The position numbers and the translations under genes are program-made. The notes under the pieces were generated by a model. It saw only the letters and a list, made by a program, of their open reading frames with translations, did no database searches and had not been told where the DNA came from. From Arthrobacter sp. TMP15 (GTDB lineage: Bacteria; Actinomycetota; Actinomycetes; Actinomycetales; Micrococcaceae), in NCBI RefSeq assembly GCF_039529835.1, contig NZ_CP154262.1, positions 3,472,001 to 3,536,000 of the forward strand: DNA of 64,000 bases, in the 5' to 3' direction. This document shows positions 1 through 64,000 of this stretch, one piece after another. How positions within the stretch are numbered: the stretch's first letter is position 1; every line of letters starts with the position of its first letter.

Positions 1-535
1 TTGGCGCCACGAGAAGAAGGCGCCCACCCGCTGCCTGCTCTCGATCGGAAGTAGCTGGCGCCAGCGCGGAGAAAGGATCATACTGCCCAAGCACTTTACT
101 AGAGAGAAACGCCAGGGCGCCGCCCAGCTGTGCACCAGTGACGGTGGCACTCACGGCCGTGCTTGAGCCCCCGGGGACCGGTTTCCCCCCGGCTTCTTGT
201 GCACTCTGGGCCTGCTTGGCTGCCACGGCACGCAGCACGGGGTCCATCATGACGGCGAAACTTTGCGTATTGGCCTTGGCCCATGAGGCCCGGTCTACCA
301 CCAGTACCTCGGAGTCATGCAAGTCCTTGGCGGCCTCAAGCCGACTGATTTCATGCACGTATGGAACTGAGCGTTCAGCCATCAGGCGCAGGTTGTCCAC
401 GGCTGCGGAGATTTCGGAACCGGTCAGCGCCGGACCGGCCGGTGCCAAGTTGGCGGCCGTCTTAGCGGCCAACTCCCAATTGACCATGCTGGGAGAAGTG
501 GACGGTGTCGTTGCGGAGTTGCTCTGCGGAGTCAT
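1..535 (-). CDS. Zinc-dependent metalloprotease, F420-biosynthesis-associated family (partial)
   Basis: This gene runs off the left edge; only the first ~178 codons are present. The start is the ATG at 535 (minus strand). The translation carries hallmarks of the DUF2342 / 'coenzyme F420 biosynthesis-associated' zinc metallopeptidase family of actinobacteria: VNWELAAKTAANLAPAGP near the N-terminus, then VVDRASWAKAN, then VTGAQLGGALAFLSSKVLGQ followed by YDPF and GGRLLLVAP. The catalytic HExxH helix would lie beyond the edge and is not seen. It follows dacB on the same strand with a ~55 bp gap, an arrangement usual in Arthrobacter-type genomes, where tilS, hpt and ftsH come next. The family link to F420 is historical, so the substrate is unknown. 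Confidence 0.85.
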   Translation of the reverse strand, partial: MTPQSNSATTPSTSPSMVNWELAAKTAANLAPAGPALTGSEISAAVDNLRLMAERSVPYVHEISRLEAAKDLHDSEVLVVDRASWAKANTQSFAVMMDPVLRAVAAKQAQSAQEAGGKPVPGGSSTAVSATVTGAQLGGALAFLSSKVLGQYDPFSALAPATSDREQAAGGRLLLVAP

Positions 536-590
536 GGAACCATCAGACCACAAAACCCTGACTGCCTGCTGGCCCCTGCGCCCTGCGCCC

Positions 591-2021
591 CTAGCTTGAC
601 GCCAAGACGCTCGCGGCTCTGTCAACCACTGACCGGGCGGGGATGGGGCCACCGGTCAATCCGTTAGCCATCATTGAAAAGACAAGTATGCGCCCTTGTG
701 AGTTCACTACGTAGCCTGACAGCGATGTGACAAGGTTCAAGGATCCGGTCTTGGCGCGGACCAACCCTGCTCCGTCAAGCGATGGTGCTGAAACAAAACG
801 GTGCGCCAAAGAACCTGTGAGCCCTGCGATGGGAAGGCCAGGCAGGGCCTGGCCAATCTCTGCTGCCGGGTCCGCCAACATCAGAGACAGCATCTGAACT
901 AGCTGCTGGGAGCTGATCAAGTTCCCGGCTGCCAGACCGGAATTATCTGTGATGGAAATACCTGTCATCTCCAGCCCCAGCTCCTGAACCACCTGTCGAA
1001 CCGCGGCCACTGCCCCAGAGTTACTGGCTTCCTTGCCCAGTTTCGCCGCCGTCATACGGCCAAGAACTTCGGCTACGTAATTATCCGACTCTTCAAGCAT
1101 GTACCTGACCTGTTCGGTGACACTGGCCGATTTCACGGTCCCAAGTACCGCACCAGGCTGATTTGTCCCCGCACCATCAGCCGGAGGAGGTGCCTTGCCT
1201 CGGGTGATGGCCCCGGTTGTTTTAACTCCTGCATCCTCCAACGCCTGTGCAAACGCTTCCGCCACGGCAACAGCCGAATCTTGGGGACGAGGACCCGATA
1301 AAACTCCCGGGATATAGCGTCCTGCATAAAGTGCCATGGGGAAAATGGGGGCAATCTCGCCTACCTCAACATCACCATCACCCCACTTGGGGTTCAATGC
1401 AGGTCCCGTGAACAAAGTGTCATCAATGCTCAGCGTTGCTGGACCTGTGACTCCCGCCGTTGCCAGAGTTTTAGCGGTTTGCTGCGCCAAGGTGGCCAGT
1501 CCAGCGTGCCCCATCGTTGAGTCCGCTCGGCTGGCACCTGCTGTCAGCAGCGAATCACCACCGGCTAATAACACAATCTCATTGGCCTTGGACCCTGCTA
1601 TGGCTTGGGTACTGAACTGTGTGCTTGGTCCGAGCGTTTTAAGAACGGCACCCGCTGTCAAAAGTTTCAGGTTAGAGGCAGGAGTCCTGGCTTTTTCGCC
1701 GTCCTGGGAGAACAGCGTCTCGCCTGTCAGCGCATCGGTGACGTACATGCTGAAGGTTCCCTCGCCGTCGAACATCAAGGCTTTCTTCAACCCGGCAGAA
1801 AGCGCACCAGGATCGGGGATGGGCGCGGTGGCCGCAAGCGGGGAGACACCGGAAATTTCGCCAAGTGATGTGGGTGCCTGCTGTGCCGCCGGCAGCACAA
1901 CTACCGAGCCCGGGTCAAGCGGGAAGAACGCCGGGATCACTTGCAGGCCCACGGGAACACTCACAGCGGCGAGTGCACATACGAGCAGGCCGCTCGTCAC
2001 CACTTTTGACGTGCGTCCCAT
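591..2021 (-). CDS. dacB: D-alanyl-D-alanine carboxypeptidase / endopeptidase (PBP4 family)
   Basis: Low-molecular-weight penicillin-binding protein of the S13 peptidase class, which trims or cuts peptidoglycan cross-links outside the membrane. All three active-site motifs are visible: SxxK in [12 protein letters not shown], SxN in [13 protein letters not shown] and KTG in [11 protein letters not shown], the last near the C-terminus. I take the ATG at 2021 ([20 protein letters not shown]), which puts a signal-anchor helix at the N-terminus; the frame stays open 21 codons further upstream to 2084, but those residues do not look like a leader. Length is about 476 residues, normal for PBP4. It is divergent from ppa and likely co-transcribed with the downstream metalloprotease gene. 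Confidence 0.92.
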
Positions 2022-2208
2022 ACTGCAGGCAATTCCTTCGTCTGTGATGGTCCCTGCGTGCAATTGGCTGCAGGAATTGGGCAATAATGGGCCTAGAAGG
2101 TCCAGGCGGGTTTCGGCGCAGCGAAAGCGCCTATATCCTCAGTCTAGACGGAATTTTTGTGCGCGGGCTCGCCCGGTCTCGCACACCAACATATTCAGGA
2201 GCACAACG

Positions 2209-2697
2209 ATGAAGCACGACGTCACTATCGAGATCCCCCGTGGATCACGTGTTAAGTATGAAGTTGACCACGAGACCGGCCGTGTACGCCTGGACCGTGT
2301 GCTGTTTACGTCCATGGCGTACCCCACCCATTACGGCTTCTTTGATGACACTCTGGGCGAAGACGGCGATCCTCTTGACGCACTCGTGATGCTGCAGGAT
2401 TTTGATCTGCACCCGGGCGTAGTTGTTGATGCCCGCCCCATCGCAGTTTTTAACATGACCGATGAATCCGGCGGAGACGCCAAGGTTTTGTGTGTTGTTG
2501 ATGACAAGCGTTTTGATCACATCCAGGAGCTCTCCGACGTGGACGATTTCTTGGTCAAGGAAATCGAGCACTTCTTCACCCGTTACAAGGATCTGGAACC
2601 CGGCAAATGGGTCAAGGCTGCGGGCTGGGACAACCGCGCCGCCGCGGAGACCGAGCTGAACGCATCCATTCAACGGTTCAAAGACACCCAGCACTAA
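2209..2697 (+). CDS. ppa: Inorganic pyrophosphatase
   Basis: Soluble family I pyrophosphatase that hydrolyses PPi from biosynthetic reactions to phosphate using Mg2+. The start is the ATG at 2209, preceded by AGGAG; the frame is open far upstream, but that part is antisense to dacB. The 162-residue product opens [20 protein letters not shown] and contains the metal-binding signature [10 protein letters not shown] and the YPTHYGF motif typical of bacterial PPases. It is followed at once by a strong hairpin terminator at 2713-2750, so it looks monocistronic. Confidence 0.97.
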
Positions 2698-2712
2698 TTA
2701 TTTCCTGAAACA

Positions 2713-2750
2713 AAAAAGCGGCGCTCACCTTCACAGGTGGCGCCGCTTTT
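2713..2750. terminator. Bidirectional terminator between ppa and HAD gene
   Basis: A GC-rich hairpin whose arms begin with A-runs and end with T-runs (AAAAGCGGCGC ... GCGCCGCTTTT), with one bulged base and a four-base loop. It serves the convergent ppa and the HAD gene ending at 2770. Confidence 0.85.
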
Positions 2751-2769
2751 CAACCCAAAAGGGCTCGGG

Positions 2770-3615
2770 CTAGAGCAGGCTGTGCAGGATGGTGGCCAAA
2801 CCGTCGTCGTATACGGAGGCCGTAATCTCATTTGCTGCGGCTCTCACGTCCGGTTCGGCCTGGCCCATGGCAACTCCCCTGCCTGCCCAACGAAGCATAT
2901 CGATGTCATTGGAACCATCACCCACGGCGACTGTCAGTTCCCGAGTGATGCCCAGCCTCACGCGCAGCTTCTCCAGCGCAGAGGCTTTGGTGACGCCCAT
3001 TGCGGCAATGTCCAGCCAGGCGCTCCAACCCACCGCGTAGGTCACCCCATGCAGGCCGGCTGCGGCAATGGCGGCACTAAATTCTGCCGTGCTGGCCTCG
3101 GCAGAATTGACCACAACCCGCACCGCCTCAGCTTCTAGCAAGTGATGGAAGTCCACCCCGCGGGCTTCAATGCCGAAACTGGGGTCTTGGAAACGGGAGG
3201 TTGAGAGAAAGTCCCCATTGGCATCTTCCAAGGCAAAGCGCGCGCCAGGGATTTTTTCTCGCAACGTGGTCAGGGCTAGTTTGGGGCTAAACGTTTCGCG
3301 GTCAATAATTTCATAGCCAAGATCCAGTGCGGGATCCAGCCGGAGGGTCACACCGCCGTTGGAGCACACGGCGTAGCCGCGGACCAAGCCCAGTAGCTCA
3401 AGGACGGGCAGCACTGCGCCTAAGGAGCGCCCGGTGGAGATAATGACCTCGTGACCGGCTGCGACAACGGCGCGAGCAGCGTGCCTAACAGTGTCGGTCA
3501 TTACTCCGTCATGGTCCACCAGGGTGCCGTCTACATCAAGGGCCACCAGGAAGTTCTGTGTTGCTATTGACCGGTCATCGATGCCAGGTTTTGCGGAATT
3601 TGCAGTAATTGTCAT
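2770..3615 (-). CDS. HAD-superfamily Cof-type sugar-phosphate phosphatase
   Basis: A 281-residue Cof/YbiV-like haloacid dehalogenase hydrolase. Motif I is LVALDVDGTLVDHDG (the first Asp is the nucleophile), motif II is VIISTGRSLG, the motif III lysine lies in VTKASALEKL and motif IV is VAVGDGSNDIDMLRWAG. The long C2 cap between motifs II and III is typical of the IIB subclass. Substrates in this class are sugar phosphates or flavin nucleotides and cannot be read from sequence. A second, different Cof-type HAD lies at 19980-20795. About 210 bp separate it from the end of serS, with a perfect AT-rich inverted repeat in between. Confidence 0.85.
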   Translation of the reverse strand: MTITANSAKPGIDDRSIATQNFLVALDVDGTLVDHDGVMTDTVRHAARAVVAAGHEVIISTGRSLGAVLPVLELLGLVRGYAVCSNGGVTLRLDPALDLGYEIIDRETFSPKLALTTLREKIPGARFALEDANGDFLSTSRFQDPSFGIEARGVDFHHLLEAEAVRVVVNSAEASTAEFSAAIAAAGLHGVTYAVGWSAWLDIAAMGVTKASALEKLRVRLGITRELTVAVGDGSNDIDMLRWAGRGVAMGQAEPDVRAAANEITASVYDDGLATILHSLL

Positions 3616-3718
3616 ACCTCAAGTAGAACAGAGCGTGCTTTGAAGTTGCCATGGCGTGGCCCACATCATTGAATGAACAGTGGGTAAATAGCTGCTACTG
3701 GGCCTAGGAGTGAGAGGA

Positions 3719-3757
3719 GTTAATACTCACACTCTTATGCACACTGTGAGTATTAAC
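3719..3757. repeat. Perfect 13-bp AT-rich inverted repeat
   Basis: Arms 3719-3731 (GTTAATACTCACA) and 3745-3757 (TGTGAGTATTAAC) are exact reverse complements around a 13-base spacer. It lies about 100 bp upstream of the HAD start, after serS. It lacks the GC-rich stem and T-tract of the other terminators here, so an operator or a recombination-type site is at least as likely as a weak serS terminator. Confidence 0.6.
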
Positions 3758-3828
3758 CCGGTGTTCACCTCGCGGCAGAAACCTGCCACAGACAGCGCCA
3801 GCAGAAACAGGCGTTAGTAGCCGTTCCG

Positions 3829-5106
3829 CTACAGGACCGGGAACACTTCCATGCCACCCAAATATTTGCGCAGCGCAACAGGGACATTGACGGAGCCGTC
3901 GGCGTTCTGGTGGTGTTCCAGGATGGCCACGATCCAGCGAGTGGTTGCTAGCGTGCCGTTGAGTGTAGCAACCGCGCGGGTGCCACCCTTGCCGCCGTCG
4001 TCCGCTGCGAGGCGTTCGCGGATATTCAAACGGCGTCCCTGATAGCTGGTGCAATTAGAGGTGGAGGTCAGTTCACGGTAGTCCCCCTGCGTAGGAACCC
4101 ATGCTTCACAGTCGAACTTGCGGGCTGCGGAACCACCCAAATCACCTGCCGCCGTATCAATGACACGGTAGGGCAGCTCCACCTTGGCAAGCATTTCCTC
4201 TTCCCATGCGAGCAGGCGCTGGTGTTCCTCCGCGGCCTTCTCCACAGTGGTGTAAACAAACATTTCCACTTTGTTGAACTGGTGGACGCGAATAATACCG
4301 CGGGTGTCCTTGCCGTGCGAACCGGCTTCGCGGCGGTAACAGGAGGACCATCCGGCGTACCTGAGGGGTTCCTGAACGTTGATGATTTCATTGCCATGGT
4401 AGCCCGCAAGAGCCACCTCGGAAGTGCCCACCAAGTACAGGTTGTCTTCGGCCAGGCGATAAATTTCTGCGTCGTGCTCAACATCAAAGCCTGTGCCGGC
4501 CATGGTTTCAGGCAGGACCAAAGTGGGGGTGATCATGGGTGTAAAGCCGGCCTCGATGGCCTGGTCCATAGCCATCTGCAACAACGCCAGTTCCAGGCGT
4601 GCGCCCACTCCCTTAAGGAAGTAGAAACGCGAACCGGAAACCTTGGCACCACGTTCCATATCGATGGCACCGATGAGTTCACCGATTTCCAGATGGTCTT
4701 TGGCCTTGAAGTCCGGGAATTCACGCGGGGTACCAACGGTCTTCAGGACGATGAAGTCATCCTCGCCCCCCTCGGGGACACCTTCTGAGATCAGGTTGGC
4801 CATACTGCGCAAAAGCGAATCGGCCGTGGCAGCGGCCGTATCAGAGGCGGCTGAGGCGGCCTTTACTGCGGACGCCAACTCCTTGACCTCAGCCAGAAGA
4901 GTTTGCTTTTCTTCACCCTTGGCTTTCGCAACTTTTTTACCAAACGCATTCTGCTCGGCGCGCAGTGCCTCAAAAGAGGTAATTGCGGCCTTGCGGGCGC
5001 TATCAGCGGCGATGATGGAGTCCACCACAGACGGTTCGGCACCGCGGGCACGCTGGCTGGCACGGTATATTTCAGGATTTTCGCAGAGGTCTCGTACATC
5101 GATCAC
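3829..5106 (-). CDS. serS: Seryl-tRNA synthetase
   Basis: Class II aminoacyl-tRNA synthetase charging tRNA-Ser in the cytosol. The 425-residue protein starts at GTG ([20 protein letters not shown]), the canonical SerRS beginning. It has the N-terminal long coiled-coil arm (about residues 30-100, rich in Ala, Lys and Glu), class II motif 2 around the [14 protein letters not shown] segment, and motif 3 in [20 protein letters not shown] near the C-terminus. An AAGGGA lies almost against the start codon. It is divergent from the lipid kinase gene with only 51 bp between the starts. Confidence 0.97.
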
Positions 5107-5116
5107 TCCCTTAGCC

Positions 5117-5154
5117 TATCCAATCAAAACAACTTCACGGGATAAGATTGGATA
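5117..5154. promoter_or_regulatory. Shared divergent promoter region of serS and lipid kinase
   Basis: The 51-bp divergent spacer carries perfect 9-bp arms TATCCAATC (5117-5125) and GATTGGATA (5146-5154). With so little room, promoters for both genes must overlap, and the arms may hold the two -10 regions or a symmetrical operator. The 5158 start has no good Shine-Dalgarno, so a leaderless transcript is possible there. Confidence 0.4.
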
Positions 5155-5157
5155 ATC

Positions 5158-6225
5158 ATGCCAACTGAAATACTTGTAGCCATCATTGTGGCGGCCATTG
5201 TGCTCGCCGCTGCCATCAGCTGGCTGGGTGTGCGCAAACTCGCCCAGAAGCATACCCGCAGCGCTGTGGGCGATTTCCCGCACAAGATCCATCTTGCAAA
5301 ACAGCAGGTTGTGTTTATCTATAACCCCGCCAAGCATGGGTCCACGGATGCCAAGACGCTCATCACCCGCTCCGTGTCGAAAGCTGGCTGGCCCGCCCCC
5401 ATTTTTCTGGAAACCACCGTTGAAGATCCTGGTTTTTCCATGGCTGCTGCGGCGCTGGATGCCAAGGCCGACGTCGTTATTGTGGGCGGTGGTGATGGCA
5501 CAGTTCGCGCTGTGGCCCAGACCCTACGGCATACCGAGGTGCCCCTTGCCATCATTCCCTTGGGCACCGGGAACCTGCTGGCCCGGAACCTGAAACTGGA
5601 TGTCACTGACATTGCTGGCAACGTCCAGATTGCCTTGTTTGGGCATCAACGCCACATAGATGCCGGTCTGATGGAAATTGAGGATGGCGTTACAGGGTCC
5701 GTCTCCAAACATTCTTTTATGGTGATCGCCGGACTCGGCATGGACGCCGACGTCATGAACGACACCAAATCCAAGCTGAAAGCGCACGTAGGCTGGCTCG
5801 CCTACAGTGAGGCCGGGCTGCGCCACATGGCTGGGGCGCGCAAAAAAGTCAGCATTGCTTTAGATGATGAACCGGCTCAGCAGCGCAAGGTCCGTTCGGT
5901 GCTGTTTGCCAACTGCGGCTTGTTGCCCGGTGGCATTGATTTTGTTCCTGGCGCTTTGATTGACGACGGCGTCTTGGACGTTGTGGTGATCAGCCCACGC
6001 AGCGCTTTTGGCTGGATGGCGATGGCAGGCAAGGTGGTATTTCAGCACAAGAATCACTTGCCGGTCATTGACTTTTACCGCTCCCAAAATCTGGTTATTC
6101 GCACAGTCATGCCCGTTGAAACCCAGATTGACGGCGATCCCACGGGCCCTGCCACGTGCGTGAAGGTCAGTGTGGAAACCAAAGCGGTCTTGGTGCGCGT
6201 GGCCGCGCCCAATAATCCCGTGTAG
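5158..6225 (+). CDS. Diacylglycerol kinase-like lipid kinase, membrane anchored
   Basis: A 355-residue protein of the DAGK/YegS-like lipid kinase family. Residues ~5-25 (EILVAIIVAAIVLAAAISWL) form an N-terminal membrane helix; the catalytic domain follows. The nucleotide-binding motif is VVIVGGGDGTVRAVAQ and the second family motif is LAIIPLGTGNLLARNL. The N-terminal anchor fits a kinase acting on membrane lipids such as diacylglycerol. Actinobacterial relatives include DgkB and sphingosine-kinase-like enzymes, so the exact lipid is not fixed. The gene is divergent from serS and stands alone. Confidence 0.85.
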   Translation: MPTEILVAIIVAAIVLAAAISWLGVRKLAQKHTRSAVGDFPHKIHLAKQQVVFIYNPAKHGSTDAKTLITRSVSKAGWPAPIFLETTVEDPGFSMAAAALDAKADVVIVGGGDGTVRAVAQTLRHTEVPLAIIPLGTGNLLARNLKLDVTDIAGNVQIALFGHQRHIDAGLMEIEDGVTGSVSKHSFMVIAGLGMDADVMNDTKSKLKAHVGWLAYSEAGLRHMAGARKKVSIALDDEPAQQRKVRSVLFANCGLLPGGIDFVPGALIDDGVLDVVVISPRSAFGWMAMAGKVVFQHKNHLPVIDFYRSQNLVIRTVMPVETQIDGDPTGPATCVKVSVETKAVLVRVAAPNNPV

Positions 6226-6282
6226 CGCCGCCAGTTCAGCCCCGAAGGATTTCAGGGCCGGAGGCATCAGGGCCGAACGGGA

Positions 6283-6456
6283 TCAGTCGGTTTCGGGGCG
6301 CTGCGATTGTTCATTGATGAGGCGTTGCTCTTCATCGAAGCGCAACTCATTGGCGTCGTCGCCCTCATCCCCCACCGAGGTATCCGGACCCTCATCCTGA
6401 TCAGGATTGATGATAGTGCCGTCCTGGTGGCTATCTTTGGCTCCTTGGGCGTCCAT
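6283..6456 (-). CDS. Small acidic hypothetical protein
   Basis: A 57-residue, strongly acidic and hydrophilic product (MDAQGAKDSHQDG at the start, many Asp and Glu, no Cys, no membrane segment). I chose the ATG at 6456 because GAAAGGGG lies about 10 bases upstream; the frame stays open 38 codons further but those residues have a different, basic composition. Composition suggests an intrinsically disordered cytosolic protein. No function recognised. It is convergent with the lipid kinase gene. Confidence 0.5.
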   Translation of the reverse strand: MDAQGAKDSHQDGTIINPDQDEGPDTSVGDEGDDANELRFDEEQRLINEQSQRPETD

Positions 6457-6602
6457 GGCTACCAGCCCCTTTCTGTTCCTGCTGTGTTTACGCTCGGTGC
6501 CCGGCTTACTCGCCGAATACTCAAAGCATAGGCTTGCTGAGCTCCGGCGGGAAGTAACACACCAAATCACGCTTTCTGGGTTAGCGCCCAGTCGCCGTGG
6601 CG

Positions 6603-7110
6603 CTACGGTCCCAACTCTTCTTCACGAAGACGATCCGCCAGGTCCAACTTAGTGTGTGTGGGCCAACCAGCATCCGAATCTTTTCGCTTAACCGGCTCGA
6701 AGTATTCCCGAGCCGTGCCATACGCAACCCCGGCTTTGAGGGCTGTTGCCGCCAAAGTGGCGCCAGAGGCATAAGCGCGCAATACCAGTGCTTCCTGGCT
6801 GGAGAGTTGCGGACGCGGCTCCCGCTTATCGGTGCTTACTCCCGGTGCTGAGAAGGAACACCAGTTCCGGGCTGACTTCAAGTGTTCCTGCCGCGGCGTC
6901 GCTGTCCAAAACTCGACGGACGTTCTGTGCCGGCTGGGAATCATCTCGCAGGTTAAGATCAAGCAAAACAACATCGACGGCGCATTTGGCGTCGATGAAC
7001 TCCTGGACTGTCACAGCAACTATGACAAGCAAAACATCCTCTAGTGGCTCCATCCATGCGGCTAAACCCTGCATAAGCATGCGGTCATCATCTATCGCCG
7101 CAAGCGGATC
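6603..7110 (-). pseudogene. Decayed LuxR-type response regulator
   Basis: Two pieces of one response regulator lie in different frames. The N-terminal piece (about 7110 to 6826) reads AIDDDRMLMQGLAAWMEPLE and then VDVVLLDLNLRDD, the acidic pocket and phospho-acceptor region of a receiver domain. It has no start codon before an in-frame stop at its 5' end. The C-terminal piece (6603 to about 6860) reads LSSQEALVLRAYASGATLAA and then AYGTAREYFEPVKRK, a LuxR-like helix-turn-helix. Where 50-60 residues of receiver should lie, the reading jumps straight to the linker, so there is an internal deletion plus a frameshift near 6830-6860. Family identity is by motif reading; loss of function is inferred from the missing start, deletion and frameshift. 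Confidence 0.75.
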
Positions 7111-7269
7111 ATGCCGGCCACCGCAACTTCAGGGCGTCCCGTGCCGGTTGACACCAGAGTCAAGGCCCGCCACTGCAGCGCATGCCTACGTGTGAGTACC
7201 GTGGTCCCCCCAAGTAACCCTAGGGGCCAGATCAAAACACAAAACCTGACGTCAACCGGCGGCTAACTG

Positions 7270-7443
7270 GTAGTTAGTTGCAACAACGTTGGCACCGTCA
7301 ATGTGGAGGGCTTCGCCAGTTCTGCTGGCGCAGCAACGATCTCCACAGTCAACATCCAAGGGGATGCGAACGCTGTGAACTACTTAGGCGCCAAACCCCG
7401 GGTCACAACCAAAGGAGACGCAAACCGCGTCATGCCTGGCTAG
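7270..7443 (+). pseudogene. C-terminal remnant of a DUF3060-like repetitive protein
   Basis: On the plus strand a stop-bounded stretch reads CNNVGTVNVEGFASSAGAAT, then ISTVNIQGDANAVNYLGAKP, and ends in KGDANRVMPG and a stop at 7441-7443. The alternation of small, Val and Asn-Gly/Asp residues looks like the beta-repeat tail of DUF3060-type secreted actinobacterial proteins. A TAA sits directly upstream in frame, with no start codon or ribosome binding site. The last bases overlap the pheA stop. The family assignment is tentative. Confidence 0.4.
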
Positions 7444-8381
7444 CCGCAGAGCGACTGAACCCAAGCGGTTGCATCCTCAAAGGCTGAGTCGGAATTATAT
7501 GGGCGGATCAGTGGCGGGACCTTGTCTGCCCGGGGATAAGAACCCAGGAACCGCATGCCCGGGCTTACTCGGTGCAGACCGCGCAACGCATCGGCCACGC
7601 GAGCATCATGGATATGGCCGTCAACGTCAACACTAAAAATATAGTGGCCTAAAAATTGTCCTGTAGGGCGGGATTCAATACGACTCAAGTTCACCCCGCG
7701 GCTGGCAAACTGCTCAAGAATGGCCATCAACGCCCCAGGGTGGTCTTCGGGCAGCGGAATGGCAAGAGTAGTTTTATCCGCCCCTGTCGGTTGGGGTAGT
7801 GAGCCGGGCTGGCCAACCAGAACAAACCGTGTCACGGCTCCCAGGTTGTCTTCAATGCCTGAGGCCAAAATCGTGAGTCCGGTTTGTGCAGCCACCAATG
7901 GGGCGCAAACCGCAGCTTGGAACGCGTCGGTACCGCTGAGCAGCGCGTGTGCGGCAGCCGCTGTTGAATTTGCCGGCACATGGGTTGCCAACGGCAGGTG
8001 TTCGCCAAACCAGTCTCGAGTTTGCGCCCAAGCGTGCGGGTGAGTTCCCACAGCGGTGATGTCAGAAAGCCCGATCCCGGCAGGTGCTACCAGCACAAAG
8101 CTCACAGGCATCACCACCTCATGGAGGATTCGTAGCTCCACACCGTTGGAAATAGCATCCAGAGTTGCTGGCACGCCACCCTCAATGGAGTTCTCAATCG
8201 GCAACATCGCAGCAAATGCTTCACCGGCGCGCACCTTGGCCAGCGCCGCGGCCGCGTTGGTTGAGGGAATCCTCTTCGCGTTGACCGCCCCTGGTACTTG
8301 CAGCAGGGCGGCCTCGGTAAACGTCCCCTCCGGCCCAAGGAATGTCAGGGGCAGGGAGGAAGCATGGGGCACCGAAATCAT
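7440..8381 (-). CDS. pheA: Prephenate dehydratase
   Basis: Converts prephenate to phenylpyruvate, the committed step to phenylalanine. The 313-residue protein has the PDT domain (FLGPEGTFTEAALLQ at the start, then MLPIENSIEGGVPATLDAI), followed by a C-terminal ACT domain with the Phe-binding ESRP motif (LSRIESRPTGQFLGHYIF). It is monofunctional, with no chorismate mutase domain. Feedback inhibition by phenylalanine is expected from the ACT domain. The rhodanese gene lies 44 bp upstream on the same strand. Confidence 0.95.
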   Translation of the reverse strand: MISVPHASSLPLTFLGPEGTFTEAALLQVPGAVNAKRIPSTNAAAALAKVRAGEAFAAMLPIENSIEGGVPATLDAISNGVELRILHEVVMPVSFVLVAPAGIGLSDITAVGTHPHAWAQTRDWFGEHLPLATHVPANSTAAAAHALLSGTDAFQAAVCAPLVAAQTGLTILASGIEDNLGAVTRFVLVGQPGSLPQPTGADKTTLAIPLPEDHPGALMAILEQFASRGVNLSRIESRPTGQFLGHYIFSVDVDGHIHDARVADALRGLHRVSPGMRFLGSYPRADKVPPLIRPYNSDSAFEDATAWVQSLCG

Positions 8382-8425
8382 GGAAAACCTGTCTACGAAA
8401 TTGAGGCTAACAATTCTCTAATGTT

Positions 8426-8752
8426 CTAAAGAACGCGCGGGGGTTCCCCGTTAGTGGAGATCATGGGCTTCTGTGCTTCAAACCATGCGCCCATGCCGCC
8501 AACCACATTGAAGGCACTGTAGCCGTTTTGGTTCAGCCACGTGGTGGCCCGAAATGAACGGCCTCCTGTACGGCAGATGATGTTCAAGTCAGTGTCGGGA
8601 TCGAGTTCTTCCAGGCGTTCAGGCAACTGCTCCAATGGGATATGGATAGCACCATCAACGTGCCCTGCAACCCATTCATAATCTTCACGGACATCTAGAA
8701 TCACCGCGTCGCCACCTAGTTCGGCAACGGTGACATTCATGATCTCTGACAT
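8426..8752 (-). CDS. Single-domain rhodanese-like sulfurtransferase
   Basis: A 108-residue rhodanese domain protein of the GlpE/PspE type. The catalytic Cys60 lies in the loop CRTGGRS, the expected six-residue active-site loop, preceded by the conserved ILDVREDYEWVAGHVDGAIH. Such stand-alone domains move sulfane sulfur from thiosulfate or persulfides to cytosolic acceptors; the donor here is unknown. A good Shine-Dalgarno (AAGGAG, about 9 bases upstream) precedes the ATG at 8752. It is divergent from the peptide transporter gene. Confidence 0.88.
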   Translation of the reverse strand: MSEIMNVTVAELGGDAVILDVREDYEWVAGHVDGAIHIPLEQLPERLEELDPDTDLNIICRTGGRSFRATTWLNQNGYSAFNVVGGMGAWFEAQKPMISTNGEPPRVL

Positions 8753-8817
8753 GTGTTTTCTCCTTGGATCTAAAGCTCAATACTGGTTAAGGGTAGCCCT
8801 GTTCAGACATCCCGAAT

Positions 8818-10332
8818 GTGAAGATCCATGACAGTAGTGCAAAAATTGGTGTTGTGAGCTCACCAAACAGCCCCGCCGATTCGGCCAAGGCACCCCCAAT
8901 TACCCGCGACACATCCTTCTTTGGCCAGCCCAAAATGCTGCTGAACCTCTTCAGCGTTGAGCTGTGGGAGAGATTTTCCTTCTACGGTATGCAGGGCATC
9001 CTTGCGTACTACATGTATTACTCCGTCACCCGCGGCGGGCTTGGCATTGACGAGGGAACCGCCCTCGGGATCGTAGGCGCCTACGGCGGTGGCGTATACC
9101 TTTCCACGATTCTTGGTGCCTGGGTTGCCGACCGGCTACTTGGCTCGGAAAAAGTACTCTTCTATAGCGCCATCATGATCATGGCCGGCCACCTCTCACT
9201 GGCGCTGTTGCCGGGCGCGGGAGGCCTGGCGGCTGGCTTGATCCTCATTGGTGTGGGCTCCGGAGGGTTGAAAGCCAACGCCACCTCACTGGTGGGCACT
9301 CTCTACTCCAAAGACGATGACAGGCGTGACGCCGGTTTCTCAATTTTCTACATGGGCATCAATATTGGCGGACTCATCGGCCCCCTGGCCACAGGCTGGC
9401 TTCAGGTCACCTGGGGTTTCCATATTGGCTTTGCCGCCGCGGCCGTCGGCATGGCTTTTGGTCTGCTCCAATATGGGCTGACCCGTAAGAATCTCCCCCA
9501 GAGTGCGCATGAAATCCCCAACCCGCTGCCGAAGTCGCAGTACGGCAAGTTCGCGGGGTTGGCCGGCGCCACCGTGGTGGTCATTGTTGCCGCCGTAGTG
9601 CTAAAGCTTATTACGGCCGAGAATCTCAAGTGGGTCATCGTGGCCGTTGTCATTGTGGCCACGATCGCCTACTTTGCCGTTATTCTCGCCAACAAGAGCG
9701 TGACCGGAGACGAGCGCAGCCGCGTATATTCCTTCATGCCGCTCTTCCTTGCCAGCGCCGTTTTCTGGTCCCTTTTCCAGCAGCAGTTCACTGTCATTGC
9801 CTTGTACTCTGACAAGCGCCTTGACCGGACAATTCTTGGTTGGGAGATGCCTGCCAGCTGGGTCACCTCCATCAACCCGGTGTTCATCATCATCCTGGCC
9901 GGGGTGTTCGCTGCCATCTGGACCAAGTGGGGTCCGCGCCAGCCAGGGACCCCGGTAAAGTTCTCTGTGGCACTGATTGTGATGGGGCTTGCCTACCTGA
10001 CCTTCATTCCGTTCGCGGGTATGGCCGCGGTGCCGCTGATGGCGATTGTTTTGATCCTGCTGCTGTTCACGGTGGCTGAACTGATGCTCTCCCCTGTGGG
10101 CCTGTCACTGGCCACGAAGTTGGCACCTGCTGCATTCCAGACGCAGATGGTGGCGTTGTTCTTTCTCTCGGTTTCGCTTGGTACGGCCATGTCCGGCGTA
10201 CTGGCCCAGTGGTACGACCCAGCCAATGAGACCCCATACTTCCTCGTTATAGGACTGGTCTCCATTGCTTTCGGCGTACTGCTGTTCGCGGTAAAGAAAC
10301 CGATCAAGAAGTTGATGAGCGGAGTTATCTAG
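8818..10332 (+). CDS. POT/PTR2-family proton-coupled oligopeptide transporter
   Basis: A 504-residue major facilitator of the proton-dependent oligopeptide transporter family. The signature ELWERFSFYGMQGILAYYMY lies in the first membrane segment and the second PTR2-type motif is in FSIFYMGINIGGLIGPLATG. About 14 hydrophobic helices can be counted, as in bacterial DtpT. Dipeptide and tripeptide uptake is the expected role. The start is uncertain: GTG at 8818 has little Shine-Dalgarno upstream, and a later GTG in the same frame is possible. A strong palindromic terminator follows at 10350. Confidence 0.9.
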   Translation: MKIHDSSAKIGVVSSPNSPADSAKAPPITRDTSFFGQPKMLLNLFSVELWERFSFYGMQGILAYYMYYSVTRGGLGIDEGTALGIVGAYGGGVYLSTILGAWVADRLLGSEKVLFYSAIMIMAGHLSLALLPGAGGLAAGLILIGVGSGGLKANATSLVGTLYSKDDDRRDAGFSIFYMGINIGGLIGPLATGWLQVTWGFHIGFAAAAVGMAFGLLQYGLTRKNLPQSAHEIPNPLPKSQYGKFAGLAGATVVVIVAAVVLKLITAENLKWVIVAVVIVATIAYFAVILANKSVTGDERSRVYSFMPLFLASAVFWSLFQQQFTVIALYSDKRLDRTILGWEMPASWVTSINPVFIIILAGVFAAIWTKWGPRQPGTPVKFSVALIVMGLAYLTFIPFAGMAAVPLMAIVLILLLFTVAELMLSPVGLSLATKLAPAAFQTQMVALFFLSVSLGTAMSGVLAQWYDPANETPYFLVIGLVSIAFGVLLFAVKKPIKKLMSGVI

Positions 10333-10349
10333 CGTTTCCTGCACGAACC

Positions 10350-10398
10350 AATGAGGGCATCCACCTTTTCGCTTTCGCGTCAGGTGGATGCCCTCATT
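10350..10398. terminator. Perfect 17-bp palindromic terminator
   Basis: Arms 10350-10366 (AATGAGGGCATCCACCT) and 10382-10398 are exact complements around a 15-base loop. It lies between the convergent peptide transporter and the DUF4190-like gene and can serve both. Confidence 0.8.
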
Positions 10399-10428
10399 CG
10401 TTAAAATATATGGCGCCTATCAATTCTC

Positions 10429-10953
10429 TTAATAAGAGCTGTAATCTGTACCAACATCGCTCATGACTATGGCAAAGAAAAAGATATAAAAAGCGTAGAT
10501 GACGCCCCATATCAGCAAGGCCAAGTAATTAGTGATCAATCCGGTGATGGAAAAGGCGCGACCCTGCGGGCTTTCCCTGCGCAGGCCTATATGGCCCAAC
10601 ACGATGCCAACAATCTGCGGGACAATCATGAAACCAACCAGAATAAGTGAGCTTAAGCCCAGGATCATACTGGTCAGGCTAAACCCCCGTGGGCCACTGT
10701 TGACACCCACGTAGCCTGGCCCGCCCTGATAATACGTAGGGGCAGAGTATTGCGAGCCCGGGGGGTTCTGGAACTGTGGTTGGCCGTATTGAGGAGCCGG
10801 CGCATTCGGGAATTGCTGCTGTCCTCCGGAATAATTATCCGCAGCAGGTGGTGTCTGATACTGCGGCGGCACCGGCGGGGCAATGTACCCCGGGGGTGTG
10901 TAGTTGGCGGGTTGCCCCGGGTAAGGTTGCGGCTGCTCCGGCTGATTCGACAC
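10429..10953 (-). CDS. DUF4190-domain membrane protein with Pro/Gln-rich N-terminus
   Basis: A 174-residue protein. Residues 1-85 are a disordered, Pro-, Gln-, Tyr- and Gly-rich region (MSNQPEQPQPYPGQPANY at the start). The rest is a two-helix membrane domain with the DUF4190 pattern FSLTSMILGLSSLILVGF, then VGIVLGHIGLRRESPQGRAF and a second helix. Such proteins are common in actinobacteria, often tied to the cell envelope, with no defined function. It stands alone between two plus-strand genes. Confidence 0.8.
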   Translation of the reverse strand: MSNQPEQPQPYPGQPANYTPPGYIAPPVPPQYQTPPAADNYSGGQQQFPNAPAPQYGQPQFQNPPGSQYSAPTYYQGGPGYVGVNSGPRGFSLTSMILGLSSLILVGFMIVPQIVGIVLGHIGLRRESPQGRAFSITGLITNYLALLIWGVIYAFYIFFFAIVMSDVGTDYSSY

Positions 10954-11119
10954 TGCTATCTCCTGCTGAAGGTTGATCCCGCGAGCGGGAAACGTGCGGG
11001 GTAAAGTTGCCTCCCATAGTAGTGCAGCAATTGAGTTACGTTGGCAGCACCGCTTAGAGCTAGTTTCATAATATGGTCAGCGGGTGCCAATACACCCCAT
11101 GCTCTGGCATGCTGTGAGC

Positions 11120-12763
11120 ATGGCTAGCCGCGCGGGCACTGTTGCCCTTCCCCAGGACCTTATTGATCTTTCCACGCTGATGGATGCGTATTACGATCTC
11201 TCCCCCGATCTTAGCGATCCGGCACAGCGTGTTGCGTTCGGCACGTCCGGGCACCGTGGCTCCTCGCTGAAAGCCTCCTTCAACGAAGGCCACATAGCAG
11301 CCATCACCCAGGCCATTGTTGAGTACCGGGCAGGGCAGGGAATCACGGGGCCGCTCTTCATGGGCAAAGATACCCATGCGCTCAGTGAGCCCGCACAAAA
11401 CACCGCCCTTGAAGTTTTGGCCGGGAATGGCGTTGAGGTGCTGATTGATGCACGCCACGGTTACACACCCACACCGGCGGTTTCGCATGCCATTCTCAGC
11501 CATAACAAGGACCGCAGCGAAGCCTTGGCTGACGGCATTGTGGTGACACCATCTCACAACCCTCCCGGAGACGGTGGCTTCAAATACAACCCTCCACACG
11601 GCGGACCGGCCGATTCCGACGCCGCGGGCTGGATTGCCAACCGCGCCAATGAACTTCTTGAAAACGGGTTACGCGGGGTAAAACGGGTCCAGCTCCCCGA
11701 GGCCTTGGCCGCTTCCACCACCGGCAAATTCGATTTCCTCTCCAGTTACGTCGATGACCTCCCGTCGGTACTGGATCTGGACGCCATCCGTGCCGCCGGA
11801 GTCCGGATTGGCGCTGACCCCATGGGTGGCGCCTCGGTGGATTACTGGGGTGAGATCGGCGAACGCCACAACCTTGACCTAACGGTGGTCAACCCCACAG
11901 TTGATCCGCAGTGGGCCTTTATGTCCCTTGATTGGGATGAGAAAATCCGTATGGACTGCTCCTCCCCCTTCGCCATGGCCTCACTGATCAACAAGCTCAA
12001 GGACGGCGCTCCTTACGACATTGCCACGGGGAACGACGCCGACGCCGACAGGCACGGCATCGTCACCCCCGACGCCGGTTTGATGAACCCCAACCACTAC
12101 CTTGCAGTTGCAATCCAGTACCTTTACACGCACCGTTCCCAGTGGCCGGCAACGGCCGGTGTTGGTAAAACACTTGTGTCCTCCTCCATCATCGACAGGG
12201 TGGCGGCGGACTTGGGCCGCAAGCTCGTTGAAGTCCCCGTAGGTTTCAAATGGTTTGTGCCCGGTCTACTCTCCGGCGAAGGTGTTTTTGGCGGGGAGGA
12301 ATCAGCCGGCGCAGCTTTTGTGAAGAAGGATGGTTCGGTCTGGACCACGGACAAAGATGGCATTCTTTTGGCTCTGCTGGCCTCCGAAATCACGGCAGTC
12401 ACAGGCAAATCCCCGTCAGTCCACTACCGTGATCTGACAGATCGCTTTGGTTCGCCGTCGTACGCCCGCATTGACGCAGCCGCCACCCGCGAGCAAAAGG
12501 CGGCCCTGGGCAAGCTCTCAGCCTCCGACGTCACAGCCACCACCCTGGCCGGCGAAGCAATTACGGCAAAGCTGACGCAGGCTCCCGGTAACGGGGCACC
12601 CATTGGCGGGCTGAAGGTCACCACCGAAAACGCCTGGTTCGCGGCCCGCCCTTCCGGCACCGAAGACGTGTACAAGATCTATGCGGAGTCTTTCAAGGGA
12701 TCAGAGCACCTCGCTGAAGTTCAGGCAGAGGCGAAGGCTATTGTGGACGGTGTGATCTCATAA
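11120..12763 (+). CDS. pgm: Phosphoglucomutase (alpha-D-glucose phosphate specific)
   Basis: Interconverts glucose 1-phosphate and glucose 6-phosphate, linking glycolysis with glycogen and nucleotide-sugar synthesis. I start it at the ATG at 11120 ([20 protein letters not shown]), the usual beginning of actinobacterial Pgm, although the frame is open 12 codons further upstream. The phosphoserine loop is [13 protein letters not shown], the metal loop is [11 protein letters not shown], the sugar-binding loop is GEESAG, and the phosphate-binding loop is [11 protein letters not shown]. Its 547 residues match the family. No operon partner is evident. Confidence 0.96.
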
Positions 12764-12795
12764 CTTCCCCGGGGACCAGGGGCCCATTAGTGGAT

Positions 12796-13725
12796 TTAGT
12801 GGTGAGCGCCAAGCTCATGTTCGGCGTGCCCGGCAGTTTCAAGCTGGAACGTTGAGTGCTCAATGCTGACCTCAAAGTGGCCTGCTACGCACCTCTGGAG
12901 GGCATCGAGCATCTGCGGCACGTGACCATCGTAAAAGCACTCATCGTCAACCACCACGTGCGCGGACAAAATGGGCAGCCCGGTGGCAATCTGGCTTGCG
13001 TGCAGGTCATGGACACTGATCACGTGCCCGATGCCCAAAATGTGTCTGCGGACTTCGTCAAGGTCAAGACCCGACGGGGTAGATTCCAGCAGCACACTGA
13101 TGGTCTCCAGCAGCAACTTCACGGTGCGCGGCAGGATCATCAAACCTATCAGCATGGCCACCACGGCGTCCGCCTGCATCCACCCAGTCGTGGAGATCAC
13201 GATTGCCGCCACAATCACCGCCACCGACCCGAGTGCGTCGTTGACAACTTCAAGGAACGCAGCCCGCATGTTGAAGTTTTTGCTGCGCCCGCCCATCAAA
13301 ACGAACATCGCAATGATGTTGCCCAGCAGACCAATCGCCCCAAAAACGATCATTTCGTTGGAGGCGATCTCCGTGGGGTTCCACAGCCGCTGGACTCCTT
13401 CAATCAAAACGAAAAGTCCGACGGCGAGAAGGATGGCGGCTTGTGCTGTTGCGGCAAGAACCTCCGCGCGCGCAAATCCCCAGGTGCGTTTGCTGGTTGC
13501 CGGGCGTGTCATTAGCCGGGCTGCGAGCAGGGCCATGGCCAGTCCGCCCGCATCGGTGAGGACGTGAGCGGAATCAAAGAGCAGCGCCAGTGATCCCGTA
13601 AGGATTGAACCAATGACTTGAAAGATAAAAACCAGCAGTGTGATTCCCAAAGCAATGCCAATGCGGCCCTGGTGGCTTTCACCGGGGGGTCCCGCGTGGG
13701 AATGAGAGTGACTATGAGCAGACAT
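12796..13725 (-). CDS. Cation diffusion facilitator, Zn-type exporter
   Basis: A 309-residue CDF transporter of the CzcD/ZitB group that pumps Zn2+ (or Cd2+, Co2+) out in exchange for protons. It has an N-terminal His-rich stretch (SAHSHSHSHAG), six membrane helices with the metal-site residues in FDSAHVLTDAGGLAMAL (H and D) and in the fifth helix (MQADAVVAMLIGLMIL), and a cytoplasmic C-terminal domain ending HAEHELGAHH. The divergent ArsR-family gene 41 bp away is the probable metal-sensing repressor. Confidence 0.93.
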   Translation of the reverse strand: MSAHSHSHSHAGPPGESHQGRIGIALGITLLVFIFQVIGSILTGSLALLFDSAHVLTDAGGLAMALLAARLMTRPATSKRTWGFARAEVLAATAQAAILLAVGLFVLIEGVQRLWNPTEIASNEMIVFGAIGLLGNIIAMFVLMGGRSKNFNMRAAFLEVVNDALGSVAVIVAAIVISTTGWMQADAVVAMLIGLMILPRTVKLLLETISVLLESTPSGLDLDEVRRHILGIGHVISVHDLHASQIATGLPILSAHVVVDDECFYDGHVPQMLDALQRCVAGHFEVSIEHSTFQLETAGHAEHELGAHH

Positions 13726-13766
13726 GCCTCAATAGTACATCCAACGATGAATTCAGCAAGTACTGT
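13726..13766. promoter_or_regulatory. Divergent control region of CDF exporter and ArsR regulator
   Basis: The 41-bp gap between the two starts contains AGTAC and GTACT half-sites and a central GAATTC. The outer elements CTCAATA (13728) and TATTGAG (13771) also mirror each other. A metal-responsive ArsR operator is expected here; its exact half-sites are inferred. Confidence 0.4.
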
Positions 13767-14090
13767 ATGATATTGAGAATGAAGCCCATTAGCAACGCAG
13801 CGGTACTAGCCCGCTTTGGCTATGCTCTCTCAGACCCCACGAGAGCAGAAATCCTGATGGCCCTGGCCAAGGAACCCCAGTACCCGGGCGATTTAGCTGA
13901 CCAACTAAACGTTTCTCGCCAAAGCATCTCCAACCACCTCTCCTGCCTGCGCGAATGTGGACTGGCGGTCGCTATCCCGGAAGGACGCCGCTCGCGGTAT
14001 GAACTAGCCCATCCAGACCTGGCGCACGCTCTCAACGACCTTCTCGGCGTCGTACTTCTTGCCAGTGAAGGCCACATACCGCACCCGTAG
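13767..14090 (+). CDS. ArsR/SmtB-family metal-sensing transcriptional repressor
   Basis: A 107-residue winged-helix protein. FGYALSDPTRAEILMALAKE opens the fold; the recognition helix is in LADQLNVSRQSISNHLSCLR, followed by the wing (IPEGRRSRYEL). The layout recalls the CmtR/NmtR branch. Metal ligands cannot be assigned with confidence, but Cys is present in LSCLRECGLA and His in the tail. The start may be the ATG at 13767 or the in-frame ATG at 13779. It is placed divergently from the CDF exporter, so autoregulation and exporter control are likely. Confidence 0.88.
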   Translation: MILRMKPISNAAVLARFGYALSDPTRAEILMALAKEPQYPGDLADQLNVSRQSISNHLSCLRECGLAVAIPEGRRSRYELAHPDLAHALNDLLGVVLLASEGHIPHP

Positions 14091-14108
14091 CGTGTTCGCC
14101 GTGTCTAC

Positions 14109-14990
14109 TTATTGCAGCGTAGGGCCGGACCTACCAAGAGTGCCCATGGGCAGTTCCGCTGGGACCAGCCGCAGCCGGCGGGCGGGCTTTTGCGGCAAGG
14201 GGTAGCTGCTGCTTAGGCCCAGCCCCACGTCAATATGGAGCAGCTCACCTGGCCCCATCATCCGCCAGCCAGGATCGCTGCTCATGGGTTCGGTGGCGAT
14301 GATGACCGAGCGCTTCCGGGCCAGTGCGCGGCTGTGTCCGTGGATTCGGCTGCTATCTATTGCCAAGGATCGGCCAGCTCCATTGCCACCGGGTGCGCGC
14401 TGAAGAACATGGAGTTCGTGCGTTTGCGGATAGCGCAGTGCCCATAAGTCCGTGGCAGTACTGATGATTAAGTTCAAACTATAAACCGGCAGGTTCTCGG
14501 CAATCCAACCCAAAGCCGCCTCAATGCCGGCCGCCACGTTGCCGCTGTGGCGCCTAGTTTCTAATGTGATCAAAGCAAATATACGTTCACTGTCAGTCTG
14601 CCCGCGAACAAAATCGGCCCCGCCAAACTCGGCCACCCGCGCGTCAAGCTTGGCTAGCTCCCCACATGCGCCATTGTGAGCGAAAATTCGGCCATCCTGC
14701 TCAAATGGGTGAGTGTTCACCTCCGTGTGCGCGCCAGTGGTGGCATACCGAACATGGGCCACAAAGGTGGTGCTTTCCAGTTCCTTCGCCGCCGTGGCGA
14801 ATTCTATGTCCTTGAATGCGGCGACGGCCTGTTTGGTTATGACAGGATCTCCGCGCGCCGTAAAGACCCCAATCCCACTCCCGTCAGGTTCCCGCCGGCT
14901 CTGCACGGCAAGACTGAGTGGAGCTCTAAGCAGCCAGAACGTGGCCTTGACCGGTTCCGCTCCGGCATGCATTCCAAAGAGCCGACACAT
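14109..14990 (-). CDS. Class II glutamine amidotransferase (YafJ/EgtC-like)
   Basis: A 293-residue stand-alone glutaminase domain. The catalytic Cys is residue 2 after Met removal (MCRLFGMHAG), and the conserved VAHVRYATTGAHTEVNTHPF and FAHNGACGEL loops of the Ntn-hydrolase fold are present. Related proteins include E. coli YafJ and the EgtC hydrolase of ergothioneine synthesis; the rest of an egt cluster is not nearby, so the substrate is unknown. It is divergent from the NCS2 permease, with a 174-bp spacer in which I see no further gene. Confidence 0.85.
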   Translation of the reverse strand: MCRLFGMHAGAEPVKATFWLLRAPLSLAVQSRREPDGSGIGVFTARGDPVITKQAVAAFKDIEFATAAKELESTTFVAHVRYATTGAHTEVNTHPFEQDGRIFAHNGACGELAKLDARVAEFGGADFVRGQTDSERIFALITLETRRHSGNVAAGIEAALGWIAENLPVYSLNLIISTATDLWALRYPQTHELHVLQRAPGGNGAGRSLAIDSSRIHGHSRALARKRSVIIATEPMSSDPGWRMMGPGELLHIDVGLGLSSSYPLPQKPARRLRLVPAELPMGTLGRSGPTLQ

Positions 14991-15164
14991 ACCGTGATCC
15001 TAGCCCCCAATGCAGCCGCGCGGGAGCCCGGAGAGGCACGGAACTCACAGCTCAATTCAAGCACCATGCCCGGCTCAGCCGCCTTGCGCGCCCGAGAGCG
15101 AACAGGCTCCGATATTCTTAGCTGCGGGCTGCACGGGCCCAGGACTAGAACTGGAGAAGCTGAG

Positions 15165-16493
15165 ATGAGTTTGCTGGGCACAAAATGGAGACTCCACGGA
15201 GATGGTAAAAGCATCCAGCCGGGGCAGGTTGTTGGTCCTGATGAACGGCTGAGCTGGCCACGAACTATCGGCATTGGTTTACAGCACGTGGTGGCCATGT
15301 TTGGCGCTACATTCCTGGTCCCGCTGATCACCAACATGCCGCCGGCAACCACGCTGTTTTTCTCCGGTATCGGCACCTTATTTTTTCTAGTCCTAACCCG
15401 GGGCCGCGTCCCCAGCTACCTGGGTTCAAGCTTTGCCTTCATCGCTCCCATCTTGGCCTCACAGCAGCAATTTGGTGTGGCGGGCGCTCTGGGCGGGGTG
15501 GTTATCGCCGGCATTACTCTGGCCATCCTTGGCCTGATAGTGCAAAAGTTTGGCTCCGAGTGGATCAACCGGCTCATGCCAGCCCCCGTCACGGGCACCA
15601 TCGTTGCCTTGATCGGGCTGAACCTGGCTCCCTCAGCGCGAACAAATTTTGAAGCAGCCCCCGTCACAGCGATCATCACACTGCTTGTCATCATCCTTGT
15701 CAGCGTATTATTCCGTGGAATCCTTGGCCGCTTAGCCATCCTTGTTGGCGTAGTGGTGGGTTACGGCGTAGCGGTGCTGCGCCACGAAGTGGACTTCTCC
15801 AAAATCCATGAGGCTGGGTGGATCGGTCTGCCACACTTCCAGACCCCCACGTTCCACTTCGCAGTGCTGGGCCTGTTCATCCCCGTAGTCCTTGTACTTG
15901 TGGCCGAGAACATCGGTCATGTGAAGTCAGTGGCCCTTATGACGGGAGAGAACCTTGACCCCTACGCGGGCCGAGCCATCATCGCAGACGGCGTCGCCAC
16001 CACCCTGGCAGGGTTTGGCGGCGGTTCCGGCACCACCACCTACGCGGAGAACATTGGGGTCATGGCAGCCACCAAGGTGTACTCCACAGCGGCCTACTGG
16101 GTGGCGGGAATCGCAGCATTACTTCTGAGTTTCTCACCCAAGTTTGGCGAATTAATCGCAACAGTTCCACTGGGCGTTTTGGGCGGAGCCGCAACCCTGC
16201 TCTACGGCATGATCGGCGTGCTGGGAGTACGCATCTGGGTACAGAACAAGGTCAGCTTCTCCAACAACATCAACTTGACCACGGCTGCCGTGGCGCTCAT
16301 TGTGGGCATCGCCAACTTCACCTGGTCCGCGGGAAACCTCACCTTCGAGGGTATTGCTCTGGGCACCGCCGCCGCGCTGATTGTTTATCACGGCATGAGC
16401 GCACTGGCGAAGTGGCGCGGAACTGCCACAAATCCACTGGATCCTGAGATTGACGCCGCTGCTCAGGAACCGTCAATAGAAAAGACCACCTAG
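15165..16493 (+). CDS. NCS2-family uracil/xanthine permease
   Basis: A nucleobase:proton symporter of the uracil permease (UraA/PyrP) type. I start it at the ATG at 15165 (MSLLGTKWRLHGDGKSIQPG), preceded by GGAG; the frame is open upstream but overlaps the divergent amidotransferase antisense. The 442 residues give about 12-14 membrane helices, with family motifs LGLQHVVAMFGATFLVPL-like (here IGLQHVVAMFGATFLVPLIT) and GFGGGSGTTTYAENIGVMAA near the substrate site. Uracil is the best guess from the ENIG motif. Its terminator has been split by an insertion sequence immediately downstream. Confidence 0.92.
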   Translation: MSLLGTKWRLHGDGKSIQPGQVVGPDERLSWPRTIGIGLQHVVAMFGATFLVPLITNMPPATTLFFSGIGTLFFLVLTRGRVPSYLGSSFAFIAPILASQQQFGVAGALGGVVIAGITLAILGLIVQKFGSEWINRLMPAPVTGTIVALIGLNLAPSARTNFEAAPVTAIITLLVIILVSVLFRGILGRLAILVGVVVGYGVAVLRHEVDFSKIHEAGWIGLPHFQTPTFHFAVLGLFIPVVLVLVAENIGHVKSVALMTGENLDPYAGRAIIADGVATTLAGFGGGSGTTTYAENIGVMAATKVYSTAAYWVAGIAALLLSFSPKFGELIATVPLGVLGGAATLLYGMIGVLGVRIWVQNKVSFSNNINLTTAAVALIVGIANFTWSAGNLTFEGIALGTAAALIVYHGMSALAKWRGTATNPLDPEIDAAAQEPSIEKTT

Positions 16494-16573
16494 CCCCTGT
16501 GGTTGAGGTTGGAGATGATGACACCCCGGAGGAATGAACTGCTCCCCGAAAGTTGGACTCGATAAATAAGAGT

Positions 16574-17413
16574 CTACGCAGCCAGTGCCTGAGCCCGATA
16601 TTCCATCGGACTCAGGCACTGCAGCGTTAACGAGATGCGGTCGGTGTTATACCAGTGGATATAGTCCCGGAGTTCGGTGGTGAACACTTCTGTGTCAGTG
16701 AATTCTTGACGATGGAACATCTCTTCCTTGAGGTGACCGAAGAAGTTTTCCATTACCGAGTTATCTAAACAGTTGCCCCTGCGCGACATGGATTGGGCCA
16801 TCTCGGCGTCGCTAAGGAGTTTCTGCCAGCTGGAGTTTTGGTACTGGAATCCTTGGTCTGAATGCATCATCGGGGTCTCGCCCGGGGCGAGGGTGCCAAT
16901 CGCAGCGATGAGTGATTCGTTGGTGAAGGAAACGGTCGGGGACTGGGAAACCGAGTAGGAAACGATCGAGCGGTCAAACAGATCTAACACCGGTGAGAGG
17001 TAGACCTTGCGTTCGGCGATTTTGAACTCAGTCACGTCGGTCACCCATTTGGTGTTCGGCGCATCGGTTTCGAATTCTCGTTTGAGTAGGTTCTCGGCGA
17101 TCTTACCGACCTGGCCTTTGTAAGAGGAATATTTGCGACGGGTACGGACTTTGCAGATCAGGTTCTCCTCACGCATCAGCTTCAGCACGGTCTTGCGTGC
17201 GATCTGCCAGCCGTGGCGTCTCAGGACTGCGTGGATGCGCCGGTGGCCGTAGCGGCCCTTAGCTACGGTGAAAGCCTCGTGGATCTGAGCTCGAAGCTCA
17301 GCGTGCCGGTCAGGGGTTTTGAGTGCCGCTTGACGGTGGAAAAATGTGGAACGAGCCAATCCCGCTGCTTGAAGCAACAGGGGCAGGGCATGGGATGCCT
17401 TGAGGGAAATCAC
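16574..17413 (-). CDS. IS3-family transposase OrfB (DDE integrase)
   Basis: A 279-residue integrase-core transposase. An HTH_21-type region (FTVAKGRYGHRRIHAVLRR) precedes the rve domain. The DDE residues are Asp in KWVTDVTEF, Asp in MMHSDQGFQYQNS and Glu in NSVMENFFGHLKEEMFH, with the spacing expected for the family. It is probably made mainly as an OrfAB fusion by -1 frameshifting at the A8 run; the frame is open upstream from the start shown back to that run, reading KKNTGLEEPTTALKV across the junction. Confidence 0.95.
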   Translation of the reverse strand: MISLKASHALPLLLQAAGLARSTFFHRQAALKTPDRHAELRAQIHEAFTVAKGRYGHRRIHAVLRRHGWQIARKTVLKLMREENLICKVRTRRKYSSYKGQVGKIAENLLKREFETDAPNTKWVTDVTEFKIAERKVYLSPVLDLFDRSIVSYSVSQSPTVSFTNESLIAAIGTLAPGETPMMHSDQGFQYQNSSWQKLLSDAEMAQSMSRRGNCLDNSVMENFFGHLKEEMFHRQEFTDTEVFTTELRDYIHWYNTDRISLTLQCLSPMEYRAQALAA

Positions 17414-17424
17414 GGTGCTGACTT

Positions 17425-17916
17425 TCAGCGCCGTGGTTGGTTCCTCAAGGCCCGTATTTTTTTTAGGTAGGCGTTCTCTGCCGCCAGACGTTCGTTCTCG
17501 CGGCGTAGCTTCTCCAGCTCACTGACTTCAACCGATAGGGTCTCAGGCACAAATTTGGGCCGGCCCTTGGCCTTGGGGCGCAGGCCCTCCTGGCCATAGT
17601 CCCGATAGGCGCGGATCCATGATCGCAAGAGGCCTAGAGAACTGAGCTGATGCATCTGGGCAAGGTCCTGCAGCGTCCCCTTACCGTCGAGATATTGGCG
17701 AACAACCGCCAGCTTGAAATCAAAGGAATACGCCTGCTTAGTTGTTTTGTTTTCCAATACTGCTCTACCCCAGATCTTGAAACGACTTCTCAACTCGCAA
17801 ATAGCCGACACGCTGACTCCCAGCCTTGAGGATACCGCGCGATACCCAAACCCTTCCTCAAACAGATCGACGGCAGCTAGCCGCTGCTCGGCTGTCAATG
17901 AACTACGTGGACGCAT
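17425..17916 (-). CDS. IS3-family transposase OrfA (HTH domain)
   Basis: A 163-residue protein with two helix-turn-helix segments: LFEEGFGYRAVSSRLGVSVS near the N-terminus and the second in RQYLDGKGTLQDLAQMHQL. A leucine-zipper-like coiled coil near the C-terminus (VSELEKLRRENERLAAENAY) mediates multimer formation in related elements. Translation either ends at 17425 or shifts to -1 on the A8 run to give the active OrfAB transposase. Confidence 0.93.
   Translation of the reverse strand: MRPRSSLTAEQRLAAVDLFEEGFGYRAVSSRLGVSVSAICELRSRFKIWGRAVLENKTTKQAYSFDFKLAVVRQYLDGKGTLQDLAQMHQLSSLGLLRSWIRAYRDYGQEGLRPKAKGRPKFVPETLSVEVSELEKLRRENERLAAENAYLKKIRALRNQPRR
17457..17464 (-). promoter_or_regulatory. 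A8 programmed -1 frameshift site
   Basis: On the coding (minus) strand the codons CTA AAA AAA A span eight adenines near the 3' end of orfA. A slip of -1 here joins orfA to orfB with no intervening stop. This is the standard expression mode of IS3-family elements; use in this element is inferred. Confidence 0.8.
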
Positions 17917-18017
17917 GAAAAACTCCCCGAAAGTAAGGTACTGAATTATTCAGTCCAACTTTCGGGGAGCAGTTCAGGACCATGGGGTGTCATCATCTCC
18001 AACCTCAACCGGGAGTT

Positions 18018-19133
18018 TCAGATACCGTTAAGCGCCTCTGAGGTGGCGATCGTGGTGTACCGTGCCGCATCCGAAAGGGCCGCCTCGGGCGAGCCCGCCA
18101 CATCCGTTGCACTGACGGCAGCCACAACTCCATGCTCGGCCAATTGCGCGGGGCTCACAGTGATTCTGCCAGCCACAACCACCACCGGAATCCCCCTGGC
18201 ATGGGCGGCATCGGCCACTCCAAGCGGTCCCTTCCCGGAAAGCGACTGTGCATCAAGGGAGCCTTCTCCGGTAATGACAAGATCGGCGCTTTCAAGGGCT
18301 GTTTCCAGGTCGATCAGGGCTGCAACCAAGTCAAAGCCGCGTTCCACTGTGGCATTGGCATAGGCCACAAACATGGAGGGGAAGCCACCGGCTGCACCGG
18401 CGCCGGAGATATTGATGTTGGTGCCAGTGGATTCCCTGACCACCGATGCTAGGTTGCGTAAACCAGCATCGAGATGTTCGACGGCGTCCGCGTCGGCTCC
18501 CTTTTGTGGGCCAAATACATGCGCAGCACCCTGGAGTCCGTACAGCGGATTATCCACATCTACTGCCATCCGCACTTTAACCCCTGCCAGTCTCGGATCA
18601 AGTCCCGAAGCATCCACTGCCACCACGTCCACCAGCGGACCGCCGCCTAGGGGAACTAGATTTCCGTGCGCATCCAATAATTTAAGCCCTAGGGCGCGCA
18701 GGGCTCCGGTTCCGGCATCCGTCATGGCAGAACCGCCCAAGCCAATAATAATTTCCGTGGCCCCAGCTTCCAGCGCGGCGGCAACCAGCTGACCGGAACC
18801 GTAGGAGTGCGCCCGCAGGGAATTTTCAACAGTGGGCTCACTGAGCAGGTAGCCGCTGGCCTGAGCAGTTTCAATGACGGCCACAGCGGTCTTCTCCTGA
18901 AAGCCCCACACAGCAGCCACGGGTTTGAGAATGGGGCCAATCACAGTGTTTAAGCGTTCCGAAAAGCCGGCTGCGACAGCAGCCTCAACGGTACCTTCCC
19001 CGCCGTCGGCGATGGGAAGGGCAGTCACCACCGCGTCAGGGTAAACCCGCAGAGCACCTTCAGCCATGGCCGCGGCCGCTTCCGGGCCGGTGAGGGTCCC
19101 CTTGAACTTGTCGGGGGCAATGAGGATTCGCAT
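18018..19133 (-). CDS. glxK: Glycerate kinase
   Basis: Phosphorylates D-glycerate (2-kinase class I, GlxK/GarK family), feeding glyoxylate or sugar-acid breakdown into glycolysis. I start it at the ATG at 19133 (MRILIAPDKFKGTLTGPEAA), the typical family N-terminus, with GGATAGAGG upstream; the frame is open 12 codons more. Further motifs are PIADGGEGTVEA, LGGSAMTDAGTGALRALG and VITGEGSLDAQSLSGKGPLG. Length (371) is normal. It is last in a set of four same-strand genes (pfkB-type kinase, HAD, phosphodiesterase, this gene) with short gaps. Confidence 0.93.
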   Translation of the reverse strand: MRILIAPDKFKGTLTGPEAAAAMAEGALRVYPDAVVTALPIADGGEGTVEAAVAAGFSERLNTVIGPILKPVAAVWGFQEKTAVAVIETAQASGYLLSEPTVENSLRAHSYGSGQLVAAALEAGATEIIIGLGGSAMTDAGTGALRALGLKLLDAHGNLVPLGGGPLVDVVAVDASGLDPRLAGVKVRMAVDVDNPLYGLQGAAHVFGPQKGADADAVEHLDAGLRNLASVVRESTGTNINISGAGAAGGFPSMFVAYANATVERGFDLVAALIDLETALESADLVITGEGSLDAQSLSGKGPLGVADAAHARGIPVVVVAGRITVSPAQLAEHGVVAAVSATDVAGSPEAALSDAARYTTIATSEALNGI

Positions 19134-19172
19134 GCCTCTATCCTGCCACCGCTCACCGACATGGCTCAATGA

Positions 19173-19958
19173 TTACCTCCAGTAACCTCGCTGGCGCATA
19201 ACCTCGGCGAGCAGGTCTGCTCTATCCGTCATGATGCCATCCACCCCAAGCTCAAAGAGTTCATGCATTTGTGCCGGATCATCAATAGTCCAGACATGGA
19301 CCTTCAGACCCATCCGGTGCGCCCGGCGCACCTTTGCCCTGCTGGCAAGGTTTAGCCCCCTGTAGGTCCTGGGAATCTGCAGCACATCGACCTCACGCAT
19401 GATGAAACGGGTGAGCACCCTTGGCAACAACGGGGTCAAAAGGTAGTACGTCAGAAGTAGTTTCATTCCCGCCGAACTTGCCACCGGACGGCTCAGCCGC
19501 GCAAGCACTTGACGGCGGCGCTTGTCTGAGAAGGAGGCAATACAAACGCGCTCATGCAGGCCGTAGGTTTCAATCGCCGCAACGAGGGGTTCCACGGAAC
19601 CAGCATCCTTCACATCCACGTTAAACCTTGCGTTTGGCAACGCGGTAATGAATTCTTCGAGCGTGGCAATCGGCTCCCTGCCGCCAATCCGGGCACTTCT
19701 CACCACCGAGTGCGGCAACTGTGCAATGGTGCCGGCCAGATCCGTGGTGCGGTCAAGGGTTGCATCGTGGAACACCACCCCAACCCCGTCAGAGGTGGTG
19801 TTAATGTCAGTTTCGAGGTATTCGTAGCCCAGTCCCAGCGCTGCTTGAAACGCAGTCAACGAATTTTCCAGGCCGTCCAAAGAAAAGCCACGGTGTGCAA
19901 TAGCAAGTGGCTGTGCTGAATCCAGAAAAGGCTTTACTGAATTGCGGGTTGTCTTCAT
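19173..19958 (-). CDS. Glycerophosphodiester phosphodiesterase
   Basis: A GDPD-domain hydrolase (261 residues) that releases glycerol 3-phosphate from glycerophosphodiesters. The catalytic set is visible: AIAHRGFSLDGLENSLTAF (HR and the EN pair), YLETDINTTSDGVGVVFHD (E, D and the general-base His) and the late DVDGIM-like segment LGVDGIMTDRADLL. There is no signal peptide, so it is probably cytosolic. It lies 21 bp downstream of the HAD gene and about 40 bp before glycerate kinase, which fits a glycerol/glycerate phosphate theme, although that link is inference. Confidence 0.92.
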   Translation of the reverse strand: MKTTRNSVKPFLDSAQPLAIAHRGFSLDGLENSLTAFQAALGLGYEYLETDINTTSDGVGVVFHDATLDRTTDLAGTIAQLPHSVVRSARIGGREPIATLEEFITALPNARFNVDVKDAGSVEPLVAAIETYGLHERVCIASFSDKRRRQVLARLSRPVASSAGMKLLLTYYLLTPLLPRVLTRFIMREVDVLQIPRTYRGLNLASRAKVRRAHRMGLKVHVWTIDDPAQMHELFELGVDGIMTDRADLLAEVMRQRGYWR

Positions 19959-19979
19959 TTTCGATTATGCCTTGGTCAA

Positions 19980-20795
19980 TCAGGCCAGGCGCAGCGCAGC
20001 CAGGCGGGACTCGATAACTTGGGCCACGCCGTCGGCCTCAAAACGAGGTGCACGCAGCGCTGCAGCTGCGAGCGCTTGGGGGTGACCACTGGCCATCGCA
20101 TAGCCAGCACCGGCCCAACCCAGCATTTCAACGTCGTTTGGCATGTCACCAAATGCCACCACGTCAGCGGCCGCAATCCCACGGGCGCCAGCATATTGGG
20201 CCAGTGTGACGGCCTTGTTCACTCCTAGTGGACCCATTTCAAGCAGGGCCATCTCGGGAGCTGAGTGGGTCACTGCAAGCAGCGAGCCCACCCTCGGGGT
20301 CACGAGCTCCATGAATTCATCCGCGTTGCCAGTGTGCAGAACCGCAAGCATCTTCACGATCCCGCTATCCGCCATGTCGGGGGTGAGAACCTGGGACATG
20401 AAATCGGCACGACTGGCAGGGGCGCGTGTGCCATAAAACCCTTCTTCAATATGCAAACCGGCCAAAGACTCCAGGGCAAAGTAGGGTTTGGCAGCCAATT
20501 CAATGACGATGTTGCGGACCATCTCCACCGTGTCCCAGGTAAGCACATGGGAATCAAGGACTTTTTCGGTGCCAAGATCATACGTCACAGCACCATTGGA
20601 GCAAATAACAGTGCCCGTGTGCCCAATCTGTTCACGGATAGGATCCAGCCAGCGCGGCGGCCGGCCCGTCACAAACACAATGTCAATACCCGCTTCGGCC
20701 GCAGCCAAGAAGGCCTCCACGGTGCGGTTACTGATCTTTCCGTCGTGGCCCAAAATAGTTCCGTCAATGTCACTGGCAATTAAACGCATACTCAA
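19980..20795 (-). CDS. HAD-superfamily Cof-type phosphatase
   Basis: A 271-residue Cof-like HAD hydrolase. Motif I is LIASDIDGTILGHDGK, motif II is IVFVTGRPPRW, the motif III lysine lies in VNKAVTLAQYAG and motif IV is VVAFGDMPNDVEMLGWAGAG. A large C2 cap lies between. Start MSMRLIASDIDG; the ATG two codons later is equally possible. It sits between a PfkB-type kinase and a glycerophosphodiesterase, so a sugar- or glycerol-phosphate substrate is plausible but unproven. It is not a close duplicate of the HAD at 2770-3615. Confidence 0.85.
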   Translation of the reverse strand: MSMRLIASDIDGTILGHDGKISNRTVEAFLAAAEAGIDIVFVTGRPPRWLDPIREQIGHTGTVICSNGAVTYDLGTEKVLDSHVLTWDTVEMVRNIVIELAAKPYFALESLAGLHIEEGFYGTRAPASRADFMSQVLTPDMADSGIVKMLAVLHTGNADEFMELVTPRVGSLLAVTHSAPEMALLEMGPLGVNKAVTLAQYAGARGIAAADVVAFGDMPNDVEMLGWAGAGYAMASGHPQALAAAALRAPRFEADGVAQVIESRLAALRLA

Positions 20796-20822
20796 GGCTA
20801 TCCAACTTCCCTCACGTGCGGC

Positions 20823-21761
20823 TCACGTACGCATTTCCGCACGGTTAGGTGGGTTGGCTCCAGCCCGGGACACGGTCATGGCGGCGGCTCGGGCCGCGTA
20901 ATTGATCACTTCCGTCAAAGTTGCGGTTCCTATGGCACGCAGATCGGGGCGCCGCTGAGCCCCGTCCAGCTCCCTGTCAACAAGTGCTGACAAGAGGGCC
21001 GCCATGAAGGAGTCTCCTGCCCCGACTGTGTCCACAACCTTCACCAGAGGTACCGCACATGCACTCTCACCGTCCGCACACACCGCCCATGGGCCATCAC
21101 CGCCCTGGGTTAGAACCACGACGGCGGGACCTTCAGTACCGCCCAGAGCAAGCCAGTTGCGGGCCGATTCCTTGGGGTCAACGCCAGGATAAAGCCATGC
21201 GAGGTCCTCATCGGAGGCTTTGATGACATCTGCCAGAGAAACAAATTTCTCCGCCTGCTCCCGGGCATAGTCAACGTCGCTGATGATACTGGGGCGGCAA
21301 TTGGGATCGTAGGAGATGGTGGCGTGAGGGTGTGAACCCATGACTGCGGCCAGGACCTGCTCGGCGCCCGGTGCCAGCATGGTGGCGATGGAGCCGGTGT
21401 GGAGCAGGGTTGTCCCGGTCATCATAAAGTTGGGTTGCCCCTCAGCCCCACCCATCTCCGGCAGGGACCAGTCAAGCGCGAACTCATACGTTGCGGCGCC
21501 GTCCGCATCCAAGACCGCCCGGGCCACGGAGGTTGGCTGGTCATCAGGGGCTATGGGCACCATGACGTCATTGGCTCGAAGATGGCCAGCAACCATATCC
21601 CCATAAGCATCACGGCCGAACCTACCAAGGAACTGAACGGGGTGTCCCAGGCGGGCCAACCCGACGGCCACGTTCATGGGGCTGCCGCCCACATGCGGCT
21701 GTGGATCCTTGCCAATATGTACCACTTCATCAACTAAGGCTTCACCAATAACTGTCAACAT
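20823..21761 (-). CDS. PfkB-family carbohydrate kinase (fructokinase-like)
   Basis: A 312-residue ribokinase-fold sugar kinase. The N-terminal part has the substrate loop HVGGSPMNVAVGLARLGHPV and FLGRFGRDAYGD; the C-terminal signature with the catalytic Asp is VVDTVGAGDSFMAALLSALV. The pattern is closest to fructokinases, but ribose or deoxyribonucleoside kinases are alternatives. It is the first gene of a probable four-gene unit running to glycerate kinase. Confidence 0.85.
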   Translation of the reverse strand: MLTVIGEALVDEVVHIGKDPQPHVGGSPMNVAVGLARLGHPVQFLGRFGRDAYGDMVAGHLRANDVMVPIAPDDQPTSVARAVLDADGAATYEFALDWSLPEMGGAEGQPNFMMTGTTLLHTGSIATMLAPGAEQVLAAVMGSHPHATISYDPNCRPSIISDVDYAREQAEKFVSLADVIKASDEDLAWLYPGVDPKESARNWLALGGTEGPAVVVLTQGGDGPWAVCADGESACAVPLVKVVDTVGAGDSFMAALLSALVDRELDGAQRRPDLRAIGTATLTEVINYAARAAAMTVSRAGANPPNRAEMRT

Positions 21762-21883
21762 GGCACTAGCCTATTGCCCGTGCGATTGAAACAGCCGTCC
21801 GAACCCGTGCGTTATCCGAATATTTGTGTGATAGTCGGCGATGCTGCTCGCCTGGGGCCAGCTCGGGAGCTTAGGCTCAATGT

Positions 21884-22987
21884 ATGAGTAGTAACTGGGA
21901 ACGCCTCGATGAATCACTGCGCCCGGCTGTCGCTGCTTCGGTGGCTGACTTTGAACGGACGTTGCCGGCTTTGCAGCGAGTCACCGCTGAAATGGAATCC
22001 CTTGTCAGGGACGTTCTCAGCGAGGCCGAAGATAAGCCACTTTTTGTTACCAGCCGCACCAAGAGCATTGATTCTTTCAGGGAAAAAGCGTCCCGGATGG
22101 TGTCCGAGCCGGATGCCGCCCCTGCCCTGCAATTCCCTGAGCCGCTGCGTAACCTCACTGACATGGTGGGTGTCCGGGTCATTACCACTCTGCCTGGCGA
22201 AAACGCTCTGGCCGCAAACCTGATTAAACGCAAAAGAAGCATTTTTGATTGCCGGGGCGACACGGAGAAGGACATTGGCTCCATTGAGTCCGGCACTTAT
22301 GGTTATTCCAGCCGCCACTTGATCCTACGCACCATCCAAAACGATGTGGTGCGGGCCTATCAGGAACAGCTTGACCCCGGCACCAAGGCCAATGGCAGCT
22401 ACTTTTTTGAGTGCCAGATCAGGACTATCTTTGCTCATGCCTGGAGTGAAATTGAGCACGACATACGTTTCAAGTCCCAGGATCCGCGGGCGTGGAGCCC
22501 GTACTTTGACAGGCAGTTCACGGCCACCGCGGCCATGCTTGAGACAGTTGAGTCGGCGTTTTCTGAGCTCCACGACAGGTATGAAACTGTCACAAGTTAC
22601 TGGGACACCGAGGGTGAAGGCAATATCTCACTGACGCCGAACAGGATCAAGGCTGTGTGGCAGACCCTGCTGCCTCACGTTGATAGGAAGTCCGACGACG
22701 ACTGGGGCTGGTCTGCAGAACTCGTGGCGGCCCACGGACTAGGTAAAACAGTGGACCTTGCAGCACTTCTGCAGCCCGAAATTATCTCTAATGTGCGCAA
22801 AGCCCTGGACCACAGGTACTCCCCCGGTCCTGACAGGCTCCTGGATGACCTGCTCCTGTGGCAATTCGGTGAAAGCCATATTGATCTCACTGCCGAAGAC
22901 CCTTCATCCGAGGCGACCCCACGCCGAGACAGCCTAATTCGCCGTCATCAGCAAATGCAGCGTTATCGCAAAGCCCAAGGGTTCTAG
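21884..22987 (+). CDS. RelA/SpoT-domain GTP pyrophosphokinase
   Basis: A 367-residue protein with a (p)ppGpp synthetase domain but no HD hydrolase, TGS or ACT domain, so it belongs with the small alarmone synthetase-like proteins rather than long RSH enzymes. Visible motifs: RTKSIDSFREKASRM, LTDMVGVRVITTLPGE, GYSSRHLIL and ECQIRTIFAHAWSEIEHDIR (the Glu-x-Gln-x-Arg and His/Glu region of the active site). The C-terminal ~130 residues are helical and of unknown role. It stands alone with no antitoxin-sized neighbour on its strand. Confidence 0.85.
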   Translation: MSSNWERLDESLRPAVAASVADFERTLPALQRVTAEMESLVRDVLSEAEDKPLFVTSRTKSIDSFREKASRMVSEPDAAPALQFPEPLRNLTDMVGVRVITTLPGENALAANLIKRKRSIFDCRGDTEKDIGSIESGTYGYSSRHLILRTIQNDVVRAYQEQLDPGTKANGSYFFECQIRTIFAHAWSEIEHDIRFKSQDPRAWSPYFDRQFTATAAMLETVESAFSELHDRYETVTSYWDTEGEGNISLTPNRIKAVWQTLLPHVDRKSDDDWGWSAELVAAHGLGKTVDLAALLQPEIISNVRKALDHRYSPGPDRLLDDLLLWQFGESHIDLTAEDPSSEATPRRDSLIRRHQQMQRYRKAQGF

Positions 22988-23035
22988 CGGACTGGCTGGG
23001 CAATCAGAAGCTTGGCAATCAGTAGTTTGGCAATG

Positions 23036-23093
23036 AAGAGAGTCGCCTGTGCACTATCAGGATTTCTCCTGATAGTGCACAGGCGACTCTCTT
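23036..23093. terminator. Long perfect palindromic terminator
   Basis: Arms of 26 bp (23037-23062 and 23067-23092) are perfectly complementary around a TTTC loop; the plus strand ends in a T-run (CTCTTTT). It ends the RelA/SpoT-domain gene. Confidence 0.85.
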
Positions 23094-23160
23094 TTGATGC
23101 ATAAAGTGCGCCAACTGCAGCAACGTTAAAATCGTTGACGGTTAGCTGTTTTGGGGAGTT

Positions 23161-23358
23161 TTAGCACATACGAAAGCCAAAGACGTTGCATGGAACAAAC
23201 CACATGCCGTAAGTAGTGGCTACATTGCCAGGTTTCATTGAAATATTTATATTACTGGCATTAATGGGACTGGCCTGGGCAGGTGACAGCCCCGGGGCAA
23301 GGATCAGGCCAGCGGCAAGAACTGCGGCTACGCCGACGGAGGCAATGGGGTTTTTCAT
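23161..23358 (-). CDS. Small secreted peptide of unknown function
   Basis: A 65-residue product with a clear Sec signal: MKNP, then the hydrophobic core IASVGVAAVLAAGLILAPGL and an Ala-x-Ala-type cleavage site at SPAQAS. The predicted mature peptide is about 36 residues, begins near SPINASNINISMKPG, and ends VPCNVFGFRMC, with two Cys six residues apart that could form a disulphide-closed C-terminal loop. I start it at the ATG at 23358 because GAAAGG lies upstream. It is the last element of a same-strand series: sensor kinase, micro-ORF, response regulator, this peptide. Signal, bacteriocin or structural roles are all possible; I recognise no family. Confidence 0.65.
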   Translation of the reverse strand: MKNPIASVGVAAVLAAGLILAPGLSPAQASPINASNINISMKPGNVATTYGMWFVPCNVFGFRMC

Positions 23359-23515
23359 GAGGAAACCTTTCAAGATCAATGATGCGAATCACCATGACAT
23401 GGCTGCTCCCCAGCTTAGGGCCACGCGTGCGCCAAAAGGACATCAAGAACCTTATAAACCCCTGTCTTTTTGGACAGTCTTTGGCCGGGTTTGGAACTTT
23501 TCGATCCAATAAATC

Positions 23516-24190
23516 CTAAGCGATGACCCCTGTTCGAAGCGCTGTGATAACAATCTGCAACCTGTCACGAGCCGAGAATTTCCGCCCCAAACGGACCAAG
23601 TGATATTTCACCGTTGATTCCGAAAGGTGCAGGGCGGAGGCGATCTCACTGTTGCTTTGCCCCTCGCACAGCAGCTTTAATACGTCTTCTTCTCTCTCTG
23701 AGAGTTCAATGGCGCTTCGCTGCCTGGTGGCGGGAAGGCTCTTGCGAACGTCGGCAACGAGGAGGTGCGTGACCCCTGGGTCAATCGGGCACTCGCCCGC
23801 ATGAACTTCTCTGACCGCTGCCACGATGCGCTCGGGCTTGGCATCCTTGACTACGTAACCGCTGGCCCCGGCAATGAGGGCGGATTTGAGGTACACATCG
23901 GAAATGTGGCCCGTCACAACAAGTATGCGTACCTCTGGCAGTTCGGCCACTATTCGTCGAATTGCCGCAATGCCGTCCATGACAGGCATTTGAATGTCAA
24001 TGAGCATGACGTCAGGGTGGTGTTCGTGGGCCAACCGGACGGCCTGTGCGCCGTTCTCGCCTTCGGCTACCACCGATACGTCAGTTGCTTGGGAAAGATA
24101 AGTGCGCAATGCGCCTCGGACGAATTTTTCGTCGTCCACGATGACCACGTCAATTGATTTAGTTGTTACCGCATTCAAAGTCATGGTCAC
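23516..24190 (-). CDS. NarL/LuxR-family response regulator
   Basis: A 224-residue DNA-binding response regulator. The receiver domain has the acidic pair in VVIVDDEKFVRGAL and the phospho-acceptor Asp65 in MLIDIQMPVMDG; Thr and Lys switch residues are in ILVVTGHISD and GYVVKDAKPERI. The C-terminal LuxR helix-turn-helix is LSEREEDVLKLLCEGQSNSE with HLSESTVKYHLVRLGRKF. It is the obvious partner of the histidine kinase at 24548-25765. The two are unusually far apart (357 bp) with a short peptide ORF between. Confidence 0.93.
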   Translation of the reverse strand: MTMTLNAVTTKSIDVVIVDDEKFVRGALRTYLSQATDVSVVAEGENGAQAVRLAHEHHPDVMLIDIQMPVMDGIAAIRRIVAELPEVRILVVTGHISDVYLKSALIAGASGYVVKDAKPERIVAAVREVHAGECPIDPGVTHLLVADVRKSLPATRQRSAIELSEREEDVLKLLCEGQSNSEIASALHLSESTVKYHLVRLGRKFSARDRLQIVITALRTGVIA

Positions 24191-24217
24191 AGTCTACGTA
24201 CCTAGATTCGCGGTGAT

Positions 24218-24250
24218 GGCCATAGTAGTGGCCATAGTAGTGGCCATAGG
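24218..24250. repeat. Short tandem repeat upstream of response regulator
   Basis: The 12-base unit GGCCATAGTAGT occurs twice and is followed by a partial third copy (GGCCATAG). It lies between the micro-ORF stop and the response regulator start, inside the probable leader or promoter of the regulator gene. Function unknown. Confidence 0.6.
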
Positions 24251-24262
24251 TACCAGCAACTC

Positions 24263-24370
24263 TCAGCGAGTCGGCGTTGTGGGAAAAGAACCGGCTGGCC
24301 AAATTCCTCCCGGCTTTGACGCACCCTGTTGTCCCGGGCGGGCAGCTCCAAGCAAGCGCAGTTCATTCAT
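24263..24370 (-). CDS. Candidate 35-residue micro-protein between kinase and regulator
   Basis: On the minus strand an ATG at 24370 is preceded by a strong, well-spaced Shine-Dalgarno (AGAAGGAGAAGGCC). The frame encodes 35 residues beginning MNELRLLGAARPGQQ and ending FPTTPTR before TGA. It has one Trp, several Gly and Pro, no Cys and no signal peptide. It sits in the 357-bp gap between histidine kinase and response regulator, same strand. The ribosome binding site is the main support; it could be a leader peptide, a signalling peptide precursor or simply an unused start. Confidence 0.45.
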   Translation of the reverse strand: MNELRLLGAARPGQQGASKPGGIWPAGSFPTTPTR

Positions 24371-24547
24371 GGCCTTCTCCTTCTATTAGGCGGGGAGTCG
24401 GCAACATCTTTAAGAAATTGTGCTGTCATCAGCCCCGCGTACGTTATTACGCTATGCAAGGAGAAGCCTGCATTCAATGCTCTCTCGTCAAGTCTGGCCA
24501 AAGGGACGAGGGAATCGGGCACTAGAAGAGAGAGACTGGTCAAATAG

Positions 24548-25765
24548 TCACATCGGGCGGCCGGCGAAGGGCAACACGACGTGCACACGCCACCACCCAT
24601 TAATAGGCCCGGCCTCAAGTGTGCCGCCCAATCGCGAAGCCCGTTCTCGCAGCCCAGCCAGACCAGTGCCGGAGACCGGCAGGCCCGGCTTACCAGGAGT
24701 CATCCGGTTTTGCACGCTCAACTCAATACATTCTTCTTTTACGTCCACGGAGATATCACATTCGCTGCCCCCACCGGCATGCTTGACGGCATTAGTAGCG
24801 CTTTCCTGCAACACCCGCAGGACAGTGGATCGCAACCCATTGGGAGTCCGCTCCAAGTCTCCGGATGTTGTGACACGTGTGGGGACACTAAGTCCATTGA
24901 GCATCTTCTGCGCATCGGCAATGCTCTGTGCCAAATCTATACAGGCCGGGTTGGGCGAAACATCAGAGTCCGTTCCAGGTACGCCCTGGGGAACCTCATC
25001 GGCGCGCATTGTCTGGAGAAGCCTGCGCAGGTCATCAAGTGAGTTCCGCGCCATCCCACCAATTTCGGTCAAGGCATGCGCGCGGTCACTCTCCTCTTTA
25101 GAAATCGTGCCAAGGTTTGCCTGCACCGCAATCATTGTCAGCCCATGAGTAACAACGTCATGCAATTCACGCGCCAATTCCATGCGCTGTTCAAGGGCCG
25201 CCTGAGCGGCTTTTTCCTCTGCTTCCTTTTGAGCGCGTTCAACCCGGAGGGCCTTCTCTCTCAAGAGTTTTACCGCTAATCCTGGTGTTATGAGCAGCAA
25301 CGTGGCGAATAAATAGGCCCAAAGTGCCGCCACGCTCAGCTCTGAGACACCAAATATCCAAATAATCTGCCACGCTAGAAAAAAACCAACTATAACTGCC
25401 AAACTTCGGGTGGAGACTCGGTATGCGGCAACGGCAAGCGCCCCAAACGCCAAAATAAGTGCACCGCCCGGCTGCGTGCTTGGGTACATGGCTGCCAGCA
25501 TCACCACAAAAGCTATAGCTGTCAGGCGAGGCCAGAACGCGATTGTCATCCATACAGCCCAGTAGCTGGCAGTGCCGGCCAGCGCCCACCAGGGAAATTG
25601 TCCAGTCTGCGCTTTCATGATGAACAGGCGCGTATCATCAACAGCCGAAACAGTGACTAGAACTGCGACAAGGAAAGATACCCACGCCGGAATCGGTGAA
25701 CTGCCAACTTTCAGCACCCCGGCATAGTTCGAACTACCCCGGACCTTCTCCGGTATTAGGCGCAA
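24548..25765 (-). CDS. Sensor histidine kinase (HisKA_3, DesK/NarX type)
   Basis: A 405-residue membrane kinase. About six hydrophobic helices fill residues ~25-170 with only short loops, so signal sensing is likely in or near the membrane. A coiled linker (LREKALRVERAQKEAEEKAA) leads to the HisKA_3 box ARELHDVVTHGLTMIAVQAN, where His of LHDVV is the phospho-acceptor. The HATPase region follows, with N-box VLRVLQESATNAVKHAGGG and G-box SGTGLAGLRERASRLGGTLE. The start is uncertain: TTG at 25765 or a later GTG near VLKVGSS. It pairs with the response regulator downstream. Confidence 0.9.
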   Translation of the reverse strand: MRLIPEKVRGSSNYAGVLKVGSSPIPAWVSFLVAVLVTVSAVDDTRLFIMKAQTGQFPWWALAGTASYWAVWMTIAFWPRLTAIAFVVMLAAMYPSTQPGGALILAFGALAVAAYRVSTRSLAVIVGFFLAWQIIWIFGVSELSVAALWAYLFATLLLITPGLAVKLLREKALRVERAQKEAEEKAAQAALEQRMELARELHDVVTHGLTMIAVQANLGTISKEESDRAHALTEIGGMARNSLDDLRRLLQTMRADEVPQGVPGTDSDVSPNPACIDLAQSIADAQKMLNGLSVPTRVTTSGDLERTPNGLRSTVLRVLQESATNAVKHAGGGSECDISVDVKEECIELSVQNRMTPGKPGLPVSGTGLAGLRERASRLGGTLEAGPINGWWRVHVVLPFAGRPM

Positions 25766-25925
25766 CTCAGAACCGGCCCTTCAATGAAACTAAGGCATCC
25801 GCGAGCTGACAAAGGCATGCAGGAAGCCCCTGAATGGTGAAACTGGATGTGTTCATTGACCAATCGTCCCAGTTTTTTCGCATAATGTACCGTTTCATAC
25901 CGTATTGCGCTGTCCGCGCGGCACA

Positions 25926-26969
25926 TCACCGCAGTACAAACCCCAATCCCAGCTCATCGTCAGCGTCCAAAGTGAATTTACCTTCGCCAACAGGGAAGGA
26001 CCGGCCACTGACTTCAACCACTACACTCTCACTTGAGCCGCCCAACTTCTCGCCCATGCTGCCAGTAACCCTGTCAACAACTCGGGCGGTGAATCGAGTG
26101 TCAATAATTGAATAGTTTTCCAGCACGTCCCCGTCCGCCAGTTGCCCAGAATCGCTCAGCAACGCCACCCGGGCGGCAGTTCCTGACCCACTGGGCGACC
26201 TGTCCACTTGCCCATCAGCAAAAACGCTCACATTGCGTTGCGCAAGTCCGGACCCGGATTCTTTGACGGGCTCGTGGAAGATCGTGCCAAAAATACCTTC
26301 CAGTTGGGTGTTCCCCGGGTGCTGCGCTGCCGGGTGCCCCGCTAGTGCGCCCGCCACTTGGTGCCCGGCGGAAACCACCTTCGCCAAGTTCGACGGCGTG
26401 ACCTCAAGACCCGCAGCAGCGGCAGGAACCGAGGCGTACAGAGCTCCACTCCATGCCAAATCAACACGCAACAACCCAAAGTCCGCGGTTTTCACCTTAA
26501 TGTCTCGCGCCACAACGTAGGAGGGCACATTGTGAAATGCCACTTCCCTGACTTTGCCACCTCCCATCGTCACCCGCGCCGTGACGCGACCCGAAGGAAT
26601 ATCAATCACAACGTCCGTCTCGCCGTCGTCCGGGGCCCTGACAAGTCCACTGCGCACAGCCCACGTTCCCAACGCCATGGTGCCGTGTCCGCAGACAGTG
26701 GAGAAACCCTCGCGGTGCCAGAATATGGCGCCAAAATGGGCCCCGGAATCATTGGGCGGCACCACAAAACCACCATACATATCGGCATGCCCGCGAGGCT
26801 CGTTGACAAGGAGCTTCCGAATTTTATCGGCATCCCCTGCAATGGCATTTTCGCGCCGTTCCAGCGCGGTACTTCCAGAAATGTCGAAAGGCAGGGCCGG
26901 GACAATCCTGAACGGCTCACCTGCTGTGTGATAGTCAAATGTTTCAATTTCCCACAATGCCGCTTTCAC
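25926..26969 (-). CDS. Proline racemase-family enzyme with Cys/Ser catalytic pair
   Basis: A 347-residue member of the proline racemase / hydroxyproline epimerase / trans-3-hydroxyproline dehydratase superfamily. I start it at the GTG at 26969 because AAAGGAGAG lies just upstream, although the frame is open a further 83 codons. The first active-site position is Cys93 (FSTVCGHGTMALG). The second, normally Cys in racemases and epimerases, is Ser260 (VDRSPSGSGTAARVA). Dehydratases of the family carry Thr or similar here, so dehydratase-type chemistry is more likely than a two-base racemization. No other hydroxyproline catabolic gene is adjacent. Confidence 0.85.
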   Translation of the reverse strand: MKAALWEIETFDYHTAGEPFRIVPALPFDISGSTALERRENAIAGDADKIRKLLVNEPRGHADMYGGFVVPPNDSGAHFGAIFWHREGFSTVCGHGTMALGTWAVRSGLVRAPDDGETDVVIDIPSGRVTARVTMGGGKVREVAFHNVPSYVVARDIKVKTADFGLLRVDLAWSGALYASVPAAAAGLEVTPSNLAKVVSAGHQVAGALAGHPAAQHPGNTQLEGIFGTIFHEPVKESGSGLAQRNVSVFADGQVDRSPSGSGTAARVALLSDSGQLADGDVLENYSIIDTRFTARVVDRVTGSMGEKLGGSSESVVVEVSGRSFPVGEGKFTLDADDELGLGFVLR

Positions 26970-27058
26970 AGTCGTCTCTCCTTTGAGCTGACAAACTCTG
27001 GCGTGGGCGGGTCCTAGGCCATTGCCGTCAATATGGCACGGTGTATTTGCCCTGTCAA

Positions 27059-27074
27059 TGTCCAGTCCTGGACA
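27059..27074. promoter_or_regulatory. Possible operator upstream of proline racemase-family gene
   Basis: Perfect inverted repeat TGTCCAG-TC-CTGGACA, about 90-105 bp upstream of the start at 26969 in the 272-bp divergent spacer shared with the WXG100 gene. The form resembles GntR-type operators, but no GntR gene is nearby and the link is inference. Confidence 0.3.
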
Positions 27075-27241
27075 CCGCTGCGTAGGCCGGTGCCGGATGG
27101 GTAGCGCTGCATGGGTAGCGCACCCCATCGACGGCTGTGGCCAAGTCGGGATAGATTCTAAGTAATCGCTCGGCAGGAACTCTCCGGTCGCAGTGAAACC
27201 ACAGCGGTAATACCGCAAATTTTTAGTGAAGGAAGTGCATC

Positions 27242-27511
27242 ATGGCAGCTGGAATGATTGGTAACGATCCCCAGGACATGGCCGATTTGGCCTCAAAGCT
27301 CGGCACCGCCATTGACCAGATCACTCAGGTCATGTCTACCCTGGACAGCAAGGCACAGTCCGTTCAGTGGGAAGGCCCCGACGCCACCCGCTTCAAGGGC
27401 ACCCAGTGGCCCACGTCCAAGAAGTCACTTGCCCGCGTCATCAGCGACCTCGGCGACGTCAAGGTCATTGTGAACAAGCAGAAGCAGCAGCAGCTCGACG
27501 CTTCCAAGTAA
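27242..27511 (+). CDS. Orphan WXG100 (ESAT-6-like) protein
   Basis: An 89-residue helical-hairpin protein with the central W-x-G turn (QWEGPDATRF) at the expected midpoint, helices on both sides, and a Lys/Gln-rich tail (KQKQQQLDASK). AAGGAAG ahead of the ATG is a good ribosome binding site. Such proteins are substrates or chaperones of type VII (ESX/Yuk) secretion. No EccC/YukB ATPase, EsxB partner or other T7SS component is in this window. It is followed by its own strong terminator. Confidence 0.85.
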   Translation: MAAGMIGNDPQDMADLASKLGTAIDQITQVMSTLDSKAQSVQWEGPDATRFKGTQWPTSKKSLARVISDLGDVKVIVNKQKQQQLDASK

Positions 27512-27536
27512 GCACAGCTCACAGAAGCACAGCAAG

Positions 27537-27585
27537 AACCAAAGCGCTGGTTTCCGCCCATTGGGCGGGAGCCAGCGCTTTGGTT
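27537..27585. terminator. Palindromic terminator after WXG100 gene
   Basis: Arms 27537-27550 (AACCAAAGCGCTGG) and 27572-27585 are perfect complements with an inner nested stem (CCGCCCA/TGGGCGG); a T-run follows the right arm (GGTTT). Confidence 0.85.
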
Positions 27586-27656
27586 TAACGCTATTTGCCA
27601 GCTAGTGCCGGTTCGCTGCGCAAGCTACACCGACGCGCGAAAGCTGCGAAGAAGCG

Positions 27657-28460
27657 CTAGCGTCGGCCGCGCTTTTGCGCGCGAGCCTTACCGCCAGGCC
27701 GACCGCCGCCGCGCAGGTTCGCCCCACTGGACTTGCCCTTGGCCGCGCCGGTGCGGGCCGGCGTCGAACTTTTTGCGACTTTGGCACCCTTTTTAGGCGC
27801 GGCATCCTGCTTCGCCTGAACGGAGGGCTGGCGCGAGCTATTGGCACTACGCCCGCGCACCACACCAATAAACTCTTGGATCACTGCCTCATCGTCTGCA
27901 GACAACGGGACAGGGTTGTCTATCCAGGCCAGCCCAATGCTCGTTTCTGGCACACCGTGCAGCAGTCGCGAACGCAAGGTTTTCCGGCTGTAGTGCCTGC
28001 CCACGGACATTGGCAGGATGAGAATACCCAGGCCAGCCTCCACCAGATCCAGTGCTTCCTCAATCCCGGCCATGGGAGGCAGCGGTTTGCGGGTACCTGC
28101 CGCAATTTCGCTAGAAATATCACGCCATTGTGGGAAGTCATCGGGGTCGGCAAGCAGATATTCATCCGCCAGATCCGCAACATCAAGCTCGTCGAAGGCG
28201 GCAATGGGGTGATCCTTGGGGGCAACGACAACCGAGAGTTCGCTGTACAGCGGGATCACGTGCAGCCCCGTCTTATCCACGGGCAGCCGCACAAAAGCCA
28301 TGTCGACCTCGCCGGCCCGCACGGAATCTAACTGGCGCGTTTCCGGCACAGGGTGCGAAACTAAAGGCACGTCCGGCATACGCTCCTGCCAGCGGTGGAT
28401 CCACTTTCCAGGGGTCACACCCGGGACAAAGGTCACTGTAAGTTCGCGGAATTCAGGCAC
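27657..28460 (-). CDS. LysR-type substrate-binding protein without DNA-binding domain
   Basis: A 267-residue protein whose first ~200 residues match the LysR-family effector-binding fold (LTVTFVPGVTPGKWIHRW, VRAGEVDMAFVRLPVDKTGL, IPLYSELSVVVAPKDHPIAA, VEAGLGILILPMSVGRHY). The N-terminal winged helix of a true LysR regulator is absent. The last ~55 residues form a Lys/Ala/Arg/Gly-rich basic tail (KKGAKVAKSSTPARTGAAKG) that could bind nucleic acid non-specifically. Start is GTG at 28460. It is divergent from the DUF5997 gene, a pairing I recall as common in Arthrobacter-type genomes. Confidence 0.85.
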   Translation of the reverse strand: MPEFRELTVTFVPGVTPGKWIHRWQERMPDVPLVSHPVPETRQLDSVRAGEVDMAFVRLPVDKTGLHVIPLYSELSVVVAPKDHPIAAFDELDVADLADEYLLADPDDFPQWRDISSEIAAGTRKPLPPMAGIEEALDLVEAGLGILILPMSVGRHYSRKTLRSRLLHGVPETSIGLAWIDNPVPLSADDEAVIQEFIGVVRGRSANSSRQPSVQAKQDAAPKKGAKVAKSSTPARTGAAKGKSSGANLRGGGRPGGKARAQKRGRR

Positions 28461-28523
28461 CTGTTTACCCTAACCTACCGCTTTCCTCTAAAACTACTCT
28501 CTGGCCACCGGTACGCTTAGTGC

Positions 28524-28913
28524 ATGAGCATTGAACCTTCACCCCAGGCCATGAAATCCGCCACGGCAGCCAAGAAGCTGGGCATCCACCTGCCCGCAGC
28601 ACCAGCGAAATTCCAAGAGAACGCAATCAGCCGGGAAGAATTCAAGGTTTTGCAGGAGGAGCCTCCCGCTTGGCTGGAAGAACTGCGCCGCAACGGACCC
28701 CACCCGCGTCCGGTCATTGCCCAGAAACTAAACATCTCCGTTGGCGGTCTTAACCGTTCGAATATTTCCGAGGCACTGACGACGGCGGATATCACCGCGC
28801 TATTGCAGGCTCCCCCTGCGTGGCTGGTTGAGGAGCGTGCCGTCCACGCCAAGGCTCGTGCCGAGGCCAAGCTGGCGAAAGAGCGGGAAACGGCTCGTCG
28901 GCCCAAGAGCTAG
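28524..28913 (+). CDS. DUF5997-family protein
   Basis: A 129-residue actinobacterial protein of the DUF5997 type (ATAAKKLGIHLPAAPAKFQE at the start, then FKVLQEEPPAWLEELRRNGP). A repeated phrase, PPAWLEELRR and PPAWLVEERA, about 60 residues apart, suggests an internal duplication. It is basic overall, without membrane segments or Cys. Function unknown; divergence from the LysR-type gene suggests they act together. Confidence 0.8.
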   Translation: MSIEPSPQAMKSATAAKKLGIHLPAAPAKFQENAISREEFKVLQEEPPAWLEELRRNGPHPRPVIAQKLNISVGGLNRSNISEALTTADITALLQAPPAWLVEERAVHAKARAEAKLAKERETARRPKS

Positions 28914-28947
28914 CGTCTAAAAGGGCATCTCCAGCCCCGTGAAGTGA

Positions 28948-29015
28948 AAAAAGCCACCGTTTGCGGTTTAGGCCACCCTGCCACGGGTGGCCTAAACCGC
29001 AAACGGTGGCTTTTT
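28948..29015. terminator. 31-bp perfect palindromic terminator
   Basis: Arms 28948-28978 and 28985-29015 are fully complementary around a six-base loop, with A-run and T-run at the outer ends, so it works in both directions. It serves the convergent DUF5997 gene and the amino-acid permease. Confidence 0.9.
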
Positions 29016-29028
29016 ATGTAGCGAGCTT

Positions 29029-30561
29029 CTAGGGGTTGTACGGCTGGCTGGCCTTCCCCAGTACCTCACCCTTGAAGAATTCAGGGTGGCTGCGGTACAT
29101 AAAGAACATCAGCACCGCTCCGAGGGCAATGACCCCGGCGCCAAGGATGAATACCAGTCCTAGTCCACCAATGTTGGAACCTGAACCATAATCGGGATCC
29201 ATCGAGTCATAGGCCGTTTTGAAGAACATGACAAGCAAAATCACACCGCCGATGAGCGGGGCAAGGAACTTGAAAATAAAATTCTTGATCCCGTGGAAGG
29301 CTTCTGCGCGAAAATACCAGACACAGGCTAGTGCAGTAATGCCGTAGTAGAAACAAATCATCATGCCCAAAGCCGTGATCGTATCCCACAGGGCGTTCTC
29401 GGACAGGGTCCGGGTGATGATGTAGAACCCTGCTGCAGCAATGGCTGCTGCCACTGTCGCATAGCCAGGTGACTTGTGCGTGGGGCTGATCTTGCCGAAG
29501 CTCTTAGGCAGTGCACGGTAATGCCCCATGGACAGCAGCGTCCTGGCCGGCGAAACGAACGTTGACTGCAAAGACGCCGCCGAGGAACTCAGAATGGCCA
29601 GCGACATCAAGATTGCGAAAGGCCCCATGACAGGTCCGGCAAGGACGGCGAAGATGCTGCCCTGATTTTCCGGGTTTCCAGCGCCGAGTCCTGTAGTACC
29701 GATGCCAGCGAAGGACAGCGTGGCCAAGGACACCGTCATGTAGATCAGCACAATGACGATGATCGTAACGGTAGCTGCCCGGCCGGGCGTCTTTTTCGGG
29801 TTCTTCGTTTCCTCGTTCATTGTTAGCGTGACGTCCCAACCCCAAAAGATGAAGATGGACAACGAAACACCTGCGGCGAACTGCGAGAACGATTCAACGG
29901 CGAAGGGATTGAACCAGTCAGCCTGAATGGCTGTGGCATCAAATGCCGTGCCGTTGGCCACGTGAGCGAAGGCCGCGAAGGCGAACCAGCCAAGAACCAG
30001 TAACTGGAACGCAACCAGAATGTACTGGAAGGACTTGGTGGTCTCCATACCCCGGTATGAAATCCAACATGCACCTGCGATAAACACCATGGTGGTGGCC
30101 AGGTTTAGTGGAAGGTTTCGGGTGAGATCCGCCAGTGAAGGATTGGAAAATATTTGCGCCAGCATCAGGTAAAAGAAATCAACTGCCACCGCCGCCAAGT
30201 TCGAGAGCACAATGATGGTGGCAGCAATCAACCCCCAACCGCCCATCCAGCCCAGCCACGGGCCAAAGGCTCGGGTTGCCCAAGTGAAGGAGGTACCGGC
30301 GTCGGGCATGGCATTATTTAATTCCCGGTATCCCAACGCCACCAGCAACATGGGAATGAACCCCACAAGGAAAATCGCTGGCAGGTGCACGCCCACTTCC
30401 GAGACCGTGGGTCCTAGGGCGGCTGTCAGGGTGTAGGCCGGGGCAATGCAGGAGATGCCTATGACAACAGCACCAATGAGCCCAACGGAGCCGGCCTTAA
30501 GGCCCTTTTCACTGAGTCCGTGGTCGCCGGCGGCGTTCCTAACTGTGTCTGGACTTGTCAT
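29029..30561 (-). CDS. APC-family amino acid / polyamine permease
   Basis: A 510-residue APC-superfamily transporter with 12-13 membrane helices. The first helix motif GLIGAVVIGISCIAPAYTLT and the helix-6 region IFIFWGWDVTLTMNEETKNP are family hallmarks. The gene begins 4 bases inside the end of the Usp gene (ATGA), so the two are translationally coupled. Being downstream of a putrescine-oxidase-type amine oxidase, it may import putrescine or a related amine or amino acid; that is inference from context. Confidence 0.88.
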   Translation of the reverse strand: MTSPDTVRNAAGDHGLSEKGLKAGSVGLIGAVVIGISCIAPAYTLTAALGPTVSEVGVHLPAIFLVGFIPMLLVALGYRELNNAMPDAGTSFTWATRAFGPWLGWMGGWGLIAATIIVLSNLAAVAVDFFYLMLAQIFSNPSLADLTRNLPLNLATTMVFIAGACWISYRGMETTKSFQYILVAFQLLVLGWFAFAAFAHVANGTAFDATAIQADWFNPFAVESFSQFAAGVSLSIFIFWGWDVTLTMNEETKNPKKTPGRAATVTIIVIVLIYMTVSLATLSFAGIGTTGLGAGNPENQGSIFAVLAGPVMGPFAILMSLAILSSSAASLQSTFVSPARTLLSMGHYRALPKSFGKISPTHKSPGYATVAAAIAAAGFYIITRTLSENALWDTITALGMMICFYYGITALACVWYFRAEAFHGIKNFIFKFLAPLIGGVILLVMFFKTAYDSMDPDYGSGSNIGGLGLVFILGAGVIALGAVLMFFMYRSHPEFFKGEVLGKASQPYNP

Positions 30562-31505
30562 TTCATCACCTCTGCTGGTCCCGCGGCCTCAGGCTTCGTT
30601 GCTTTGACGACGGGGATCTGGGTTGTCTGGAAGAGTTCTTCCGGTTGCAGCACGTAGTTGCGCGGCACCACGATCATGGGCACTGGCAGGGCTCGCAGGA
30701 TGCGGTTGGCCGTTGCCCCCAAAAAGATCGATTTATTTTGAGCTAAACGGCTTGACCCAATCAGTAGGATCTCGCCCTTTTTCCAATCGAGGTTGTCCAC
30801 AGCGTCTTCAATAGTGCGCCCGTGGCCAACCACAACGTCGATGTCCAGCTTCTCCAGCTCGCTGCTCTCAACGCCTTGGCTAGCTTCGGCAACCTGTCTA
30901 AGGTGACGTTCAGCATCCTCTACAGTGGCGCCCGAATCGCCGGAGCCCAAGGCCACCAGCGAAACTAGCCGCAATGGCAGAGACCGGCGTCTTGCCATAG
31001 CAATCCCTGTTCGCAGCACGTCTTCGGCTCCTGCCCGGGTGCCAAGTGCACAGGTCAGGCGCGTGAGTGCTTTTGTGCGGCTATACCCTGCCGGGGCCAA
31101 GACAACAGGAATTGTGGAGGCGTGCAGCAGGGAGCTGGCAACCGAACCAACCGAGAATCGCTTGAACAAGCCGGCACTGCTGGCACCAATCACCAGCATT
31201 GCGGCCCCCAACTCCCCTGCCGCTGCAATAAGCGCCTGCGCCTCAGAGTCGCCCCGACGGATGTGGGCCTGCGCCGGCACATCAGCCGGAATGAGCGCCA
31301 AGCCCTCATCTAGCCATTTTGAGACCTGCTTGGCCAAAATAGTGCCGAACCCGGTCTCCGGCGGATAAACGCCGTTGTACGGCGAACCTTCTGGCATGAC
31401 CATGACGAGGTCCAAGGAGGCACCCTGCCGACGAGCCAAACCCACTGCCAAGTTCACGGCGTCACCGCCACGAGCATTGGCGCTATACCCAACTACATAC
31501 CGCAT
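30558..31505 (-). CDS. Tandem universal stress protein (UspA-type)
   Basis: A 315-residue protein with two Usp domains. Domain 1 begins MRYVVGYSANARGGDAVNLA and ends with the nucleotide motif VIGASSAGLFKRFSVGSVAS (G-x-S-S/A form) and STIPVVLAP. Domain 2 covers about residues 150-300 with ILLIGSSRLAQNKSIFLGA and PVPMIVVP. A strong AAGGAGGACC ribosome binding site precedes the ATG at 31505. It lies between the amine oxidase and the permease, both on the same strand; ATP binding by at least domain 1 is expected. Confidence 0.9.
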   Translation of the reverse strand: MRYVVGYSANARGGDAVNLAVGLARRQGASLDLVMVMPEGSPYNGVYPPETGFGTILAKQVSKWLDEGLALIPADVPAQAHIRRGDSEAQALIAAAGELGAAMLVIGASSAGLFKRFSVGSVASSLLHASTIPVVLAPAGYSRTKALTRLTCALGTRAGAEDVLRTGIAMARRRSLPLRLVSLVALGSGDSGATVEDAERHLRQVAEASQGVESSELEKLDIDVVVGHGRTIEDAVDNLDWKKGEILLIGSSRLAQNKSIFLGATANRILRALPVPMIVVPRNYVLQPEELFQTTQIPVVKATKPEAAGPAEVMK

Positions 31506-31562
31506 AAGGTCCTCCTTAGGACGTCATTGTCACTGTGCTGCTGATGGCGCCTAGTGGCTGTT

Positions 31563-32957
31563 TTACTTCAGTTCGGCAATCAAGTTAGCCGCGGTGAACT
31601 GACCCATGCGGACAGCACCGTCAACGTGCTGGTAGCCCTCAGCGGCCAGATCCGAGCAAGACCAATGGATGGGTCCAACGGGGGTCAGCTGGTCCGCGCC
31701 ATAGCGGTGCAGGCCGCCCAGATCGTAGCTGGAGGCATAGGCCCCGCGAGTCCATTCCTCTGTTCCCCAGTCGGATTCGTAATAGACAACGGGGTCCGCG
31801 GCGGCGTCGCCTAGGAACTCTGCGAGCGCTGCGGTGATTTCTTTTTTGCGCTGTTCGGGAGAGAGGGTGAAGGCGTAATCGGCCTTCTCATCCGAGATGA
31901 AGCCAACCAAGGTGCCGCGGGAGTCCTCGTGGTTGGTGTTGTCGTAAACCTCCTGGACCAGCGAGGACGCACTGAAACCGGTGCCGGACAGGCCATCTTC
32001 ACGCCAGAACGGAGTCTCGTAGACAGCGTGAACTTTGATCACAAAACCCAACGACTGGTGCTGGTGCATCTGGTGCTGACGGCGCGGCAGCGGCGGATCG
32101 TAAGAGACCCGGCTGTACAGGTTCGGCGGGACGGCCATGATGACGCGGCGAGCAGTCACGGTGACGCCGTCGGCAATCACGGTGGCCCGGTAGTCGCCGT
32201 CGTACTTCTCCCAGCGGATGGTGCGGGCAGGAGAATTCAGAAAAACATCCTCACCGAGGTCGTTGGCGATGGCTACCGAAACGCCCTGCATACCGCCCAC
32301 GACGCGCTTGTCGAGGATAAAATTGTCATCCACCAAGTTGGTGAAGGAGCCAGCAGTGGAGGCCATCATGACAGCCTGCAGAGCCGAGAAAGCGTGCGCG
32401 GGTTTGGTCAGCATCCCGCCGGCGATGAACAGGCCAATGTTATTGCAGGCTTCCTCGTTATCGGATTGGCCGCGCAGCCAGTGGTGGAAGGAAACTATAT
32501 CCAGTTCACGCGCCTGCGGGTGTTCCCATGGCTTGGCGGGATCCATGGCGGCGGCCAACTCATCCAGGGTTTGGATGAGTTTGTCCATCTGCGCCTCGGT
32601 ATCAGAGCTGACCGGGAACATCTCACCGGTGTACCGGGTGCGGGTGCCGTCCGGGGCAATGTAGACGCTGTCCCCATCGCGATAGCGGGAGTACGTGTCC
32701 AGGCCGAGTTCCTCAAGTAAACCAATCAAGGCAGTCTGATCCGGGGAAACCCATTGGCCTCCAATTTCCAGCCATGCTCCGTCAATCGTGTTGGACCACG
32801 TGCGTCCTCCCACACGGTCGCGCGCCTCAACAACTGCAACGCTCAGCCCGGCTTTCTTCAACTCACGGGCTGCGGTCAATCCCGATGGGCCTGCGCCGAT
32901 GATGACCACATCACAGTTACGTTCGCGCTCGATGGTGGAGTTTCCTGCAGAACTCAT
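31563..32957 (-). CDS. Flavin monoamine oxidase, putrescine oxidase-like
   Basis: An FAD-dependent amine oxidase that oxidatively deaminates a primary amine to an aldehyde plus H2O2. I start it at the ATG at 32957 (MSSAGNSTIERERNCDVVII); 19 upstream codons are also open. The Rossmann motif is VVIIGAGPSGLTAARELKKA, followed by VEARDRVGGRTW. The C-terminal FAD motif is GAVRMGQFTAANLIAEL. Overall resemblance is to Kocuria/Rhodococcus putrescine oxidase (464 residues here). It is first in a unit with Usp and permease genes and is divergent from a TetR gene with an operator between. Confidence 0.88.
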   Translation of the reverse strand: MSSAGNSTIERERNCDVVIIGAGPSGLTAARELKKAGLSVAVVEARDRVGGRTWSNTIDGAWLEIGGQWVSPDQTALIGLLEELGLDTYSRYRDGDSVYIAPDGTRTRYTGEMFPVSSDTEAQMDKLIQTLDELAAAMDPAKPWEHPQARELDIVSFHHWLRGQSDNEEACNNIGLFIAGGMLTKPAHAFSALQAVMMASTAGSFTNLVDDNFILDKRVVGGMQGVSVAIANDLGEDVFLNSPARTIRWEKYDGDYRATVIADGVTVTARRVIMAVPPNLYSRVSYDPPLPRRQHQMHQHQSLGFVIKVHAVYETPFWREDGLSGTGFSASSLVQEVYDNTNHEDSRGTLVGFISDEKADYAFTLSPEQRKKEITAALAEFLGDAAADPVVYYESDWGTEEWTRGAYASSYDLGGLHRYGADQLTPVGPIHWSCSDLAAEGYQHVDGAVRMGQFTAANLIAELK

Positions 32958-32996
32958 GACTACCTCTCTTGTGCAGCATCCAGTGATGGGCCTCAC

Positions 32997-33017
32997 TAAA
33001 TGAATGCCGTTCATTTA
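32997..33017. promoter_or_regulatory. TetR-type operator between amine oxidase and regulator
   Basis: Perfect 8-bp arms TAAATGAA (32997-33004) and TTCATTTA (33010-33017) with a 5-base spacer, 40 bp upstream of the amine oxidase start and in the divergent spacer. Size and symmetry fit a TetR-family operator controlling both directions. Confidence 0.7.
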
Positions 33018-33106
33018 GAATAGACTGTAACTGACATCACCACATCCGTAAAGTGGTGTGAGTAAATAAGTTGTGCCCCAGCCGGGGTGGAGAAGGAGTA
33101 CCCGCC

Positions 33107-33823
33107 TTGGTTTCAGCTGCAGAAGTGCCAGGAGACGGACGACGCCGGGCAGGTCGCCCCCCGCACGCGCTGCTCAGTTCCGCCCGGATCACCAGGGCAG
33201 CCCTGAAACTAATCAGTCACGATGGTTACAAAGGCCTCACCATGGCGGCACTAGCCAGGTCAATGAATGTAGCGCCATCGGCGCTGTACAACCATGTTCG
33301 CTCCAAACAAGACGTACTGCTACTGGTGGAAGACCACTTGATGGGAAGAGTTGATGTTTCAAGCTTTGCCACCGAGTCTTGGGAAACGGCCGTCAACACC
33401 TGGGCGCATTCTTACAGGAACGTTTTTGCCTCGCATTTGCCGCTCATCCCCGTCATTGCCCTACTGCCGGTAACCAACGCCCCCAAAACCATCACCATGT
33501 ATGAGGCCGTCACCAACGGCTTTCTCGCCGCAGGCTGGGCACCCGAGGGAATCATTGACGCGGTGGTTGCCCTGGAATCGTTCATCTACGGTTCCGCCTA
33601 CGATGCAAATGCCCCAGCTGACATCTTCGACGCCGGCACCATGGCGCCGCAATCACCGAACTTCAGCGCCGCCGTCGCCCGTCGGGGCCGCTGCGGCCCT
33701 TCGGGTTCAGGGGCTTCAGAGGGTTCCGCTTCACCTCGAAATGATGCGGATGCTGCATTTACTCTGGGCTTAAAGGCCATGATCGCAGGACTCGCAGCCA
33801 CTATGGGACCTCCCAGCGGCTAA
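33107..33823 (+). CDS. TetR-family transcriptional regulator
   Basis: A 238-residue regulator read from the TTG at 33107, which has AGAAGGAG about 10 bases upstream; the frame is open back to 33071 with no better site. The helix-turn-helix is LTMAALARSMNVAPSALYNH followed by VRSKQDVLLLVEDHL. The ligand domain contains an unusual Gly/Ser-rich stretch (SGSGASEGSASPRND) near residue 205, probably a flexible loop. It is divergent from the putrescine-oxidase-like operon, with a matching operator; an amine or its aldehyde is the likely inducer. Confidence 0.88.
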   Translation: MVSAAEVPGDGRRRAGRPPHALLSSARITRAALKLISHDGYKGLTMAALARSMNVAPSALYNHVRSKQDVLLLVEDHLMGRVDVSSFATESWETAVNTWAHSYRNVFASHLPLIPVIALLPVTNAPKTITMYEAVTNGFLAAGWAPEGIIDAVVALESFIYGSAYDANAPADIFDAGTMAPQSPNFSAAVARRGRCGPSGSGASEGSASPRNDADAAFTLGLKAMIAGLAATMGPPSG

Positions 33824-33838
33824 TTCACAGCAAACTCA

Positions 33839-33901
33839 CGCCGAGTTGCCACTTATGGTGTCGTAAACTCGATTTTGGGCACCATAAGTGGCAACTCGGC
33901 G
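33839..33901. terminator. 22-bp perfect palindrome after TetR gene
   Basis: Arms 33839-33860 and 33880-33901 are exact complements with a 19-base loop. There is no T-run on either side. It probably ends the TetR transcript, but the lack of a U-tract leaves a repeat-type role open. Confidence 0.6.
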
Positions 33902-33997
33902 CGTTGAATCGGCCAACGTGCCAGAACACTAGCCACACAGGGCCAGCAACCTTAGGCTGAACCTTTAGACAGCCACCAGAATGCACAGGAGCTCACC

Positions 33998-34435
33998 ATG
34001 GGATTTAGCATCAGCAACGCAGCACTCCGACTCGTCTCCGGAGCTTTCATACTCAACGCCGGGATTGGCAAGCTCAGCCTCACTTCCGATCAGGCCGCGG
34101 GCCTGCAAACTTCCGCACAACGCGTCATCCCACAGGCTGCGAAGCTCTCAGCTGACCAGTTTGGGCGCTCCTTAAGTGTTTCCGAAATTGCCCTTGGCTC
34201 GCTGATATTAACTCCATTTATTCCCAGCCGCTTGGCCGGACTTGCGTTGGGTGTCTTTTCTACCGGACTGGTGGCCACCTACCTCAAAGCCCCGGGCATG
34301 ACAGCGCCCGGCAGTATCCGCCCAACTCCCGAGGGCACCTCCATGGCTAAGGATTTCTGGTTGGCAGGCATTGCTGTGGCACTGCTGTTCAACCGGACAT
34401 GCCGTACACAAAAAAGGAAAGAACAAAAGAAATAG
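33998..34435 (+). CDS. DoxX-like small membrane protein
   Basis: A 145-residue protein with about four hydrophobic segments (LVSGAFILNAGIGKLSL, EIALGSLILTPFIPSRLAG, ALGVFSTGLVATYL and DFWLAGIAVALLF) and a very basic C-terminal tail (CRTQKRKEQKK). The layout resembles the DoxX/DoxD membrane family. The ORF starts at an ATG with GGAG upstream (CAGGAGCTCACC). Function is unknown; family members have been linked to thiosulfate or redox processes. Confidence 0.65.
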   Translation: MGFSISNAALRLVSGAFILNAGIGKLSLTSDQAAGLQTSAQRVIPQAAKLSADQFGRSLSVSEIALGSLILTPFIPSRLAGLALGVFSTGLVATYLKAPGMTAPGSIRPTPEGTSMAKDFWLAGIAVALLFNRTCRTQKRKEQKK

Positions 34436-34572
34436 AAAGCACACGCGCGGTAAACTCTTGCAGTGACTAGCACCGGACTCTGTCCGCGTGTTGGTTCCCC
34501 TTCACATCCAGCCACACTGAGTCCCCGGAGCCAGCCCTGACCAGCACGCCCATCAATGGTCCCACCACAGCA

Positions 34573-36111
34573 ATGAGCCCCCAGGCGGAACTTATTCTCA
34601 GCCGTGATGATGTGGTGCTGAACCGTGGTCGGCTGGCCCTGCTCAATGGCGCAGGGAAAAATGGCGCAGGGAAAAATGGGCTGACGCCGCACGAGGCCAT
34701 GGTGGAGGACCTCCTGGCTATCCGGGCAGTGTTGGATGCATGCACAATCGATTACCTGCTAGTCCGAGGCAATGATCAACGTCCGGTGCTTGCAATTGAG
34801 CGCACACTGCGCCCAGCGCTAGAACAAGCACTCGCCACTGCCTTCGCGCATGAGCCTTTCTACGCGCGCAGTGTTGATGCAAAGAAAATCACTGTGTTGC
34901 TTGCAGAGGGGAAGCTGGCAGCCGCACCCAACACACGCATTATGAGGTTGTTTCGCCCCCGCATTGAGCCACGCGGTGGTTTGTATTATGGTGCGGCGTG
35001 GGGAGTCCAGATCGAACTCTGGTCTTTCACTGATACCCACATTGATCTCCCGGTGGAAAATTCCCTGACGCGGCGAACCGTTGATCGCGCAAGTGCCACT
35101 CGCAGTTCAGTAAATATGTACGGTCAAAATTGGCCAACGATCGAAAACATGTTCATGGACCATGTTTTTGACATTCGTTTTGAGATTGACATGGTCTTCT
35201 CCTGGGTTGATGGCAGCACTCAGACGTATCAGGATGCACGCCGGGAAATGGAAGCAGGCGCGCTGCTTGGCGAAGGCGATGAGCACGAATCGCGCTTTCG
35301 CCACGTAGACGAGCTGAAGTATGCTCTGCGCTCCGTGTACCTGTTTGCCCCTTGGGTGAGGCGCATTTTTATTGCCACGGACTCCCCTGCACCGGCTTGG
35401 TTGGCCAAGCACCCCAACGTCACACTTGTGCGCAGCCACGAGCATTTTGCGGACCCCTCAGTGCTGCCCACCCACAATTCCATGGCGGTGGAGTCGCAAT
35501 TGCACCTCATTGACGGCTTGGCCGAACACTTCTTGTATTCCAATGACGACATGTTCTTTGGCCGGCCACTTTCGCCGGAATTATTCTTCACCCCCGGCGG
35601 CATAACCCGCTTCATGCTTTCGCCAAACAGGATTGGGCTCGGCGTTAGTGAGCCACAGCGTAGCGGTTTTGAAAACTCTGCCCGCGTGAATCGCCGGCTC
35701 TTGTGGGACCGCTTTGGCGCCTTCACCACCCACCATCTAGAACATAGCGCGGCACCTCTGAGACGGTCAGTACTGGCCGAACTTGGCGAGGAGTTTGCCC
35801 CTGAGTTTGCCGCAACCGCAGCCAGTACCTTCCGGGCTGGCGATAATATTTCGGTTACAAACTCTCTTTACCACTACTACGCGCTGCTGACCGGCCGGGC
35901 CGTCATGCACAAAGACGGGAAGGGTATCTATGTTGATACCACCAGCAATAAGGGTCTGGCGGCACTGGGTGGAATTTTAGCGCGCCGAAACGCGGATTTT
36001 CTGTGCCTTAATGACGGCAGTTTCGGTGACGCCACGTCAACTGAGCGCCGCGAACTTGTTACGGATTTTCTAGAAAAGTATTTTCCATTCAAGGCACCGT
36101 GGGAGAAGTAA
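34573..36111 (+). CDS. Stealth-family sugar-phosphate transferase
   Basis: A 512-residue member of the Stealth family of hexose- or GlcNAc-1-phosphate transferases used in capsular and surface polysaccharide synthesis. Conserved regions are visible: CR1 (IDMVFSWVDGSTQ), CR2 (HVDELKYALRSVYLFAPWVR with IFIATD and the NSMAVESQLHLIDGLAEHFL segment), CR3 (LYSNDDMFFG) and CR4 near the C-terminus (NSLYHYYALLTG). An ~80-residue N-terminal extension contains a short duplication (GAGKNGAGKNG). Start codon ATG with no clear Shine-Dalgarno. No other capsule genes are adjacent. Confidence 0.85.
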   Translation: MSPQAELILSRDDVVLNRGRLALLNGAGKNGAGKNGLTPHEAMVEDLLAIRAVLDACTIDYLLVRGNDQRPVLAIERTLRPALEQALATAFAHEPFYARSVDAKKITVLLAEGKLAAAPNTRIMRLFRPRIEPRGGLYYGAAWGVQIELWSFTDTHIDLPVENSLTRRTVDRASATRSSVNMYGQNWPTIENMFMDHVFDIRFEIDMVFSWVDGSTQTYQDARREMEAGALLGEGDEHESRFRHVDELKYALRSVYLFAPWVRRIFIATDSPAPAWLAKHPNVTLVRSHEHFADPSVLPTHNSMAVESQLHLIDGLAEHFLYSNDDMFFGRPLSPELFFTPGGITRFMLSPNRIGLGVSEPQRSGFENSARVNRRLLWDRFGAFTTHHLEHSAAPLRRSVLAELGEEFAPEFAATAASTFRAGDNISVTNSLYHYYALLTGRAVMHKDGKGIYVDTTSNKGLAALGGILARRNADFLCLNDGSFGDATSTERRELVTDFLEKYFPFKAPWEK

Positions 36112-36130
36112 CCTCCCACGCAGTCCGCAT

Positions 36131-36394
36131 CTAGGTCAGCGTAATGCCCAATGCGGCCAGAATGAGCTGTTCAGGACTATCAGCACTTTGTGTAGCCACC
36201 ACCGCCGAGCCTTCCACAGCTTCTAAGTTGCTCGCCGAAACGGCATCGATGACCTCACTTCGATGAATGCTCACATCCCGTGGGGCGTCAATGCCTATGC
36301 GCACTCCTTCGCCGCGGCCGCCATCGAGAATTGTCACCGTGATGTTTCCTGCGATGACAATCTTTTCGCCAATCTTGCGTGTTAGTACCAGCAT
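36131..36394 (-). CDS. csrA: Carbon storage / flagellin translation regulator CsrA
   Basis: An 87-residue RNA-binding protein. The first 50 residues are canonical CsrA (MLVLTRKIGEKIVIAGNITV, then GVRIGIDAPRDVSIHRSEVI); a ~35-residue C-terminal extension follows that is not part of the conserved fold. In flagellated Gram-positives CsrA represses flagellin mRNA and is antagonised by FliW, which is also encoded here (63557-63940). It is last in the long minus-strand flagellar series, 35 bp after the FlhF-like gene. Confidence 0.95.
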   Translation of the reverse strand: MLVLTRKIGEKIVIAGNITVTILDGGRGEGVRIGIDAPRDVSIHRSEVIDAVSASNLEAVEGSAVVATQSADSPEQLILAALGITLT

Positions 36395-36429
36395 GCAGTT
36401 CCTTCCCTGGATATGCAGTTGGGGGAATA

Positions 36430-37332
36430 TTAAAGCTCAGTTGATGTTGCCTGTTGACCGTCCACCCAGCCAACCGGGAGCCGAAGCTCATTGACCGTTT
36501 CCGGCGTCATAGTGTCAGTGGCCCCCACAACAGCCAAAGCGTCAGGAACCGCGTACCTACAGGCCCGGCGAACCCATGACTGAGTGTCTTCAGGCTTGTG
36601 AGCTGCGTCTACCACCAGCCACAGCTGGGCGGGCCGTAGAGAGGCAAGCACCGACAAGTTAGATGATCCGCGTTGGCCAAAGCTAAATGCTATCAATAGC
36701 GGCCTTCCTACGCTGGCTGCCAGGGCTTGCGCCCTCTTCACCCCCACGCTATCGAGAAAGACGTGGCTGACGCCCACAGAGCGGTGGTCTCCTGCTGTCA
36801 GCAGGTCTGCACCACCCATAAGGGTACTAATCATGCTCCAGGCCGTATGCAACGGCTGTTCACGCAATCCCGCGAGGATGATGACATCTCCTGGCCGCTG
36901 CGACGGTCGAGGCATGGCTCGTGCCGAGTCCACTTGGGCAGAATCATCGTAGGGATCTTCGCCAGCAAGCTCTCCCATGATGGCATCAAAATCTGGTTTC
37001 TGTTCAAGGGCCTTCAGTGTTTGGCTTGGCGCAGCACTATCAGCGTTGTCCGCTTGGGCCAACAACGCCCCGAGGCCACGTCTCGGCACTGCCGGGCCTC
37101 GGTTGACCTCCACTGACCGCGAGCGTTCATGGCGTGTCAGCCCCGGATCATCCTCCTGAAGGTCATCAACTTCCACGTTTACTTCGAAGCTGGTGATTGC
37201 CCCGATCCCAAAAACTCCGCCGGTCTGGATCCGTTCTGCACGGATAATCCGGGCCCTGGAACCGTAGGTTTCGAAGAGCTGCCAGCGCAGGCTCTCCATG
37301 CTGTGACCCTTAAGCTGAAATTGGCTGGACAC
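36430..37332 (-). CDS. FlhF-like protein lacking a P-loop
   Basis: A 300-residue protein directly after flhA, overlapping it by 23 bp, in the slot where flhF occurs. The N-terminus resembles the FlhF B domain (SMESLRWQLFETYGSRARII, then GGVFGIG). The middle is Asp/Ala-rich linker. The region that should carry the GTPase P-loop reads GDVIILAGLREQPLHTAWSM (about 148-168), with no GxxGxGKT. The rest follows an SRP-GTPase-like outline (LWLVVDAAHKPED, ALAVVGATDT, LPVGWVDGQQAT). Start GTG with AGGAG upstream. Likely a degenerate, non-GTPase FlhF relative. Confidence 0.7.
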   Translation of the reverse strand: MSSQFQLKGHSMESLRWQLFETYGSRARIIRAERIQTGGVFGIGAITSFEVNVEVDDLQEDDPGLTRHERSRSVEVNRGPAVPRRGLGALLAQADNADSAAPSQTLKALEQKPDFDAIMGELAGEDPYDDSAQVDSARAMPRPSQRPGDVIILAGLREQPLHTAWSMISTLMGGADLLTAGDHRSVGVSHVFLDSVGVKRAQALAASVGRPLLIAFSFGQRGSSNLSVLASLRPAQLWLVVDAAHKPEDTQSWVRRACRYAVPDALAVVGATDTMTPETVNELRLPVGWVDGQQATSTEL

Positions 37333-39355
37333 CGCGAATCACTCCTAACGTTTCAATGGTTGGGTTACCGGAGGTAGCCTCGGTGTAGGACAGGACTGGG
37401 AGTCCGGAAACCCGCCCAGCCACAAGTCTGCGCACTGCCGGACGCAGTGCCGGAGCGCAGACCAGGACGGTATTCCTGCCGGCCGCCTCGGCATCGGCCG
37501 CTCTGTCGCTTACTGAACCCAGGACGGCGTCGAGCTTGTTGGCATCCATCATGATCTGGGTGCCCAGCTCGGAGGGACGCAGCCCTTCGAGCATTTCCTG
37601 TTCCAGAGTTGGGTCGATCATGAGCACCGCCAGAGTACCCTCATCTAAATACTTATCAGCAATGACGGGGCCCAACGAGTTCCGCGCAGCCTCAACGAGT
37701 CCCTCGGTATCGGTTCCCTTTTTGGCTTGCAGTGACAAAGATTCGTAGATGCGAGGCAAATCATTAATGGGCACCTGCTCGCTTAGCAGGCCCTGTAGGA
37801 CACTTTGCACCTCACCCAGGGACAGCAACGCAGGAACCAGTTCCTCGACGGTGGAAGGAGACACTTCCTTCACGCCCTCGGTGAGGACCCGGACATCCTC
37901 CCGGCTCAAGAGCCGCGCAGCATTGGCACTAACAACGGAGGAAAGGTGGGTGACAAGGACCGAGACACGGTCCACAACCGTGGCACCAGCCATTTCCGCA
38001 CTGTGCCGCATTTCTGCCGGTACCCATTTCCCTGCCAGCCCAAAGACCGGCTCCACAGTGGGGGTGCCCGGCAAGCCCGCTAGATTATCTCCCAGCGCCA
38101 GCACCCGACCGGGTGGGGCGGTGCCACGGCCGGCCTCCACTCCCGCAATGCGGATGACATAGCTAGATAGCGGCAGTTCCACGTGGTCTCGCGTCCTCAC
38201 CGGTGGCACCACGATTCCCAGTTCCATGGCAACTTTGTGCCGCAGGGCCCGGATGCGGGCCAGCAGATCATCGGCGGATCCGTTCACCAAGTCCACCAAA
38301 TCAGTGGCCAGTTGGATCTCGAGGGGCTGAACCCGCATTTGTTCAAGGATGTCCTGCGTAGTTTCTACCGGCGCAGCAGAAGGCAAAGACTCCAAAGCCA
38401 ATGCCTGAGCCGCAGCTTTTTCCGCGGATTTAACCCGCTGACCCATGAACAGCATCAGTGCACCAACACTTAGGAACAAAAGCGCTGGCATACCGGGGAT
38501 CAGTGCCATGATGATCGCCGCAATGCCAGCCACCATCAAAGCCGGACGTGATTGCGTTAACTGTGCGGCCGCCGTCGTCCCTAGATCGGCAGAAGCATTG
38601 GAGCGGGTGACAATCATGCCTGTAGCCACGGCCATGAGCAGCGCGGGGATCTGCGAGACCAATCCGTCGCCCATGGACAGCATGGAATAGGTGTGCAAGG
38701 CGTCGGAGATTTCCATACCGCGCTGGCCCAGGCCAATTGCAATTCCACCAATGAGGTTGATCAAGATAATGATGATGCCGACTATTGCATCACCCTTGAC
38801 GAACTTCGATGCTCCATCCATAGAACCGTAGAAATCAGCCTCGGCGGATACTTCCGCCCGGCGGTCCTTAGCTTCGGCGTCAGTGATCAAACCCGTGTTG
38901 AGGTCCGCATCAATCGCCATCTGCTTTCCTGGCATGGCGTCCAGAGTGAACCTGGCACCAACCTCGGCTACTCGCTCGGCACCCTTAGTGACCACGACGA
39001 ACTGAATGACCACAAGAATCAGGAAAATCACGGCCCCGATGATGAGGTTTCCACCAATTGTCACTTCACCAAAAGCCTGGATGACCGCCCCCGCATGGGC
39101 CTGTCCCAGAACTAGACGAGTTGAAGCAACATTCAAGCCCAGCCGGAACAACGTAGCAACCAACAGCAGCGACGGGAATACGGAGAAGTCAAGAGGTTTC
39201 TGCACAAACATGGTATTCATGAGCACCAAAAGTGCAAACACGATGTTGATGATGATCAGTATGTCCAACAAAATGGTGGGAATGGGCACCACAAGCAGCA
39301 GCACAATGCCCACCACACCCATGGGGATGGCCATGCTTGACACGTTGCGGTTCAC
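37310..39355 (-). CDS. flhA: Flagellar export gate protein FlhA
   Basis: A 681-residue core component of the flagellar type III export apparatus. Residues 1-310 contain about eight membrane helices and the conserved FHIPEP region, here in KGAERVAEVGARFTLDAMPG and KQMAIDADLNTGLITDAEAK. The C-terminal cytosolic domain binds chaperone-substrate complexes. It lies 49 bp downstream of flhB and overlaps the FlhF-like gene, consistent with one long transcript. Confidence 0.97.
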   Translation of the reverse strand: MNRNVSSMAIPMGVVGIVLLLVVPIPTILLDILIIINIVFALLVLMNTMFVQKPLDFSVFPSLLLVATLFRLGLNVASTRLVLGQAHAGAVIQAFGEVTIGGNLIIGAVIFLILVVIQFVVVTKGAERVAEVGARFTLDAMPGKQMAIDADLNTGLITDAEAKDRRAEVSAEADFYGSMDGASKFVKGDAIVGIIIILINLIGGIAIGLGQRGMEISDALHTYSMLSMGDGLVSQIPALLMAVATGMIVTRSNASADLGTTAAAQLTQSRPALMVAGIAAIIMALIPGMPALLFLSVGALMLFMGQRVKSAEKAAAQALALESLPSAAPVETTQDILEQMRVQPLEIQLATDLVDLVNGSADDLLARIRALRHKVAMELGIVVPPVRTRDHVELPLSSYVIRIAGVEAGRGTAPPGRVLALGDNLAGLPGTPTVEPVFGLAGKWVPAEMRHSAEMAGATVVDRVSVLVTHLSSVVSANAARLLSREDVRVLTEGVKEVSPSTVEELVPALLSLGEVQSVLQGLLSEQVPINDLPRIYESLSLQAKKGTDTEGLVEAARNSLGPVIADKYLDEGTLAVLMIDPTLEQEMLEGLRPSELGTQIMMDANKLDAVLGSVSDRAADAEAAGRNTVLVCAPALRPAVRRLVAGRVSGLPVLSYTEATSGNPTIETLGVIRGVQPISA

Positions 39356-39404
39356 AGCGGTTTCCTTAGGTTGGAAGGACGGGACAATACGGCGGCGTTG
39401 CTAT

Positions 39405-40523
39405 TCATACCGGGACCAGACTCGGAGGAATGCTTGATCCGGCAGCTAATATCTGGTGGGTTCCGGCGGAGCCACCACGCTTCTTCAGCGCCATGACGAA
39501 GGCCAAGACGGCTGCTACCTGGTTGTACAGTGCCACCGGAATTTCAGCTCCCAGCTCACAGGAGCCGTGTAGGGCGCGGGTCAGCGGAATGTCTTTAACG
39601 ACCGGCACCTTTTTGGCCTCGGCCTCGGCGCGGATGCGCAGAGCAACCCGATCCGCACCCTTGGCCACAACGCGGGGAGCTGATTTACCGGGCTCATAAC
39701 GCAGTGCCACGGCTACGTGGGTGGGGTTTACCAGCACGACGTCGGCCGTCGCCACCGCGCCCATCATGCGGTTCCGAGCCATGCTCAACTGGCGTTGGCG
39801 ACGGGCCGACTTTACCAGTGGATCACCATCGGTGCTCTTGTGCTCATCTTTGACCTCTTTTTTGGTCATTCGCGTCCGTTTCCGATTTCGCCGGGAAACA
39901 ACAAAAACGTCAGCCACAGCCAAGAGCATTCCAGCGGCAACCGCGTACTGGATCAATTGAACAAGTCCCGCACCGGCTGTGGATAGCAGTTCTGAAATGG
40001 GCAGGGCACCGGAGGAACGCAAGAGCGTCGATGTTAGCCCTTCGATGACAATGAACAATACAAGTCCGACGACGGCTGTCTTCAGCAGCGCTTTGGCCCC
40101 ATTCCACAGCGCCTGCGTCCCAAACACGGTTTTTAGGCCCTTGAGGAGGTTAAATTGTTCATATTTGGGTTTGAATTTTTTAAACCGCACTCCACCCTGC
40201 AACACTGCAGCCGCCAGGACTGCCACCACAACACCAACAAACAGCATTCCTAGAATATTGGTCAAGGACATAAAGGCGTCCTCCATGGCCCGCACTGCTG
40301 CCTCTGGTTCCGGATTGGCGGCCATGGCCGTAACGGTGAACATTTGTTCGGCCAACTCATTGGAGGCGCGCGAGATCACACCCGGTATCAAGAGAGCGGC
40401 AGCCCCCACGCCAACCCACGCCGTTAAGTCCTGAGATCGCGAAAGCTGGCCTTTTTCGCGCACCTCCCGCATACGTTTGTCGGTGGCTTCTTCGGTTCTT
40501 TCCCCACTGGGTTCATCCGCCAC
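39405..40523 (-). CDS. flhB: Flagellar export switch protein FlhB
   Basis: A 372-residue export-gate protein that switches specificity from hook to filament substrates after self-cleavage. Four membrane helices fill residues ~25-215, and the autocleavage NPTH motif is present (VVLVNPTHVAVALRYEPGKS), followed by the AAPRVVAKGAD-type segment. It begins 11 bp inside fliR. The N-terminus is charged (MADEPSGERTEEATDKRMRE), as usual. Confidence 0.97.
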   Translation of the reverse strand: MADEPSGERTEEATDKRMREVREKGQLSRSQDLTAWVGVGAAALLIPGVISRASNELAEQMFTVTAMAANPEPEAAVRAMEDAFMSLTNILGMLFVGVVVAVLAAAVLQGGVRFKKFKPKYEQFNLLKGLKTVFGTQALWNGAKALLKTAVVGLVLFIVIEGLTSTLLRSSGALPISELLSTAGAGLVQLIQYAVAAGMLLAVADVFVVSRRNRKRTRMTKKEVKDEHKSTDGDPLVKSARRQRQLSMARNRMMGAVATADVVLVNPTHVAVALRYEPGKSAPRVVAKGADRVALRIRAEAEAKKVPVVKDIPLTRALHGSCELGAEIPVALYNQVAAVLAFVMALKKRGGSAGTHQILAAGSSIPPSLVPV

Positions 40524-41283
40524 GGCTGATCACCCCGGACAACTGCGTCATGGCTGTGGTCACCAAAGCCGCAACCACCGGGCCCAATGCCATCAGCACT
40601 AGCCCACCCAAAGTAAGCGTCAGCATGATCTTTAGCGGAAATCCCAATGCAAAAGCATTCAGGGCGGGTGCCACTCGCGTGAGCAAACCCAACCCTGCAT
40701 CAGCAAGAAAGAGCACCACCATCAGCGGACCAGCAATCTGCACAGCGGCTAAAAACATTTGTGTCACAGCGCCCACCATGGCGTCGGCGGGGTTCGTCAA
40801 ATCCAATCCCCCACCGATTGGGATGGCGTCAAAGGATCGAGCCAGGCCACCGATAATGAGCTGATAGCCATCAGAGGCAAACAACAGTGCCAGCGTTGTC
40901 ATTTGAAATAACCGGGTGAATTGGGCTCCATTGACCATGGACTGTGGATCGAATGCCTGGGCCATAGAAAATCCGCCAAACAAATCGATCATGGATCCGG
41001 CAGACTGCACCGCAGCGAACACTACGTACACCAAGAATCCCAAGGCCGCGCCCACAACAACTTCCAAGATGACAGCGGTAACAAAAGGGCCCACCTCGCT
41101 CACCTCGGGCCCAACCACCACCCGATTACTCATGGCAAGACCCAGACCCAGAGCCAGCATGCCTTTGATCCGCAACGGGATGGCGTTGTAGGAAAAAGGT
41201 GGTGCAATAACAATGAAGGCTGTGGCACGCACCACAGCCAGCAGCGCGGCCTCCAACCACGCCAGTTCAACGGGAATGTTCAT
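40513..41283 (-). CDS. fliR: Flagellar export protein FliR
   Basis: A 256-residue membrane protein of the FliPQR export channel, with six hydrophobic segments. It follows fliQ by 11 bp and overlaps flhB. Family features include the early ALLAVVRATAFIVIAPPFSY and the conserved FLVYVVFAAVQSAGSMIDLF region. The order fliP-fliQ-fliR-flhB-flhA is the standard export cassette. Confidence 0.95.
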   Translation of the reverse strand: MNIPVELAWLEAALLAVVRATAFIVIAPPFSYNAIPLRIKGMLALGLGLAMSNRVVVGPEVSEVGPFVTAVILEVVVGAALGFLVYVVFAAVQSAGSMIDLFGGFSMAQAFDPQSMVNGAQFTRLFQMTTLALLFASDGYQLIIGGLARSFDAIPIGGGLDLTNPADAMVGAVTQMFLAAVQIAGPLMVVLFLADAGLGLLTRVAPALNAFALGFPLKIMLTLTLGGLVLMALGPVVAALVTTAMTQLSGVISRGG

Positions 41284-41294
41284 AGCTTCTGTGC

Positions 41295-41567
41295 CTAACC
41301 GGCCAGCAGCGCGGGGAGTTTGTCAAAGAGTTGATGCGTGAAAGTGACGATCTCGGTAATCATCCAGTGCCCACAAATTACCAACGCAATCACCACTGCG
41401 GCTGCCTTGGGCACAAAAGACAGTGTGGCCTCTTGAATCTGTGTGATGGACTGCACCAGCGAAATGGAAAACCCCACGACAAGAGCCGTGATCAGGATGG
41501 GGGCACACAGCTTCGCCGCCACCCACAAGGCCTGTACGGCAATATTTAGGACTTCAGCAGAATTCAC
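41295..41567 (-). CDS. fliQ: Flagellar export protein FliQ
   Basis: A 90-residue two-helix membrane protein (ALWVAAKLCAPILITALVVG and AAAVVIALVICGHWMITEIV) with the conserved SLVQSITQIQEATLSFVPK between. It forms the export channel with FliP and FliR. The ORF overlaps the end of fliP by 4 bp. Confidence 0.95.
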   Translation of the reverse strand: MNSAEVLNIAVQALWVAAKLCAPILITALVVGFSISLVQSITQIQEATLSFVPKAAAVVIALVICGHWMITEIVTFTHQLFDKLPALLAG

Positions 41568-42421
41568 GGCCCACCTGCATAACTTTGAATAAGAGAAGTA
41601 ATGATCAGGCCCCAGCCGTCCACCAACACGAACAGGAGAATCTTGAACGGCAACGAGATCATCACCGGCGGAAGCATCATCATGCCCATCGACATCAGCG
41701 CTGAGGCAACCACAAGGTCGATGATCAAAAAAGGAATGAAAATAACGAACCCAATAATGAAAGCGGCCCGTAACTCAGAAATCATGAAGGCCGGGATCAA
41801 CGTCAGCATTGGAACTGTCTCTGGTGTGGCCGGATTTTCCCGTTCGGCGGCCCGGGTCATGAGAGCGATATCCGCCTCACGGGTATGCGGGAGCATGAAT
41901 TGGCGCAACGGTGTTCCGGCAAGTTCAAACGCCCGGCTAATGTCGATGCTTCCGTCGAGGAACGGTTGCACGGCAATGTTATTGATCTCGGTCAGAGTCG
42001 GCGCCATGATGAACAGTGACAAAAATAGCGCCAGCCCGGCCAGCACCTGGTTGGGCGGAATTGATGGAAGCCCGACGGCGTTGCGAGCCATGGCCAGAAC
42101 CACAAAGATCTTGGTGAAAGAGGTCATCATCAGCAGCAGTGCCGGAGCAACTGACAATAAAGTGACCGCCAACAATGTGACGATGGAGGAGCTGGGGCTG
42201 CCTGTCAGACCATTGACAGTGACGTTGACGCCGTCGCTCTCCCCTGGCGGGGTTGGATCTGTGGGCGGGGTCGGGTCCACGGGATCCATCGGGAGCATGC
42301 CCGTCAAGGCATGTGCGGAAATGGATGTGGAGATCAACAGCAAATACAACACGACAAGCACCGAGAAGGCTAAGGCAGCCATCCGGAGGTAACTGCGCGA
42401 GTGCGCGAAGGGCCGGGTCAC
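41564..42421 (-). CDS. fliP: Flagellar export protein FliP
   Basis: A channel-forming export protein, read from the GTG at 42421 whose bases overlap the fliO stop (GTGA). The frame is open 14 codons further upstream. An N-terminal hydrophobic leader (MAALAFSVLVVLYLLLISTS) is followed by a Pro/Thr-rich stretch (DPTPPTDPTPPGESDG) and then the conserved FliP core: MMTSFTKIFVVLAMARNAVG, MAPTLTEINNIAVQPF and MGMMMLPPVMISLPFKILLF. About 285 residues. Confidence 0.95.
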   Translation of the reverse strand: MTRPFAHSRSYLRMAALAFSVLVVLYLLLISTSISAHALTGMLPMDPVDPTPPTDPTPPGESDGVNVTVNGLTGSPSSSIVTLLAVTLLSVAPALLLMMTSFTKIFVVLAMARNAVGLPSIPPNQVLAGLALFLSLFIMAPTLTEINNIAVQPFLDGSIDISRAFELAGTPLRQFMLPHTREADIALMTRAAERENPATPETVPMLTLIPAFMISELRAAFIIGFVIFIPFLIIDLVVASALMSMGMMMLPPVMISLPFKILLFVLVDGWGLIITSLIQSYAGGP

Positions 42422-42879
42422 AGATTCAAGCCCTTGCGCACAGCGGCACCTGCCTGGACCCATGTGCTGCGAGCAAAGATCGATCCATGCATGGATCCTG
42501 TAGCTGTGCTGTGCCGAAGTTTGCGGGTTGCGCTATCCCGGCGAAGGGCCGGCTCACCAGCGGACTTCAGTATCGCAGCAAAGGCAGGATCCTCCCCGTG
42601 ATCCATTGCTTGTGATAGTACCGGCGCCGGTTCGGGTGCCTCGCTGCTGTGTAAAACGTTGACCGAATGTTCGGTGACCCCAAGCATAAAACGCAGCCCA
42701 TCAGATTCCACGACCACCACTGAGGCCTTTGGCCCAACACTTTTGCGAACAACCACAGCAAGATCGGACTGTTCTGCGGAGCGTCCGACCTTCGAAAATC
42801 GTTTCTGGGCCATCCAGAGGAGGACCATGACTACACCTAGAGATAGTCCTACCCGGATGACCAGGAGGAATGCATCCAT
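42418..42879 (-). CDS. fliO: Flagellar biosynthesis protein FliO
   Basis: A 153-residue, poorly conserved export protein that assists FliP assembly. It has one N-terminal membrane helix (FLLVIRVGLSLGVVMVLLWM) and a small cytosolic beta-domain (LAVVVRKSVGPKASVVVVES, LGVTEHSVNVLH). It starts directly after the fliN stop, and its stop overlaps the fliP start. Confidence 0.88.
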   Translation of the reverse strand: MDAFLLVIRVGLSLGVVMVLLWMAQKRFSKVGRSAEQSDLAVVVRKSVGPKASVVVVESDGLRFMLGVTEHSVNVLHSSEAPEPAPVLSQAMDHGEDPAFAAILKSAGEPALRRDSATRKLRHSTATGSMHGSIFARSTWVQAGAAVRKGLNL

Positions 42880-43581
42880 CTAGCCGACCGTCTCTGCTGT
42901 GTCCAAAATTTTGGTGATCCGCACTGCGTAATCCTGATCCACAACAACAACTTCACCATGGGCTATCAAGCGTCCATTGAGCAACACGTCCGCGGGGGAT
43001 CCGGCGGAACGGTCAAGGTCCACTACCTGACCTGGTTCCAATCCCAGCACATGGGCCACACTCATTCGCGTGCGCCCGATGACCACAGACAAGGCCATTT
43101 CAACATCGTGAATACGCCCAAGTTTTGCCGCGCTCAGCCCTCCGGCGCCTTGACTAGCAGAGTCACGAAACTTAAGCGCCACCCATGCGTAGGGCTCTTG
43201 GTTATCGAAGCCGCTGCCCGCATCGTTCAGTTCGAATACTGTTGTGTCCACGCCTTTGAAATGGGCCACAGAAGGGCTTTCTGACACTTCCCCAAGAACG
43301 CCGGAGCCAAGTTGCGCCGTGGCGGCCTCGAAAGCGGGACGCATAACATCTACCAGCGCAAAACTTCCAGCGCCACCAGCCGCTCGCACGGCTTGCACGG
43401 CCCGCTCAGAGAGCAGCACGGCAAGTTCCGCGGTTTGGGGCCCCACATAATCCACGAGAAACCCGACAGTTCCGGCTGGCGCAGCGGCGCTATCAGCGAG
43501 ATTAACGCTCAAGGTCGTTGTGGAGGGCAGTGCACTTGCCAGTGCGTTGGCCACCGCCAGCTTGACCGGATTCATACTCAT
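42880..43581 (-). CDS. fliN: Flagellar motor switch protein FliN
   Basis: A 233-residue C-ring protein. The C-terminal ~75 residues are a SpoA/FliN domain (LGRIHDVEMALSVVIGRTRM, then VLGLEPGQVVDLDRSAGSPA and VLLNGRLIAHGEVVVVDQDY). The N-terminal ~140 residues are longer than in enterobacterial FliN, as in FliY-type proteins, but I see no CheC phosphatase motif. ATGA overlap with fliM. This position makes it the torque- and direction-switching C-ring subunit. Confidence 0.9.
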   Translation of the reverse strand: MSMNPVKLAVANALASALPSTTTLSVNLADSAAAPAGTVGFLVDYVGPQTAELAVLLSERAVQAVRAAGGAGSFALVDVMRPAFEAATAQLGSGVLGEVSESPSVAHFKGVDTTVFELNDAGSGFDNQEPYAWVALKFRDSASQGAGGLSAAKLGRIHDVEMALSVVIGRTRMSVAHVLGLEPGQVVDLDRSAGSPADVLLNGRLIAHGEVVVVDQDYAVRITKILDTAETVG

Positions 43582-44486
43582 GGGTTTCTCTCTTCGATAG
43601 TAACAATCTGCCCGGCTTTGCGTGAGCCATGCGTCACGCCGATGGCACAGGCAACGGGCTTACCCCCAACGGTCAAGTCAAAAGGTCTGTTGGTGGGATG
43701 AGGAAGGTTCAAAACATCACCCACCGCCAAGTTCAAAATGGTGTCCGGGGTGACCGGCACCGGAGTTAGCGCCAGCGCAACATCAACAGGCACCCCGCCT
43801 AGCTGGGCGCGCAACTGTTCGGGCGCCGCAGCGGCATCGCTGATCGGATTGTGGCTTCCCAACTGCTGCACTAAAACCTCGGCAGGCAACGCAATCGTGG
43901 CACGCCAGCTCAGGTCGCCCATTCGCACTGTAAAACCGGCAACAATCATGAGTGTGTTCGTAGCGGCAGCCTGGGCAAACTGGGAGTTGAAGTGGATACC
44001 TTCAACGGCAGGTGTCTCAACGAGTAGGGACCCAAAGGAGTACCTGAGGTCCTCTAAGGCATCTTCCATCAGCCGTGTCACCAGCGCGTGCTCGATTTGG
44101 GTGAATTTACGGTCAGGGATCGGTACAGCAGACCCTCCGCCGAGCATGCGGGTGATCCAACTCAATGCCGCTTCTGCGGGGAACTGAATGACACCTTTGG
44201 ACTCTTGCCCACCAAGGGAGAAAAGTACCATTGCGGTGGATGCGGGCAACCCGGCAGCATATTCATCGTAGGTCTCCATTGTCACCTGTTCGGTGATAAC
44301 GGAGGAAGCCGCCCGGATTTTGGTGGTTAGTTGCGTACCCCACTGCCTGGCGAAGGTTTCGAAGGCGAGTTCCAGCACACGACTGTGCTCGCGAGCCAAA
44401 GTTGTTGGCCGCCGAAAATCGTAGACCTCAACCACCCTTTTCGCCCACGGAGCGGGCAGGGAGGAAGGAAGGTAAGGGTCAGCCAT
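43578..44486 (-). CDS. fliM: Flagellar motor switch protein FliM
   Basis: A C-ring protein that binds CheY-P and FliG. I start it at the ATG at 44486 (MADPYLPSSLPAPWAKRVVE), because a sigma-28-type -10 element covers 44495-44502 and the TTG at 44510 would be upstream of the predicted transcription start. The product is about 302 residues, with VEVYDFRRPTTLAREHSRVL and ELAFETFARQWGTQLTTKIR typical of FliM and a C-terminal SpoA domain. An EIDxLL-type CheY-binding tail at the N-terminus is not seen. Confidence 0.9.
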   Translation of the reverse strand: MADPYLPSSLPAPWAKRVVEVYDFRRPTTLAREHSRVLELAFETFARQWGTQLTTKIRAASSVITEQVTMETYDEYAAGLPASTAMVLFSLGGQESKGVIQFPAEAALSWITRMLGGGSAVPIPDRKFTQIEHALVTRLMEDALEDLRYSFGSLLVETPAVEGIHFNSQFAQAAATNTLMIVAGFTVRMGDLSWRATIALPAEVLVQQLGSHNPISDAAAAPEQLRAQLGGVPVDVALALTPVPVTPDTILNLAVGDVLNLPHPTNRPFDLTVGGKPVACAIGVTHGSRKAGQIVTIEERNP

Positions 44487-44494
44487 ATCTGTCA

Positions 44495-44521
44495 CTATCG
44501 GCACAACCAAGACATGCGTTA
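44495..44521 (-). promoter_or_regulatory. Sigma-28 promoter of fliM operon
   Basis: TAAC (44521-44518), a 15-base spacer and GCCGATAG (44502-44495) on the minus strand. The -35 element overlaps the motB stop codon, and the predicted transcription start lies only a few bases before the ATG at 44486, so the fliM message may be almost leaderless. Confidence 0.75.
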
Positions 44522-45331
44522 GGAAGGAACAGCTTTTGCTTTCAATACTTCTGGAATTAGCGCACGAACTTCCTCGGGCTGGTTGGATAGCACCACTATG
44601 TCAACGCGTCTGTTTAGTTCGCGTAAAGATTCAGTGGAGTTGTCATTGACAGAGCGTGTACTTCCGTAGCCGATCGCAGCAACCTTGGCGCCGGGCAGAT
44701 TTCGGCGCTCCACAAGGTGACGCACCACACCGACGGCGCGTTCTGCGGACAACTCCCACACTGAGGGGTAGTTGGTGATGGCGTCGGCGGCGTGACCCTC
44801 AACAGAAATATCCAGACCGGAGGACAGCAGTGTGGGGGCGATCGTATCCAGTACGGCTGTAGCACGGGAGGATAGTTCTGGACTGTCTGGACGAAAGAAT
44901 GACTGCGAGCCAACTAGCTTTACGCTCAATCCACGGTGGTCGATCTGAAACTCTACGTTCTCAGCCAGTCCGTTTGTCTCCAGCCCCACGCGCATGGCCT
45001 CCTTCAGCGCAGTGAGGCGATCAACCTCGGTCACCGCTCGGTCTAGAGGAGTGTTCGTTAAAGTACCTTCCTTGCCCACATCTTCGGGTGGCACCACGAT
45101 TCCAGAGGCAGTATCCACCTTCCCAACATTCACCTGGCCAAAGCCACTGGCTAGCGAGTCACGAAGTTTCTCATACTTCACATCATCCACTGTGGACATG
45201 GCGTAAAGGACAATAAACATGCACATCAAAACAGTGACCATGTCCATGTAGGAAGCCATCCAGCGCTCATCCGGGTGGCTCTCTTCCGGTTTACCCCTCC
45301 GCTTGCGGGCAGTTTTACGTCCCTGACTCAT
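44519..45331 (-). CDS. motB: Flagellar stator protein MotB
   Basis: A 270-residue stator subunit anchored to peptidoglycan. The single membrane helix carries the proton-path Asp (RWMASYMDMVTVLMCMFIVL). The OmpA-type peptidoglycan-binding domain follows at about residues 130-255 (DISVEGHAADAITNYPSVWE, then LSAERAVGVVRHLVERRNLP and VAAIGYGSTR). ATGA overlap with motA shows translational coupling. Proton rather than sodium use is assumed from family and not proved. Confidence 0.95.
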   Translation of the reverse strand: MSQGRKTARKRRGKPEESHPDERWMASYMDMVTVLMCMFIVLYAMSTVDDVKYEKLRDSLASGFGQVNVGKVDTASGIVVPPEDVGKEGTLTNTPLDRAVTEVDRLTALKEAMRVGLETNGLAENVEFQIDHRGLSVKLVGSQSFFRPDSPELSSRATAVLDTIAPTLLSSGLDISVEGHAADAITNYPSVWELSAERAVGVVRHLVERRNLPGAKVAAIGYGSTRSVNDNSTESLRELNRRVDIVVLSNQPEEVRALIPEVLKAKAVPS

Positions 45332-46131
45332 GCTGCATCGCGGTCTTGGGCTTTACCACGTGTATTTTTCTTGCCACCCTGTTGGCGGTATGCGGGAACC
45401 ATGGCTGTCAACCGCTCACGCAACAGGGTGGGCTGGGACCCTGCCTGCACAGCCAAGACACCCTCGGTAATGAGAGTCATACGGTCCACTTCCAGCTCCG
45501 AGAGCCGGCTCAATCGTGAACCAATAGGTAGCCAGATGAAGTTTGCGGACAGCAAACCCCAAAGTGTAGCCACAAACGCTGCAGCAATCATGTGTCCCAG
45601 CTCTTCTGGATTCGAGAGATTCTCCAGTACGTGCGTCAGCGAAACAACTGTGCCAATGATGCCCACGGTGGGTGCGTAACCACCCAAAGTTGTAAAGAAT
45701 TTAGAGGCCGTATGATCACTTTTGATCTTAGTTTCAACGGCATCATCCAAGAGCTCGCGCAGATCTTCCCCATCGGTACCGTCCGCAATGTTCTGCAACG
45801 CATCGCGCAAGAACGGGTCTTTAGTCTCGGCCGCGGCAGCTTCAAGAGACAGCAGTCCCTCCCGACGCGCCTTGTCTGCCAGCGCCACGACCTGCTCGAT
45901 ACTCTCCCCAGGTTTCGGAGGTTTAGCTAAAAATGCTCTGGGAAGTGACTTTGCGGCATGCACAACATCCTTCAAGGTCGAACCAGCCACGCCAATGGCG
46001 ATGGTGCCAACCAGAACCAGCAGCATGGGGGCCGGGAGCGTCACGCTTGTGACACTGGCGCCCTCCAAAGTGATCATGCCAAACAAGGCACCGAAGGCGA
46101 TGAGCAGACCGAGTATTGTTGCGGGATCCAT
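45328..46131 (-). CDS. motA: Flagellar stator protein MotA
   Basis: A 267-residue stator subunit with four membrane helices. The conserved region around the helix 3-4 loop reads TTLGGYAPTVGIIGTVVSL and then LGHMIAAAFVATLWGLLSAN. The large cytosolic loop carries charged residues that contact FliG (VALADKARREGLLSLEAAAA). It starts 4 bp after flbD. Confidence 0.96.
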   Translation of the reverse strand: MDPATILGLLIAFGALFGMITLEGASVTSVTLPAPMLLVLVGTIAIGVAGSTLKDVVHAAKSLPRAFLAKPPKPGESIEQVVALADKARREGLLSLEAAAAETKDPFLRDALQNIADGTDGEDLRELLDDAVETKIKSDHTASKFFTTLGGYAPTVGIIGTVVSLTHVLENLSNPEELGHMIAAAFVATLWGLLSANFIWLPIGSRLSRLSELEVDRMTLITEGVLAVQAGSQPTLLRERLTAMVPAYRQQGGKKNTRGKAQDRDAA

Positions 46132-46135
46132 CGCT

Positions 46136-46414
46136 TTACGATCCTGACGTGGTGGGATTTCCGGAAGGGTGGATAATGCTTAATTTAGGTGGCGCCGGCA
46201 ATTCGATCTCATCCTCGGAGTAGTCATGGGCCATCGAGATGATGCGAGCACGGAAGCGGACAATTTTTTCAATGATGGCTGCCATTGATTCGGTAACAAT
46301 GTAGTTCGCCCCATCGGCCATGACCACAGTTGTGTCCGGAGACTCGAAGATTCGTTCAATCAAGTCTGGGTTCAGCGCAAACTCTCGCCCGTCCAAACGG
46401 GTGACACTGATCAA
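46136..46414 (-). CDS. flbD: FlbD-family protein
   Basis: A 92-residue protein. The first ~65 residues match the small FlbD family found in Gram-positive and spirochaete flagellar operons next to motA (MISVTRLDGREFALNPDLIE, then TVVMADGANYIVTESMAAII). The remaining C-terminal residues are variable. Start is TTG with AAGGATG upstream. It opens the flbD-motA-motB unit; role unknown, perhaps an assembly aid. Confidence 0.85.
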   Translation of the reverse strand: MISVTRLDGREFALNPDLIERIFESPDTTVVMADGANYIVTESMAAIIEKIVRFRARIISMAHDYSEDEIELPAPPKLSIIHPSGNPTTSGS

Positions 46415-46461
46415 GGGCTCATCCTTAGTTCATTGGGACGCCAGCCGTCCATCAAACGCTA

Positions 46462-46488
46462 CTGTCGGCTGACCCGCGCTATTGGTTA
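46462..46488 (-). promoter_or_regulatory. Sigma-28 promoter of flbD-motA-motB
   Basis: TAAC (46488-46485), 15-base spacer and GCCGACAG (46469-46462) on the minus strand, ending 48 bp upstream of the flbD start. A second -10-like CCCGACAG lies at 46506-46499 but its -35 (TGAT) is poor. Confidence 0.75.
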
Positions 46489-46644
46489 GAAAACGGCACT
46501 GTCGGGTCAGATGACCAAGAGATCAATTGCCACCCTGCGTACACAGGTGCCCCTTAAACAGATGTGGCGCAGCGCCTGAAGTGAAGTCCATAAAATATGG
46601 AAGTCCAGTTCACGCACTGCGCCATTGTCAGGGCAGCATCCTTA

Positions 46645-47829
46645 TCAGCGTTTGAGTTGCGTCAATTCCTGCAGCACTTCATCCGAGGTGGTGATGATGC
46701 GGGCGTTGGACTGGAAGCCACGCTGGGCAACGATCAGGTTGGTGAATTCCTGAGACAGGTCCACATTTGACATTTCCACATAGCCACTAGCCAAGGAGCC
46801 CAAGCCGTTGGACCCGGCTGTTCCAACCGCCGCCGCTCCAGATGATGCCGTGGCACGGTAGGAGGAGGAGCCGGCTTTTTCCAAACCACCGGCGTTGGTG
46901 AAGTTGGCTAAGGCTATGCGACCGATCACCATGTTTCCACCGTTGCTGAACGTTCCCGTCAGGGTGCCGTCCGTTCCCATGCTGAAGGAGTCCAAGGTGC
47001 CGGCGGCACTTCCATCGGTTGCAGTGACGGCAAGTGTGCTCATTTGAGCGAACCCGGTCACGGCGCCCATATTGACACTCAACCCGCCAATGTTCATTGT
47101 TCCGCCGCCGGTCAGGGCACCATTGGTGAAAGTCAGTGCCGTGGCGCCTGTAGCGGCTCCACCGGGTGCGTTCGTATCGGCGCCGGTGACGTCCCAACCG
47201 GTCCCGGTGCGGGTAAATGTCAGCGAAACGTTCCGGGGATTGCCTGCGTCGTCAAAGACCTTCATGTCGCGTGTCTGTACGGTGCCGGCAATAGCATCGT
47301 CGGGCAGGTTCCCACCTAACGTGGCGCTCGTTGTGCGGGATGCGTCAGACACCATCTGCTTGGAAATGGAAATGTTGCCCAGTCCCGCCCCGGTGTTGAC
47401 GACTCCATTGACTGCTGACCAACCCTGCAGCAAGGCACCGTCGGGTGAGACCAGGCGGCCCTGCGAATCGAAGTCGAACGACCCTGCACGCGCATAAAGC
47501 TGCTCTCCGCCTTTGGCAGTAATGAAAAATCCGTCGCCGGAGATCATCATGTCAGAGGAACGGCCAGTTGCTTGGGCTGAACCTTGGGAGAAGTTAGTGG
47601 AGATACCTGCCACCTGGACACCCAGACCCACCTGTGCGGGGTTTGTTCCGCCAGCCTGTGCTTGAGCTGCGGAGCCGGAACGAGCCACCTGGGACAGTGT
47701 GTCTTGGAACTGGACCGTGGAGGACTTGAAACCGGCCGTGTTGACGTTGGCAATGTTGTTGCCGGTGACGTCAAGCATGGTTTGGTGTGCGCGAAGACCG
47801 GAGATTCCGGAATACAAGGAACGAAGCAT
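46645..47829 (-). CDS. flgE: Flagellar hook protein FlgE
   Basis: A 394-residue hook protein exported by the flagellar T3SS. The N-terminal rod/hook motif is MLRSLYSGISGLRAHQTMLD with GNNIANVNTAGFKSS, and the C-terminal motif is SGYVEMSNVDLSQEFTNLIV followed by QRGFQSNARIITTSDEVLQE. The middle is Gly/Ala/Thr-rich, as usual for the exposed domains. It lies 78 bp after flgD with no visible sigma-28 site, so it is probably read through from upstream. Confidence 0.96.
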   Translation of the reverse strand: MLRSLYSGISGLRAHQTMLDVTGNNIANVNTAGFKSSTVQFQDTLSQVARSGSAAQAQAGGTNPAQVGLGVQVAGISTNFSQGSAQATGRSSDMMISGDGFFITAKGGEQLYARAGSFDFDSQGRLVSPDGALLQGWSAVNGVVNTGAGLGNISISKQMVSDASRTTSATLGGNLPDDAIAGTVQTRDMKVFDDAGNPRNVSLTFTRTGTGWDVTGADTNAPGGAATGATALTFTNGALTGGGTMNIGGLSVNMGAVTGFAQMSTLAVTATDGSAAGTLDSFSMGTDGTLTGTFSNGGNMVIGRIALANFTNAGGLEKAGSSSYRATASSGAAAVGTAGSNGLGSLASGYVEMSNVDLSQEFTNLIVAQRGFQSNARIITTSDEVLQELTQLKR

Positions 47830-47907
47830 GATGTGAAGCCTTTCTGTACTTGGTGGGTAAGGGTCAAGCTGGTTGATAAAAGTCGTGCCTGTGCAGGCGA
47901 GTGGCAG

Positions 47908-48381
47908 TTAGATGGAAACGGGTTCAGGTTTTCCCGTACTGGTTATTCCGGATATGTGATCCAAGGGAATCATTTTCCCCCCGACACTGACTTGCGGAAC
48001 GGCGTTGATGAAGGACACCGAAGAGGCAATCCCACTGTGTGCTGTGCCGTCAGCATCTTGCCAACTGACCTGCTCGCCAATCAGTGCAGCTGCTGCCGTG
48101 CGCATTTGGAGAGAGAAACTCTCCGTAGCCGTTTTGTCCATATTGGTCAGCTTTTCCATGGTGGCCAGTTGGGTAGTCTGACTAATCATTTCGTTCGTGT
48201 CCATCGGCGAGGATGGGTCTTGATGGCGCAACTGGGCAACAAGCAGGTTCATGAACACTTCGGAGTCCATGACTTGTTTAGGATCACGCCGACCGGGAAT
48301 GTTGTTGATCCCATCCACCGCTGTGGGCGGCTGCATGGAATTGCCAGATGGCGTCAATGGGGCAATCGAATTTTCGCTCAT
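47908..48381 (-). CDS. flgD: Flagellar hook capping protein FlgD
   Basis: A 157-residue hook-cap scaffold. The FlgD signature is MDSEVFMNLLVAQLRHQDPS with MDTNEMISQTTQLATMEKLT. It is shorter than the ~230 residues of enterobacterial FlgD, which is common in Gram-positives; the C-terminal beta domain is reduced. It lies 15 bp after fliK. Confidence 0.93.
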   Translation of the reverse strand: MSENSIAPLTPSGNSMQPPTAVDGINNIPGRRDPKQVMDSEVFMNLLVAQLRHQDPSSPMDTNEMISQTTQLATMEKLTNMDKTATESFSLQMRTAAAALIGEQVSWQDADGTAHSGIASSVSFINAVPQVSVGGKMIPLDHISGITSTGKPEPVSI

Positions 48382-48396
48382 GGTTTGCCTGCCTTT

Positions 48397-49761
48397 CTAT
48401 ACGGTGATGTCCAGTGAATTATTTATTGCGCCCGCGGGCGCAGGCGGCATGGGACCGTGCGGGTTCGGGTCTTGATCAGTCTTTAGTGCCATGCTATTGC
48501 TCCACGGACTTGTCACCGTTTGGGAATTGCGTTGCTCACCCTGGTTTGCAGGGGAGTTCCCGCTGCCCAATGACAGCGAAGATGCCATCCCCCCGGTAGC
48601 AAGATCCCGTCTCAGGTCGGAAAGGATGCCCCGCAGCCCCTCCCTGCCCGCTTCGCTTGCGGCGATTAGTTCAATGTGTATACCGTCGGCGCTCAACTGA
48701 GCCCTTACGGTAACTGGTCCAAGAGCATCAGGGACCACACTGATTTTCATGACGTGCTCCCCCAGGGGGGCTCCCGCCAGCGTGAATAGCGGACGTGCCA
48801 GCTGTTCAACTAACGCTGGCGCGGGCGTATGTCCGTGTGCCGCAACCGGCGCCGCGGCGGAAGCCTGGACCGGAGCCTGCGGCGGTGTCACGGCCACTGC
48901 AGATAATGCGGGGATGGTCGGAGCCTCCGGACCGCCTACCGCTTGCTCTGCGACAGGAATTACTCTCTGACTTGCCAAGTTGCCAAGGCTCAGCGCGGGG
49001 CTTCCTGCCTCAGTAGCGAGAGTTGGCGTAGAGCCGGTTTCTGCCATCGCATTCGCAGCGGACGCACTGGCTGACCCAGCAGGTGACAGCGCTGTGTCAG
49101 CGCCCTGCGCCAAGGGAGTTATGGAAACAGGAGTCTTTGCACCCTCAGGCGAGACCGGACCGTGTGACTGCTGGGGATTCTGCTGGCCACCCCCCGCTGC
49201 GGCTTCGCCTGCATGACCGGAGGCAAGGCGCTCGGGTGCCGTGGCACCGGCTGTCGCTGGCGCGGTTGCAGCGGCCCCGGGTGCGGTGCCCCCAAATGCA
49301 ATGGACGCGGAAGAATCAGCCTCGGAACCCAAAGTTCCAGCTTCCGCGCCAACACCGGTGCCGTCAAGGCCCTCTTCTGCTCCGGCAACAACACCATCCG
49401 GAGTTGCCGGCACTGTTATTGCCGGCAGAGCCGGATCCGCCGGCTGCATGACGGCGGCCCAAAAGTCTGAAATCGAGACAGCAACAGTGCCAGCTGGCAG
49501 ACCCTGGGCAGACTCGGGCGAAGAATCCGGGGAGCCGGCTCCGACTCGGGAATTCGCGTCATTGGGTGCATTATCTTCCACGTCAACGGTGTTGGTGCCG
49601 GTGTTCTGCAGCCCTCCCGTCTTGTTTCCCAACCCATGCTTCAAGGCATCTTGCAGGGACGCACCAAAGCTCGTCCCAGATCCCTCCGTTGAGGAGTGCG
49701 CGGCACCGCGGCCACCGAGCCCACCCGCTGACATGGTGGTCAATGTGTCGATGGACCTCAT
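48397..49761 (-). CDS. fliK: Flagellar hook-length control protein FliK
   Basis: A 454-residue, Ala/Pro/Ser-rich protein whose long low-complexity N-terminal part acts as a molecular ruler. The conserved C-terminal domain, which signals FlhB, is present at about 320-420: LAGAPLGEHVMKISVVPDAL, then ADGIHIELIAASEAGREGLR. Starts with an ATGA overlap with fliJ. Assignment rests on position between fliJ and flgD and on the C-terminal domain. Confidence 0.88.
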   Translation of the reverse strand: MRSIDTLTTMSAGGLGGRGAAHSSTEGSGTSFGASLQDALKHGLGNKTGGLQNTGTNTVDVEDNAPNDANSRVGAGSPDSSPESAQGLPAGTVAVSISDFWAAVMQPADPALPAITVPATPDGVVAGAEEGLDGTGVGAEAGTLGSEADSSASIAFGGTAPGAAATAPATAGATAPERLASGHAGEAAAGGGQQNPQQSHGPVSPEGAKTPVSITPLAQGADTALSPAGSASASAANAMAETGSTPTLATEAGSPALSLGNLASQRVIPVAEQAVGGPEAPTIPALSAVAVTPPQAPVQASAAAPVAAHGHTPAPALVEQLARPLFTLAGAPLGEHVMKISVVPDALGPVTVRAQLSADGIHIELIAASEAGREGLRGILSDLRRDLATGGMASSLSLGSGNSPANQGEQRNSQTVTSPWSNSMALKTDQDPNPHGPMPPAPAGAINNSLDITV

Positions 49762-50213
49762 CGGTTCACCCGCAAGCTTGTAGCGGTGCCTGCGTCATCT
49801 TGGCTGGTTGCGCGCGAAACTGCCAGCTCGTCCAGGAAGAGCTGTTCATCGTGGAGTAACAGTTCCTGGCGGTCCATTTCGTGACGGTCGGCTAATTTTT
49901 CCAGCGATGCAGCAGATTTTTTGGCAATCAGTAAATCTTTCTCAGCATTCGAGGCAGCCTCCTCCACTGAGCGGGTCAGCGCTGCCAACTCCAACAACAT
50001 GCTCCGTGAAGACGAACGCGCCGCGGCCGTGGCCCGCAAAGCGGCAGCAGATCCGGCGTTGGATGGCGCAGCTGCCAGAGTGCCGCGCACTTTACTCACG
50101 TGCTCGCGCTGTTCCTTACGCCGCGCATTTGCTTGCGCCAAAGACGCCGCTGCCTGTTCCTCTTGCGCCTGACGGAACCGTAAGAGACCGGCCAAACGGA
50201 ATGTGCTGCCCAT
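49758..50213 (-). CDS. fliJ: Flagellar export chaperone FliJ
   Basis: A 151-residue, almost entirely coiled-coil protein (RFRQAQEEQAAASLAQANAR, then LEKLADRHEMDRQELLLHDE). It is the central stalk of the FliI ATPase ring. Directly contiguous with fliI and overlapping fliK, the canonical order. Sequence similarity in this family is always weak, so position carries much weight. Confidence 0.88.
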   Translation of the reverse strand: MGSTFRLAGLLRFRQAQEEQAAASLAQANARRKEQREHVSKVRGTLAAAPSNAGSAAALRATAAARSSSRSMLLELAALTRSVEEAASNAEKDLLIAKKSAASLEKLADRHEMDRQELLLHDEQLFLDELAVSRATSQDDAGTATSLRVNR

Positions 50214-51539
50214 TTATGCTCCTGAAATCATGGTGGATAAAGCGCGAAGCTGTGCCCACGATTGTGGGGCCGGAATTTGTTCGTCCATACTTTGTTGAAG
50301 AAAATCGTTGATCGCCGCACCGTGCTGAACGGCCGCATCCACCAAGTGGTTACTCCCTGCCTGGTACGCGCCGACGTCTATCAGGTCCTGGGCCGCGGCC
50401 CGTGCCGCCAACACCTTACGCAAGGTGCCGGCGTCGTTCTTCTGCCCGGGGGCACACACCTTGGAAGCCACACGTGAGATGGAGGCAAGCACGTCGATGG
50501 CCGGGAAATGCCCTGCCACCGCCAATTTGCGTTCCAACACCACGTGACCGTCGAGGATTGAGCGGACGGCATCAGCGATCGGCTCATTGTGATCATCACC
50601 ATCCACCAACACCGTGTACAGGCCGGTGACGGATCCCACTTTGTCGGTGCCTGCCCGTTCCAGCAGTCGCGCTAGGACAGAAAAGGTCGACGGCGGGTAC
50701 CCTCGTGTTGCTGGCGGCTCACCAACGGACAAGCCTATCTCGCGTTGCGCCATTGCCACCCGGGTCAACGAATCCATCATGAGCATGGCATCAACCCCGC
50801 GTTCCCGGAACGACTCCGCTATCCGGGTTGCAGTGAATGCGGCACGCAGGCGCAGCAGGGCTGGTTCGTCACTTGTGGACACCACAACGATCGAGCGTGC
50901 CAGGCCTGCAGGACCCAGATCGTCCTCTAAAAATTCGCGCACCTCACGCCCGCGTTCCCCCACCAACGCGATGACTGACACCTGCGCCTCGGTGCCGCGG
51001 GCAATCATCGAGAGCAGGGAAGACTTGCCCACTCCGGAACCAGCAAAAAGCCCCAAACGTTGGCCGCGCCCCGTGGTGGTCATGGTGTCCAAAACCCGCA
51101 CCCCGGTCTGCAAGGGCGTGGTGATGCGGGCCCGCTGCATGGAATTGGGTGACTTGTTTTCCAGCGGCACCCCTGTCACGCCTTGTAAGGGGCCGAGCCC
51201 GTCGATTGGGCGGCCAAGCCCATCAATAACCCTGCCCAAAAGCCCGTCCCCCGTGGGAACCAAGAGGGGGACTTGTTTGGCCCTCACCAGGTCACCCTCG
51301 CCAATACCGTTCATGGGTGCCAGCGGCATGATCCGCACGCTACCTACCGCCACGGCGACCACTTCAGCATCCACGGGGTTGCGCTCACCAATAGTGACCA
51401 TGTCCCCCACAGCGCAGCGTAGGCCGCTCACCTGGGCGGCTAATCCAACAACACCTGTCACCACGCCTACTCTTTCGGGCGCAGCTGCCCGTACGGCCGT
51501 TGCCATCCGATGGGAGCCGGTGAGAGTAGCGGTCCTCAT
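50214..51539 (-). CDS. fliI: Flagellum-specific ATPase FliI
   Basis: A 441-residue F1-beta-like ATPase that energises export. Walker A is GLFAGSGVGKSSLLSMIARG, Walker B is in VDAMLMMDSLTRVAMAQREI, and the family signature PSTFSVLARLLERAG follows. N-terminal beta-barrel and C-terminal domain are full length. ATGA overlap with fliH. Confidence 0.97.
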   Translation of the reverse strand: MRTATLTGSHRMATAVRAAAPERVGVVTGVVGLAAQVSGLRCAVGDMVTIGERNPVDAEVVAVAVGSVRIMPLAPMNGIGEGDLVRAKQVPLLVPTGDGLLGRVIDGLGRPIDGLGPLQGVTGVPLENKSPNSMQRARITTPLQTGVRVLDTMTTTGRGQRLGLFAGSGVGKSSLLSMIARGTEAQVSVIALVGERGREVREFLEDDLGPAGLARSIVVVSTSDEPALLRLRAAFTATRIAESFRERGVDAMLMMDSLTRVAMAQREIGLSVGEPPATRGYPPSTFSVLARLLERAGTDKVGSVTGLYTVLVDGDDHNEPIADAVRSILDGHVVLERKLAVAGHFPAIDVLASISRVASKVCAPGQKNDAGTLRKVLAARAAAQDLIDVGAYQAGSNHLVDAAVQHGAAINDFLQQSMDEQIPAPQSWAQLRALSTMISGA

Positions 51540-52279
51540 GACCGTCCCGTCATGCGCGACGCTGCATGAGCGTTCGCCGCCGCGGCAGTGGGCGCTTGGG
51601 CACCGGGAACTAGGGCGTCCAGAACGGGTGCGTCCGCGGTCAATGCGCTGGCCGGCAGAAAATCGCCCAGCAGTGCGGATCGGGCCCTGTCCAAGGCTGT
51701 GGCAAGCCGAGCATCAAGGAATCCGTCGGCGTATTCGGCAATGGCGTCGCCCCTGCCGATGCTTGCATCGTTTTGGATGGCCACGCCGTCAGGAAAATCG
51801 GAGTTGGGCAGCGCTGCAATATCCGCAGGATTCATTCGGATACTCACTGGTATTTCGGTATGAGCCCGTGCGCAGGCACGCGCCAGTGCGGCCCGTGCGG
51901 ATGTTTCCCCGTCCCGCAGCTCATGGCCCAGCAGTGCCTGCGCCAGTTCAAGGGCATATCCAAAAAGAGCTTGTTCTGCGTGCGCTAGAACCGGCACGGT
52001 GCGGTTCGTGAGCGCGGCGCTGGCCAGGTTCAGGGCGCCCAGACCCTCTGTTTGCCGAGTTTCCAACGTGGCCAGCAGCACCTCGTGTTCCATGTTCTGT
52101 TGTTTCGCTTGTGCCGCAGCCTCCTGTTCAGCACGTTGCAATCCAGCCACGTAGCCGGCGGCATGGCCTTGGGTGAATCCGCTGGATTTTGCTTCCTGTA
52201 GGGCGTGGGCTTGGGCCGAAGTAGCTACTACTGGGAACACCGCTGGGCGCGGTACCGAATGGTTAGTAGACAATGTCAT
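51536..52279 (-). CDS. fliH: Flagellar assembly protein FliH
   Basis: A roughly 247-residue regulator of FliI. I start it at the ATG at 52279 (MTLSTNHSVPRPAVFPVVAT), since GAGGGG lies six bases upstream; an ATG two codons earlier is also possible, and the longer open frame is antisense-free but overlaps fliG by 150 bp. FliH features are the Gly-x-x-x-Gly repeat-like segment GFTQGHAAGYVAGLQRAEQE and the C-terminal FliI-binding helices and small domain. Confidence 0.88.
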   Translation of the reverse strand: MTLSTNHSVPRPAVFPVVATSAQAHALQEAKSSGFTQGHAAGYVAGLQRAEQEAAAQAKQQNMEHEVLLATLETRQTEGLGALNLASAALTNRTVPVLAHAEQALFGYALELAQALLGHELRDGETSARAALARACARAHTEIPVSIRMNPADIAALPNSDFPDGVAIQNDASIGRGDAIAEYADGFLDARLATALDRARSALLGDFLPASALTADAPVLDALVPGAQAPTAAAANAHAASRMTGRS

Positions 52280-53306
52280 CTTCATCCCCTCGACGCACTG
52301 TGATCTCTTCATTAGCCTCGAGTTCACGGATGATCCGTACAATATCTGCCCGCGCCTGCTCCACTTCTGAACTGCGCACGGGACCGAGTGCCTCAAGTTC
52401 AAATTCAAGCAGTTCACGGTTGCGCTCAGAAATATTGGATCGAATGGCTTCCAAGACAGCGGCTGGAGCCCCCTTCATTGCCAGCGCAAGCGTGTTGGCA
52501 GGAATACCGCGAAGCACCAGCTGCACGTCCTGGTTGTCCAGTTTCACCAGGTCAGTGAATGTGAGCATGCGCGAGCGTACTTCTTCTGCGAGTTCCGGAT
52601 CCCGCAGTTCCAACTCTTCCAGGAGCGCACGTTCAGTTGCCACATCGGAGCGGTTAATGATTTCAACCAACGGTTGAATCCCGCCGATCACCGCCATCTG
52701 TTCACGCGGTGCCACAACGGCCAGCGCGCGCTGTTTGAGCATGCCCGCAACAATCCCTACAGCTTCTGGGGTGGCTGAACCCATTGTTGCGATGGACTGC
52801 GCCACGTCGGTGCGCAGCCCGCCAGTCAGGCCGGCCAAGGTGGCAGAGGCGCGGTCGGGACGCAGATGGGCCAGCACCAACGCAATAGTGGCCGGCAGCT
52901 CATCTTCCAGCAGGGACAGCAACTGTCCCGGTTCGGCGTCGTCTAAGAATTCAAACGGCTTTCCGGCCAGGGACGAGGCCAGCCTGTCCATGACTCCGGC
53001 CGCTTTTTCGCTGCCAAATGATGCCGCAAGCAGACCTGCGGCAAAGTCGCGTCCGCCTTGGGCTGCACGCCGCCCGCTGACGGCGATATCGTGAAACTCA
53101 TTAATAACAGCGTCAGCAACATCTGCCTGAACGCGCCGCATCTTCACTATCTCTGAGACAATGGCCTCCGCCTCACTCTCCGACAGATGCGACATGACGG
53201 CAGCCGCCGCTGTTTGTGAAAACTGCATGAGCACGGCTGCGGCCTTTTGAGTCCCTGTCAGTGGTGTTGCCGGCTTCTGGTTAACTGTCACCGGCACCGA
53301 AGCCAT
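52263..53306 (-). CDS. fliG: Flagellar motor switch protein FliG
   Basis: A 347-residue C-ring protein that contacts the stator. The N-terminal FliF-binding domain begins LTGTQKAAAVLMQFSQ, the middle domain carries the EHPQ-like segment, and the C-terminal torque helix contains LVLRGIPANTLALAMKGAPA with LLEFELEALGPVRSSEVEQA. The ATG overlaps the fliF stop by one base. Confidence 0.97.
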   Translation of the reverse strand: MASVPVTVNQKPATPLTGTQKAAAVLMQFSQTAAAAVMSHLSESEAEAIVSEIVKMRRVQADVADAVINEFHDIAVSGRRAAQGGRDFAAGLLAASFGSEKAAGVMDRLASSLAGKPFEFLDDAEPGQLLSLLEDELPATIALVLAHLRPDRASATLAGLTGGLRTDVAQSIATMGSATPEAVGIVAGMLKQRALAVVAPREQMAVIGGIQPLVEIINRSDVATERALLEELELRDPELAEEVRSRMLTFTDLVKLDNQDVQLVLRGIPANTLALAMKGAPAAVLEAIRSNISERNRELLEFELEALGPVRSSEVEQARADIVRIIRELEANEEITVRRGDEDDIVY

Positions 53307-54904
53307 CAGACACCCACTTTTTCATCCATGAGCGAGCGCAATAGTCCGGCAGTTTTTTGCGGATCCGCACCGGCCAGCGCCTCCAAAGATGCTCGCTTGG
53401 AATCGGCGTCGCTACTTTCGGCCACAGGCAGGGCAGCGGGTACGGGAATTGCCGTGAGTGCAGTCGTGGCAGGTTCAGGATCAGCAGGAAGCTTTGTCAG
53501 CGAGACCAGCTGCCGGCTCTGCTCACCGAGGTCTACTAATTCACGCACCTGGCGACGATTTTTGCGTGCATAAATGACAATTACCACCAGCAGCAGCAGC
53601 AGCAATACTGCAGCGATGCCCAGATTGCGCCATGTTTCTGCGGTCTTCGCCGCACCCGCTTCGGCCTTGGCTGCATCAAGGGCAGCTTGGGCAGCCTCGG
53701 ACTGAGCTGTGGAGAAAGGCACTACCTTCATGCTGACAGTATCTCCGCGACCCGGGTTTAACCCGGCGGCCATTGAGACCATTTCCGTCAAAGTTGCTGC
53801 GTCGATTTTGGCCGCTGCGGCTGTGTCGACGGCGACTGCAAGCGACTGCCGCTGGACATTCCCAGCAGGTATAACGGTATTTTCCGTTACCTTGTCGATG
53901 GCGTTGTTCTTGGTTGTCTTATTCGACTCCGAGGTTCCGCCAGCATCACCAGCACCGCCGGGAACAGCAATGTTATCTGGACCTAGCACGCCAGCTCCTG
54001 ACCCACTACCTCCCGTGCCTTTCTCGGTGGAGGTCGACTCGTTCAGGGCTGGCGCACCTTCCGGAGAGGTGAAAGACTCTTTCATTCTGTCCGTCGAAGC
54101 GTTGTCCATGGTGGCTGAGAGAGTCACACTGGAATTACCTGGACCAACTACCGTATCCAGCATGGACTGCACAGCAGCACTAACGCGTTGCTCGTAGGCT
54201 TGGGCCTGTTTTCCACCGCTTCCAGTGGCACCATTTCCTGCGGCCGAAAGCACGGCCCCCGCCGCATCGACAACGGAAACGTTTGCTGGCTTCAAAGCCT
54301 CTACCGAGGATGACGTGAGGTGCACAATCGCGTTGACCTGATCATCGGAGAGGCTGACACCAGGGTTGGTTTCCACGAACACTGACGCGGTGGGGTCCTG
54401 CTTGGTGGCCGTGAACACTGTTTGTTCAGGGACCGCCAATTTTACGGAGGCCATAGTCACGCCCTTCATCGCCATGATGGTTTGTGCTAGTTCTCCCTCC
54501 ATGGCACGTTTGTACGTGATGTTTTGTTGAAACTCCGATGACGTCACACCCATACTGTCCAGCAGTGAGTAACCTGCCGTGGTTGCCGCGGGAAGACCAG
54601 CGGAGGCAGCCTTGAGACGCTGGTCATAAACATTGGCGTCCGGCACCAAAATGGTGGCACCGCCGTTAACTAGTTGGTAGGGCACATTATCGGTTTTAAG
54701 TTGCGTGACAATGGCATTGGCGTCGGCCGGTGCCAAAGAGGAAAATAGCGGGGCATAGCTGGGTTTCGTGACCCAACTAAACAAGGCCACGCTGCCTAAT
54801 ACCAAAACAGCCAACCCAATAACCACCAAGGTTTTTTGGGCCATGGTGAAACCCTTGGCCATGCCGGAAAAACGAGCTGGAAAAGCGGTGAGAAACGGCG
54901 GCAT
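53306..54904 (-). CDS. fliF: Flagellar MS-ring protein FliF
   Basis: A 532-residue membrane ring protein. Membrane helix 1 lies near residues 25-48 (TLVVIGLAVLVLGSVALFSW). The secretin-like ring-building motifs follow (YAPLFSSLAPADANAIVTQL, LPAATTAGYSLLDSMGVTSS), then the second helix at about 440-460 (NLGIAAVLLLLLLVVIVIYA) and a C-terminal tail that binds FliG. Starts one base inside the fliE stop. Confidence 0.97.
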   Translation of the reverse strand: MPPFLTAFPARFSGMAKGFTMAQKTLVVIGLAVLVLGSVALFSWVTKPSYAPLFSSLAPADANAIVTQLKTDNVPYQLVNGGATILVPDANVYDQRLKAASAGLPAATTAGYSLLDSMGVTSSEFQQNITYKRAMEGELAQTIMAMKGVTMASVKLAVPEQTVFTATKQDPTASVFVETNPGVSLSDDQVNAIVHLTSSSVEALKPANVSVVDAAGAVLSAAGNGATGSGGKQAQAYEQRVSAAVQSMLDTVVGPGNSSVTLSATMDNASTDRMKESFTSPEGAPALNESTSTEKGTGGSGSGAGVLGPDNIAVPGGAGDAGGTSESNKTTKNNAIDKVTENTVIPAGNVQRQSLAVAVDTAAAAKIDAATLTEMVSMAAGLNPGRGDTVSMKVVPFSTAQSEAAQAALDAAKAEAGAAKTAETWRNLGIAAVLLLLLLVVIVIYARKNRRQVRELVDLGEQSRQLVSLTKLPADPEPATTALTAIPVPAALPVAESSDADSKRASLEALAGADPQKTAGLLRSLMDEKVGV

Positions 54905-55203
54905 CAGGCCTGCATCCTCATGATCTCGTTGAATGCGTCAACCCCGCGGATGCGCAGTGTGGAGACTAACTCCAGGGTTACAGCGGCCCTGGCTGAGGCA
55001 ATCGTGGCTTGATGAATATCATCCAGACTTCCCGTTGCGGCCTTGACCGCCATGGTGTTCGAGGTGGACTGCAGTCCCTGCAGATCACTCAACGCCCCCG
55101 TCAATGAGTCGCCAAAGGCACCGTTGTCGGTACTGGGTTGCACCTGAGGCATGTACCCCGTTCCGATGCTGGCCTGTACGCCTTCAATTCCAGAAACACT
55201 CAT
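54904..55203 (-). CDS. fliE: Flagellar hook-basal body protein FliE
   Basis: A 99-residue export-gate/rod adaptor. The C-terminal signature is TLELVSTLRIRGVDAFNEIM followed by RMQA. It lies 3 bp after flgC and overlaps fliF by one base. Confidence 0.93.
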   Translation of the reverse strand: MSVSGIEGVQASIGTGYMPQVQPSTDNGAFGDSLTGALSDLQGLQSTSNTMAVKAATGSLDDIHQATIASARAAVTLELVSTLRIRGVDAFNEIMRMQA

Positions 55204-55206
55204 CGG

Positions 55207-55593
55207 CTACTTTCCAATCTGCAATCCGGATTCGTACATAACTTTGGCTCGGTCTACCACTGCAGCGTTGACTTGGTATCCACGCTGGGCCATGATCAAC
55301 TGGCCCATTTGGGACGCCATATCAATATCGGGGTACCGGACATAACCGCCCTCATCCGCCAATGGATGGTCAGGTTCAAAGGTCATTCGCCCTTCTGCGC
55401 TACCGCGTGCCGCACCAGCTACGTAAACGCCCGAGTCCCCTGCCCCTGCTTCAGCAATGATGTACCGGGCACGGAAAGCTTCCTCGGTTGTGGCCGTCAC
55501 GGTATTGACGTTGGCGATGTTGTCCGAAACGGCGTCGAGCCATTTGCGGTGCAGCGTTAATCCGGTGGAGGCAATGCCAATTGCGTCGCTCAC
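55207..55593 (-). CDS. flgC: Flagellar proximal rod protein FlgC
   Basis: A 128-residue rod protein. N-terminal rod motif IGIASTGLTLHRKWLDAVSD with NIANVNTVTATTEEAFRARY and the C-terminal motif VRYPDIDMASQMGQLIMAQR followed by GYQVNAAVVDRAKVMYESGL. Immediately follows flgB. Confidence 0.95.
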   Translation of the reverse strand: MSDAIGIASTGLTLHRKWLDAVSDNIANVNTVTATTEEAFRARYIIAEAGAGDSGVYVAGAARGSAEGRMTFEPDHPLADEGGYVRYPDIDMASQMGQLIMAQRGYQVNAAVVDRAKVMYESGLQIGK

Positions 55594-55935
55594 TTATTGG
55601 CTCTTAAGAACTGTGCGCATGGAGTTGAATTCGCTGTTAACCGCGTGGGCGGCAAATTGGTACCGCAACACGGTTTCTATATTTGAAAGCGTCTCAGTGT
55701 CCAGGTTGACGTTGTTGCCGTTGAGCTGGGTAGGCTCCACCGAACGTTCCGTAGTGGCGCGCACATCACCGTCGCGGCGGTTGACGGATTCGGCCAAGGC
55801 GGCTTCGAATTTCACCCTCTGGGCAGTGTAGCCGGGGGTATTGACGTTTGCGATGTTGTCGGCAATGGCGCGTTGGCGCATGGACAATCCATCGAGGGCG
55901 CTGGTGAGCGCCACAGTAACCACGGAATCAAGCAC
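55594..55935 (-). CDS. flgB: Flagellar proximal rod protein FlgB
   Basis: A 113-residue rod protein. GTG start with AAGGAAG upstream. The N-terminal motif is LTSALDGLSMRQRAIADNIA with NVNTPGYTAQRVKFE; the C-terminal motif is LETVLRYQ-like (SNIETVLRYQFAAHAVNSEF). First gene of the basal-body unit, driven by the sigma-28 site at 56009-56035. Confidence 0.95.
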   Translation of the reverse strand: MLDSVVTVALTSALDGLSMRQRAIADNIANVNTPGYTAQRVKFEAALAESVNRRDGDVRATTERSVEPTQLNGNNVNLDTETLSNIETVLRYQFAAHAVNSEFNSMRTVLKSQ

Positions 55936-56008
55936 TGAGCTCTTCCTTGATGTAAAACTTGAGGCCTGTCCGTGGCTGAGGGGCGAGCCGTCCGTAGCTC
56001 ATCTGTCA

Positions 56009-56035
56009 CTATCGGAAGCTTGGGAAGTACCGTAA
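56009..56035 (-). promoter_or_regulatory. Sigma-28 promoter of flgB basal-body operon
   Basis: TTAC (56035-56032), 15-base spacer, TCCGATAG (56016-56009) on the minus strand, 74 bp upstream of flgB. The bases after the -10 (TGACAGAT) are identical to those after the fliM -10. Confidence 0.75.
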
Positions 56036-56111
56036 GAGAAATACACACTATTTTTAAGTTGTTTGTGAGTTGCTCTCATTCCGCCCGGCCGGCCGGGGTT
56101 CGTGAAAGCAG

Positions 56112-56495
56112 TTAGCCCATGACGTCAAGATAAATGGCGGGTGCATCACGCTGAACTGTTTTCAGCGTTCCAAGTTCTGTGGCAGTGCTTTCGCGTGATG
56201 TTTGCAAGGCTTGGATCATCTGGTTCTGTAGCTCAGCTAGATTCTTTGCCCGCTCACGCAGTGCTTCAGGCAAAGGGCCAAGATTCATCGGCGGAACCCA
56301 GCCGCGGTTCTGCAACACTGCCACCGACAGTTGCTCTTCCAACTCAGCCAGGACAGTTTCCCACTGCGCCCGGGCTGCATCCACCAGGTCTGGCAAATCA
56401 GCCACTCCACTTTCTGCCGGAGGGCTCGGAGCCGGGATTCTTTCGGGTGCGGGTTGCACTGGTTCAACGAACCGTTCTTTGCGCGGCCAAATCAC
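56112..56495 (-). CDS. Hypothetical 127-residue flagellar-cluster protein (FliT-like candidate)
   Basis: A 127-residue protein without a recognised domain. It has a Pro-rich N-terminus (PVQPAPERIPAPSPPAESGV) followed by a helical region (DAARAQWETVLAELEEQLSV, then ALRERAKNLAELQNQMIQAL). It overlaps the fliS stop by 4 bp. The place after fliD and fliS, and its small helical make-up, match the spot where the FliD chaperone FliT often lies, but sequence alone does not prove this. Confidence 0.7.
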   Translation of the reverse strand: MIWPRKERFVEPVQPAPERIPAPSPPAESGVADLPDLVDAARAQWETVLAELEEQLSVAVLQNRGWVPPMNLGPLPEALRERAKNLAELQNQMIQALQTSRESTATELGTLKTVQRDAPAIYLDVMG

Positions 56496-56917
56496 GAGGT
56501 GTAGCCGCCAGCCTGGGCACCCGTGAGGATACCGGAGGGCAGAGCCGCAGCCTCATGCCAGGTGAGTCTAAGTGGTTCAAAGAGATCGATGCACTCGCGG
56601 GTTAGCGCGGGATCACGCCGGATATTGGCGTTCATCAGCGCCGTCCCCGCGTAATTGTAGATGCCCAGCAGCTGGTCTGCCCCGGCCCACAGTTCCGGTT
56701 GCAAGGATCCGGAGAGCTCGCCGATGATGTCCTGAGCATGCAGCAGATTATCACTGGCCACCGACCAGTCAGAGGCGTTCTGCGCAGTTTCCGCGCGAGC
56801 TAGATCCAGGAGCAACCTGTCATAAAGCATCGTCAGGAGACGCGCAGGGGTTGCCGAGAGGATTGCCTCACGCTGGTAGGAGTTCAGCGCCTTATTACGG
56901 CTGCTTGCATTCATCAT
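56492..56917 (-). CDS. fliS: Flagellin export chaperone FliS
   Basis: A 141-residue helical chaperone that holds flagellin unfolded before export. N-terminal signature YQREAILSATPARLLTMLYD and RLLLDLARAETA. It overlaps fliD by 4 bp. In Gram-positives FliS-flagellin and FliW-flagellin binding are linked, and fliW is also present. Confidence 0.94.
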   Translation of the reverse strand: MMNASSRNKALNSYQREAILSATPARLLTMLYDRLLLDLARAETAQNASDWSVASDNLLHAQDIIGELSGSLQPELWAGADQLLGIYNYAGTALMNANIRRDPALTRECIDLFEPLRLTWHEAAALPSGILTGAQAGGYTS

Positions 56918-58296
56918 TTCTTGCCTGCCGCATCAAAGGAGTTAATTTGGGCCGTCAACCACGATTGCTGCGATTGCATCTTGCTCATCTGAACCTCCAG
57001 TGACGTGTAGACGGCCTGCAATGACGCTCTACGCGTCATCAAACGGGAATCCCAGTCCAGAATTTGAGTGTTGAGATCATTGATGATCGATTGCTGACCT
57101 TTGACTCTTTGGGACAGTGAACCTACGTCAGGGCCAGAAATCGACTTGGCCGCTTCTTCCACCCGCGAGGCCATAGTTTGAAGCATCTTTTCGGTAGCCA
57201 CCGGGTCTTTGGCATACGCTGACGCAAAAACGTCTGGTTCGAAGGAGAGGTCACCGTTCTTTGTGGTGTTGAAGCCGATTGTCGCCGGGGAGAACCCGTT
57301 GATGGGGGATGTAACCGAGTTGAACAGCTTGGTTTTGGCATCGGAAACAGTACTGTTCCCGGAAAAGAGTCCGCCCTTGACAGATGCCCCATCCGAGCCG
57401 GCTCCCGACGTGAGAGTTGACTGGGTCAGGATGGAACCCAGGATGATGTTTATATTGCTAGAGAAATCTTTGGCTGCGGAAGCTACTTTGGCCGAGTCAC
57501 GTGAGGCGCCAACCGTGACAGGCTCAGCCGAGACTTTGTTGACAGTGATATCCAGTCCGGGAGCAAGCCCGGCGAAGGTGTTACTAGCCGAAGTGATCAC
57601 CTGTTCGGCAGTGGTGCCAGCCCAAAGTGTCATTTTGGCGTCCAGCCCGGTTTGTAGCGTGGTCCATGCCCCTGGGCTTGTCAGGGGTACGGCAGTGCCT
57701 GCCTCAACCTCTGCGGCGGTGCCCTGGTGAGCTACGAAGCCATTGGCGGCTCCGGTGTCCTTGGCAGTGAGCTGGAGCCGGTATTGCGTGGCGCCATCGG
57801 CGTCAACACCTGAGGCAATTTTGACGGCTGAAATTCCTGCATCGGATCTGTTAATGGCGTAGGCCATTGCATCAAGGGACGTGGACTCGGCGGTGACCTC
57901 GGTGGTGGTGCCGTCACCTTTAACAAAGGTCATGACGGCCGGGCTAGCCGGCCACTCCGTCATAGGACCACTGACGTTTGACTGTGCTCGTGCCAACGCA
58001 TTGACACTCAGATTCAGGCTGGTAGTCACGGCACCGGGCCCCAATTTGGCGGTGATCGCATCAGATGAGGACGTGGCCTGAAACATGTCCAGACCTCCGG
58101 TTTTCGCCAGCGCCCCAGCTTGGCTGGTCAGTGCGGCAAACTTAGTATTGAGCGCCTGCATTGCCGTAACCAAAGCGGTATCGGTAACAACCCTGCTCTT
58201 CATCAGCGCCTGGGGGCGGGACTCGGCGGCAATGAGCGCGTTGATAATTGCCGTTGTGTCCAATCCGGAGGACAGTCCGTCGATTCCCAAGCCCAT
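56914..58296 (-). CDS. fliD: Flagellar filament cap protein FliD
   Basis: A 460-residue hook-associated protein 2. N-terminal D0/D1 motif MGLGIDGLSSGLDTTAIINA with LIAAESRPQALMKSRV; C-terminal coiled coil DLNTQILDWDSRLMTRRASL followed by LEVQMSKMQSQQSWLTAQIN. The 129-bp gap to flagellin contains a hairpin but no visible sigma-28 site. Confidence 0.94.
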   Translation of the reverse strand: MGLGIDGLSSGLDTTAIINALIAAESRPQALMKSRVVTDTALVTAMQALNTKFAALTSQAGALAKTGGLDMFQATSSSDAITAKLGPGAVTTSLNLSVNALARAQSNVSGPMTEWPASPAVMTFVKGDGTTTEVTAESTSLDAMAYAINRSDAGISAVKIASGVDADGATQYRLQLTAKDTGAANGFVAHQGTAAEVEAGTAVPLTSPGAWTTLQTGLDAKMTLWAGTTAEQVITSASNTFAGLAPGLDITVNKVSAEPVTVGASRDSAKVASAAKDFSSNINIILGSILTQSTLTSGAGSDGASVKGGLFSGNSTVSDAKTKLFNSVTSPINGFSPATIGFNTTKNGDLSFEPDVFASAYAKDPVATEKMLQTMASRVEEAAKSISGPDVGSLSQRVKGQQSIINDLNTQILDWDSRLMTRRASLQAVYTSLEVQMSKMQSQQSWLTAQINSFDAAGKK

Positions 58297-58350
58297 GTGG
58301 AGCTTCCTTTTCGCAGTGAGATATTAGATCTTAAAGTGGACCATGCACAG

Positions 58351-58384
58351 CTGGGGGTACGGATAAGTCCGCACCCCCAGCTGA
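58351..58384. terminator. Hairpin downstream of flagellin gene
   Basis: Arms CAGCTGGGGGT and ACCCCCAGCTG with a further imperfect inner pairing lie about 45 bp after the fliC stop. No T-tract follows, so it may attenuate or protect the flagellin message rather than end it fully. Confidence 0.5.
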
Positions 58385-58425
58385 CCTGCACTCCGGAACT
58401 TTAGAGTCCCGGTAAGTTACTCGAT

Positions 58426-59595
58426 TTAGCCGAGCAGCTTCAGGACGCCCTGGTTGGACTGGTTGGCCTGGGCCAACATGGCCGTGCCTGCCTGCGCCAA
58501 GATGTTGGAGCGCGTGAAGTCCACCATTTCTGAAGCCATGTCCACATCAGTGATGCGTGACGTGGCTGCGGACAGGTTTTCCTTGCCAACATTCAAGTTG
58601 CTGATAGCTGATTCAAGGCGGTTCTGCACGGCACCGAGGTCGGCGCGGGCTGCAGAAACCGTCTTGATCTGCGTGTCGATCAGGTTCAACGATGCCTGCG
58701 CATTCGTAGCGGTCTCAAAATTCAGTCCGCCTGTCATCGGGGTTCCCGCTGTGCCAACCGCAGTACCAGCTGTAGTCGGCGCAGTTGTACTAACTACTCC
58801 ACCGTCTTTAGCCATAACAGTGATACCAGTGCCCGCACCGTTGGCATCCTTGTTTACGCTGACTGTGAAGTTAGCTGCAAACGAAGCGTCGCCGCGCAGT
58901 GCATCGGCGTACTTGTCAACGCTGTCGAAAGCTCCAGCAGCGCCGAGGTCGGCCGTCGTGACTGTGGTTGCCACGCCACCTTTGGTTGTCGTAAAGCTCG
59001 CAGGACCAGCAACAGTCAAGATATCGGCAATGTCAAACTTCGTGCCCGAAGTTGTCAGGTTACCGCCAGCGAGCGTGTTCGCAATTGTCTCGACGTTCGC
59101 ATTAGCAAGATTGACCGAAATCTGGTTGGACTTATTGCCGTCCGCACCGACCTGGAACGTCATATTCGCCGTCGACCCATCCAACAGTGACTTGCCGTTG
59201 AACTTTGTGGCCTCAGACATGCGCGTCAGCTCTGCTGTCAGCTGAGTGGTTTCCTTCTTGATGGCCCCGCGAGAATCGTCATTGTTTGAATCGTTGCCGG
59301 CCTGTACAGCCAGATCACGCATACGCTGCAGGATGGACTGTACCTGAGTCAGCGATCCTTCAGCGGTCTGAACAACGGAGATGCCGTCCTGAGCGTTACG
59401 AGCAGCAACGGTGTAACCGTTGACCTGTGACTTCAGGCCTTCGGAGATGGCCAAGCCGGCTGCGTCATCTGCGGCACGGTTGATGCGAAGACCACTGGAG
59501 AGCTTCTCCATTGACTTTCCCAGCGCATTCTGGGTGGTGCTCAAATTGCGGTAAGCGTTGTTAGCCGCGAGGTTTGTGTTGACTTGCATGCCCAT
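58426..59595 (-). CDS. fliC: Flagellin
   Basis: The 389-residue filament protein. The N-terminal D0/D1 region is canonical (NTNLAANNAYRNLSTTQNAL, then KLSSGLRINRAADDAAGLAI), as is the C-terminal D0 (TDVDMASEMVDFTRSNILAQ, then GVLKLLG). The variable middle is Thr/Ala/Gly-rich. A very strong Shine-Dalgarno (ACGGAGGATT) precedes the ATG. The leader contains a hairpin with a GGA loop. Only one flagellin gene is seen in the window. Confidence 0.97.
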   Translation of the reverse strand: MGMQVNTNLAANNAYRNLSTTQNALGKSMEKLSSGLRINRAADDAAGLAISEGLKSQVNGYTVAARNAQDGISVVQTAEGSLTQVQSILQRMRDLAVQAGNDSNNDDSRGAIKKETTQLTAELTRMSEATKFNGKSLLDGSTANMTFQVGADGNKSNQISVNLANANVETIANTLAGGNLTTSGTKFDIADILTVAGPASFTTTKGGVATTVTTADLGAAGAFDSVDKYADALRGDASFAANFTVSVNKDANGAGTGITVMAKDGGVVSTTAPTTAGTAVGTAGTPMTGGLNFETATNAQASLNLIDTQIKTVSAARADLGAVQNRLESAISNLNVGKENLSAATSRITDVDMASEMVDFTRSNILAQAGTAMLAQANQSNQGVLKLLG

Positions 59596-59600
59596 GAGTA

Positions 59601-59649
59601 AATCCTCCGTGAGTTGGGGTATGACCGAAGCCGCCCATCCATGGGCAGC
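59601..59649 (-). promoter_or_regulatory. Flagellin leader with GGA hairpin and GGA Shine-Dalgarno (CsrA target candidate)
   Basis: On the minus strand the leader has a hairpin (59649-59630) with arms GCTGCCCA and TGGGCGGC (one G.U pair) around a UGGA loop, so GGA is exposed. The ribosome binding site ACGGAGGATT (59610-59601) is a second GGA site. Two GGA elements, one in a loop and one at the Shine-Dalgarno, are the hallmark of CsrA-controlled flagellin leaders in Bacillus. Binding is inferred. Confidence 0.6.
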
Positions 59650-59658
59650 TAAACACCA

Positions 59659-59685
59659 CTGTCGGCACCCACCTGCAAGCCGTAA
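59659..59685 (-). promoter_or_regulatory. Sigma-28 promoter of flagellin gene
   Basis: TTAC (59685-59682), 15-base spacer, GCCGACAG (59666-59659) on the minus strand. The predicted transcription start leaves a leader of about 55-60 bases consisting mainly of the GGA hairpin and the Shine-Dalgarno. Confidence 0.75.
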
Positions 59686-59723
59686 GAAGAACCACTAAAA
59701 GTTTCTCCTTGGCACCATATGAT

Positions 59724-60581
59724 CTATCTGGAGCTGGGACGGCTCAACTGTGCAGGCATCCCGCGCAGAGTTTGCCGTGCCCGGGTGGCGCCACCGTAGG
59801 TGCGGGTGCCCAGCTCGGCCAGATAAGACTCCCGGCGGGATACTGTGATCCGTGCATGAGCCGGGGAATCCGGCGTAGAACTCGCCAGGTAGTGCCGTTC
59901 TAACCCGTCACGCAGCAACCGCATGCCCTCTGCACGTTGCTGAGACACAGCGGAGTGGCTTGAGCCTAACTCCATCGCAAGTTCTTTCACGCTGCGATCA
60001 TGGAAGTAGATTTGTTCAACGATGTAGCGCATCTTCTCCGGCAGGGCAGCCACCGCATGGCCAAGAAAATCAGCATGCTCCGCCTCCACCACTTGCTCTT
60101 CTGGCCCCTGCGAGGTGGCCGCCACCATCTCGGCTATGACGTCAGTCAACGGTGTGACAGTTCGGCTTGCGTCAATCTGCGATGCTTCCACCACTGACTT
60201 TTCAACACCGAGCGCAGAGGCCAGTTCGCCAAGACTGGGCGGGCGTTTCAACACATTCGCCAGGGTCTCTTTGACGGCTGCAAGCTCGGTCATCCTGCTG
60301 CGCGCACCCCGCGTGGCCCAATCATCGCGGCGTAGCTCATCGGCAAAGGCACCTTTAATCCGCCGGCGGGCATAGGCGCCAAACGGCACACCCATACCTT
60401 CGTCAAAGGCCTCGGCACAGTGAATCAGGGCCATAGCCCCAACCTGAACAAGGTCTTCCCTACTTAAATGGTTTGCGCGGAGGAAGACCTCCGCTACGAG
60501 ATATCCAACCAGCGGCAAATTTTGCACGACCAGAGCGTCGCGCTCAACGCGATTCAATTTTTTGCCCCCTAGGCAATTCAT
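59724..60581 (-). CDS. fliA: Flagellar sigma factor FliA (sigma-28)
   Basis: A 285-residue group 3 sigma factor. Region 2 is visible (REDLVQVGAMALIHCAEAFD, then GVPFGAYARRRIKGAFADEL and RRDDWATRGAR), as is region 3 (RPPSLGELASALGVEKSVVE) and region 4 (PEKMRYIVEQIYFHDRSVKE then LAMELGSSHSAVSQQRAEGM). About 55 C-terminal residues go beyond region 4. I show the ATG at 60581; a TTG at 60557 with AGGGGG seven bases upstream is an alternative start. No anti-sigma gene (flgM) is recognisable in the window. Confidence 0.93.
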   Translation of the reverse strand: MNCLGGKKLNRVERDALVVQNLPLVGYLVAEVFLRANHLSREDLVQVGAMALIHCAEAFDEGMGVPFGAYARRRIKGAFADELRRDDWATRGARSRMTELAAVKETLANVLKRPPSLGELASALGVEKSVVEASQIDASRTVTPLTDVIAEMVAATSQGPEEQVVEAEHADFLGHAVAALPEKMRYIVEQIYFHDRSVKELAMELGSSHSAVSQQRAEGMRLLRDGLERHYLASSTPDSPAHARITVSRRESYLAELGTRTYGGATRARQTLRGMPAQLSRPSSR

Positions 60582-60692
60582 AAAAGTGCATCGACGGGCT
60601 CGCCCCCAGAATTCAGCGATCGCCGATAGCGCACTAATCAAGACAACTGTAGGGCACTGAGGCCACAAAAAACACCTCTAGAAAAAAATGAC

Positions 60693-60719
60693 TAACCGGT
60701 GTACTTTTACTGCCGATAG
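60693..60719 (+). promoter_or_regulatory. Sigma-28 promoter of flgN-flgK-flgL-fliW
   Basis: TAAC (60693-60696), 15-base spacer, GCCGATAG (60712-60719) on the plus strand, 41 bp upstream of the flgN start. It is the only plus-strand copy of the set and shares the same 15-base spacing. Confidence 0.75.
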
Positions 60720-60760
60720 TTATTGGTGCAGCTAGGCCAGCCCTATGAAAGGAACTACCC

Positions 60761-61243
60761 ATGGGTCCTGAGGAACTGAGCACGTTATTGTGGCGTGAGC
60801 GGGAACTCCTTGACCTTCTGGTTTTCAAGTTGGAAGAGGAACATTTGATCCTCTCAACAGGGAAAACCCGTTGGCTTGAAAGCGCCACCCGTGAAGTGGA
60901 CCATGTTGTCCAACGGCTGCGCGCAACCTCACTGGAGCGCACCGTGGTGGCGTCCCAGCTCGCCGTTTCTTGGGGTCTAGCGGAGGATGCCGGTCTGCTG
61001 GATCTCGCAGATGCCGCTTCCACAGGACCTTGGCAGGAAATTCTCACAGAACACCTTCAGGCCATGCTGGCCACGGTGGAACAAATCCGTGGGCAACGGG
61101 ACATTAATCTACAGTTTCTGCGTGCTGGCTTACGCTCTGCGCAAGACACCGCCGCCAATCTCAGTCCTGAGGCTGGCACCTATGACCACCGTGGGAAAAC
61201 CAGCCAAGATGCGGTTTCTCTGCTGCTGGATAAAAGTGTCTAA
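60761..61243 (+). CDS. flgN: Flagellar export chaperone FlgN
   Basis: A 160-residue helical chaperone for the hook-filament junction proteins FlgK and FlgL, encoded next. The FlgN fold is recognisable as two long helices (LSTLLWRERELLDLLVFKLE, EHLILSTGKTRWLESATREV) and a C-terminal helical part. AAAGGAAC precedes the ATG. Function assignment rests on family pattern plus position before flgK. Confidence 0.88.
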   Translation: MGPEELSTLLWRERELLDLLVFKLEEEHLILSTGKTRWLESATREVDHVVQRLRATSLERTVVASQLAVSWGLAEDAGLLDLADAASTGPWQEILTEHLQAMLATVEQIRGQRDINLQFLRAGLRSAQDTAANLSPEAGTYDHRGKTSQDAVSLLLDKSV

Positions 61244-61261
61244 AGAAAATTTGAGGAACTC

Positions 61262-62671
61262 GTGAGTAGTTTTAGTGGCCTAAATACGGCCCTATCCGGG
61301 CTTAATGCTGCCCGCACCGGATTGAATGTCACTGGTCAGAACCTGACCAATGTCAATACGGTTGGATACACACGTCAGCGAACTGAATTTGCGGCGCTGG
61401 GCGTTCCAGCTCGAGGTTCGCTGAATGATTTAGGTATTAAAACCGGTCAGGGCGTCGGGGTTAGCGGTATTTCTCGCCTAGGCGATGCTTTCTTGGATGC
61501 AAGGGTGCGCACGAGTTTCTCCGCCGCTGGGTACACCGGTGCCCGCGCTCAGGCACTGACCGGCATCGAGGAGATACTGAACGAGCCGGGCCCGAACGGA
61601 ATTTCCAGCCAATTGCAGGGGTTCTGGACCGCATGGCAGGGTATTGCCAACGATCCCGGGAACGCTGGGACCTCTGCTGTCTTATTGGAAAAATCTGCGG
61701 CGTTAGTGGCCAGTATTGCCGCAGGGTATTCGGCGCTAGATAAACAGTGGTCACAGACCCGAGACACTGCGAACACTGTTGTCGCTGAAATCAATGCAAC
61801 TGCCGGACAGATAGCGGCTCTGAACAAAGACATTCGTTCAGCCCATGCTGCGGGCACCCCTCACAACGAGCTCCTTGACCAGCGGAGTAACTTGACCACG
61901 AAGATTACCCAATTGACCGGGGGAACCGTCCGCGACCTACCGGACGGGACCAATGAGATCCTGCTGGGCGGGAACGTTCTGTTGTCCGGTTCCACAAGTA
62001 ACGCGGTGAAACTCGATGGGGCCACAAGGATGGCCAATGACGGTGAGGTACGCCTCGAGTGGTCTCACCGTCCAGGTTCTGCAGTGGATCTTGACGGCGG
62101 AAAACTGGCAGGTTTGCTCTCTGTTTTGAAACCAGCCGGCAGTGGCGGCGTTCTGGCACAAACTGCGGCTTCTTACAACGCACTAGCGCAAAAACTGGCA
62201 GGAAGTCTCAACGTTGTCCATCAAAGCGGAGTCACCTCCGAAGGCGCCCCCGGAGGTGACTTTTTTAAAATTACAGCTGGTGTACCGGCCGCTCTAGGCC
62301 TTACCGTGGTGCCAACCTCAGCCAAAGAGATAGCCGCTGGAGCCGTCAATATGGGTGGAAAAGATGGGTCAATAGCCGATAAAATCTCACAGCTGGGCAA
62401 ACAACCCGACTCCGCTGATGCCTTGTGGTCAGACACTGTGGTTCGTCTTGGCGTTGAGATTCAGGCAGGCCTCCAGCAAGCCACCCTCTCAGATGTCTCC
62501 TTGACGAACGCCCTCTCCAACCAGCAGGCAAACGCGTCGGTGGACCTTGACGAGGAGAACGTGAACCTGCTGACGTATCAACGCGCATACCAAGCGGCTG
62601 CCCGTGTCATGACAGCCGTCGATGAAGCACTTGACGTTCTCATCAACCAAACCGGAAGGGTGGGTCGTTAA
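61262..62671 (+). CDS. flgK: Hook-filament junction protein FlgK
   Basis: A 469-residue hook-associated protein 1. GTG start with GAGGA four bases upstream. N-terminal motif FSGLNTALSGLNAARTGLNV with GQNLTNVNTVGYTRQRTEF; C-terminal motif VDLDEENVNLLTYQRAYQAA followed by ARVMTAVDEALDVLINQTG. 18 bp after flgN and 1 bp before flgL. Confidence 0.96.
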   Translation: MSSFSGLNTALSGLNAARTGLNVTGQNLTNVNTVGYTRQRTEFAALGVPARGSLNDLGIKTGQGVGVSGISRLGDAFLDARVRTSFSAAGYTGARAQALTGIEEILNEPGPNGISSQLQGFWTAWQGIANDPGNAGTSAVLLEKSAALVASIAAGYSALDKQWSQTRDTANTVVAEINATAGQIAALNKDIRSAHAAGTPHNELLDQRSNLTTKITQLTGGTVRDLPDGTNEILLGGNVLLSGSTSNAVKLDGATRMANDGEVRLEWSHRPGSAVDLDGGKLAGLLSVLKPAGSGGVLAQTAASYNALAQKLAGSLNVVHQSGVTSEGAPGGDFFKITAGVPAALGLTVVPTSAKEIAAGAVNMGGKDGSIADKISQLGKQPDSADALWSDTVVRLGVEIQAGLQQATLSDVSLTNALSNQQANASVDLDEENVNLLTYQRAYQAAARVMTAVDEALDVLINQTGRVGR

Positions 62672-62672
62672 T

Positions 62673-63560
62673 ATGATCTCGCGTGTCACCATGCAAACCA
62701 CCTCAGCAGCCGCGCAGCGCGGAGTCCAAGCCAATGCGGCCAAACTAGCCGAGGCCCAGCTGCGGGCAAACACCCTGCAAAAGAATGTCCGGCTTTCCGA
62801 TGATCCTGCAGCGGCCGCTGATTCCATGGCCGTGCGCGCCACACAAACACAGGCAGCCCAGTACGGACGCAATATTGACAGCGGCAATACGTGGATGACT
62901 ATGGCCAATGGAGCCCTGGATAGCTCCGTGACTCTGTTGCAGCGCGTGCAGTTCCTGTCCATTCAGGGAGCCAATGGCAGTCTTTCCCAAGAAGGAAAAA
63001 ATGCCATCGCTGCCGAACTGGATTCTCTGCACGAGGAATTGCTAGTCCACGCCAACACTAAAGTTTTGGGTCGGAATATCTTTGCCGGCAACTCTGGTGC
63101 CAACAACGCGTTCGAAGACGGTGCACCACCGACATTCACCGGCGCGGATGGGAGTGTTGTTACCCGGCGCATCAGCGCAGAATCAACGCTTCGGGTTGAT
63201 GCCGACGGGGCAGCCATCTTCGGCACAGGTGCGAGCTCGGTCTTTGGCTTGATTTCAAAACTCTCTGCTGAAGTATTAGCGGGAAGCCCGGCTTCCGCCA
63301 CCATTGATGAAGTCAACGCCGCTCTAAACAACGTCATTGACAAGCGTTCGGAACTGGGTGCCCGCCACGCAGTTCTGCTCCGTGCCAAGGAAACGAATAT
63401 CACTTCCCAGCTCGATCTGGAAACAGATCGGGCCAACATCGAGGACCTTGACCTTGGACAAGCTATTTTGGAGCTAAAAACACAGGAACTTGCCTACCAA
63501 GCCTCCTTAAGCGTCACCTCAAAAGTGCTGCAGACCACGTTGATGGACTTTCTGCGATGA
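62673..63560 (+). CDS. flgL: Hook-filament junction protein FlgL
   Basis: Hook-associated protein 3 of about 295 residues, read from the ATG at 62673 (MISRVTMQTTSAAAQRGVQA); the frame is open 17 codons further upstream but inside flgK. Motifs: LAEAQLRANTLQKNVRLSDD and, at the C-terminus, AILELKTQELAYQASLSVTS with KVLQTTLMDFL. ATGA overlap with fliW. Confidence 0.95.
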   Translation: MISRVTMQTTSAAAQRGVQANAAKLAEAQLRANTLQKNVRLSDDPAAAADSMAVRATQTQAAQYGRNIDSGNTWMTMANGALDSSVTLLQRVQFLSIQGANGSLSQEGKNAIAAELDSLHEELLVHANTKVLGRNIFAGNSGANNAFEDGAPPTFTGADGSVVTRRISAESTLRVDADGAAIFGTGASSVFGLISKLSAEVLAGSPASATIDEVNAALNNVIDKRSELGARHAVLLRAKETNITSQLDLETDRANIEDLDLGQAILELKTQELAYQASLSVTSKVLQTTLMDFLR

Positions 63561-63940
63561 GTTCAGAGGTATTGCACCCCCCCGCTAAGCTCCGATTCGT
63601 GGCTTCCCCGCCAGGGCTTGAGCCTGCCGTGGACTTCATGCTGACCGCGATCGAAGGATCCACCGGGCTCTTTTCCCTCGCAACCGAAGGAAGCACGGCG
63701 CGCCTGTTTGTTTTGGACGCCGCTGAGCATCTGCCGCACTACACGCCAAGGCTCGCTACCTCTGAGCTCGAGCGCATCGGCACCGCCACAGCCACAGTGC
63801 TTGTGGTCGTGAACCCGAGCGCCCAAAGCACGGTCAACCTCGCCGCGCCCATACTTGTCAATGAAGTAACCGGTGCCTGTGTTCAGATCATCTTGGACGA
63901 CGCTAAGTGGCCCCTCAGGGCACCTTTGACGCCCGCCTGA
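63557..63940 (+). CDS. fliW: Flagellar assembly factor FliW
   Basis: A 127-residue CsrA antagonist. FliW family features: LRFVASPPGLEPAVDFMLTA, FVLDAAEHLPHYTPRL and the C-terminal VNLAAPILVNEVTGACVQII. Free FliW binds CsrA and lifts flagellin repression; flagellin in turn binds FliW. It ends the plus-strand unit. A possible terminator begins near 63983 but runs off the window. Confidence 0.92.
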   Translation: MSSEVLHPPAKLRFVASPPGLEPAVDFMLTAIEGSTGLFSLATEGSTARLFVLDAAEHLPHYTPRLATSELERIGTATATVLVVVNPSAQSTVNLAAPILVNEVTGACVQIILDDAKWPLRAPLTPA

Positions 63941-64000
63941 AACAAACCGAAACAACCTGAATCAACACAGTTCCATACCAAGAAGCCCCCTCGTTGAGGT

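Follow-up and report, generated by a model that had tools for sequence, protein, structure and literature searches.

A sensor histidine kinase, a 35-residue micro-ORF, a response regulator and a small secreted peptide, encoded side by side in a stretch of Arthrobacter sp. TMP15 DNA, may constitute an autoinducing two-component circuit: the secreted peptide, closed into a loop by two cysteines, would be sensed, and the regulator would then activate both small genes. We give this reading an even chance. Its support is that all the parts are co-inherited and their order is kept, that a palindrome is shared by the two small genes, and that the membrane domain of the kinase co-varies with the peptide. 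The window, i.e. the whole stretch of 64,000 nucleotides that was analysed, is part of a 3.7-Mb genome (G000:C1:3472001-3536000).

Organization of the locus

The features of the locus, in window coordinates, are the following.

24548..25765, minus strand: sensor histidine kinase (HisKA_3) with an N-terminal membrane domain of about six helices and no sizeable outer domain (Pfam, hydropathy; orthologues in 14 of 23 genus genomes)
24534..24553, minus strand: distal palindrome-like element of the micro-ORF promoter, which overlaps the stop codon of the kinase gene and lies 42 bp above the proximal one; weak here (half site TTGACCAGTC), a clear 42-bp pair in most relatives
24492..24511, minus strand: proximal palindrome site of the micro-ORF promoter, CCTCGTCCCTTTGGCCAGAC, centred 47 bp before the -10 box; same position in relatives
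24449..24454, minus strand: putative -10 box of the micro-ORF, TAGCGT (TAGCGT or a close variant at 14 loci)
24263..24370, minus strand: micro-ORF, MNELRLLGAARPGQQGASKPGGIWPAGSFPTTPTR, conserved core GIWPxG (recurrence and codon-position pattern)
24191..24196, minus strand: -10 box TAGACT of the regulator, a putative leaderless promoter six bases before ATG 24184 (TACGTAGACT-N6-ATG in every one of the 14 loci, one of them with TAGAAT)
23516..24184, minus strand: response regulator of the NarL/LuxR type, its start now placed at ATG 24184 (Pfam Response_reg and GerE)
23462..23479, minus strand: palindrome of the secreted-peptide promoter, GACTGTCCAAAAAGACAG (at most two mismatches to consensus in 13 of 14 loci)
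23412..23417, minus strand: putative -10 box of the secreted-peptide gene, TAAGCT; the palindrome centre is 52 bp away (51-53 bp in 13 loci, with TATGCT/TAAGCT as the box)
23161..23358, minus strand: secreted peptide precursor, 65 aa, with signal peptide (~1-29), variable spacer and conserved C-terminal core ATTYGMWFVPCNVFGFRMC (alignment of relatives)
23036..23093, no strand assigned: perfect 27-bp inverted repeat with a 4-nt loop, between the peptide gene and the convergent RelA/SpoT-domain gene (sequence)

A preliminary description had set four genes on one strand at this place, and they do lie there, all on the minus strand, in the order kinase, micro-ORF, regulator, secreted peptide. The inverted repeat is likely a two-way terminator that closes the unit against the convergent RelA/SpoT-domain gene. 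An Rfam RNA was also considered for it and rejected: the matches, at 23019-23110, are those of a plain hairpin to a plant miRNA model, below gathering score.

The kinase matches the Pfam model HisKA_3 (E 1e-12) and, at 26.1 bits, falls just below the 26.4 cut-off of HATPase_c. Its residues 17-170 contain strongly hydrophobic stretches; the six helices that had been ascribed to it rest on hydropathy, which fits about that number. Outside the genus its relatives are ordinary HisKA_3 kinases of 28-38% identity, many of them aligning in the catalytic half only, and no recognised relative of the membrane domain was found there; the plasmid-borne relatives proved to be ordinary HisKA_3 kinases likewise. 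The regulator is of the LuxR type, as first described, with a Response_reg (E 1.5e-28) and a GerE domain (E 1.2e-16) in Pfam.

The nearest solved relative of the kinase is DesK, for the dimerisation domain only (profile positions 163-253); the DesK chains that have been solved are without their membrane part, which limits any comparison of membrane-domain homology; the LiaS and UhpB models match weakly. Together with the intramembrane layout, these matches speak for a kinase that monitors membrane state or envelope stress in the manner of DesK or LiaS, in which case both small products would be effectors and neither would be sensed. That explanation, which we think rather unlikely although it deserves real weight, accounts neither for the strict co-inheritance of peptide and kinase nor for the co-variation of the membrane domain with the peptide C-terminus (both below).

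The two small reading frames

Both small ORFs are real genes. The ATG of the micro-ORF is preceded here by AAGGAG and stands behind a GGAG-type Shine-Dalgarno site at every one of the 14 orthologous loci, which bears out the earlier mention of a 35-residue ORF with a strong ribosome binding site. In its core, GIWPxG(S/T), which includes a conserved tryptophan, the first and second codon positions are almost completely fixed save at one variable residue while the third positions are free, and pN/pS is 0.18 over the seven core codons. The length is 33-35 residues in all loci but that of genome G182, where the N-terminal part has lost 14 residues and the core is intact. The product had no match in Pfam or NCBIfam and shows no signal peptide, and the conserved unit includes no transporter.

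The secreted peptide, with its signal peptide and with Cys57 and Cys65 as the two C-terminal cysteines, agrees with what had been noticed at first. At the 14 loci a conserved signal peptide is followed by a spacer of variable length and sequence, then by a conserved C-terminal block, (V/T)A(S/T)TYG....C-x7-C, that ends at the stop codon. Between two genomes of the same species, the signal peptide differs by eight synonymous and no non-synonymous changes, the spacer by seven non-synonymous changes, and the last 22 codons not at all. Since the spacer varies freely and the core is fixed within the species, the active part is most likely the C-terminus, and probably only its last ~19 residues, (V/T)A(S/T)TYG...C-x7-C. 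A mature start near SPINAS, as initially proposed, fits signal-peptidase cleavage, but the spacer after it varies freely and the active part is probably shorter. A comparison of the peptide with solved structures gave nothing useful.

Conservation in relatives had been suggested as a check on the small ORFs: both are found again at each of the 14 orthologous loci. DNA of this kind has many short ORFs, yet the conserved frames, the codon-position pattern, the Shine-Dalgarno sites and the promoters, found in 14 of 14 loci, make chance reading frames scarcely conceivable.

Start of the regulator gene

The sequence TACGTAGACT-N6-ATG precedes the regulator in 14 of 14 loci (TACGTAGAAT in one), and no Shine-Dalgarno site was seen before this ATG in the 14 loci. 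For these two reasons the start is most likely ATG 24184, and not GTG 24190. The layout matches what leaderless transcripts, known from actinobacteria (e.g. PMC3898074), should show with a TANNNT -10 box.

The interval from the end of the micro-ORF to the annotated start of the regulator is 46-141 nt, and in some loci hairpins follow the micro-ORF, a disposition that would suit a leader peptide attenuating the regulator gene. Such a role is unlikely because in 14 of 14 loci a separate leaderless promoter signature for the regulator follows the micro-ORF; besides, no conserved antiterminator-like layout was seen, and the spacer between micro-ORF and regulator evolves freely (14 loci). We judge attenuation highly improbable and, like chance ORFs, close to excluded. 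A short tandem repeat (TGGCCATAGTAG), absent from the same-species genome, occupies 24216-24250 in this spacer.

A palindrome shared by the two small genes

Upstream of the peptide gene, 13 of 14 loci have the palindrome GACTGTCC-N4-GGACAG with no more than two mismatches, the exception being G239, where it is lost; in those 13 it is centred 51-53 bp before the TATGCT/TAAGCT -10 box. A related, more variable palindrome is centred 47 bp before the -10 box of the micro-ORF in 13 of 14 loci (G182 departs from this phase by one base); a second one, clear in most loci, is found 42-43 bp further up. At a score of at least 12/16, there were eight windows in 238,280 flanking positions, whereas the two short intergenic stretches of the 14 loci contained at least 20. 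The fixed spacing to the -10 box suggests that the palindrome is used by an activator. As far as sequence can tell, its sharing implies joint activation of both small genes, most simply by the neighbouring regulator, whose binding to the palindrome is the simplest reading.

A genome-wide search gave 91 sites versus 45 for the reversed control (14 genomes), i.e. about twice as many. A wider regulon was considered and not retained, the candidates (an Rpf-like transglycosylase, a subtilase, an ABC permease) not being conserved broadly enough to claim one. In the species of the window, a two-mismatch palindrome stands upstream of an Rpf-like transglycosylase with LysM (G000:C1:3182193-3182210; L133, L170-L172); a weaker copy has the same position before the Rpf-like gene in G113 and was not seen in other lineages. 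A palindrome also occurs upstream of a subtilase in G202 and G024, and two lineages (L134 and L150) have copies close to where one and the same gene begins (product MPAQKN...), next to a BPD-type ABC permease gene in the case of L134.

Distribution of the unit

A search for the secreted peptide in 395 genomes of the family gave clear matches in 14, every one from the genus of the window. The kinase is present in the same 14 of the 23 genus genomes and was not found outside the genus in a sample of 197 family genomes; a profile search with the micro-ORF over the 395 genomes again returned these 14. None of the 23 genus genomes has only part of the four-gene unit, and the order kinase, micro-ORF, regulator, peptide is kept in 14 of 14 loci. 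For one of the nine genomes without the unit, G284, the absence is uncertain, a contig end falling directly at the expected place. Weak matches to the micro-ORF in other genera (L202-L217, E 1e-4 to 0.008) look like chance, no kinase, regulator or peptide gene adjoining those that were examined. The exported peptide gene is thus dedicated, adjacent to the kinase and co-inherited with it in the same 14 genomes.

In 12 of 14 loci the unit lies between a proline racemase gene and the RelA/SpoT-domain gene. G182 and G255 have it at a second chromosomal place, with DHDPS, a second racemase and aconitase X as downstream neighbours; the unit is intact there, with the peptide gene last. The proline-racemase-family gene (25926-27218; L044/L045) adjoins the kinase upstream in 14 of 14 loci, a hydrolase gene standing between the two in G182 and G255. 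It was considered as a member of the unit and rejected: because it occurs also in six of the nine genomes without the unit, it is a neighbour and not a part. The downstream neighbour in the 12 loci, a single-domain RelA/SpoT-type protein of 367 aa (21884-22987), is present in all nine genomes that lack the unit. The neighbouring proteins comprise the racemase, RelA/SpoT, PfkB, HAD, GDPD, glycerate kinase, a LysR-type domain, DUF5997 and an amino acid permease. An 89-codon ORF on the plus strand (27242-27511), between the racemase and LysR-type genes, resembles the WXG100 type by eye, with no Pfam match at 1e-5.

Which small product is the signal

Co-variation was measured on pairwise distances, with those of the kinase catalytic domain and of the regulator held constant, in 13 related lineages and under four settings. 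The kinase membrane domain and the peptide C-terminus gave a partial r of 0.28-0.34 (p 0.003-0.007 over the four settings), which stayed between 0.25 and 0.41 when any one lineage was dropped (jackknife). The membrane domain and the micro-ORF core were not clearly correlated (r 0.04-0.19, p 0.05-0.4), and neither the catalytic domain of the kinase nor the regulator was significantly linked to the peptide C-terminus (r up to 0.19, p at least 0.08). The signal peptide of the same gene gave a weaker effect with the membrane domain (r 0.12-0.25, p 0.018 in one of the four settings), so that some shared ancestry is left in the measure; with 13 related lineages it is not fully removable. An antimicrobial made by the cell and sensed through its own regulator would produce this pattern as well.

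The preliminary description had likened the layout to peptide-sensing systems with either small product as the signal. Peptide sensing is supported, and the evidence, though indirect, makes the secreted Cys peptide a likelier kinase ligand than the micro-ORF product, since only the C-terminus of the secreted peptide co-varies consistently with the membrane domain. Alternatively, the micro-ORF product could be the pheromone, its mature part lying around GIWPxGSFP; it would leave the cell by an unknown export route and be sensed by the kinase, and the Cys peptide would only be an output, e.g. a bacteriocin or a surface-active peptide. The micro-ORF does sit between kinase and regulator, its promoter layout is the strongest and its core is short and fixed, and in known systems pheromone genes are often beside the kinase gene. 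What makes this alternative doubtful is the lack of a signal peptide and of a transporter in the conserved unit, a core that hardly varies though the membrane domain of the kinase does, without clear co-variation between them, and the loss of 14 N-part residues in G182.

Proposed circuit

With the Cys peptide as the signal, the 65-residue precursor would be exported by means of its signal peptide and then lose its spacer, to give a hydrophobic C-terminal peptide of about 15-19 residues with a ring formed by a Cys57-Cys65 disulfide. The kinase would sense this Cys-loop peptide within the membrane and phosphorylate the regulator, itself made from its own leaderless promoter. Once phosphorylated, the regulator would bind the palindrome GACTGTCC-N4-GGACAG and switch on the peptide gene through one site, which would make a positive loop; the micro-ORF, with two sites 42 bp apart, would be its most strongly wired target. 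The micro-ORF product is probably an intracellular effector or feedback partner, whose fixed GIWPxG core would act on a conserved target. We infer regulator binding and activation, peptide processing, disulfide formation, the identity of the ligand and the role of the micro-ORF.

More tentatively, we propose that this would be a two-peptide circuit not described before, combining a Sec-exported, disulfide-ring, species-specific pheromone of an actinobacterial HisKA_3 kinase with a cytoplasmic GIWPxG microprotein feeding back on the same pathway, the unit being gained or lost as one piece within the genus.

Relation to known systems

According to a review (PMC4748050), reports of quorum sensing cover only 25 of 342 actinobacterial genera, mostly on the strength of homology, and Arthrobacter is listed only for LuxR-like genes. 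The literature searched, from which subscription literature was mostly absent, showed no peptide pheromone coupled to a two-component system in this family, so that novelty is unproven. As a candidate for testing, the locus is compact: it offers the peptide, the sensor, the regulator and putative binding sites, and 13 lineages provide natural variants. The GIWPxG microprotein represents a conserved family of small proteins whose regulatory context is clear.

ComQXPA, through which Bacillus controls competence by a pheromone, resembles the unit in the classes of its kinase (ComP, HisKA_3) and regulator (ComA, NarL-type) and in the small gene beside the kinase; moreover, ComA boxes at target promoters have the same 6-4-6 palindrome geometry as the sites described here (PMC4797271). 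As to the modified tryptophan of the ComQXPA pheromone, the DNA shows a conserved Trp codon in the micro-ORF core. However, no ComQ-like prenyl transferase was found among the neighbouring proteins or the conserved neighbour clusters, the candidate ligand is a Sec-exported Cys peptide accompanied by a second, unexported micro-ORF, and beyond the genus the kinase is related only to HisKA_3 kinases in general.

As in agr, a short C-terminal peptide, ring-forming to judge by the layout, would be paired with a multi-helix kinase. The differences are the HisKA_3 kinase, the NarL-type regulator, the two cysteines, the export by a signal peptide and the lack of AgrB (PF04647, no match in the genome). 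With DesK-DesR and LiaS-LiaR the unit shares a DesK-related dimerisation domain, the intramembrane layout and a NarL-type regulator, but its kinase is co-inherited with two dedicated small genes and has a membrane domain without recognised relative outside the genus.

The Phr propeptides exported by Bacillus consist of a signal peptide, a variable pro-region and an active part at the C-terminus, and the secreted peptide follows the same plan, but with a longer core and two cysteines; its partner would be a membrane kinase, that of Phr being a cytoplasmic Rap protein. By its domains, the unit is a member of the HisKA_3 kinase/NarL-LuxR regulator two-component systems, and the circuit would work like ComP-ComA or agr while belonging to neither.

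Follow-up and report, generated by a model that had tools for sequence, protein, structure and literature searches.

Putative FliA promoters with a shifted −35 element in the flagellar cluster of Arthrobacter sp. TMP15 and its relatives

Sigma-28 promoters are regarded as highly conserved from the enterics to Streptomyces. The flagellar cluster of Arthrobacter sp. TMP15 raises the question of what reads a set of five matched, promoter-like sites whose −10 element has the sigma-28 form and whose −35 element does not. The stretch of DNA analysed here, the window, covers 64 kb (C1:3472001-3536000) of a 3.7-Mb genome, encodes a FliG identical to that of Arthrobacter sp. H35-MC1, and contains a complete-looking flagellar cluster at 36.1-63.9 kb. 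Comparing sequences across the family and beyond, we consider it very probable that FliA reads the five sites as core promoters, that they place the flagellar operons in a single tier, and that their −35 code switched together with a change in the FliA recognition helix.

Five matched sites in the window

The pattern T(A/T)AC-N15-(G/T)CCGA(T/C)AG occurs exactly five times in the 64 kb, compared with 0.02 expected from dinucleotide shuffles. All five lie at the positions and on the strands recorded in an earlier note on this DNA and, as claimed there, upstream of fliC, flgB, flbD, fliM and flgN (Table 1). Each is preceded by a C, giving a −35 element of CTWAC and a full form of CTWAC-N15-KCCGAYAG, and with the leading C only 0.003 sites are expected per 28 kb. 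The spacing is 15 nt at all five sites, as in sigma-28 promoters, and the −10 element is KCCGAYAG throughout, in agreement with a GCCGATAA-like sigma-28 core. The −35 element departs from the sigma-28 TAAA, with C as the fourth base in every case, and no TAAA-N14-16-GCCGAYAR site occurs in the window. An orphan GCCGATAG near 60620 on the forward strand has no accompanying −35 element.

Table 1. Candidate promoters, leader hairpins, fliA and predicted operons in the window; operon extents are judged from gene order and short gaps.
Feature	Position	Strand	Basis
FliA-type promoter of fliC, TTAC-N15-GCCGACAG, C before	59659..59685	-	Pattern match; kept upstream of fliC in relatives
FliA-type promoter of flgB operon, TTAC-N15-TCCGATAG	56009..56035	-	Pattern match; kept in relatives
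FliA-type promoter of flbD-motA-motB, TAAC-N15-GCCGACAG	46462..46488	-	Pattern match
FliA-type promoter of fliM, TAAC-N15-GCCGATAG	44495..44521	-	Pattern match; fixed start-codon distance
FliA-type promoter of flgN-flgK-flgL-fliW, TAAC-N15-GCCGATAG	60693..60719	+	Pattern match; kept in relatives
fliA, FliA/WhiG-family sigma factor, 285 aa from ATG	59724..60581	-	Pfam Sigma70_r2 and r4, TIGR02479, PDB
FliA recognition helix, residues 207-219	59925..59963	-	H209/S210/A211 and Q215 replace E/S/R and L/M/I
fliC leader hairpin, UGGA in loop (CsrA-type)	59629..59650	-	Leader folding and conservation
flgB leader, two hairpins, ACGGA in loop (CsrA-type)	55964..56001	-	Leader folding and conservation
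fliC-fliD-fliS-(127-aa ORF at FliT position) operon	56112..59595	-	ORFs, tblastn synteny
flgB-flgC-fliE-fliF-fliG-fliH-fliI-fliJ-fliK-flgD-flgE operon	46645..55935	-	ORFs, profile matches, tblastn synteny
flbD-motA-motB operon	44519..46414	-	ORFs, Pfam, tblastn synteny
fliM-fliN-fliO-fliP-fliQ-fliR-flhB-flhA-ORF300-csrA operon	36131..44486	-	ORFs, profile matches
flgN-flgK-flgL-fliW operon	60761..63940	+	ORFs, profile matches

All flagellar genes of the cluster except fliA stand behind one of the five sites. Since no motif precedes fliA, either in the window or in the relatives inspected, autoregulation by FliA was rejected. The whole-genome scan proposed in the earlier note returned six exact matches, five of them in the window; the sixth (C1:1063914) reads ATAAC, without the leading C or a nearby flagellar gene, and is probably due to chance. 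Allowing one mismatch gave 53 matches in the genome against 150 for the reversed pattern. Because the relaxed matches fall below this control, only the exact motif is informative, and we claim no further regulon members from the relaxed scan. MCP genes were likewise rejected as members, since the genome has no PF00015 match.

Conservation of the sites and of their −35 code

In flagellar loci fetched from 40 relatives within the family (Micrococcaceae), the motif recurs upstream of the same five genes at a near-equal distance and with a different spacer sequence, although some orthologous operons have no recognisable site. The conserved form in flagellated Micrococcaceae is CTWAC-N15-GCCGAYAG, with a spacing of 15 nt at 136 of 147 clade sites and 16 nt at the remaining 11; at flbD, the GCCGACAG form is retained in 24 of the 31 genomes having a site there. 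The earlier note had treated both the C at the fourth −35 position and the G at the last −10 position as distinctive. The C is indeed the diagnostic letter, but the G is not invariant (136 of 147 sites) and is also found at some E. coli FliA sites.

We surveyed 395 genomes of the family for co-occurrence, accepting FliA matches with E up to 1e-25. FliA and FliG are both present in 124 genomes and both missing from 265, with FliG alone in 2 and FliA alone in 4. The exact motif occurs on average 3.58 times per flagellated genome and 0.50 times per non-flagellated genome, where it does not exceed the chance level, while the reversed pattern averages 1.07 in flagellated and non-flagellated genomes alike. 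A fragmentary fliC match in one genome (G078) created a spurious long upstream region and slight noise in our counts, namely one stray GTCAG, one fliC site and one hairpin row, which leaves the conclusions unaffected.

For comparison outside the clade, we collected some 40 flagellar loci belonging to other families in the class, together with the FliA gene of each genome. Only GCCGAH was required in the upstream regions, and the five letters at the −35 position were then read. Under this condition CTWAC was found in 136 of 191 clade regions and CTCAR in none, whereas in the other families CTCAR was found in 57 of 106 regions and CTWAC in none; the reversed-sequence control gave 1. At a spacing of N15 the clade letters are CTAAC (93) and CTTAC (34), and those of the other families CTCAG (45) and CTCAA (9). 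Counted by genome, at least one strict CTWAC site is present in 43 of 46 clade members, and at least one CTCAR site in 33 of the 34 others. In either class, dozens of genomes show almost no variation in the five −35 letters, and the spacer is free. One genome of family f9 with a His/Ala helix was missed by the strict pattern and has CTTAC-N15-GCCGAGAG at three promoters, and two f4 genomes with the Ala helix (G772 and G531) have GTTAC with an altered −10 element in place of the strict motif. What the earlier note had suspected to be a lineage-specific variant is larger than first thought, a clade-wide consensus with a matching change in the FliA helix. No report of the CTWAC code was found in a literature search that was thin on subscription papers, nor was one found of an altered −35/helix pair.

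The FliA helix and the start of fliM

The window FliA contains sigma-70 regions 2 and 4 (PF04542, 7.6e-12; PF04545, 1.1e-07; both above Pfam cut-offs), ranks TIGR02479 (FliA_WhiG) first of 48 families (4.8e-33), and has FliA 1rp3 as its best PDB match, FliA and WhiG being the closest solved structures. Its TIGR02479 score of 114.8 bits lies under the curated cut-off of 189.6; a clade relative scores 127.7, and ESR-type actinobacterial FliAs score 190.1 and 171.9. Since the protein sits on a divergent branch, our claim is worded as that of a FliA-like factor which would work as FliA.

The recognition helix of this protein reads HSAVSQQ and not ESRVSQ. HSAVSQQ-like helices were found in 46 genomes and ESR(V/I)SQ-like helices in 34. 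Position 211 is Ala in 46 of 46 clade genomes and Arg in 34 of 34 others, and position 209 is H, S or P in the clade versus E, D or L elsewhere. In the alignment these residues correspond to R220 and E218 of the E. coli protein, and by homology with sigma-70 region 4.2 they presumably belong to the helix reading the −35 element. With class labels that are themselves drawn from the helix, only five alignment columns separate the two classes fully, and two of these fall in the recognition helix. His 209 was rejected as the sole determinant because CTWAC is also used by genera g7 and g20, where this position is Ser (three Ser-209 genomes in all); Ala 211 is the constant residue.

On both a FliG tree and a FliA tree built without the helix, a single branch divides the two classes, except for G102. 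This genome has a third helix/−35 pair (SDATVSK, with GTGAAA at two promoters) that was unconfirmed in its congener G133, and we treat it as an anecdote. Since the trees contain one switch, the covariation of helix and −35 element amounts to a single event from which causality is inferred: it is strong as a pattern and weak as proof of cause, as other changes on the branch could be responsible. A single event would also fit a reading in which the promoters depend on FliA but the −35 change is neutral drift, with any T-rich −35 tolerated and the helix substitutions unrelated, and sigma-28 promoters elsewhere do vary at single positions. We regard this as unlikely, since drift would not hold C in one clade and A or G in the other with the letters near-fixed beside a free spacer, and the helix holds two of the class-separating columns. 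We lean instead towards one ancestral code change by way of the Glu/Arg to His/Ala substitutions, with the result that this sigma-28 branch may be unable to cross-read the classical one. The −35 element, TAAA as a rule in other bacteria, would have shifted from CTCA(A/G) to CT(A/T)AC in the common ancestor of the Micrococcaceae and two related families, accompanied by the Glu/Arg to His/Ala change in FliA region 4.2, most tightly by Arg to Ala at 211 (E. coli R220).

Recognition of the sites by FliA is itself a prediction, and with 12 region-4 sigma matches in the genome another sigma factor could be proposed as the reader. This is very improbable, however, given the co-occurrence of FliA and motif with flagella across the 395 genomes, a −10 core that is the sigma-28 core, and a −35 element that tracks the FliA helix. 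The genome has one FliA-family match and no second strong one.

The position of the fliM start codon bears on the nature of the sites in an independent manner. The fliM reading frame has its first start codon (ATG or GTG) exactly 8 nt after the −10 octamer in 22 of 25 genomes; the other three have GTGs at 2 and 8, a start at 7, and none before 37. In the window, the TAA of the fliM promoter is the motB stop codon and the −10 element ends 8 nt before the ATG, and in nine genomes the motB stop TAA lies inside the fliM −35 element. Since 8 nt leaves no room for a Shine-Dalgarno sequence, a leaderless mRNA is the simplest explanation, and the distance suggests that fliM mRNA is leaderless with a fixed start site; no report of a family-wide leaderless fliM was found in the literature covered. 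Transcription would then start about 9 nt after the −10 octamer, which at fliM is the start codon itself. The least credible reading, in which the motif is a transcription-factor binding site, would fit two half-sites at fixed spacing, but neither half repeats the other, and the constant 8 nt is expected if polymerase sets the start. The fixed fliM distance, the recurrence of the sites at orthologous operons of some 40 relatives, and the co-occurrence of motif, FliA and flagella together argue for promoters of the sigma-28 type.

A one-tier programme and its known counterparts

A GGA-loop hairpin is found in the fliC leader of 39 of 42 clade genomes (40 of 43 with one artefact row) and in the flgB leader of 44 of 46, often twice, while the flgN (3 of 35) and flbD (2 of 37) leaders do not stand out from the ∼7% seen after shuffling. 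The second flgB hairpin has a stem of only 3 bp in the window and a longer one in most relatives, and the window flgB leader as a whole folds no better than shuffles. Among the relatives tested, 9 of 10 flagellated genomes have csrA, against 0 of 8 non-flagellated ones, and in the window csrA and fliW are the end genes of two of the five FliA-type operons. The components of a CsrA/FliW circuit (csrA, fliW and a GGA hairpin in the flagellin leader) are therefore all present, and CsrA would act on flagellin and the rod operon. In the CsrA-FliW-hag system of Bacillus subtilis, csrA and fliW lie in flagellar operons, and the flagellin leader has a GGA hairpin as well as a GGA at the Shine-Dalgarno sequence. 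Arthrobacter shares the gene placement, the flagellin hairpin and the GGA at the Shine-Dalgarno sequence, but differs in having another conserved set of GGA hairpins, located in the leader of the flgB rod operon.

The E. coli sigma-28 regulon (TAAA-N15-GCCGATAA) has the same sigma family, −10 core (GCCGATA) and 15-nt spacing, and includes flagellin and late genes as in Arthrobacter. In contrast, the Arthrobacter −35 element ends in C and not A, with T or A as second base; promoters of this kind also head the rod, switch and export operons; and no FlgM (PF04316) match was found in the source genome. E. coli, too, has FliA sites at fliLMNOPQR, where they show no clear effect, as well as a sigma-28 promoter of flgB that is weak; among the E. 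coli FliA sites covered from table 2 of PMC4183435, TAAC stands only at low-scoring ones and GCCGATAG is found at flxA and yrfF. WhiG of Streptomyces and Rubrobacter belongs to the same family, with a GCCGATAA −10 element and the ESRVSQ helix of the non-Arthrobacter class, but serves sporulation or pilus genes from a −35 of TAAA under control by RsiG and c-di-GMP. For Actinoplanes missouriensis, Hashiguchi et al. in 2020 reportedly gave the promoter consensus CTCA-N15-17-GCCGAA(A/C), which resembles the Arg-211 class, whereas the Arthrobacter clade has CTWAC. TAAA and GCCGATAA are taken as the common flagellar −35 and −10 consensus (PMC8325347). The earlier note had remarked that control of basal-body and switch operons by a flagellar sigma factor is unlike the enteric hierarchy. 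That difference stands, but it is not new in Actinobacteria, since FliA/WhiG-type sigmas reportedly direct flagellar genes in Actinoplanes (PMC8325347), and A. missouriensis resembles Arthrobacter in this respect. The absence of flgM has likewise been reported for other flagellated Actinobacteria (PMC2587704).

In the mechanism we propose, RNA polymerase with FliA, the only FliA-family sigma factor found in the genome, would read the five core promoters, each starting one of five flagellar operons. Export gate, rod, MS ring, switch, stators, hook, filament, CsrA and FliW would thus form one transcriptional tier, with fliA alone driven by something else. The result would be an apparent one-tier flagellar programme without FlgM, and the fliM distance suggests that a leaderless mRNA is conserved at the head of the switch and export operon. 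CTWAC-N15-GCCGAYAG offers a ready motif for annotating flagellar operons in the Micrococcaceae, and the clade may provide a natural case for testing how the code of a sigma factor and that of its entire regulon change in concert.

The fliM and flbD promoters

The 8 nt that separate the -10 from the fliM start codon are kept over the family, and on sequence grounds the fliM mRNA appears to be leaderless, a feature conserved over the family. The -35 of this promoter contains the motB stop codon in nine genomes. At flbD the -10 reads GCCGACAG, whereas flgB, fliM and flgN carry GCCGATAG; the flbD form is retained in 24 of the 31 genomes that have a site there, and this distinct -10 perhaps reflects tuned promoter strength.

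Features in and beside the flagellar cluster of Arthrobacter sp. TMP15 (window positions)
Feature	Position	Strand	Remark
Stealth-domain protein	34573-36111	+	adjoins flagellar cluster
csrA	36131-36394	-	terminal gene of FliA-type operon
300-aa ORF between flhA and csrA	36430-37332	-	no family match
fliM promoter/start region	44486-44522	-	-10 to start codon, 8 nt
flbD promoter -10	46462-46469	-	GCCGACAG; sixth -10 base C
flgB leader hairpins	55964-56001	-	GGA in loop (CsrA-type); conserved in clade
fliC leader hairpin	59629-59650	-	GGA in loop (CsrA-type); conserved in clade
fliW	63557-63940	+	terminal gene of FliA-type operon

Leader hairpins, csrA and neighbouring genes

Nearly all genomes of the clade (flagellated Micrococcaceae and two related families with a CTWAC -35) have CsrA-type GGA-loop hairpins in both the flgB and fliC leaders, with base changes among genomes on both sides of the stems. 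The same comparison found no conserved GGA-loop hairpins in the flgN and flbD leaders. Among relatives, csrA presence goes with flagella. Pfam and NCBIfam searches gave no match for the 300-aa ORF, which has no clear GTPase motif. By eye, its start looks like an FlhF N-terminus.

Chemotaxis, anti-sigma factor and further code changes

Over the whole genome, PF00015 detected no methyl-accepting chemotaxis protein and PF04316 no FlgM; the flagella of Arthrobacter sp. TMP15 are perhaps without chemotaxis, and its FliA perhaps without the usual anti-sigma factor. Two relatives (G772 and G531; flagellar loci L149 and L150) have a GTTAC -35, and their -10 is shifted to CGCGATAG; inside the clade, the promoter code may have changed once more in these two. 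Another genome, G102 (locus L103), in which csrA was not found, has the FliA helix SDATVSK and a GTGAAA-like -35 at fliC and flbD, possibly a third code.

Follow-up and report, generated by a model that had tools for sequence, protein, structure and literature searches.

The regulatory loop formed by flagellin (Hag), FliW and CsrA is established in Bacillus subtilis (PMC6529632) and Campylobacter jejuni (PMC4894983) and has also been reported for C. difficile (PMC8523840), in each case going by the available text of these papers. For actinobacteria, the accessible portion of the 2008 genome paper of Kineococcus radiotolerans proposed CsrA control of flagellin via a site overlapping the Shine-Dalgarno (SD) sequence (PMC2587704). 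Actinobacteria were further named among the phyla possibly using FliW in the text at hand of another article (PMC4682653), and CsrA and FliW are listed as search queries in the available part of a third (PMC10746217). No paper describing an actinobacterial leader hairpin was found in the open-licence literature, a body of work that leaves most subscription journals outside. A preliminary description of the DNA studied here had called the loop little studied in actinobacteria, which is fair, but it has not gone unnoticed there, to judge by the accessible text of the first two of these sources (PMC2587704, PMC4682653).

In Arthrobacter sp. TMP15, the putatively regulated flagellin gene fliC lies at 58426..59595 on the minus strand of the window, i.e., of the whole 64,000-nt stretch that was analyzed (Pfam PF00669 and PF00700; Flagellin_N 4e-44). 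Read 5' to 3' on the minus strand, its leader runs UUU-AGCUGCCC-AUGGAU-GGGCGGCU-...-CACGGAGG-AUUUACUC-AUG. The hairpin AGCUGCCC-AUGGAU-GGGCGGCU spans 59650-59629 (minus strand) with a stem of 8-9 bp and is the upstream candidate CsrA site, as judged by leader fold, compensatory changes and loop conservation; its GGA is presented in a hexaloop of the ANGGAN type (AUGGAU, 59637-59642, minus strand; extended motif at 59636-59643). The second candidate site, CACGGAGG at 59604..59611 (minus strand), overlaps the SD. Both match the CsrA site CANGGANG, and their GGA triplets are 32 nt apart, a distance that a CsrA dimer could bridge, so the two-site layout anticipated in the preliminary description (one GGA in a hairpin loop, one in the SD) is borne out by the AUGGAU loop and the SD motif. 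A predicted sigma-28-type promoter (exact match to the pattern TTAC-N15-GCCGACAG; 59659..59685, minus strand) ends at 59659, and the fliC transcript is therefore predicted to start at the base of the hairpin, around 59650-59653. Given use of this promoter, the leader would measure about 58 nt, and the roughly 57 bases estimated before thus hold as a prediction. A scan of positions 57000-64000 against 4227 Rfam families returned three chance-level matches and none in the leader.

The significance of this element derives from comparison among leaders and not from the TMP15 sequence alone. The twin CANGGANG motif was rejected as a specific signal, being common genome-wide (61 pairs spaced 10-40 nt apart vs 23 for the reversed control), and single-sequence folding was rejected as uninformative, with z -1.0 when coding bases are included and z -1.7 for the leader alone. 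The hairpin does fold in the leader, but its stability is unremarkable, and the lowest-energy fold of TMP15 RNA that includes the start codon favors another pairing over the local hairpin.

Our alignment comprises 40 leaders, i.e., TMP15 and 39 of 47 actinobacterial loci, of which three precede a short mini-flagellin described below (L014, L018 and L026) and two probably do likewise (L022 and L033). The eight excluded loci are L002 (near-identical to TMP15), L048 (same leader as L047), L011, L021, L027, L045 and L052 (match start as reported differing from the ORF start) and L050 (a metagenome bin of Actinomycetota). All 40 leaders share the GGA of the loop and that of the SD without exception, the loop matches CANGGANG in every one of them, and the SD does so in 38, the two exceptions both being Klenkia leaders with CCAGGAGG. 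The distance from GGA to GGA varies between 26 and 37 nt, which falls inside the CsrA dimer bridging range of 10-63 nt given in the accessible text of PMC7652899. Seven of the eight stem pairs show double changes, each in at least one sequence. Double-change cells number 38, whereas shuffles average 9.4, and 88.4% of the cells are paired vs 73.3% in shuffles. No shuffle attained any of five covariation measures, and with a longer alignment one of 500 shuffles attained one of the five. One inner pair is non-standard in 16 of the 40 rows, mostly as an A-G mismatch, and no conserved hairpin is predicted at the SD site in these leaders. The suggested comparison with other actinobacterial fliC leaders therefore came out strongly positive (loop GGA in 40/40), and the leader element is beyond chance when judged in this way.

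The same alignment bears on the rival reading that we consider the strongest, a start-codon switch in which the 5' arm of the hairpin, GCCCAUG, would pair with CAUGGGC over the start codon and hide the AUG, so that a protein binding the hairpin would act as an activator. This pairing is energetically good in TMP15 RNA, where it is the one used by the lowest-energy fold, and 82% of its cells are pairable across the 40 leaders. However, not one of the 40 sequences displays a double change in it, the pairing does not rise above shuffles, two of its pairs are invariant while two others are broken in 18-19 leaders, and the start-codon bases are constrained by the protein start MGM. In contrast, strong covariation is seen for the local hairpin that occupies these bases. 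We thus regard a start-codon switch as highly improbable and keep to the local hairpin as a candidate CsrA site.

A sigma-28-type promoter pattern is present in 31 of the 40 leaders, and the loop GGA is separated from the last base of the matched -10 core by 19 nt in 29 of these and by 20 nt in the other two. This placement of the hairpin at the predicted 5' end would also be expected if it merely protected or stabilized the mRNA as a 5'-end stem, without any involvement of CsrA. Such a role would leave unexplained why the loop GGA is invariant and why CAC immediately precedes the GGAG SD, an arrangement seen at none of 187 other GGAG-SD ORFs of the same loci, and the hairpin is retained even where a leader has no sigma-28 box nearby. 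We give this explanation very little credence compared to a CsrA target composed of hairpin loop and SD.

The specificity of the element was assessed with a covariance model covering the hairpin and the SD, which had been built on actinobacterial leaders and matches the TMP15 leader by construction. Across the 3.7 Mb TMP15 genome, the fliC leader scored E 1.7e-13 and the next best match E 0.04; matches from this second rank on (E 0.04 and up) were taken as chance. A strict CANGGANG hairpin was found 5' of none of 358 other ORFs. In the order-wide sample of 248 genomes, the model matched in register at 82 of 92 strong flagellin ORFs (Flagellin_N of at least 79 bits, directly encoding flagellin, with FlgL-type proteins removed by score/place), a count that is not fully independent of training since part of the sample overlaps the training set (e.g., G125/L026). 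All 73 genomes with a strong flagellin ORF carry an in-register element, with 76 of the matches sharing one offset and six sitting one codon further. The ten missed ORFs are confined to four genomes, each with five to seven Flagellin_N matches, and all ten have a CACGGACG loop on an uninterrupted stem of 2 to 6 bp, i.e., a diverged version, together with a different SD (CAGGGAAG or CACGGAAG). The flagellin-linked share of model matches is 55/57 at E<=1e-6 and 82/138 at E<=0.01, so weak matches are mostly noise. One such weak match in G158, located 5' of a RimM-like start (by eye) and without a GGA loop, was dismissed as chance.

A few elements lie elsewhere. In genome G145, a CACGGATG hairpin and a CAAGGATG SD (locus L092, at a contig end; E 1.2e-5) precede a chemoreceptor-like ORF (by eye), which is a possible second CsrA target. 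In G078, an element at around 5325 of locus L090 combines a sigma-28-type -10 and a CACGGAGGA SD in front of a FliS-like ORF (by eye) without a hairpin. Several Cryobacterium loci contain a short ORF of around 110-123 aa with a flagellin-like start (MGMQVNTN or similar) and end (SAQANQSNSDVLQLL or similar), found at L018:6001, L014:6001, L009:1441, L013:3954, L020:2222, L045:5836, L027:5803, L026:6001, L011:5845 and L023:2138. This ORF carries the same CsrA-type hairpin leader, the six ORFs tested match Pfam Flagellin_C weakly, and its sequence looks like that of a putative mini-flagellin composed of D0 only. Four Cryobacterium species additionally have a near-identical set of sigma-28-type promoter, hairpin and SD before a FliD-like start (L013:10902, L023:8576, L045:10225 and L014:9983). 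In three of the species, ATT replaces ATG after the element, and in the fourth a 47-aa frame follows; the FliD-like start (MSMAVDGLISGLDTT, by eye) lies a few hundred nt further 3'. The element is a candidate remnant of a flagellin leader or a candidate CsrA decoy.

Both presumed protein partners are encoded in the flagellar cluster, as the preliminary description had stated from their positions. The csrA gene (36131..36394, minus strand; PF02599 1.6e-21), present as a single copy in the genome, encodes an RNA-binding repressor of 87 aa with a C-terminal extension, and the fliW gene (63557..63940, plus strand; PF02623 3.7e-15), in the same genome as csrA and fliC, encodes its predicted antagonist. 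When numbered as in B. subtilis and C. jejuni, TMP15 CsrA has L4 and R44 (its own R45), which the available text of PMC7652899 describes as critical for RNA binding. Its C-terminal extension has V51 (V52) and N55 (N56), both of which C. jejuni CsrA needs to bind FliW, as does B. subtilis CsrA in the case of N55, according to the accessible part of PMC7829508. R44 and N55 are retained in 21 of 21 CsrA proteins (TMP15 and 20 relatives, 13 aligned and 7 by eye), and position 51 is V, I or L among the proteins inspected.

Around fliC, the fliD gene follows downstream (58296-56914, minus strand), and a FliA/WhiG-type sigma factor is encoded at 59724..60668 on the minus strand (best NCBIfam model TIGR02479 FliA_WhiG, 114 bits, below the cut-off of 189.6). 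An exact sigma-28-type site, TAAC-N15-GCCGATAG at 60693..60719 on the plus strand, lies 5' of flgK, flgL and fliW (61262-63940, plus strand) and probably drives these three genes. Two more exact sites of this type are found on the minus strand of the flagellar cluster at 46462-46488 and 44495-44521. The flagellin itself shares 99% identity with its counterpart in Arthrobacter sp. H35-MC1.

Across the 248 genomes of the order sample, CsrA is present in 75, FliW in 76, flagellin in 77 and all three in 72. FliW is thus found in 75 of the 77 flagellin-bearing genomes, with two having flagellin without FliW, and CsrA and flagellin occur together in 73 genomes, CsrA only in two, flagellin only in four and neither in 169. 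The four genomes with flagellin but without CsrA (G032, G129, G163 and G185) come as assemblies split into 570 to 1060 contigs, so that the absence of csrA may reflect gaps. Two adjacent FliW matches each were seen in G032, G048, G078, G106, G120, G162 and G176 (family f14, genus g23). In a phylum-wide sample of 326 genomes, flagellin was found in 52, and 47 of the 48 flagellated genomes outside the order have CsrA and likewise 47 have FliW. Flagella have been lost in many lineages of Actinomycetota. Within the order sample, CsrA accompanies flagellin in 73 of 77 genomes and occurs without it in just two of 248, which fits flagellin control as the main, and perhaps also the ancestral, role of CsrA.

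It is conceivable that CsrA represses fliC but that the role of FliW as antagonist was lost or changed in the TMP15 lineage. TMP15 FliW is divergent, with low similarity to the FliW of PDB 5dmb (E 0.002), and the 27 kb between csrA and fliW mean that the two genes lack the translational coupling known from B. subtilis. However, CsrA has kept N55 and a V, I or L at position 51, and the co-occurrence of FliW and CsrA is near-perfect, which makes a changed role of FliW unlikely.

We therefore favor a reading in which CsrA targets the fliC leader at two sites and represses fliC translation, with FliW relieving this repression, and we consider it very probable. It builds on the anatomy and covariation of the RNA, the almost universal association with flagellin within the order, the co-occurrence of csrA and fliW and the conserved RNA- and FliW-binding residues, while binding, repression and the FliW/flagellin switch are inferred from published work on Bacillus, Campylobacter and Geobacillus. 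At the 5' end of the fliC mRNA, a CsrA dimer would dock on the hairpin loop, with the ANGGAN hexaloop serving as high-affinity dock and the SD as second site, and would then bridge to the SD 32 nt downstream, where it would block the ribosome and repress flagellin translation. FliW would bind the extended C-terminal side of CsrA in the N55 region and release CsrA from the leader, and non-exported flagellin in the cytoplasm would bind FliW, freeing CsrA to switch flagellin synthesis off. Since csrA lies elsewhere in the cluster, late expression would raise FliW and fliC mRNA together relative to CsrA made earlier.

The order-trained model returns few matches in the other classes of the phylum, and a generic hairpin scan was therefore used on 45 phylum leaders (46 fetched, with L149 dropped as a contig end without start). 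A GGA in a loop of 5-7 nt is found in 28 of these 45 flagellin leaders vs 6.5 in shuffles, and at 60 of 378 other ORFs vs 53.9 in shuffles. The strict CANGGANG hairpin with at least 3 bp occurs in 21 of the 45 (0.32 expected under mononucleotide shuffling); under the same rule, the 40 aligned leaders yield just 24 hits, as the remaining stems are interrupted by the A-G mismatch. It also finds 13 of 15 non-actinobacterial flagellin leaders, which were hand-picked from the loci. The likeness to Bacillus hag proposed at the outset holds up. The actinobacteria-trained model matches Bacillus-group hag leaders exactly at the ATG (B. siamensis E 0.094, B. nakamurai E 0.029), and it also matches several further Bacillota leaders. 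The actinobacterial element is of the same kind as the hag leader, and common descent of the two is likely. More tentatively, and with doubts outweighing our confidence, the two-site leader may be ancestral to flagellin mRNA, predating the split of Actinomycetota and Bacillota, and may have been copied onto extra CsrA sinks or targets in some actinobacteria, the copies named in this joint reading being the Cryobacterium mini-flagellin (~110-123 aa) and the leader remnant preceding fliD.

Among the known systems, B. subtilis hag resembles TMP15 in having two CsrA sites with one on the SD, FliW as antagonist and a C-terminal extension of CsrA, as far as the accessible texts go (PMC6529632, PMC7652899). 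The hag leader of B. siamensis, a member of the B. subtilis group, combines a CAAGGACG loop with a CAGGGAGG SD, both of which match CANGGANG as in TMP15, whereas its stem has 5 bp compared to 8-9 in TMP15. C. jejuni flaA, in the portion of PMC4894983 at hand, likewise has a short leader (45 nt) in which ANGGA occurs twice, once in a hexaloop and once at the ribosome-binding site, with compensatory changes backing the structure and with FliW antagonism, but it forms two stem-loops at a spacing of 21 nt where the aligned actinobacterial leaders have one conserved hairpin and 26-37 nt. The Kineococcus proposal also placed CsrA at the flagellin SD of an actinobacterium by analogy to hag, though from 9 of 12 bases at the SD in one species, and the available text of PMC2587704 mentions neither a leader hairpin nor FliW. 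The SD match had already been proposed in Kineococcus, and new here are the leader hairpin and its comparative support, which, as far as comparison of sequences can tell, would be the first base-pair-level evidence we found for post-transcriptional flagellin homeostasis by CsrA reaching across Actinomycetota.
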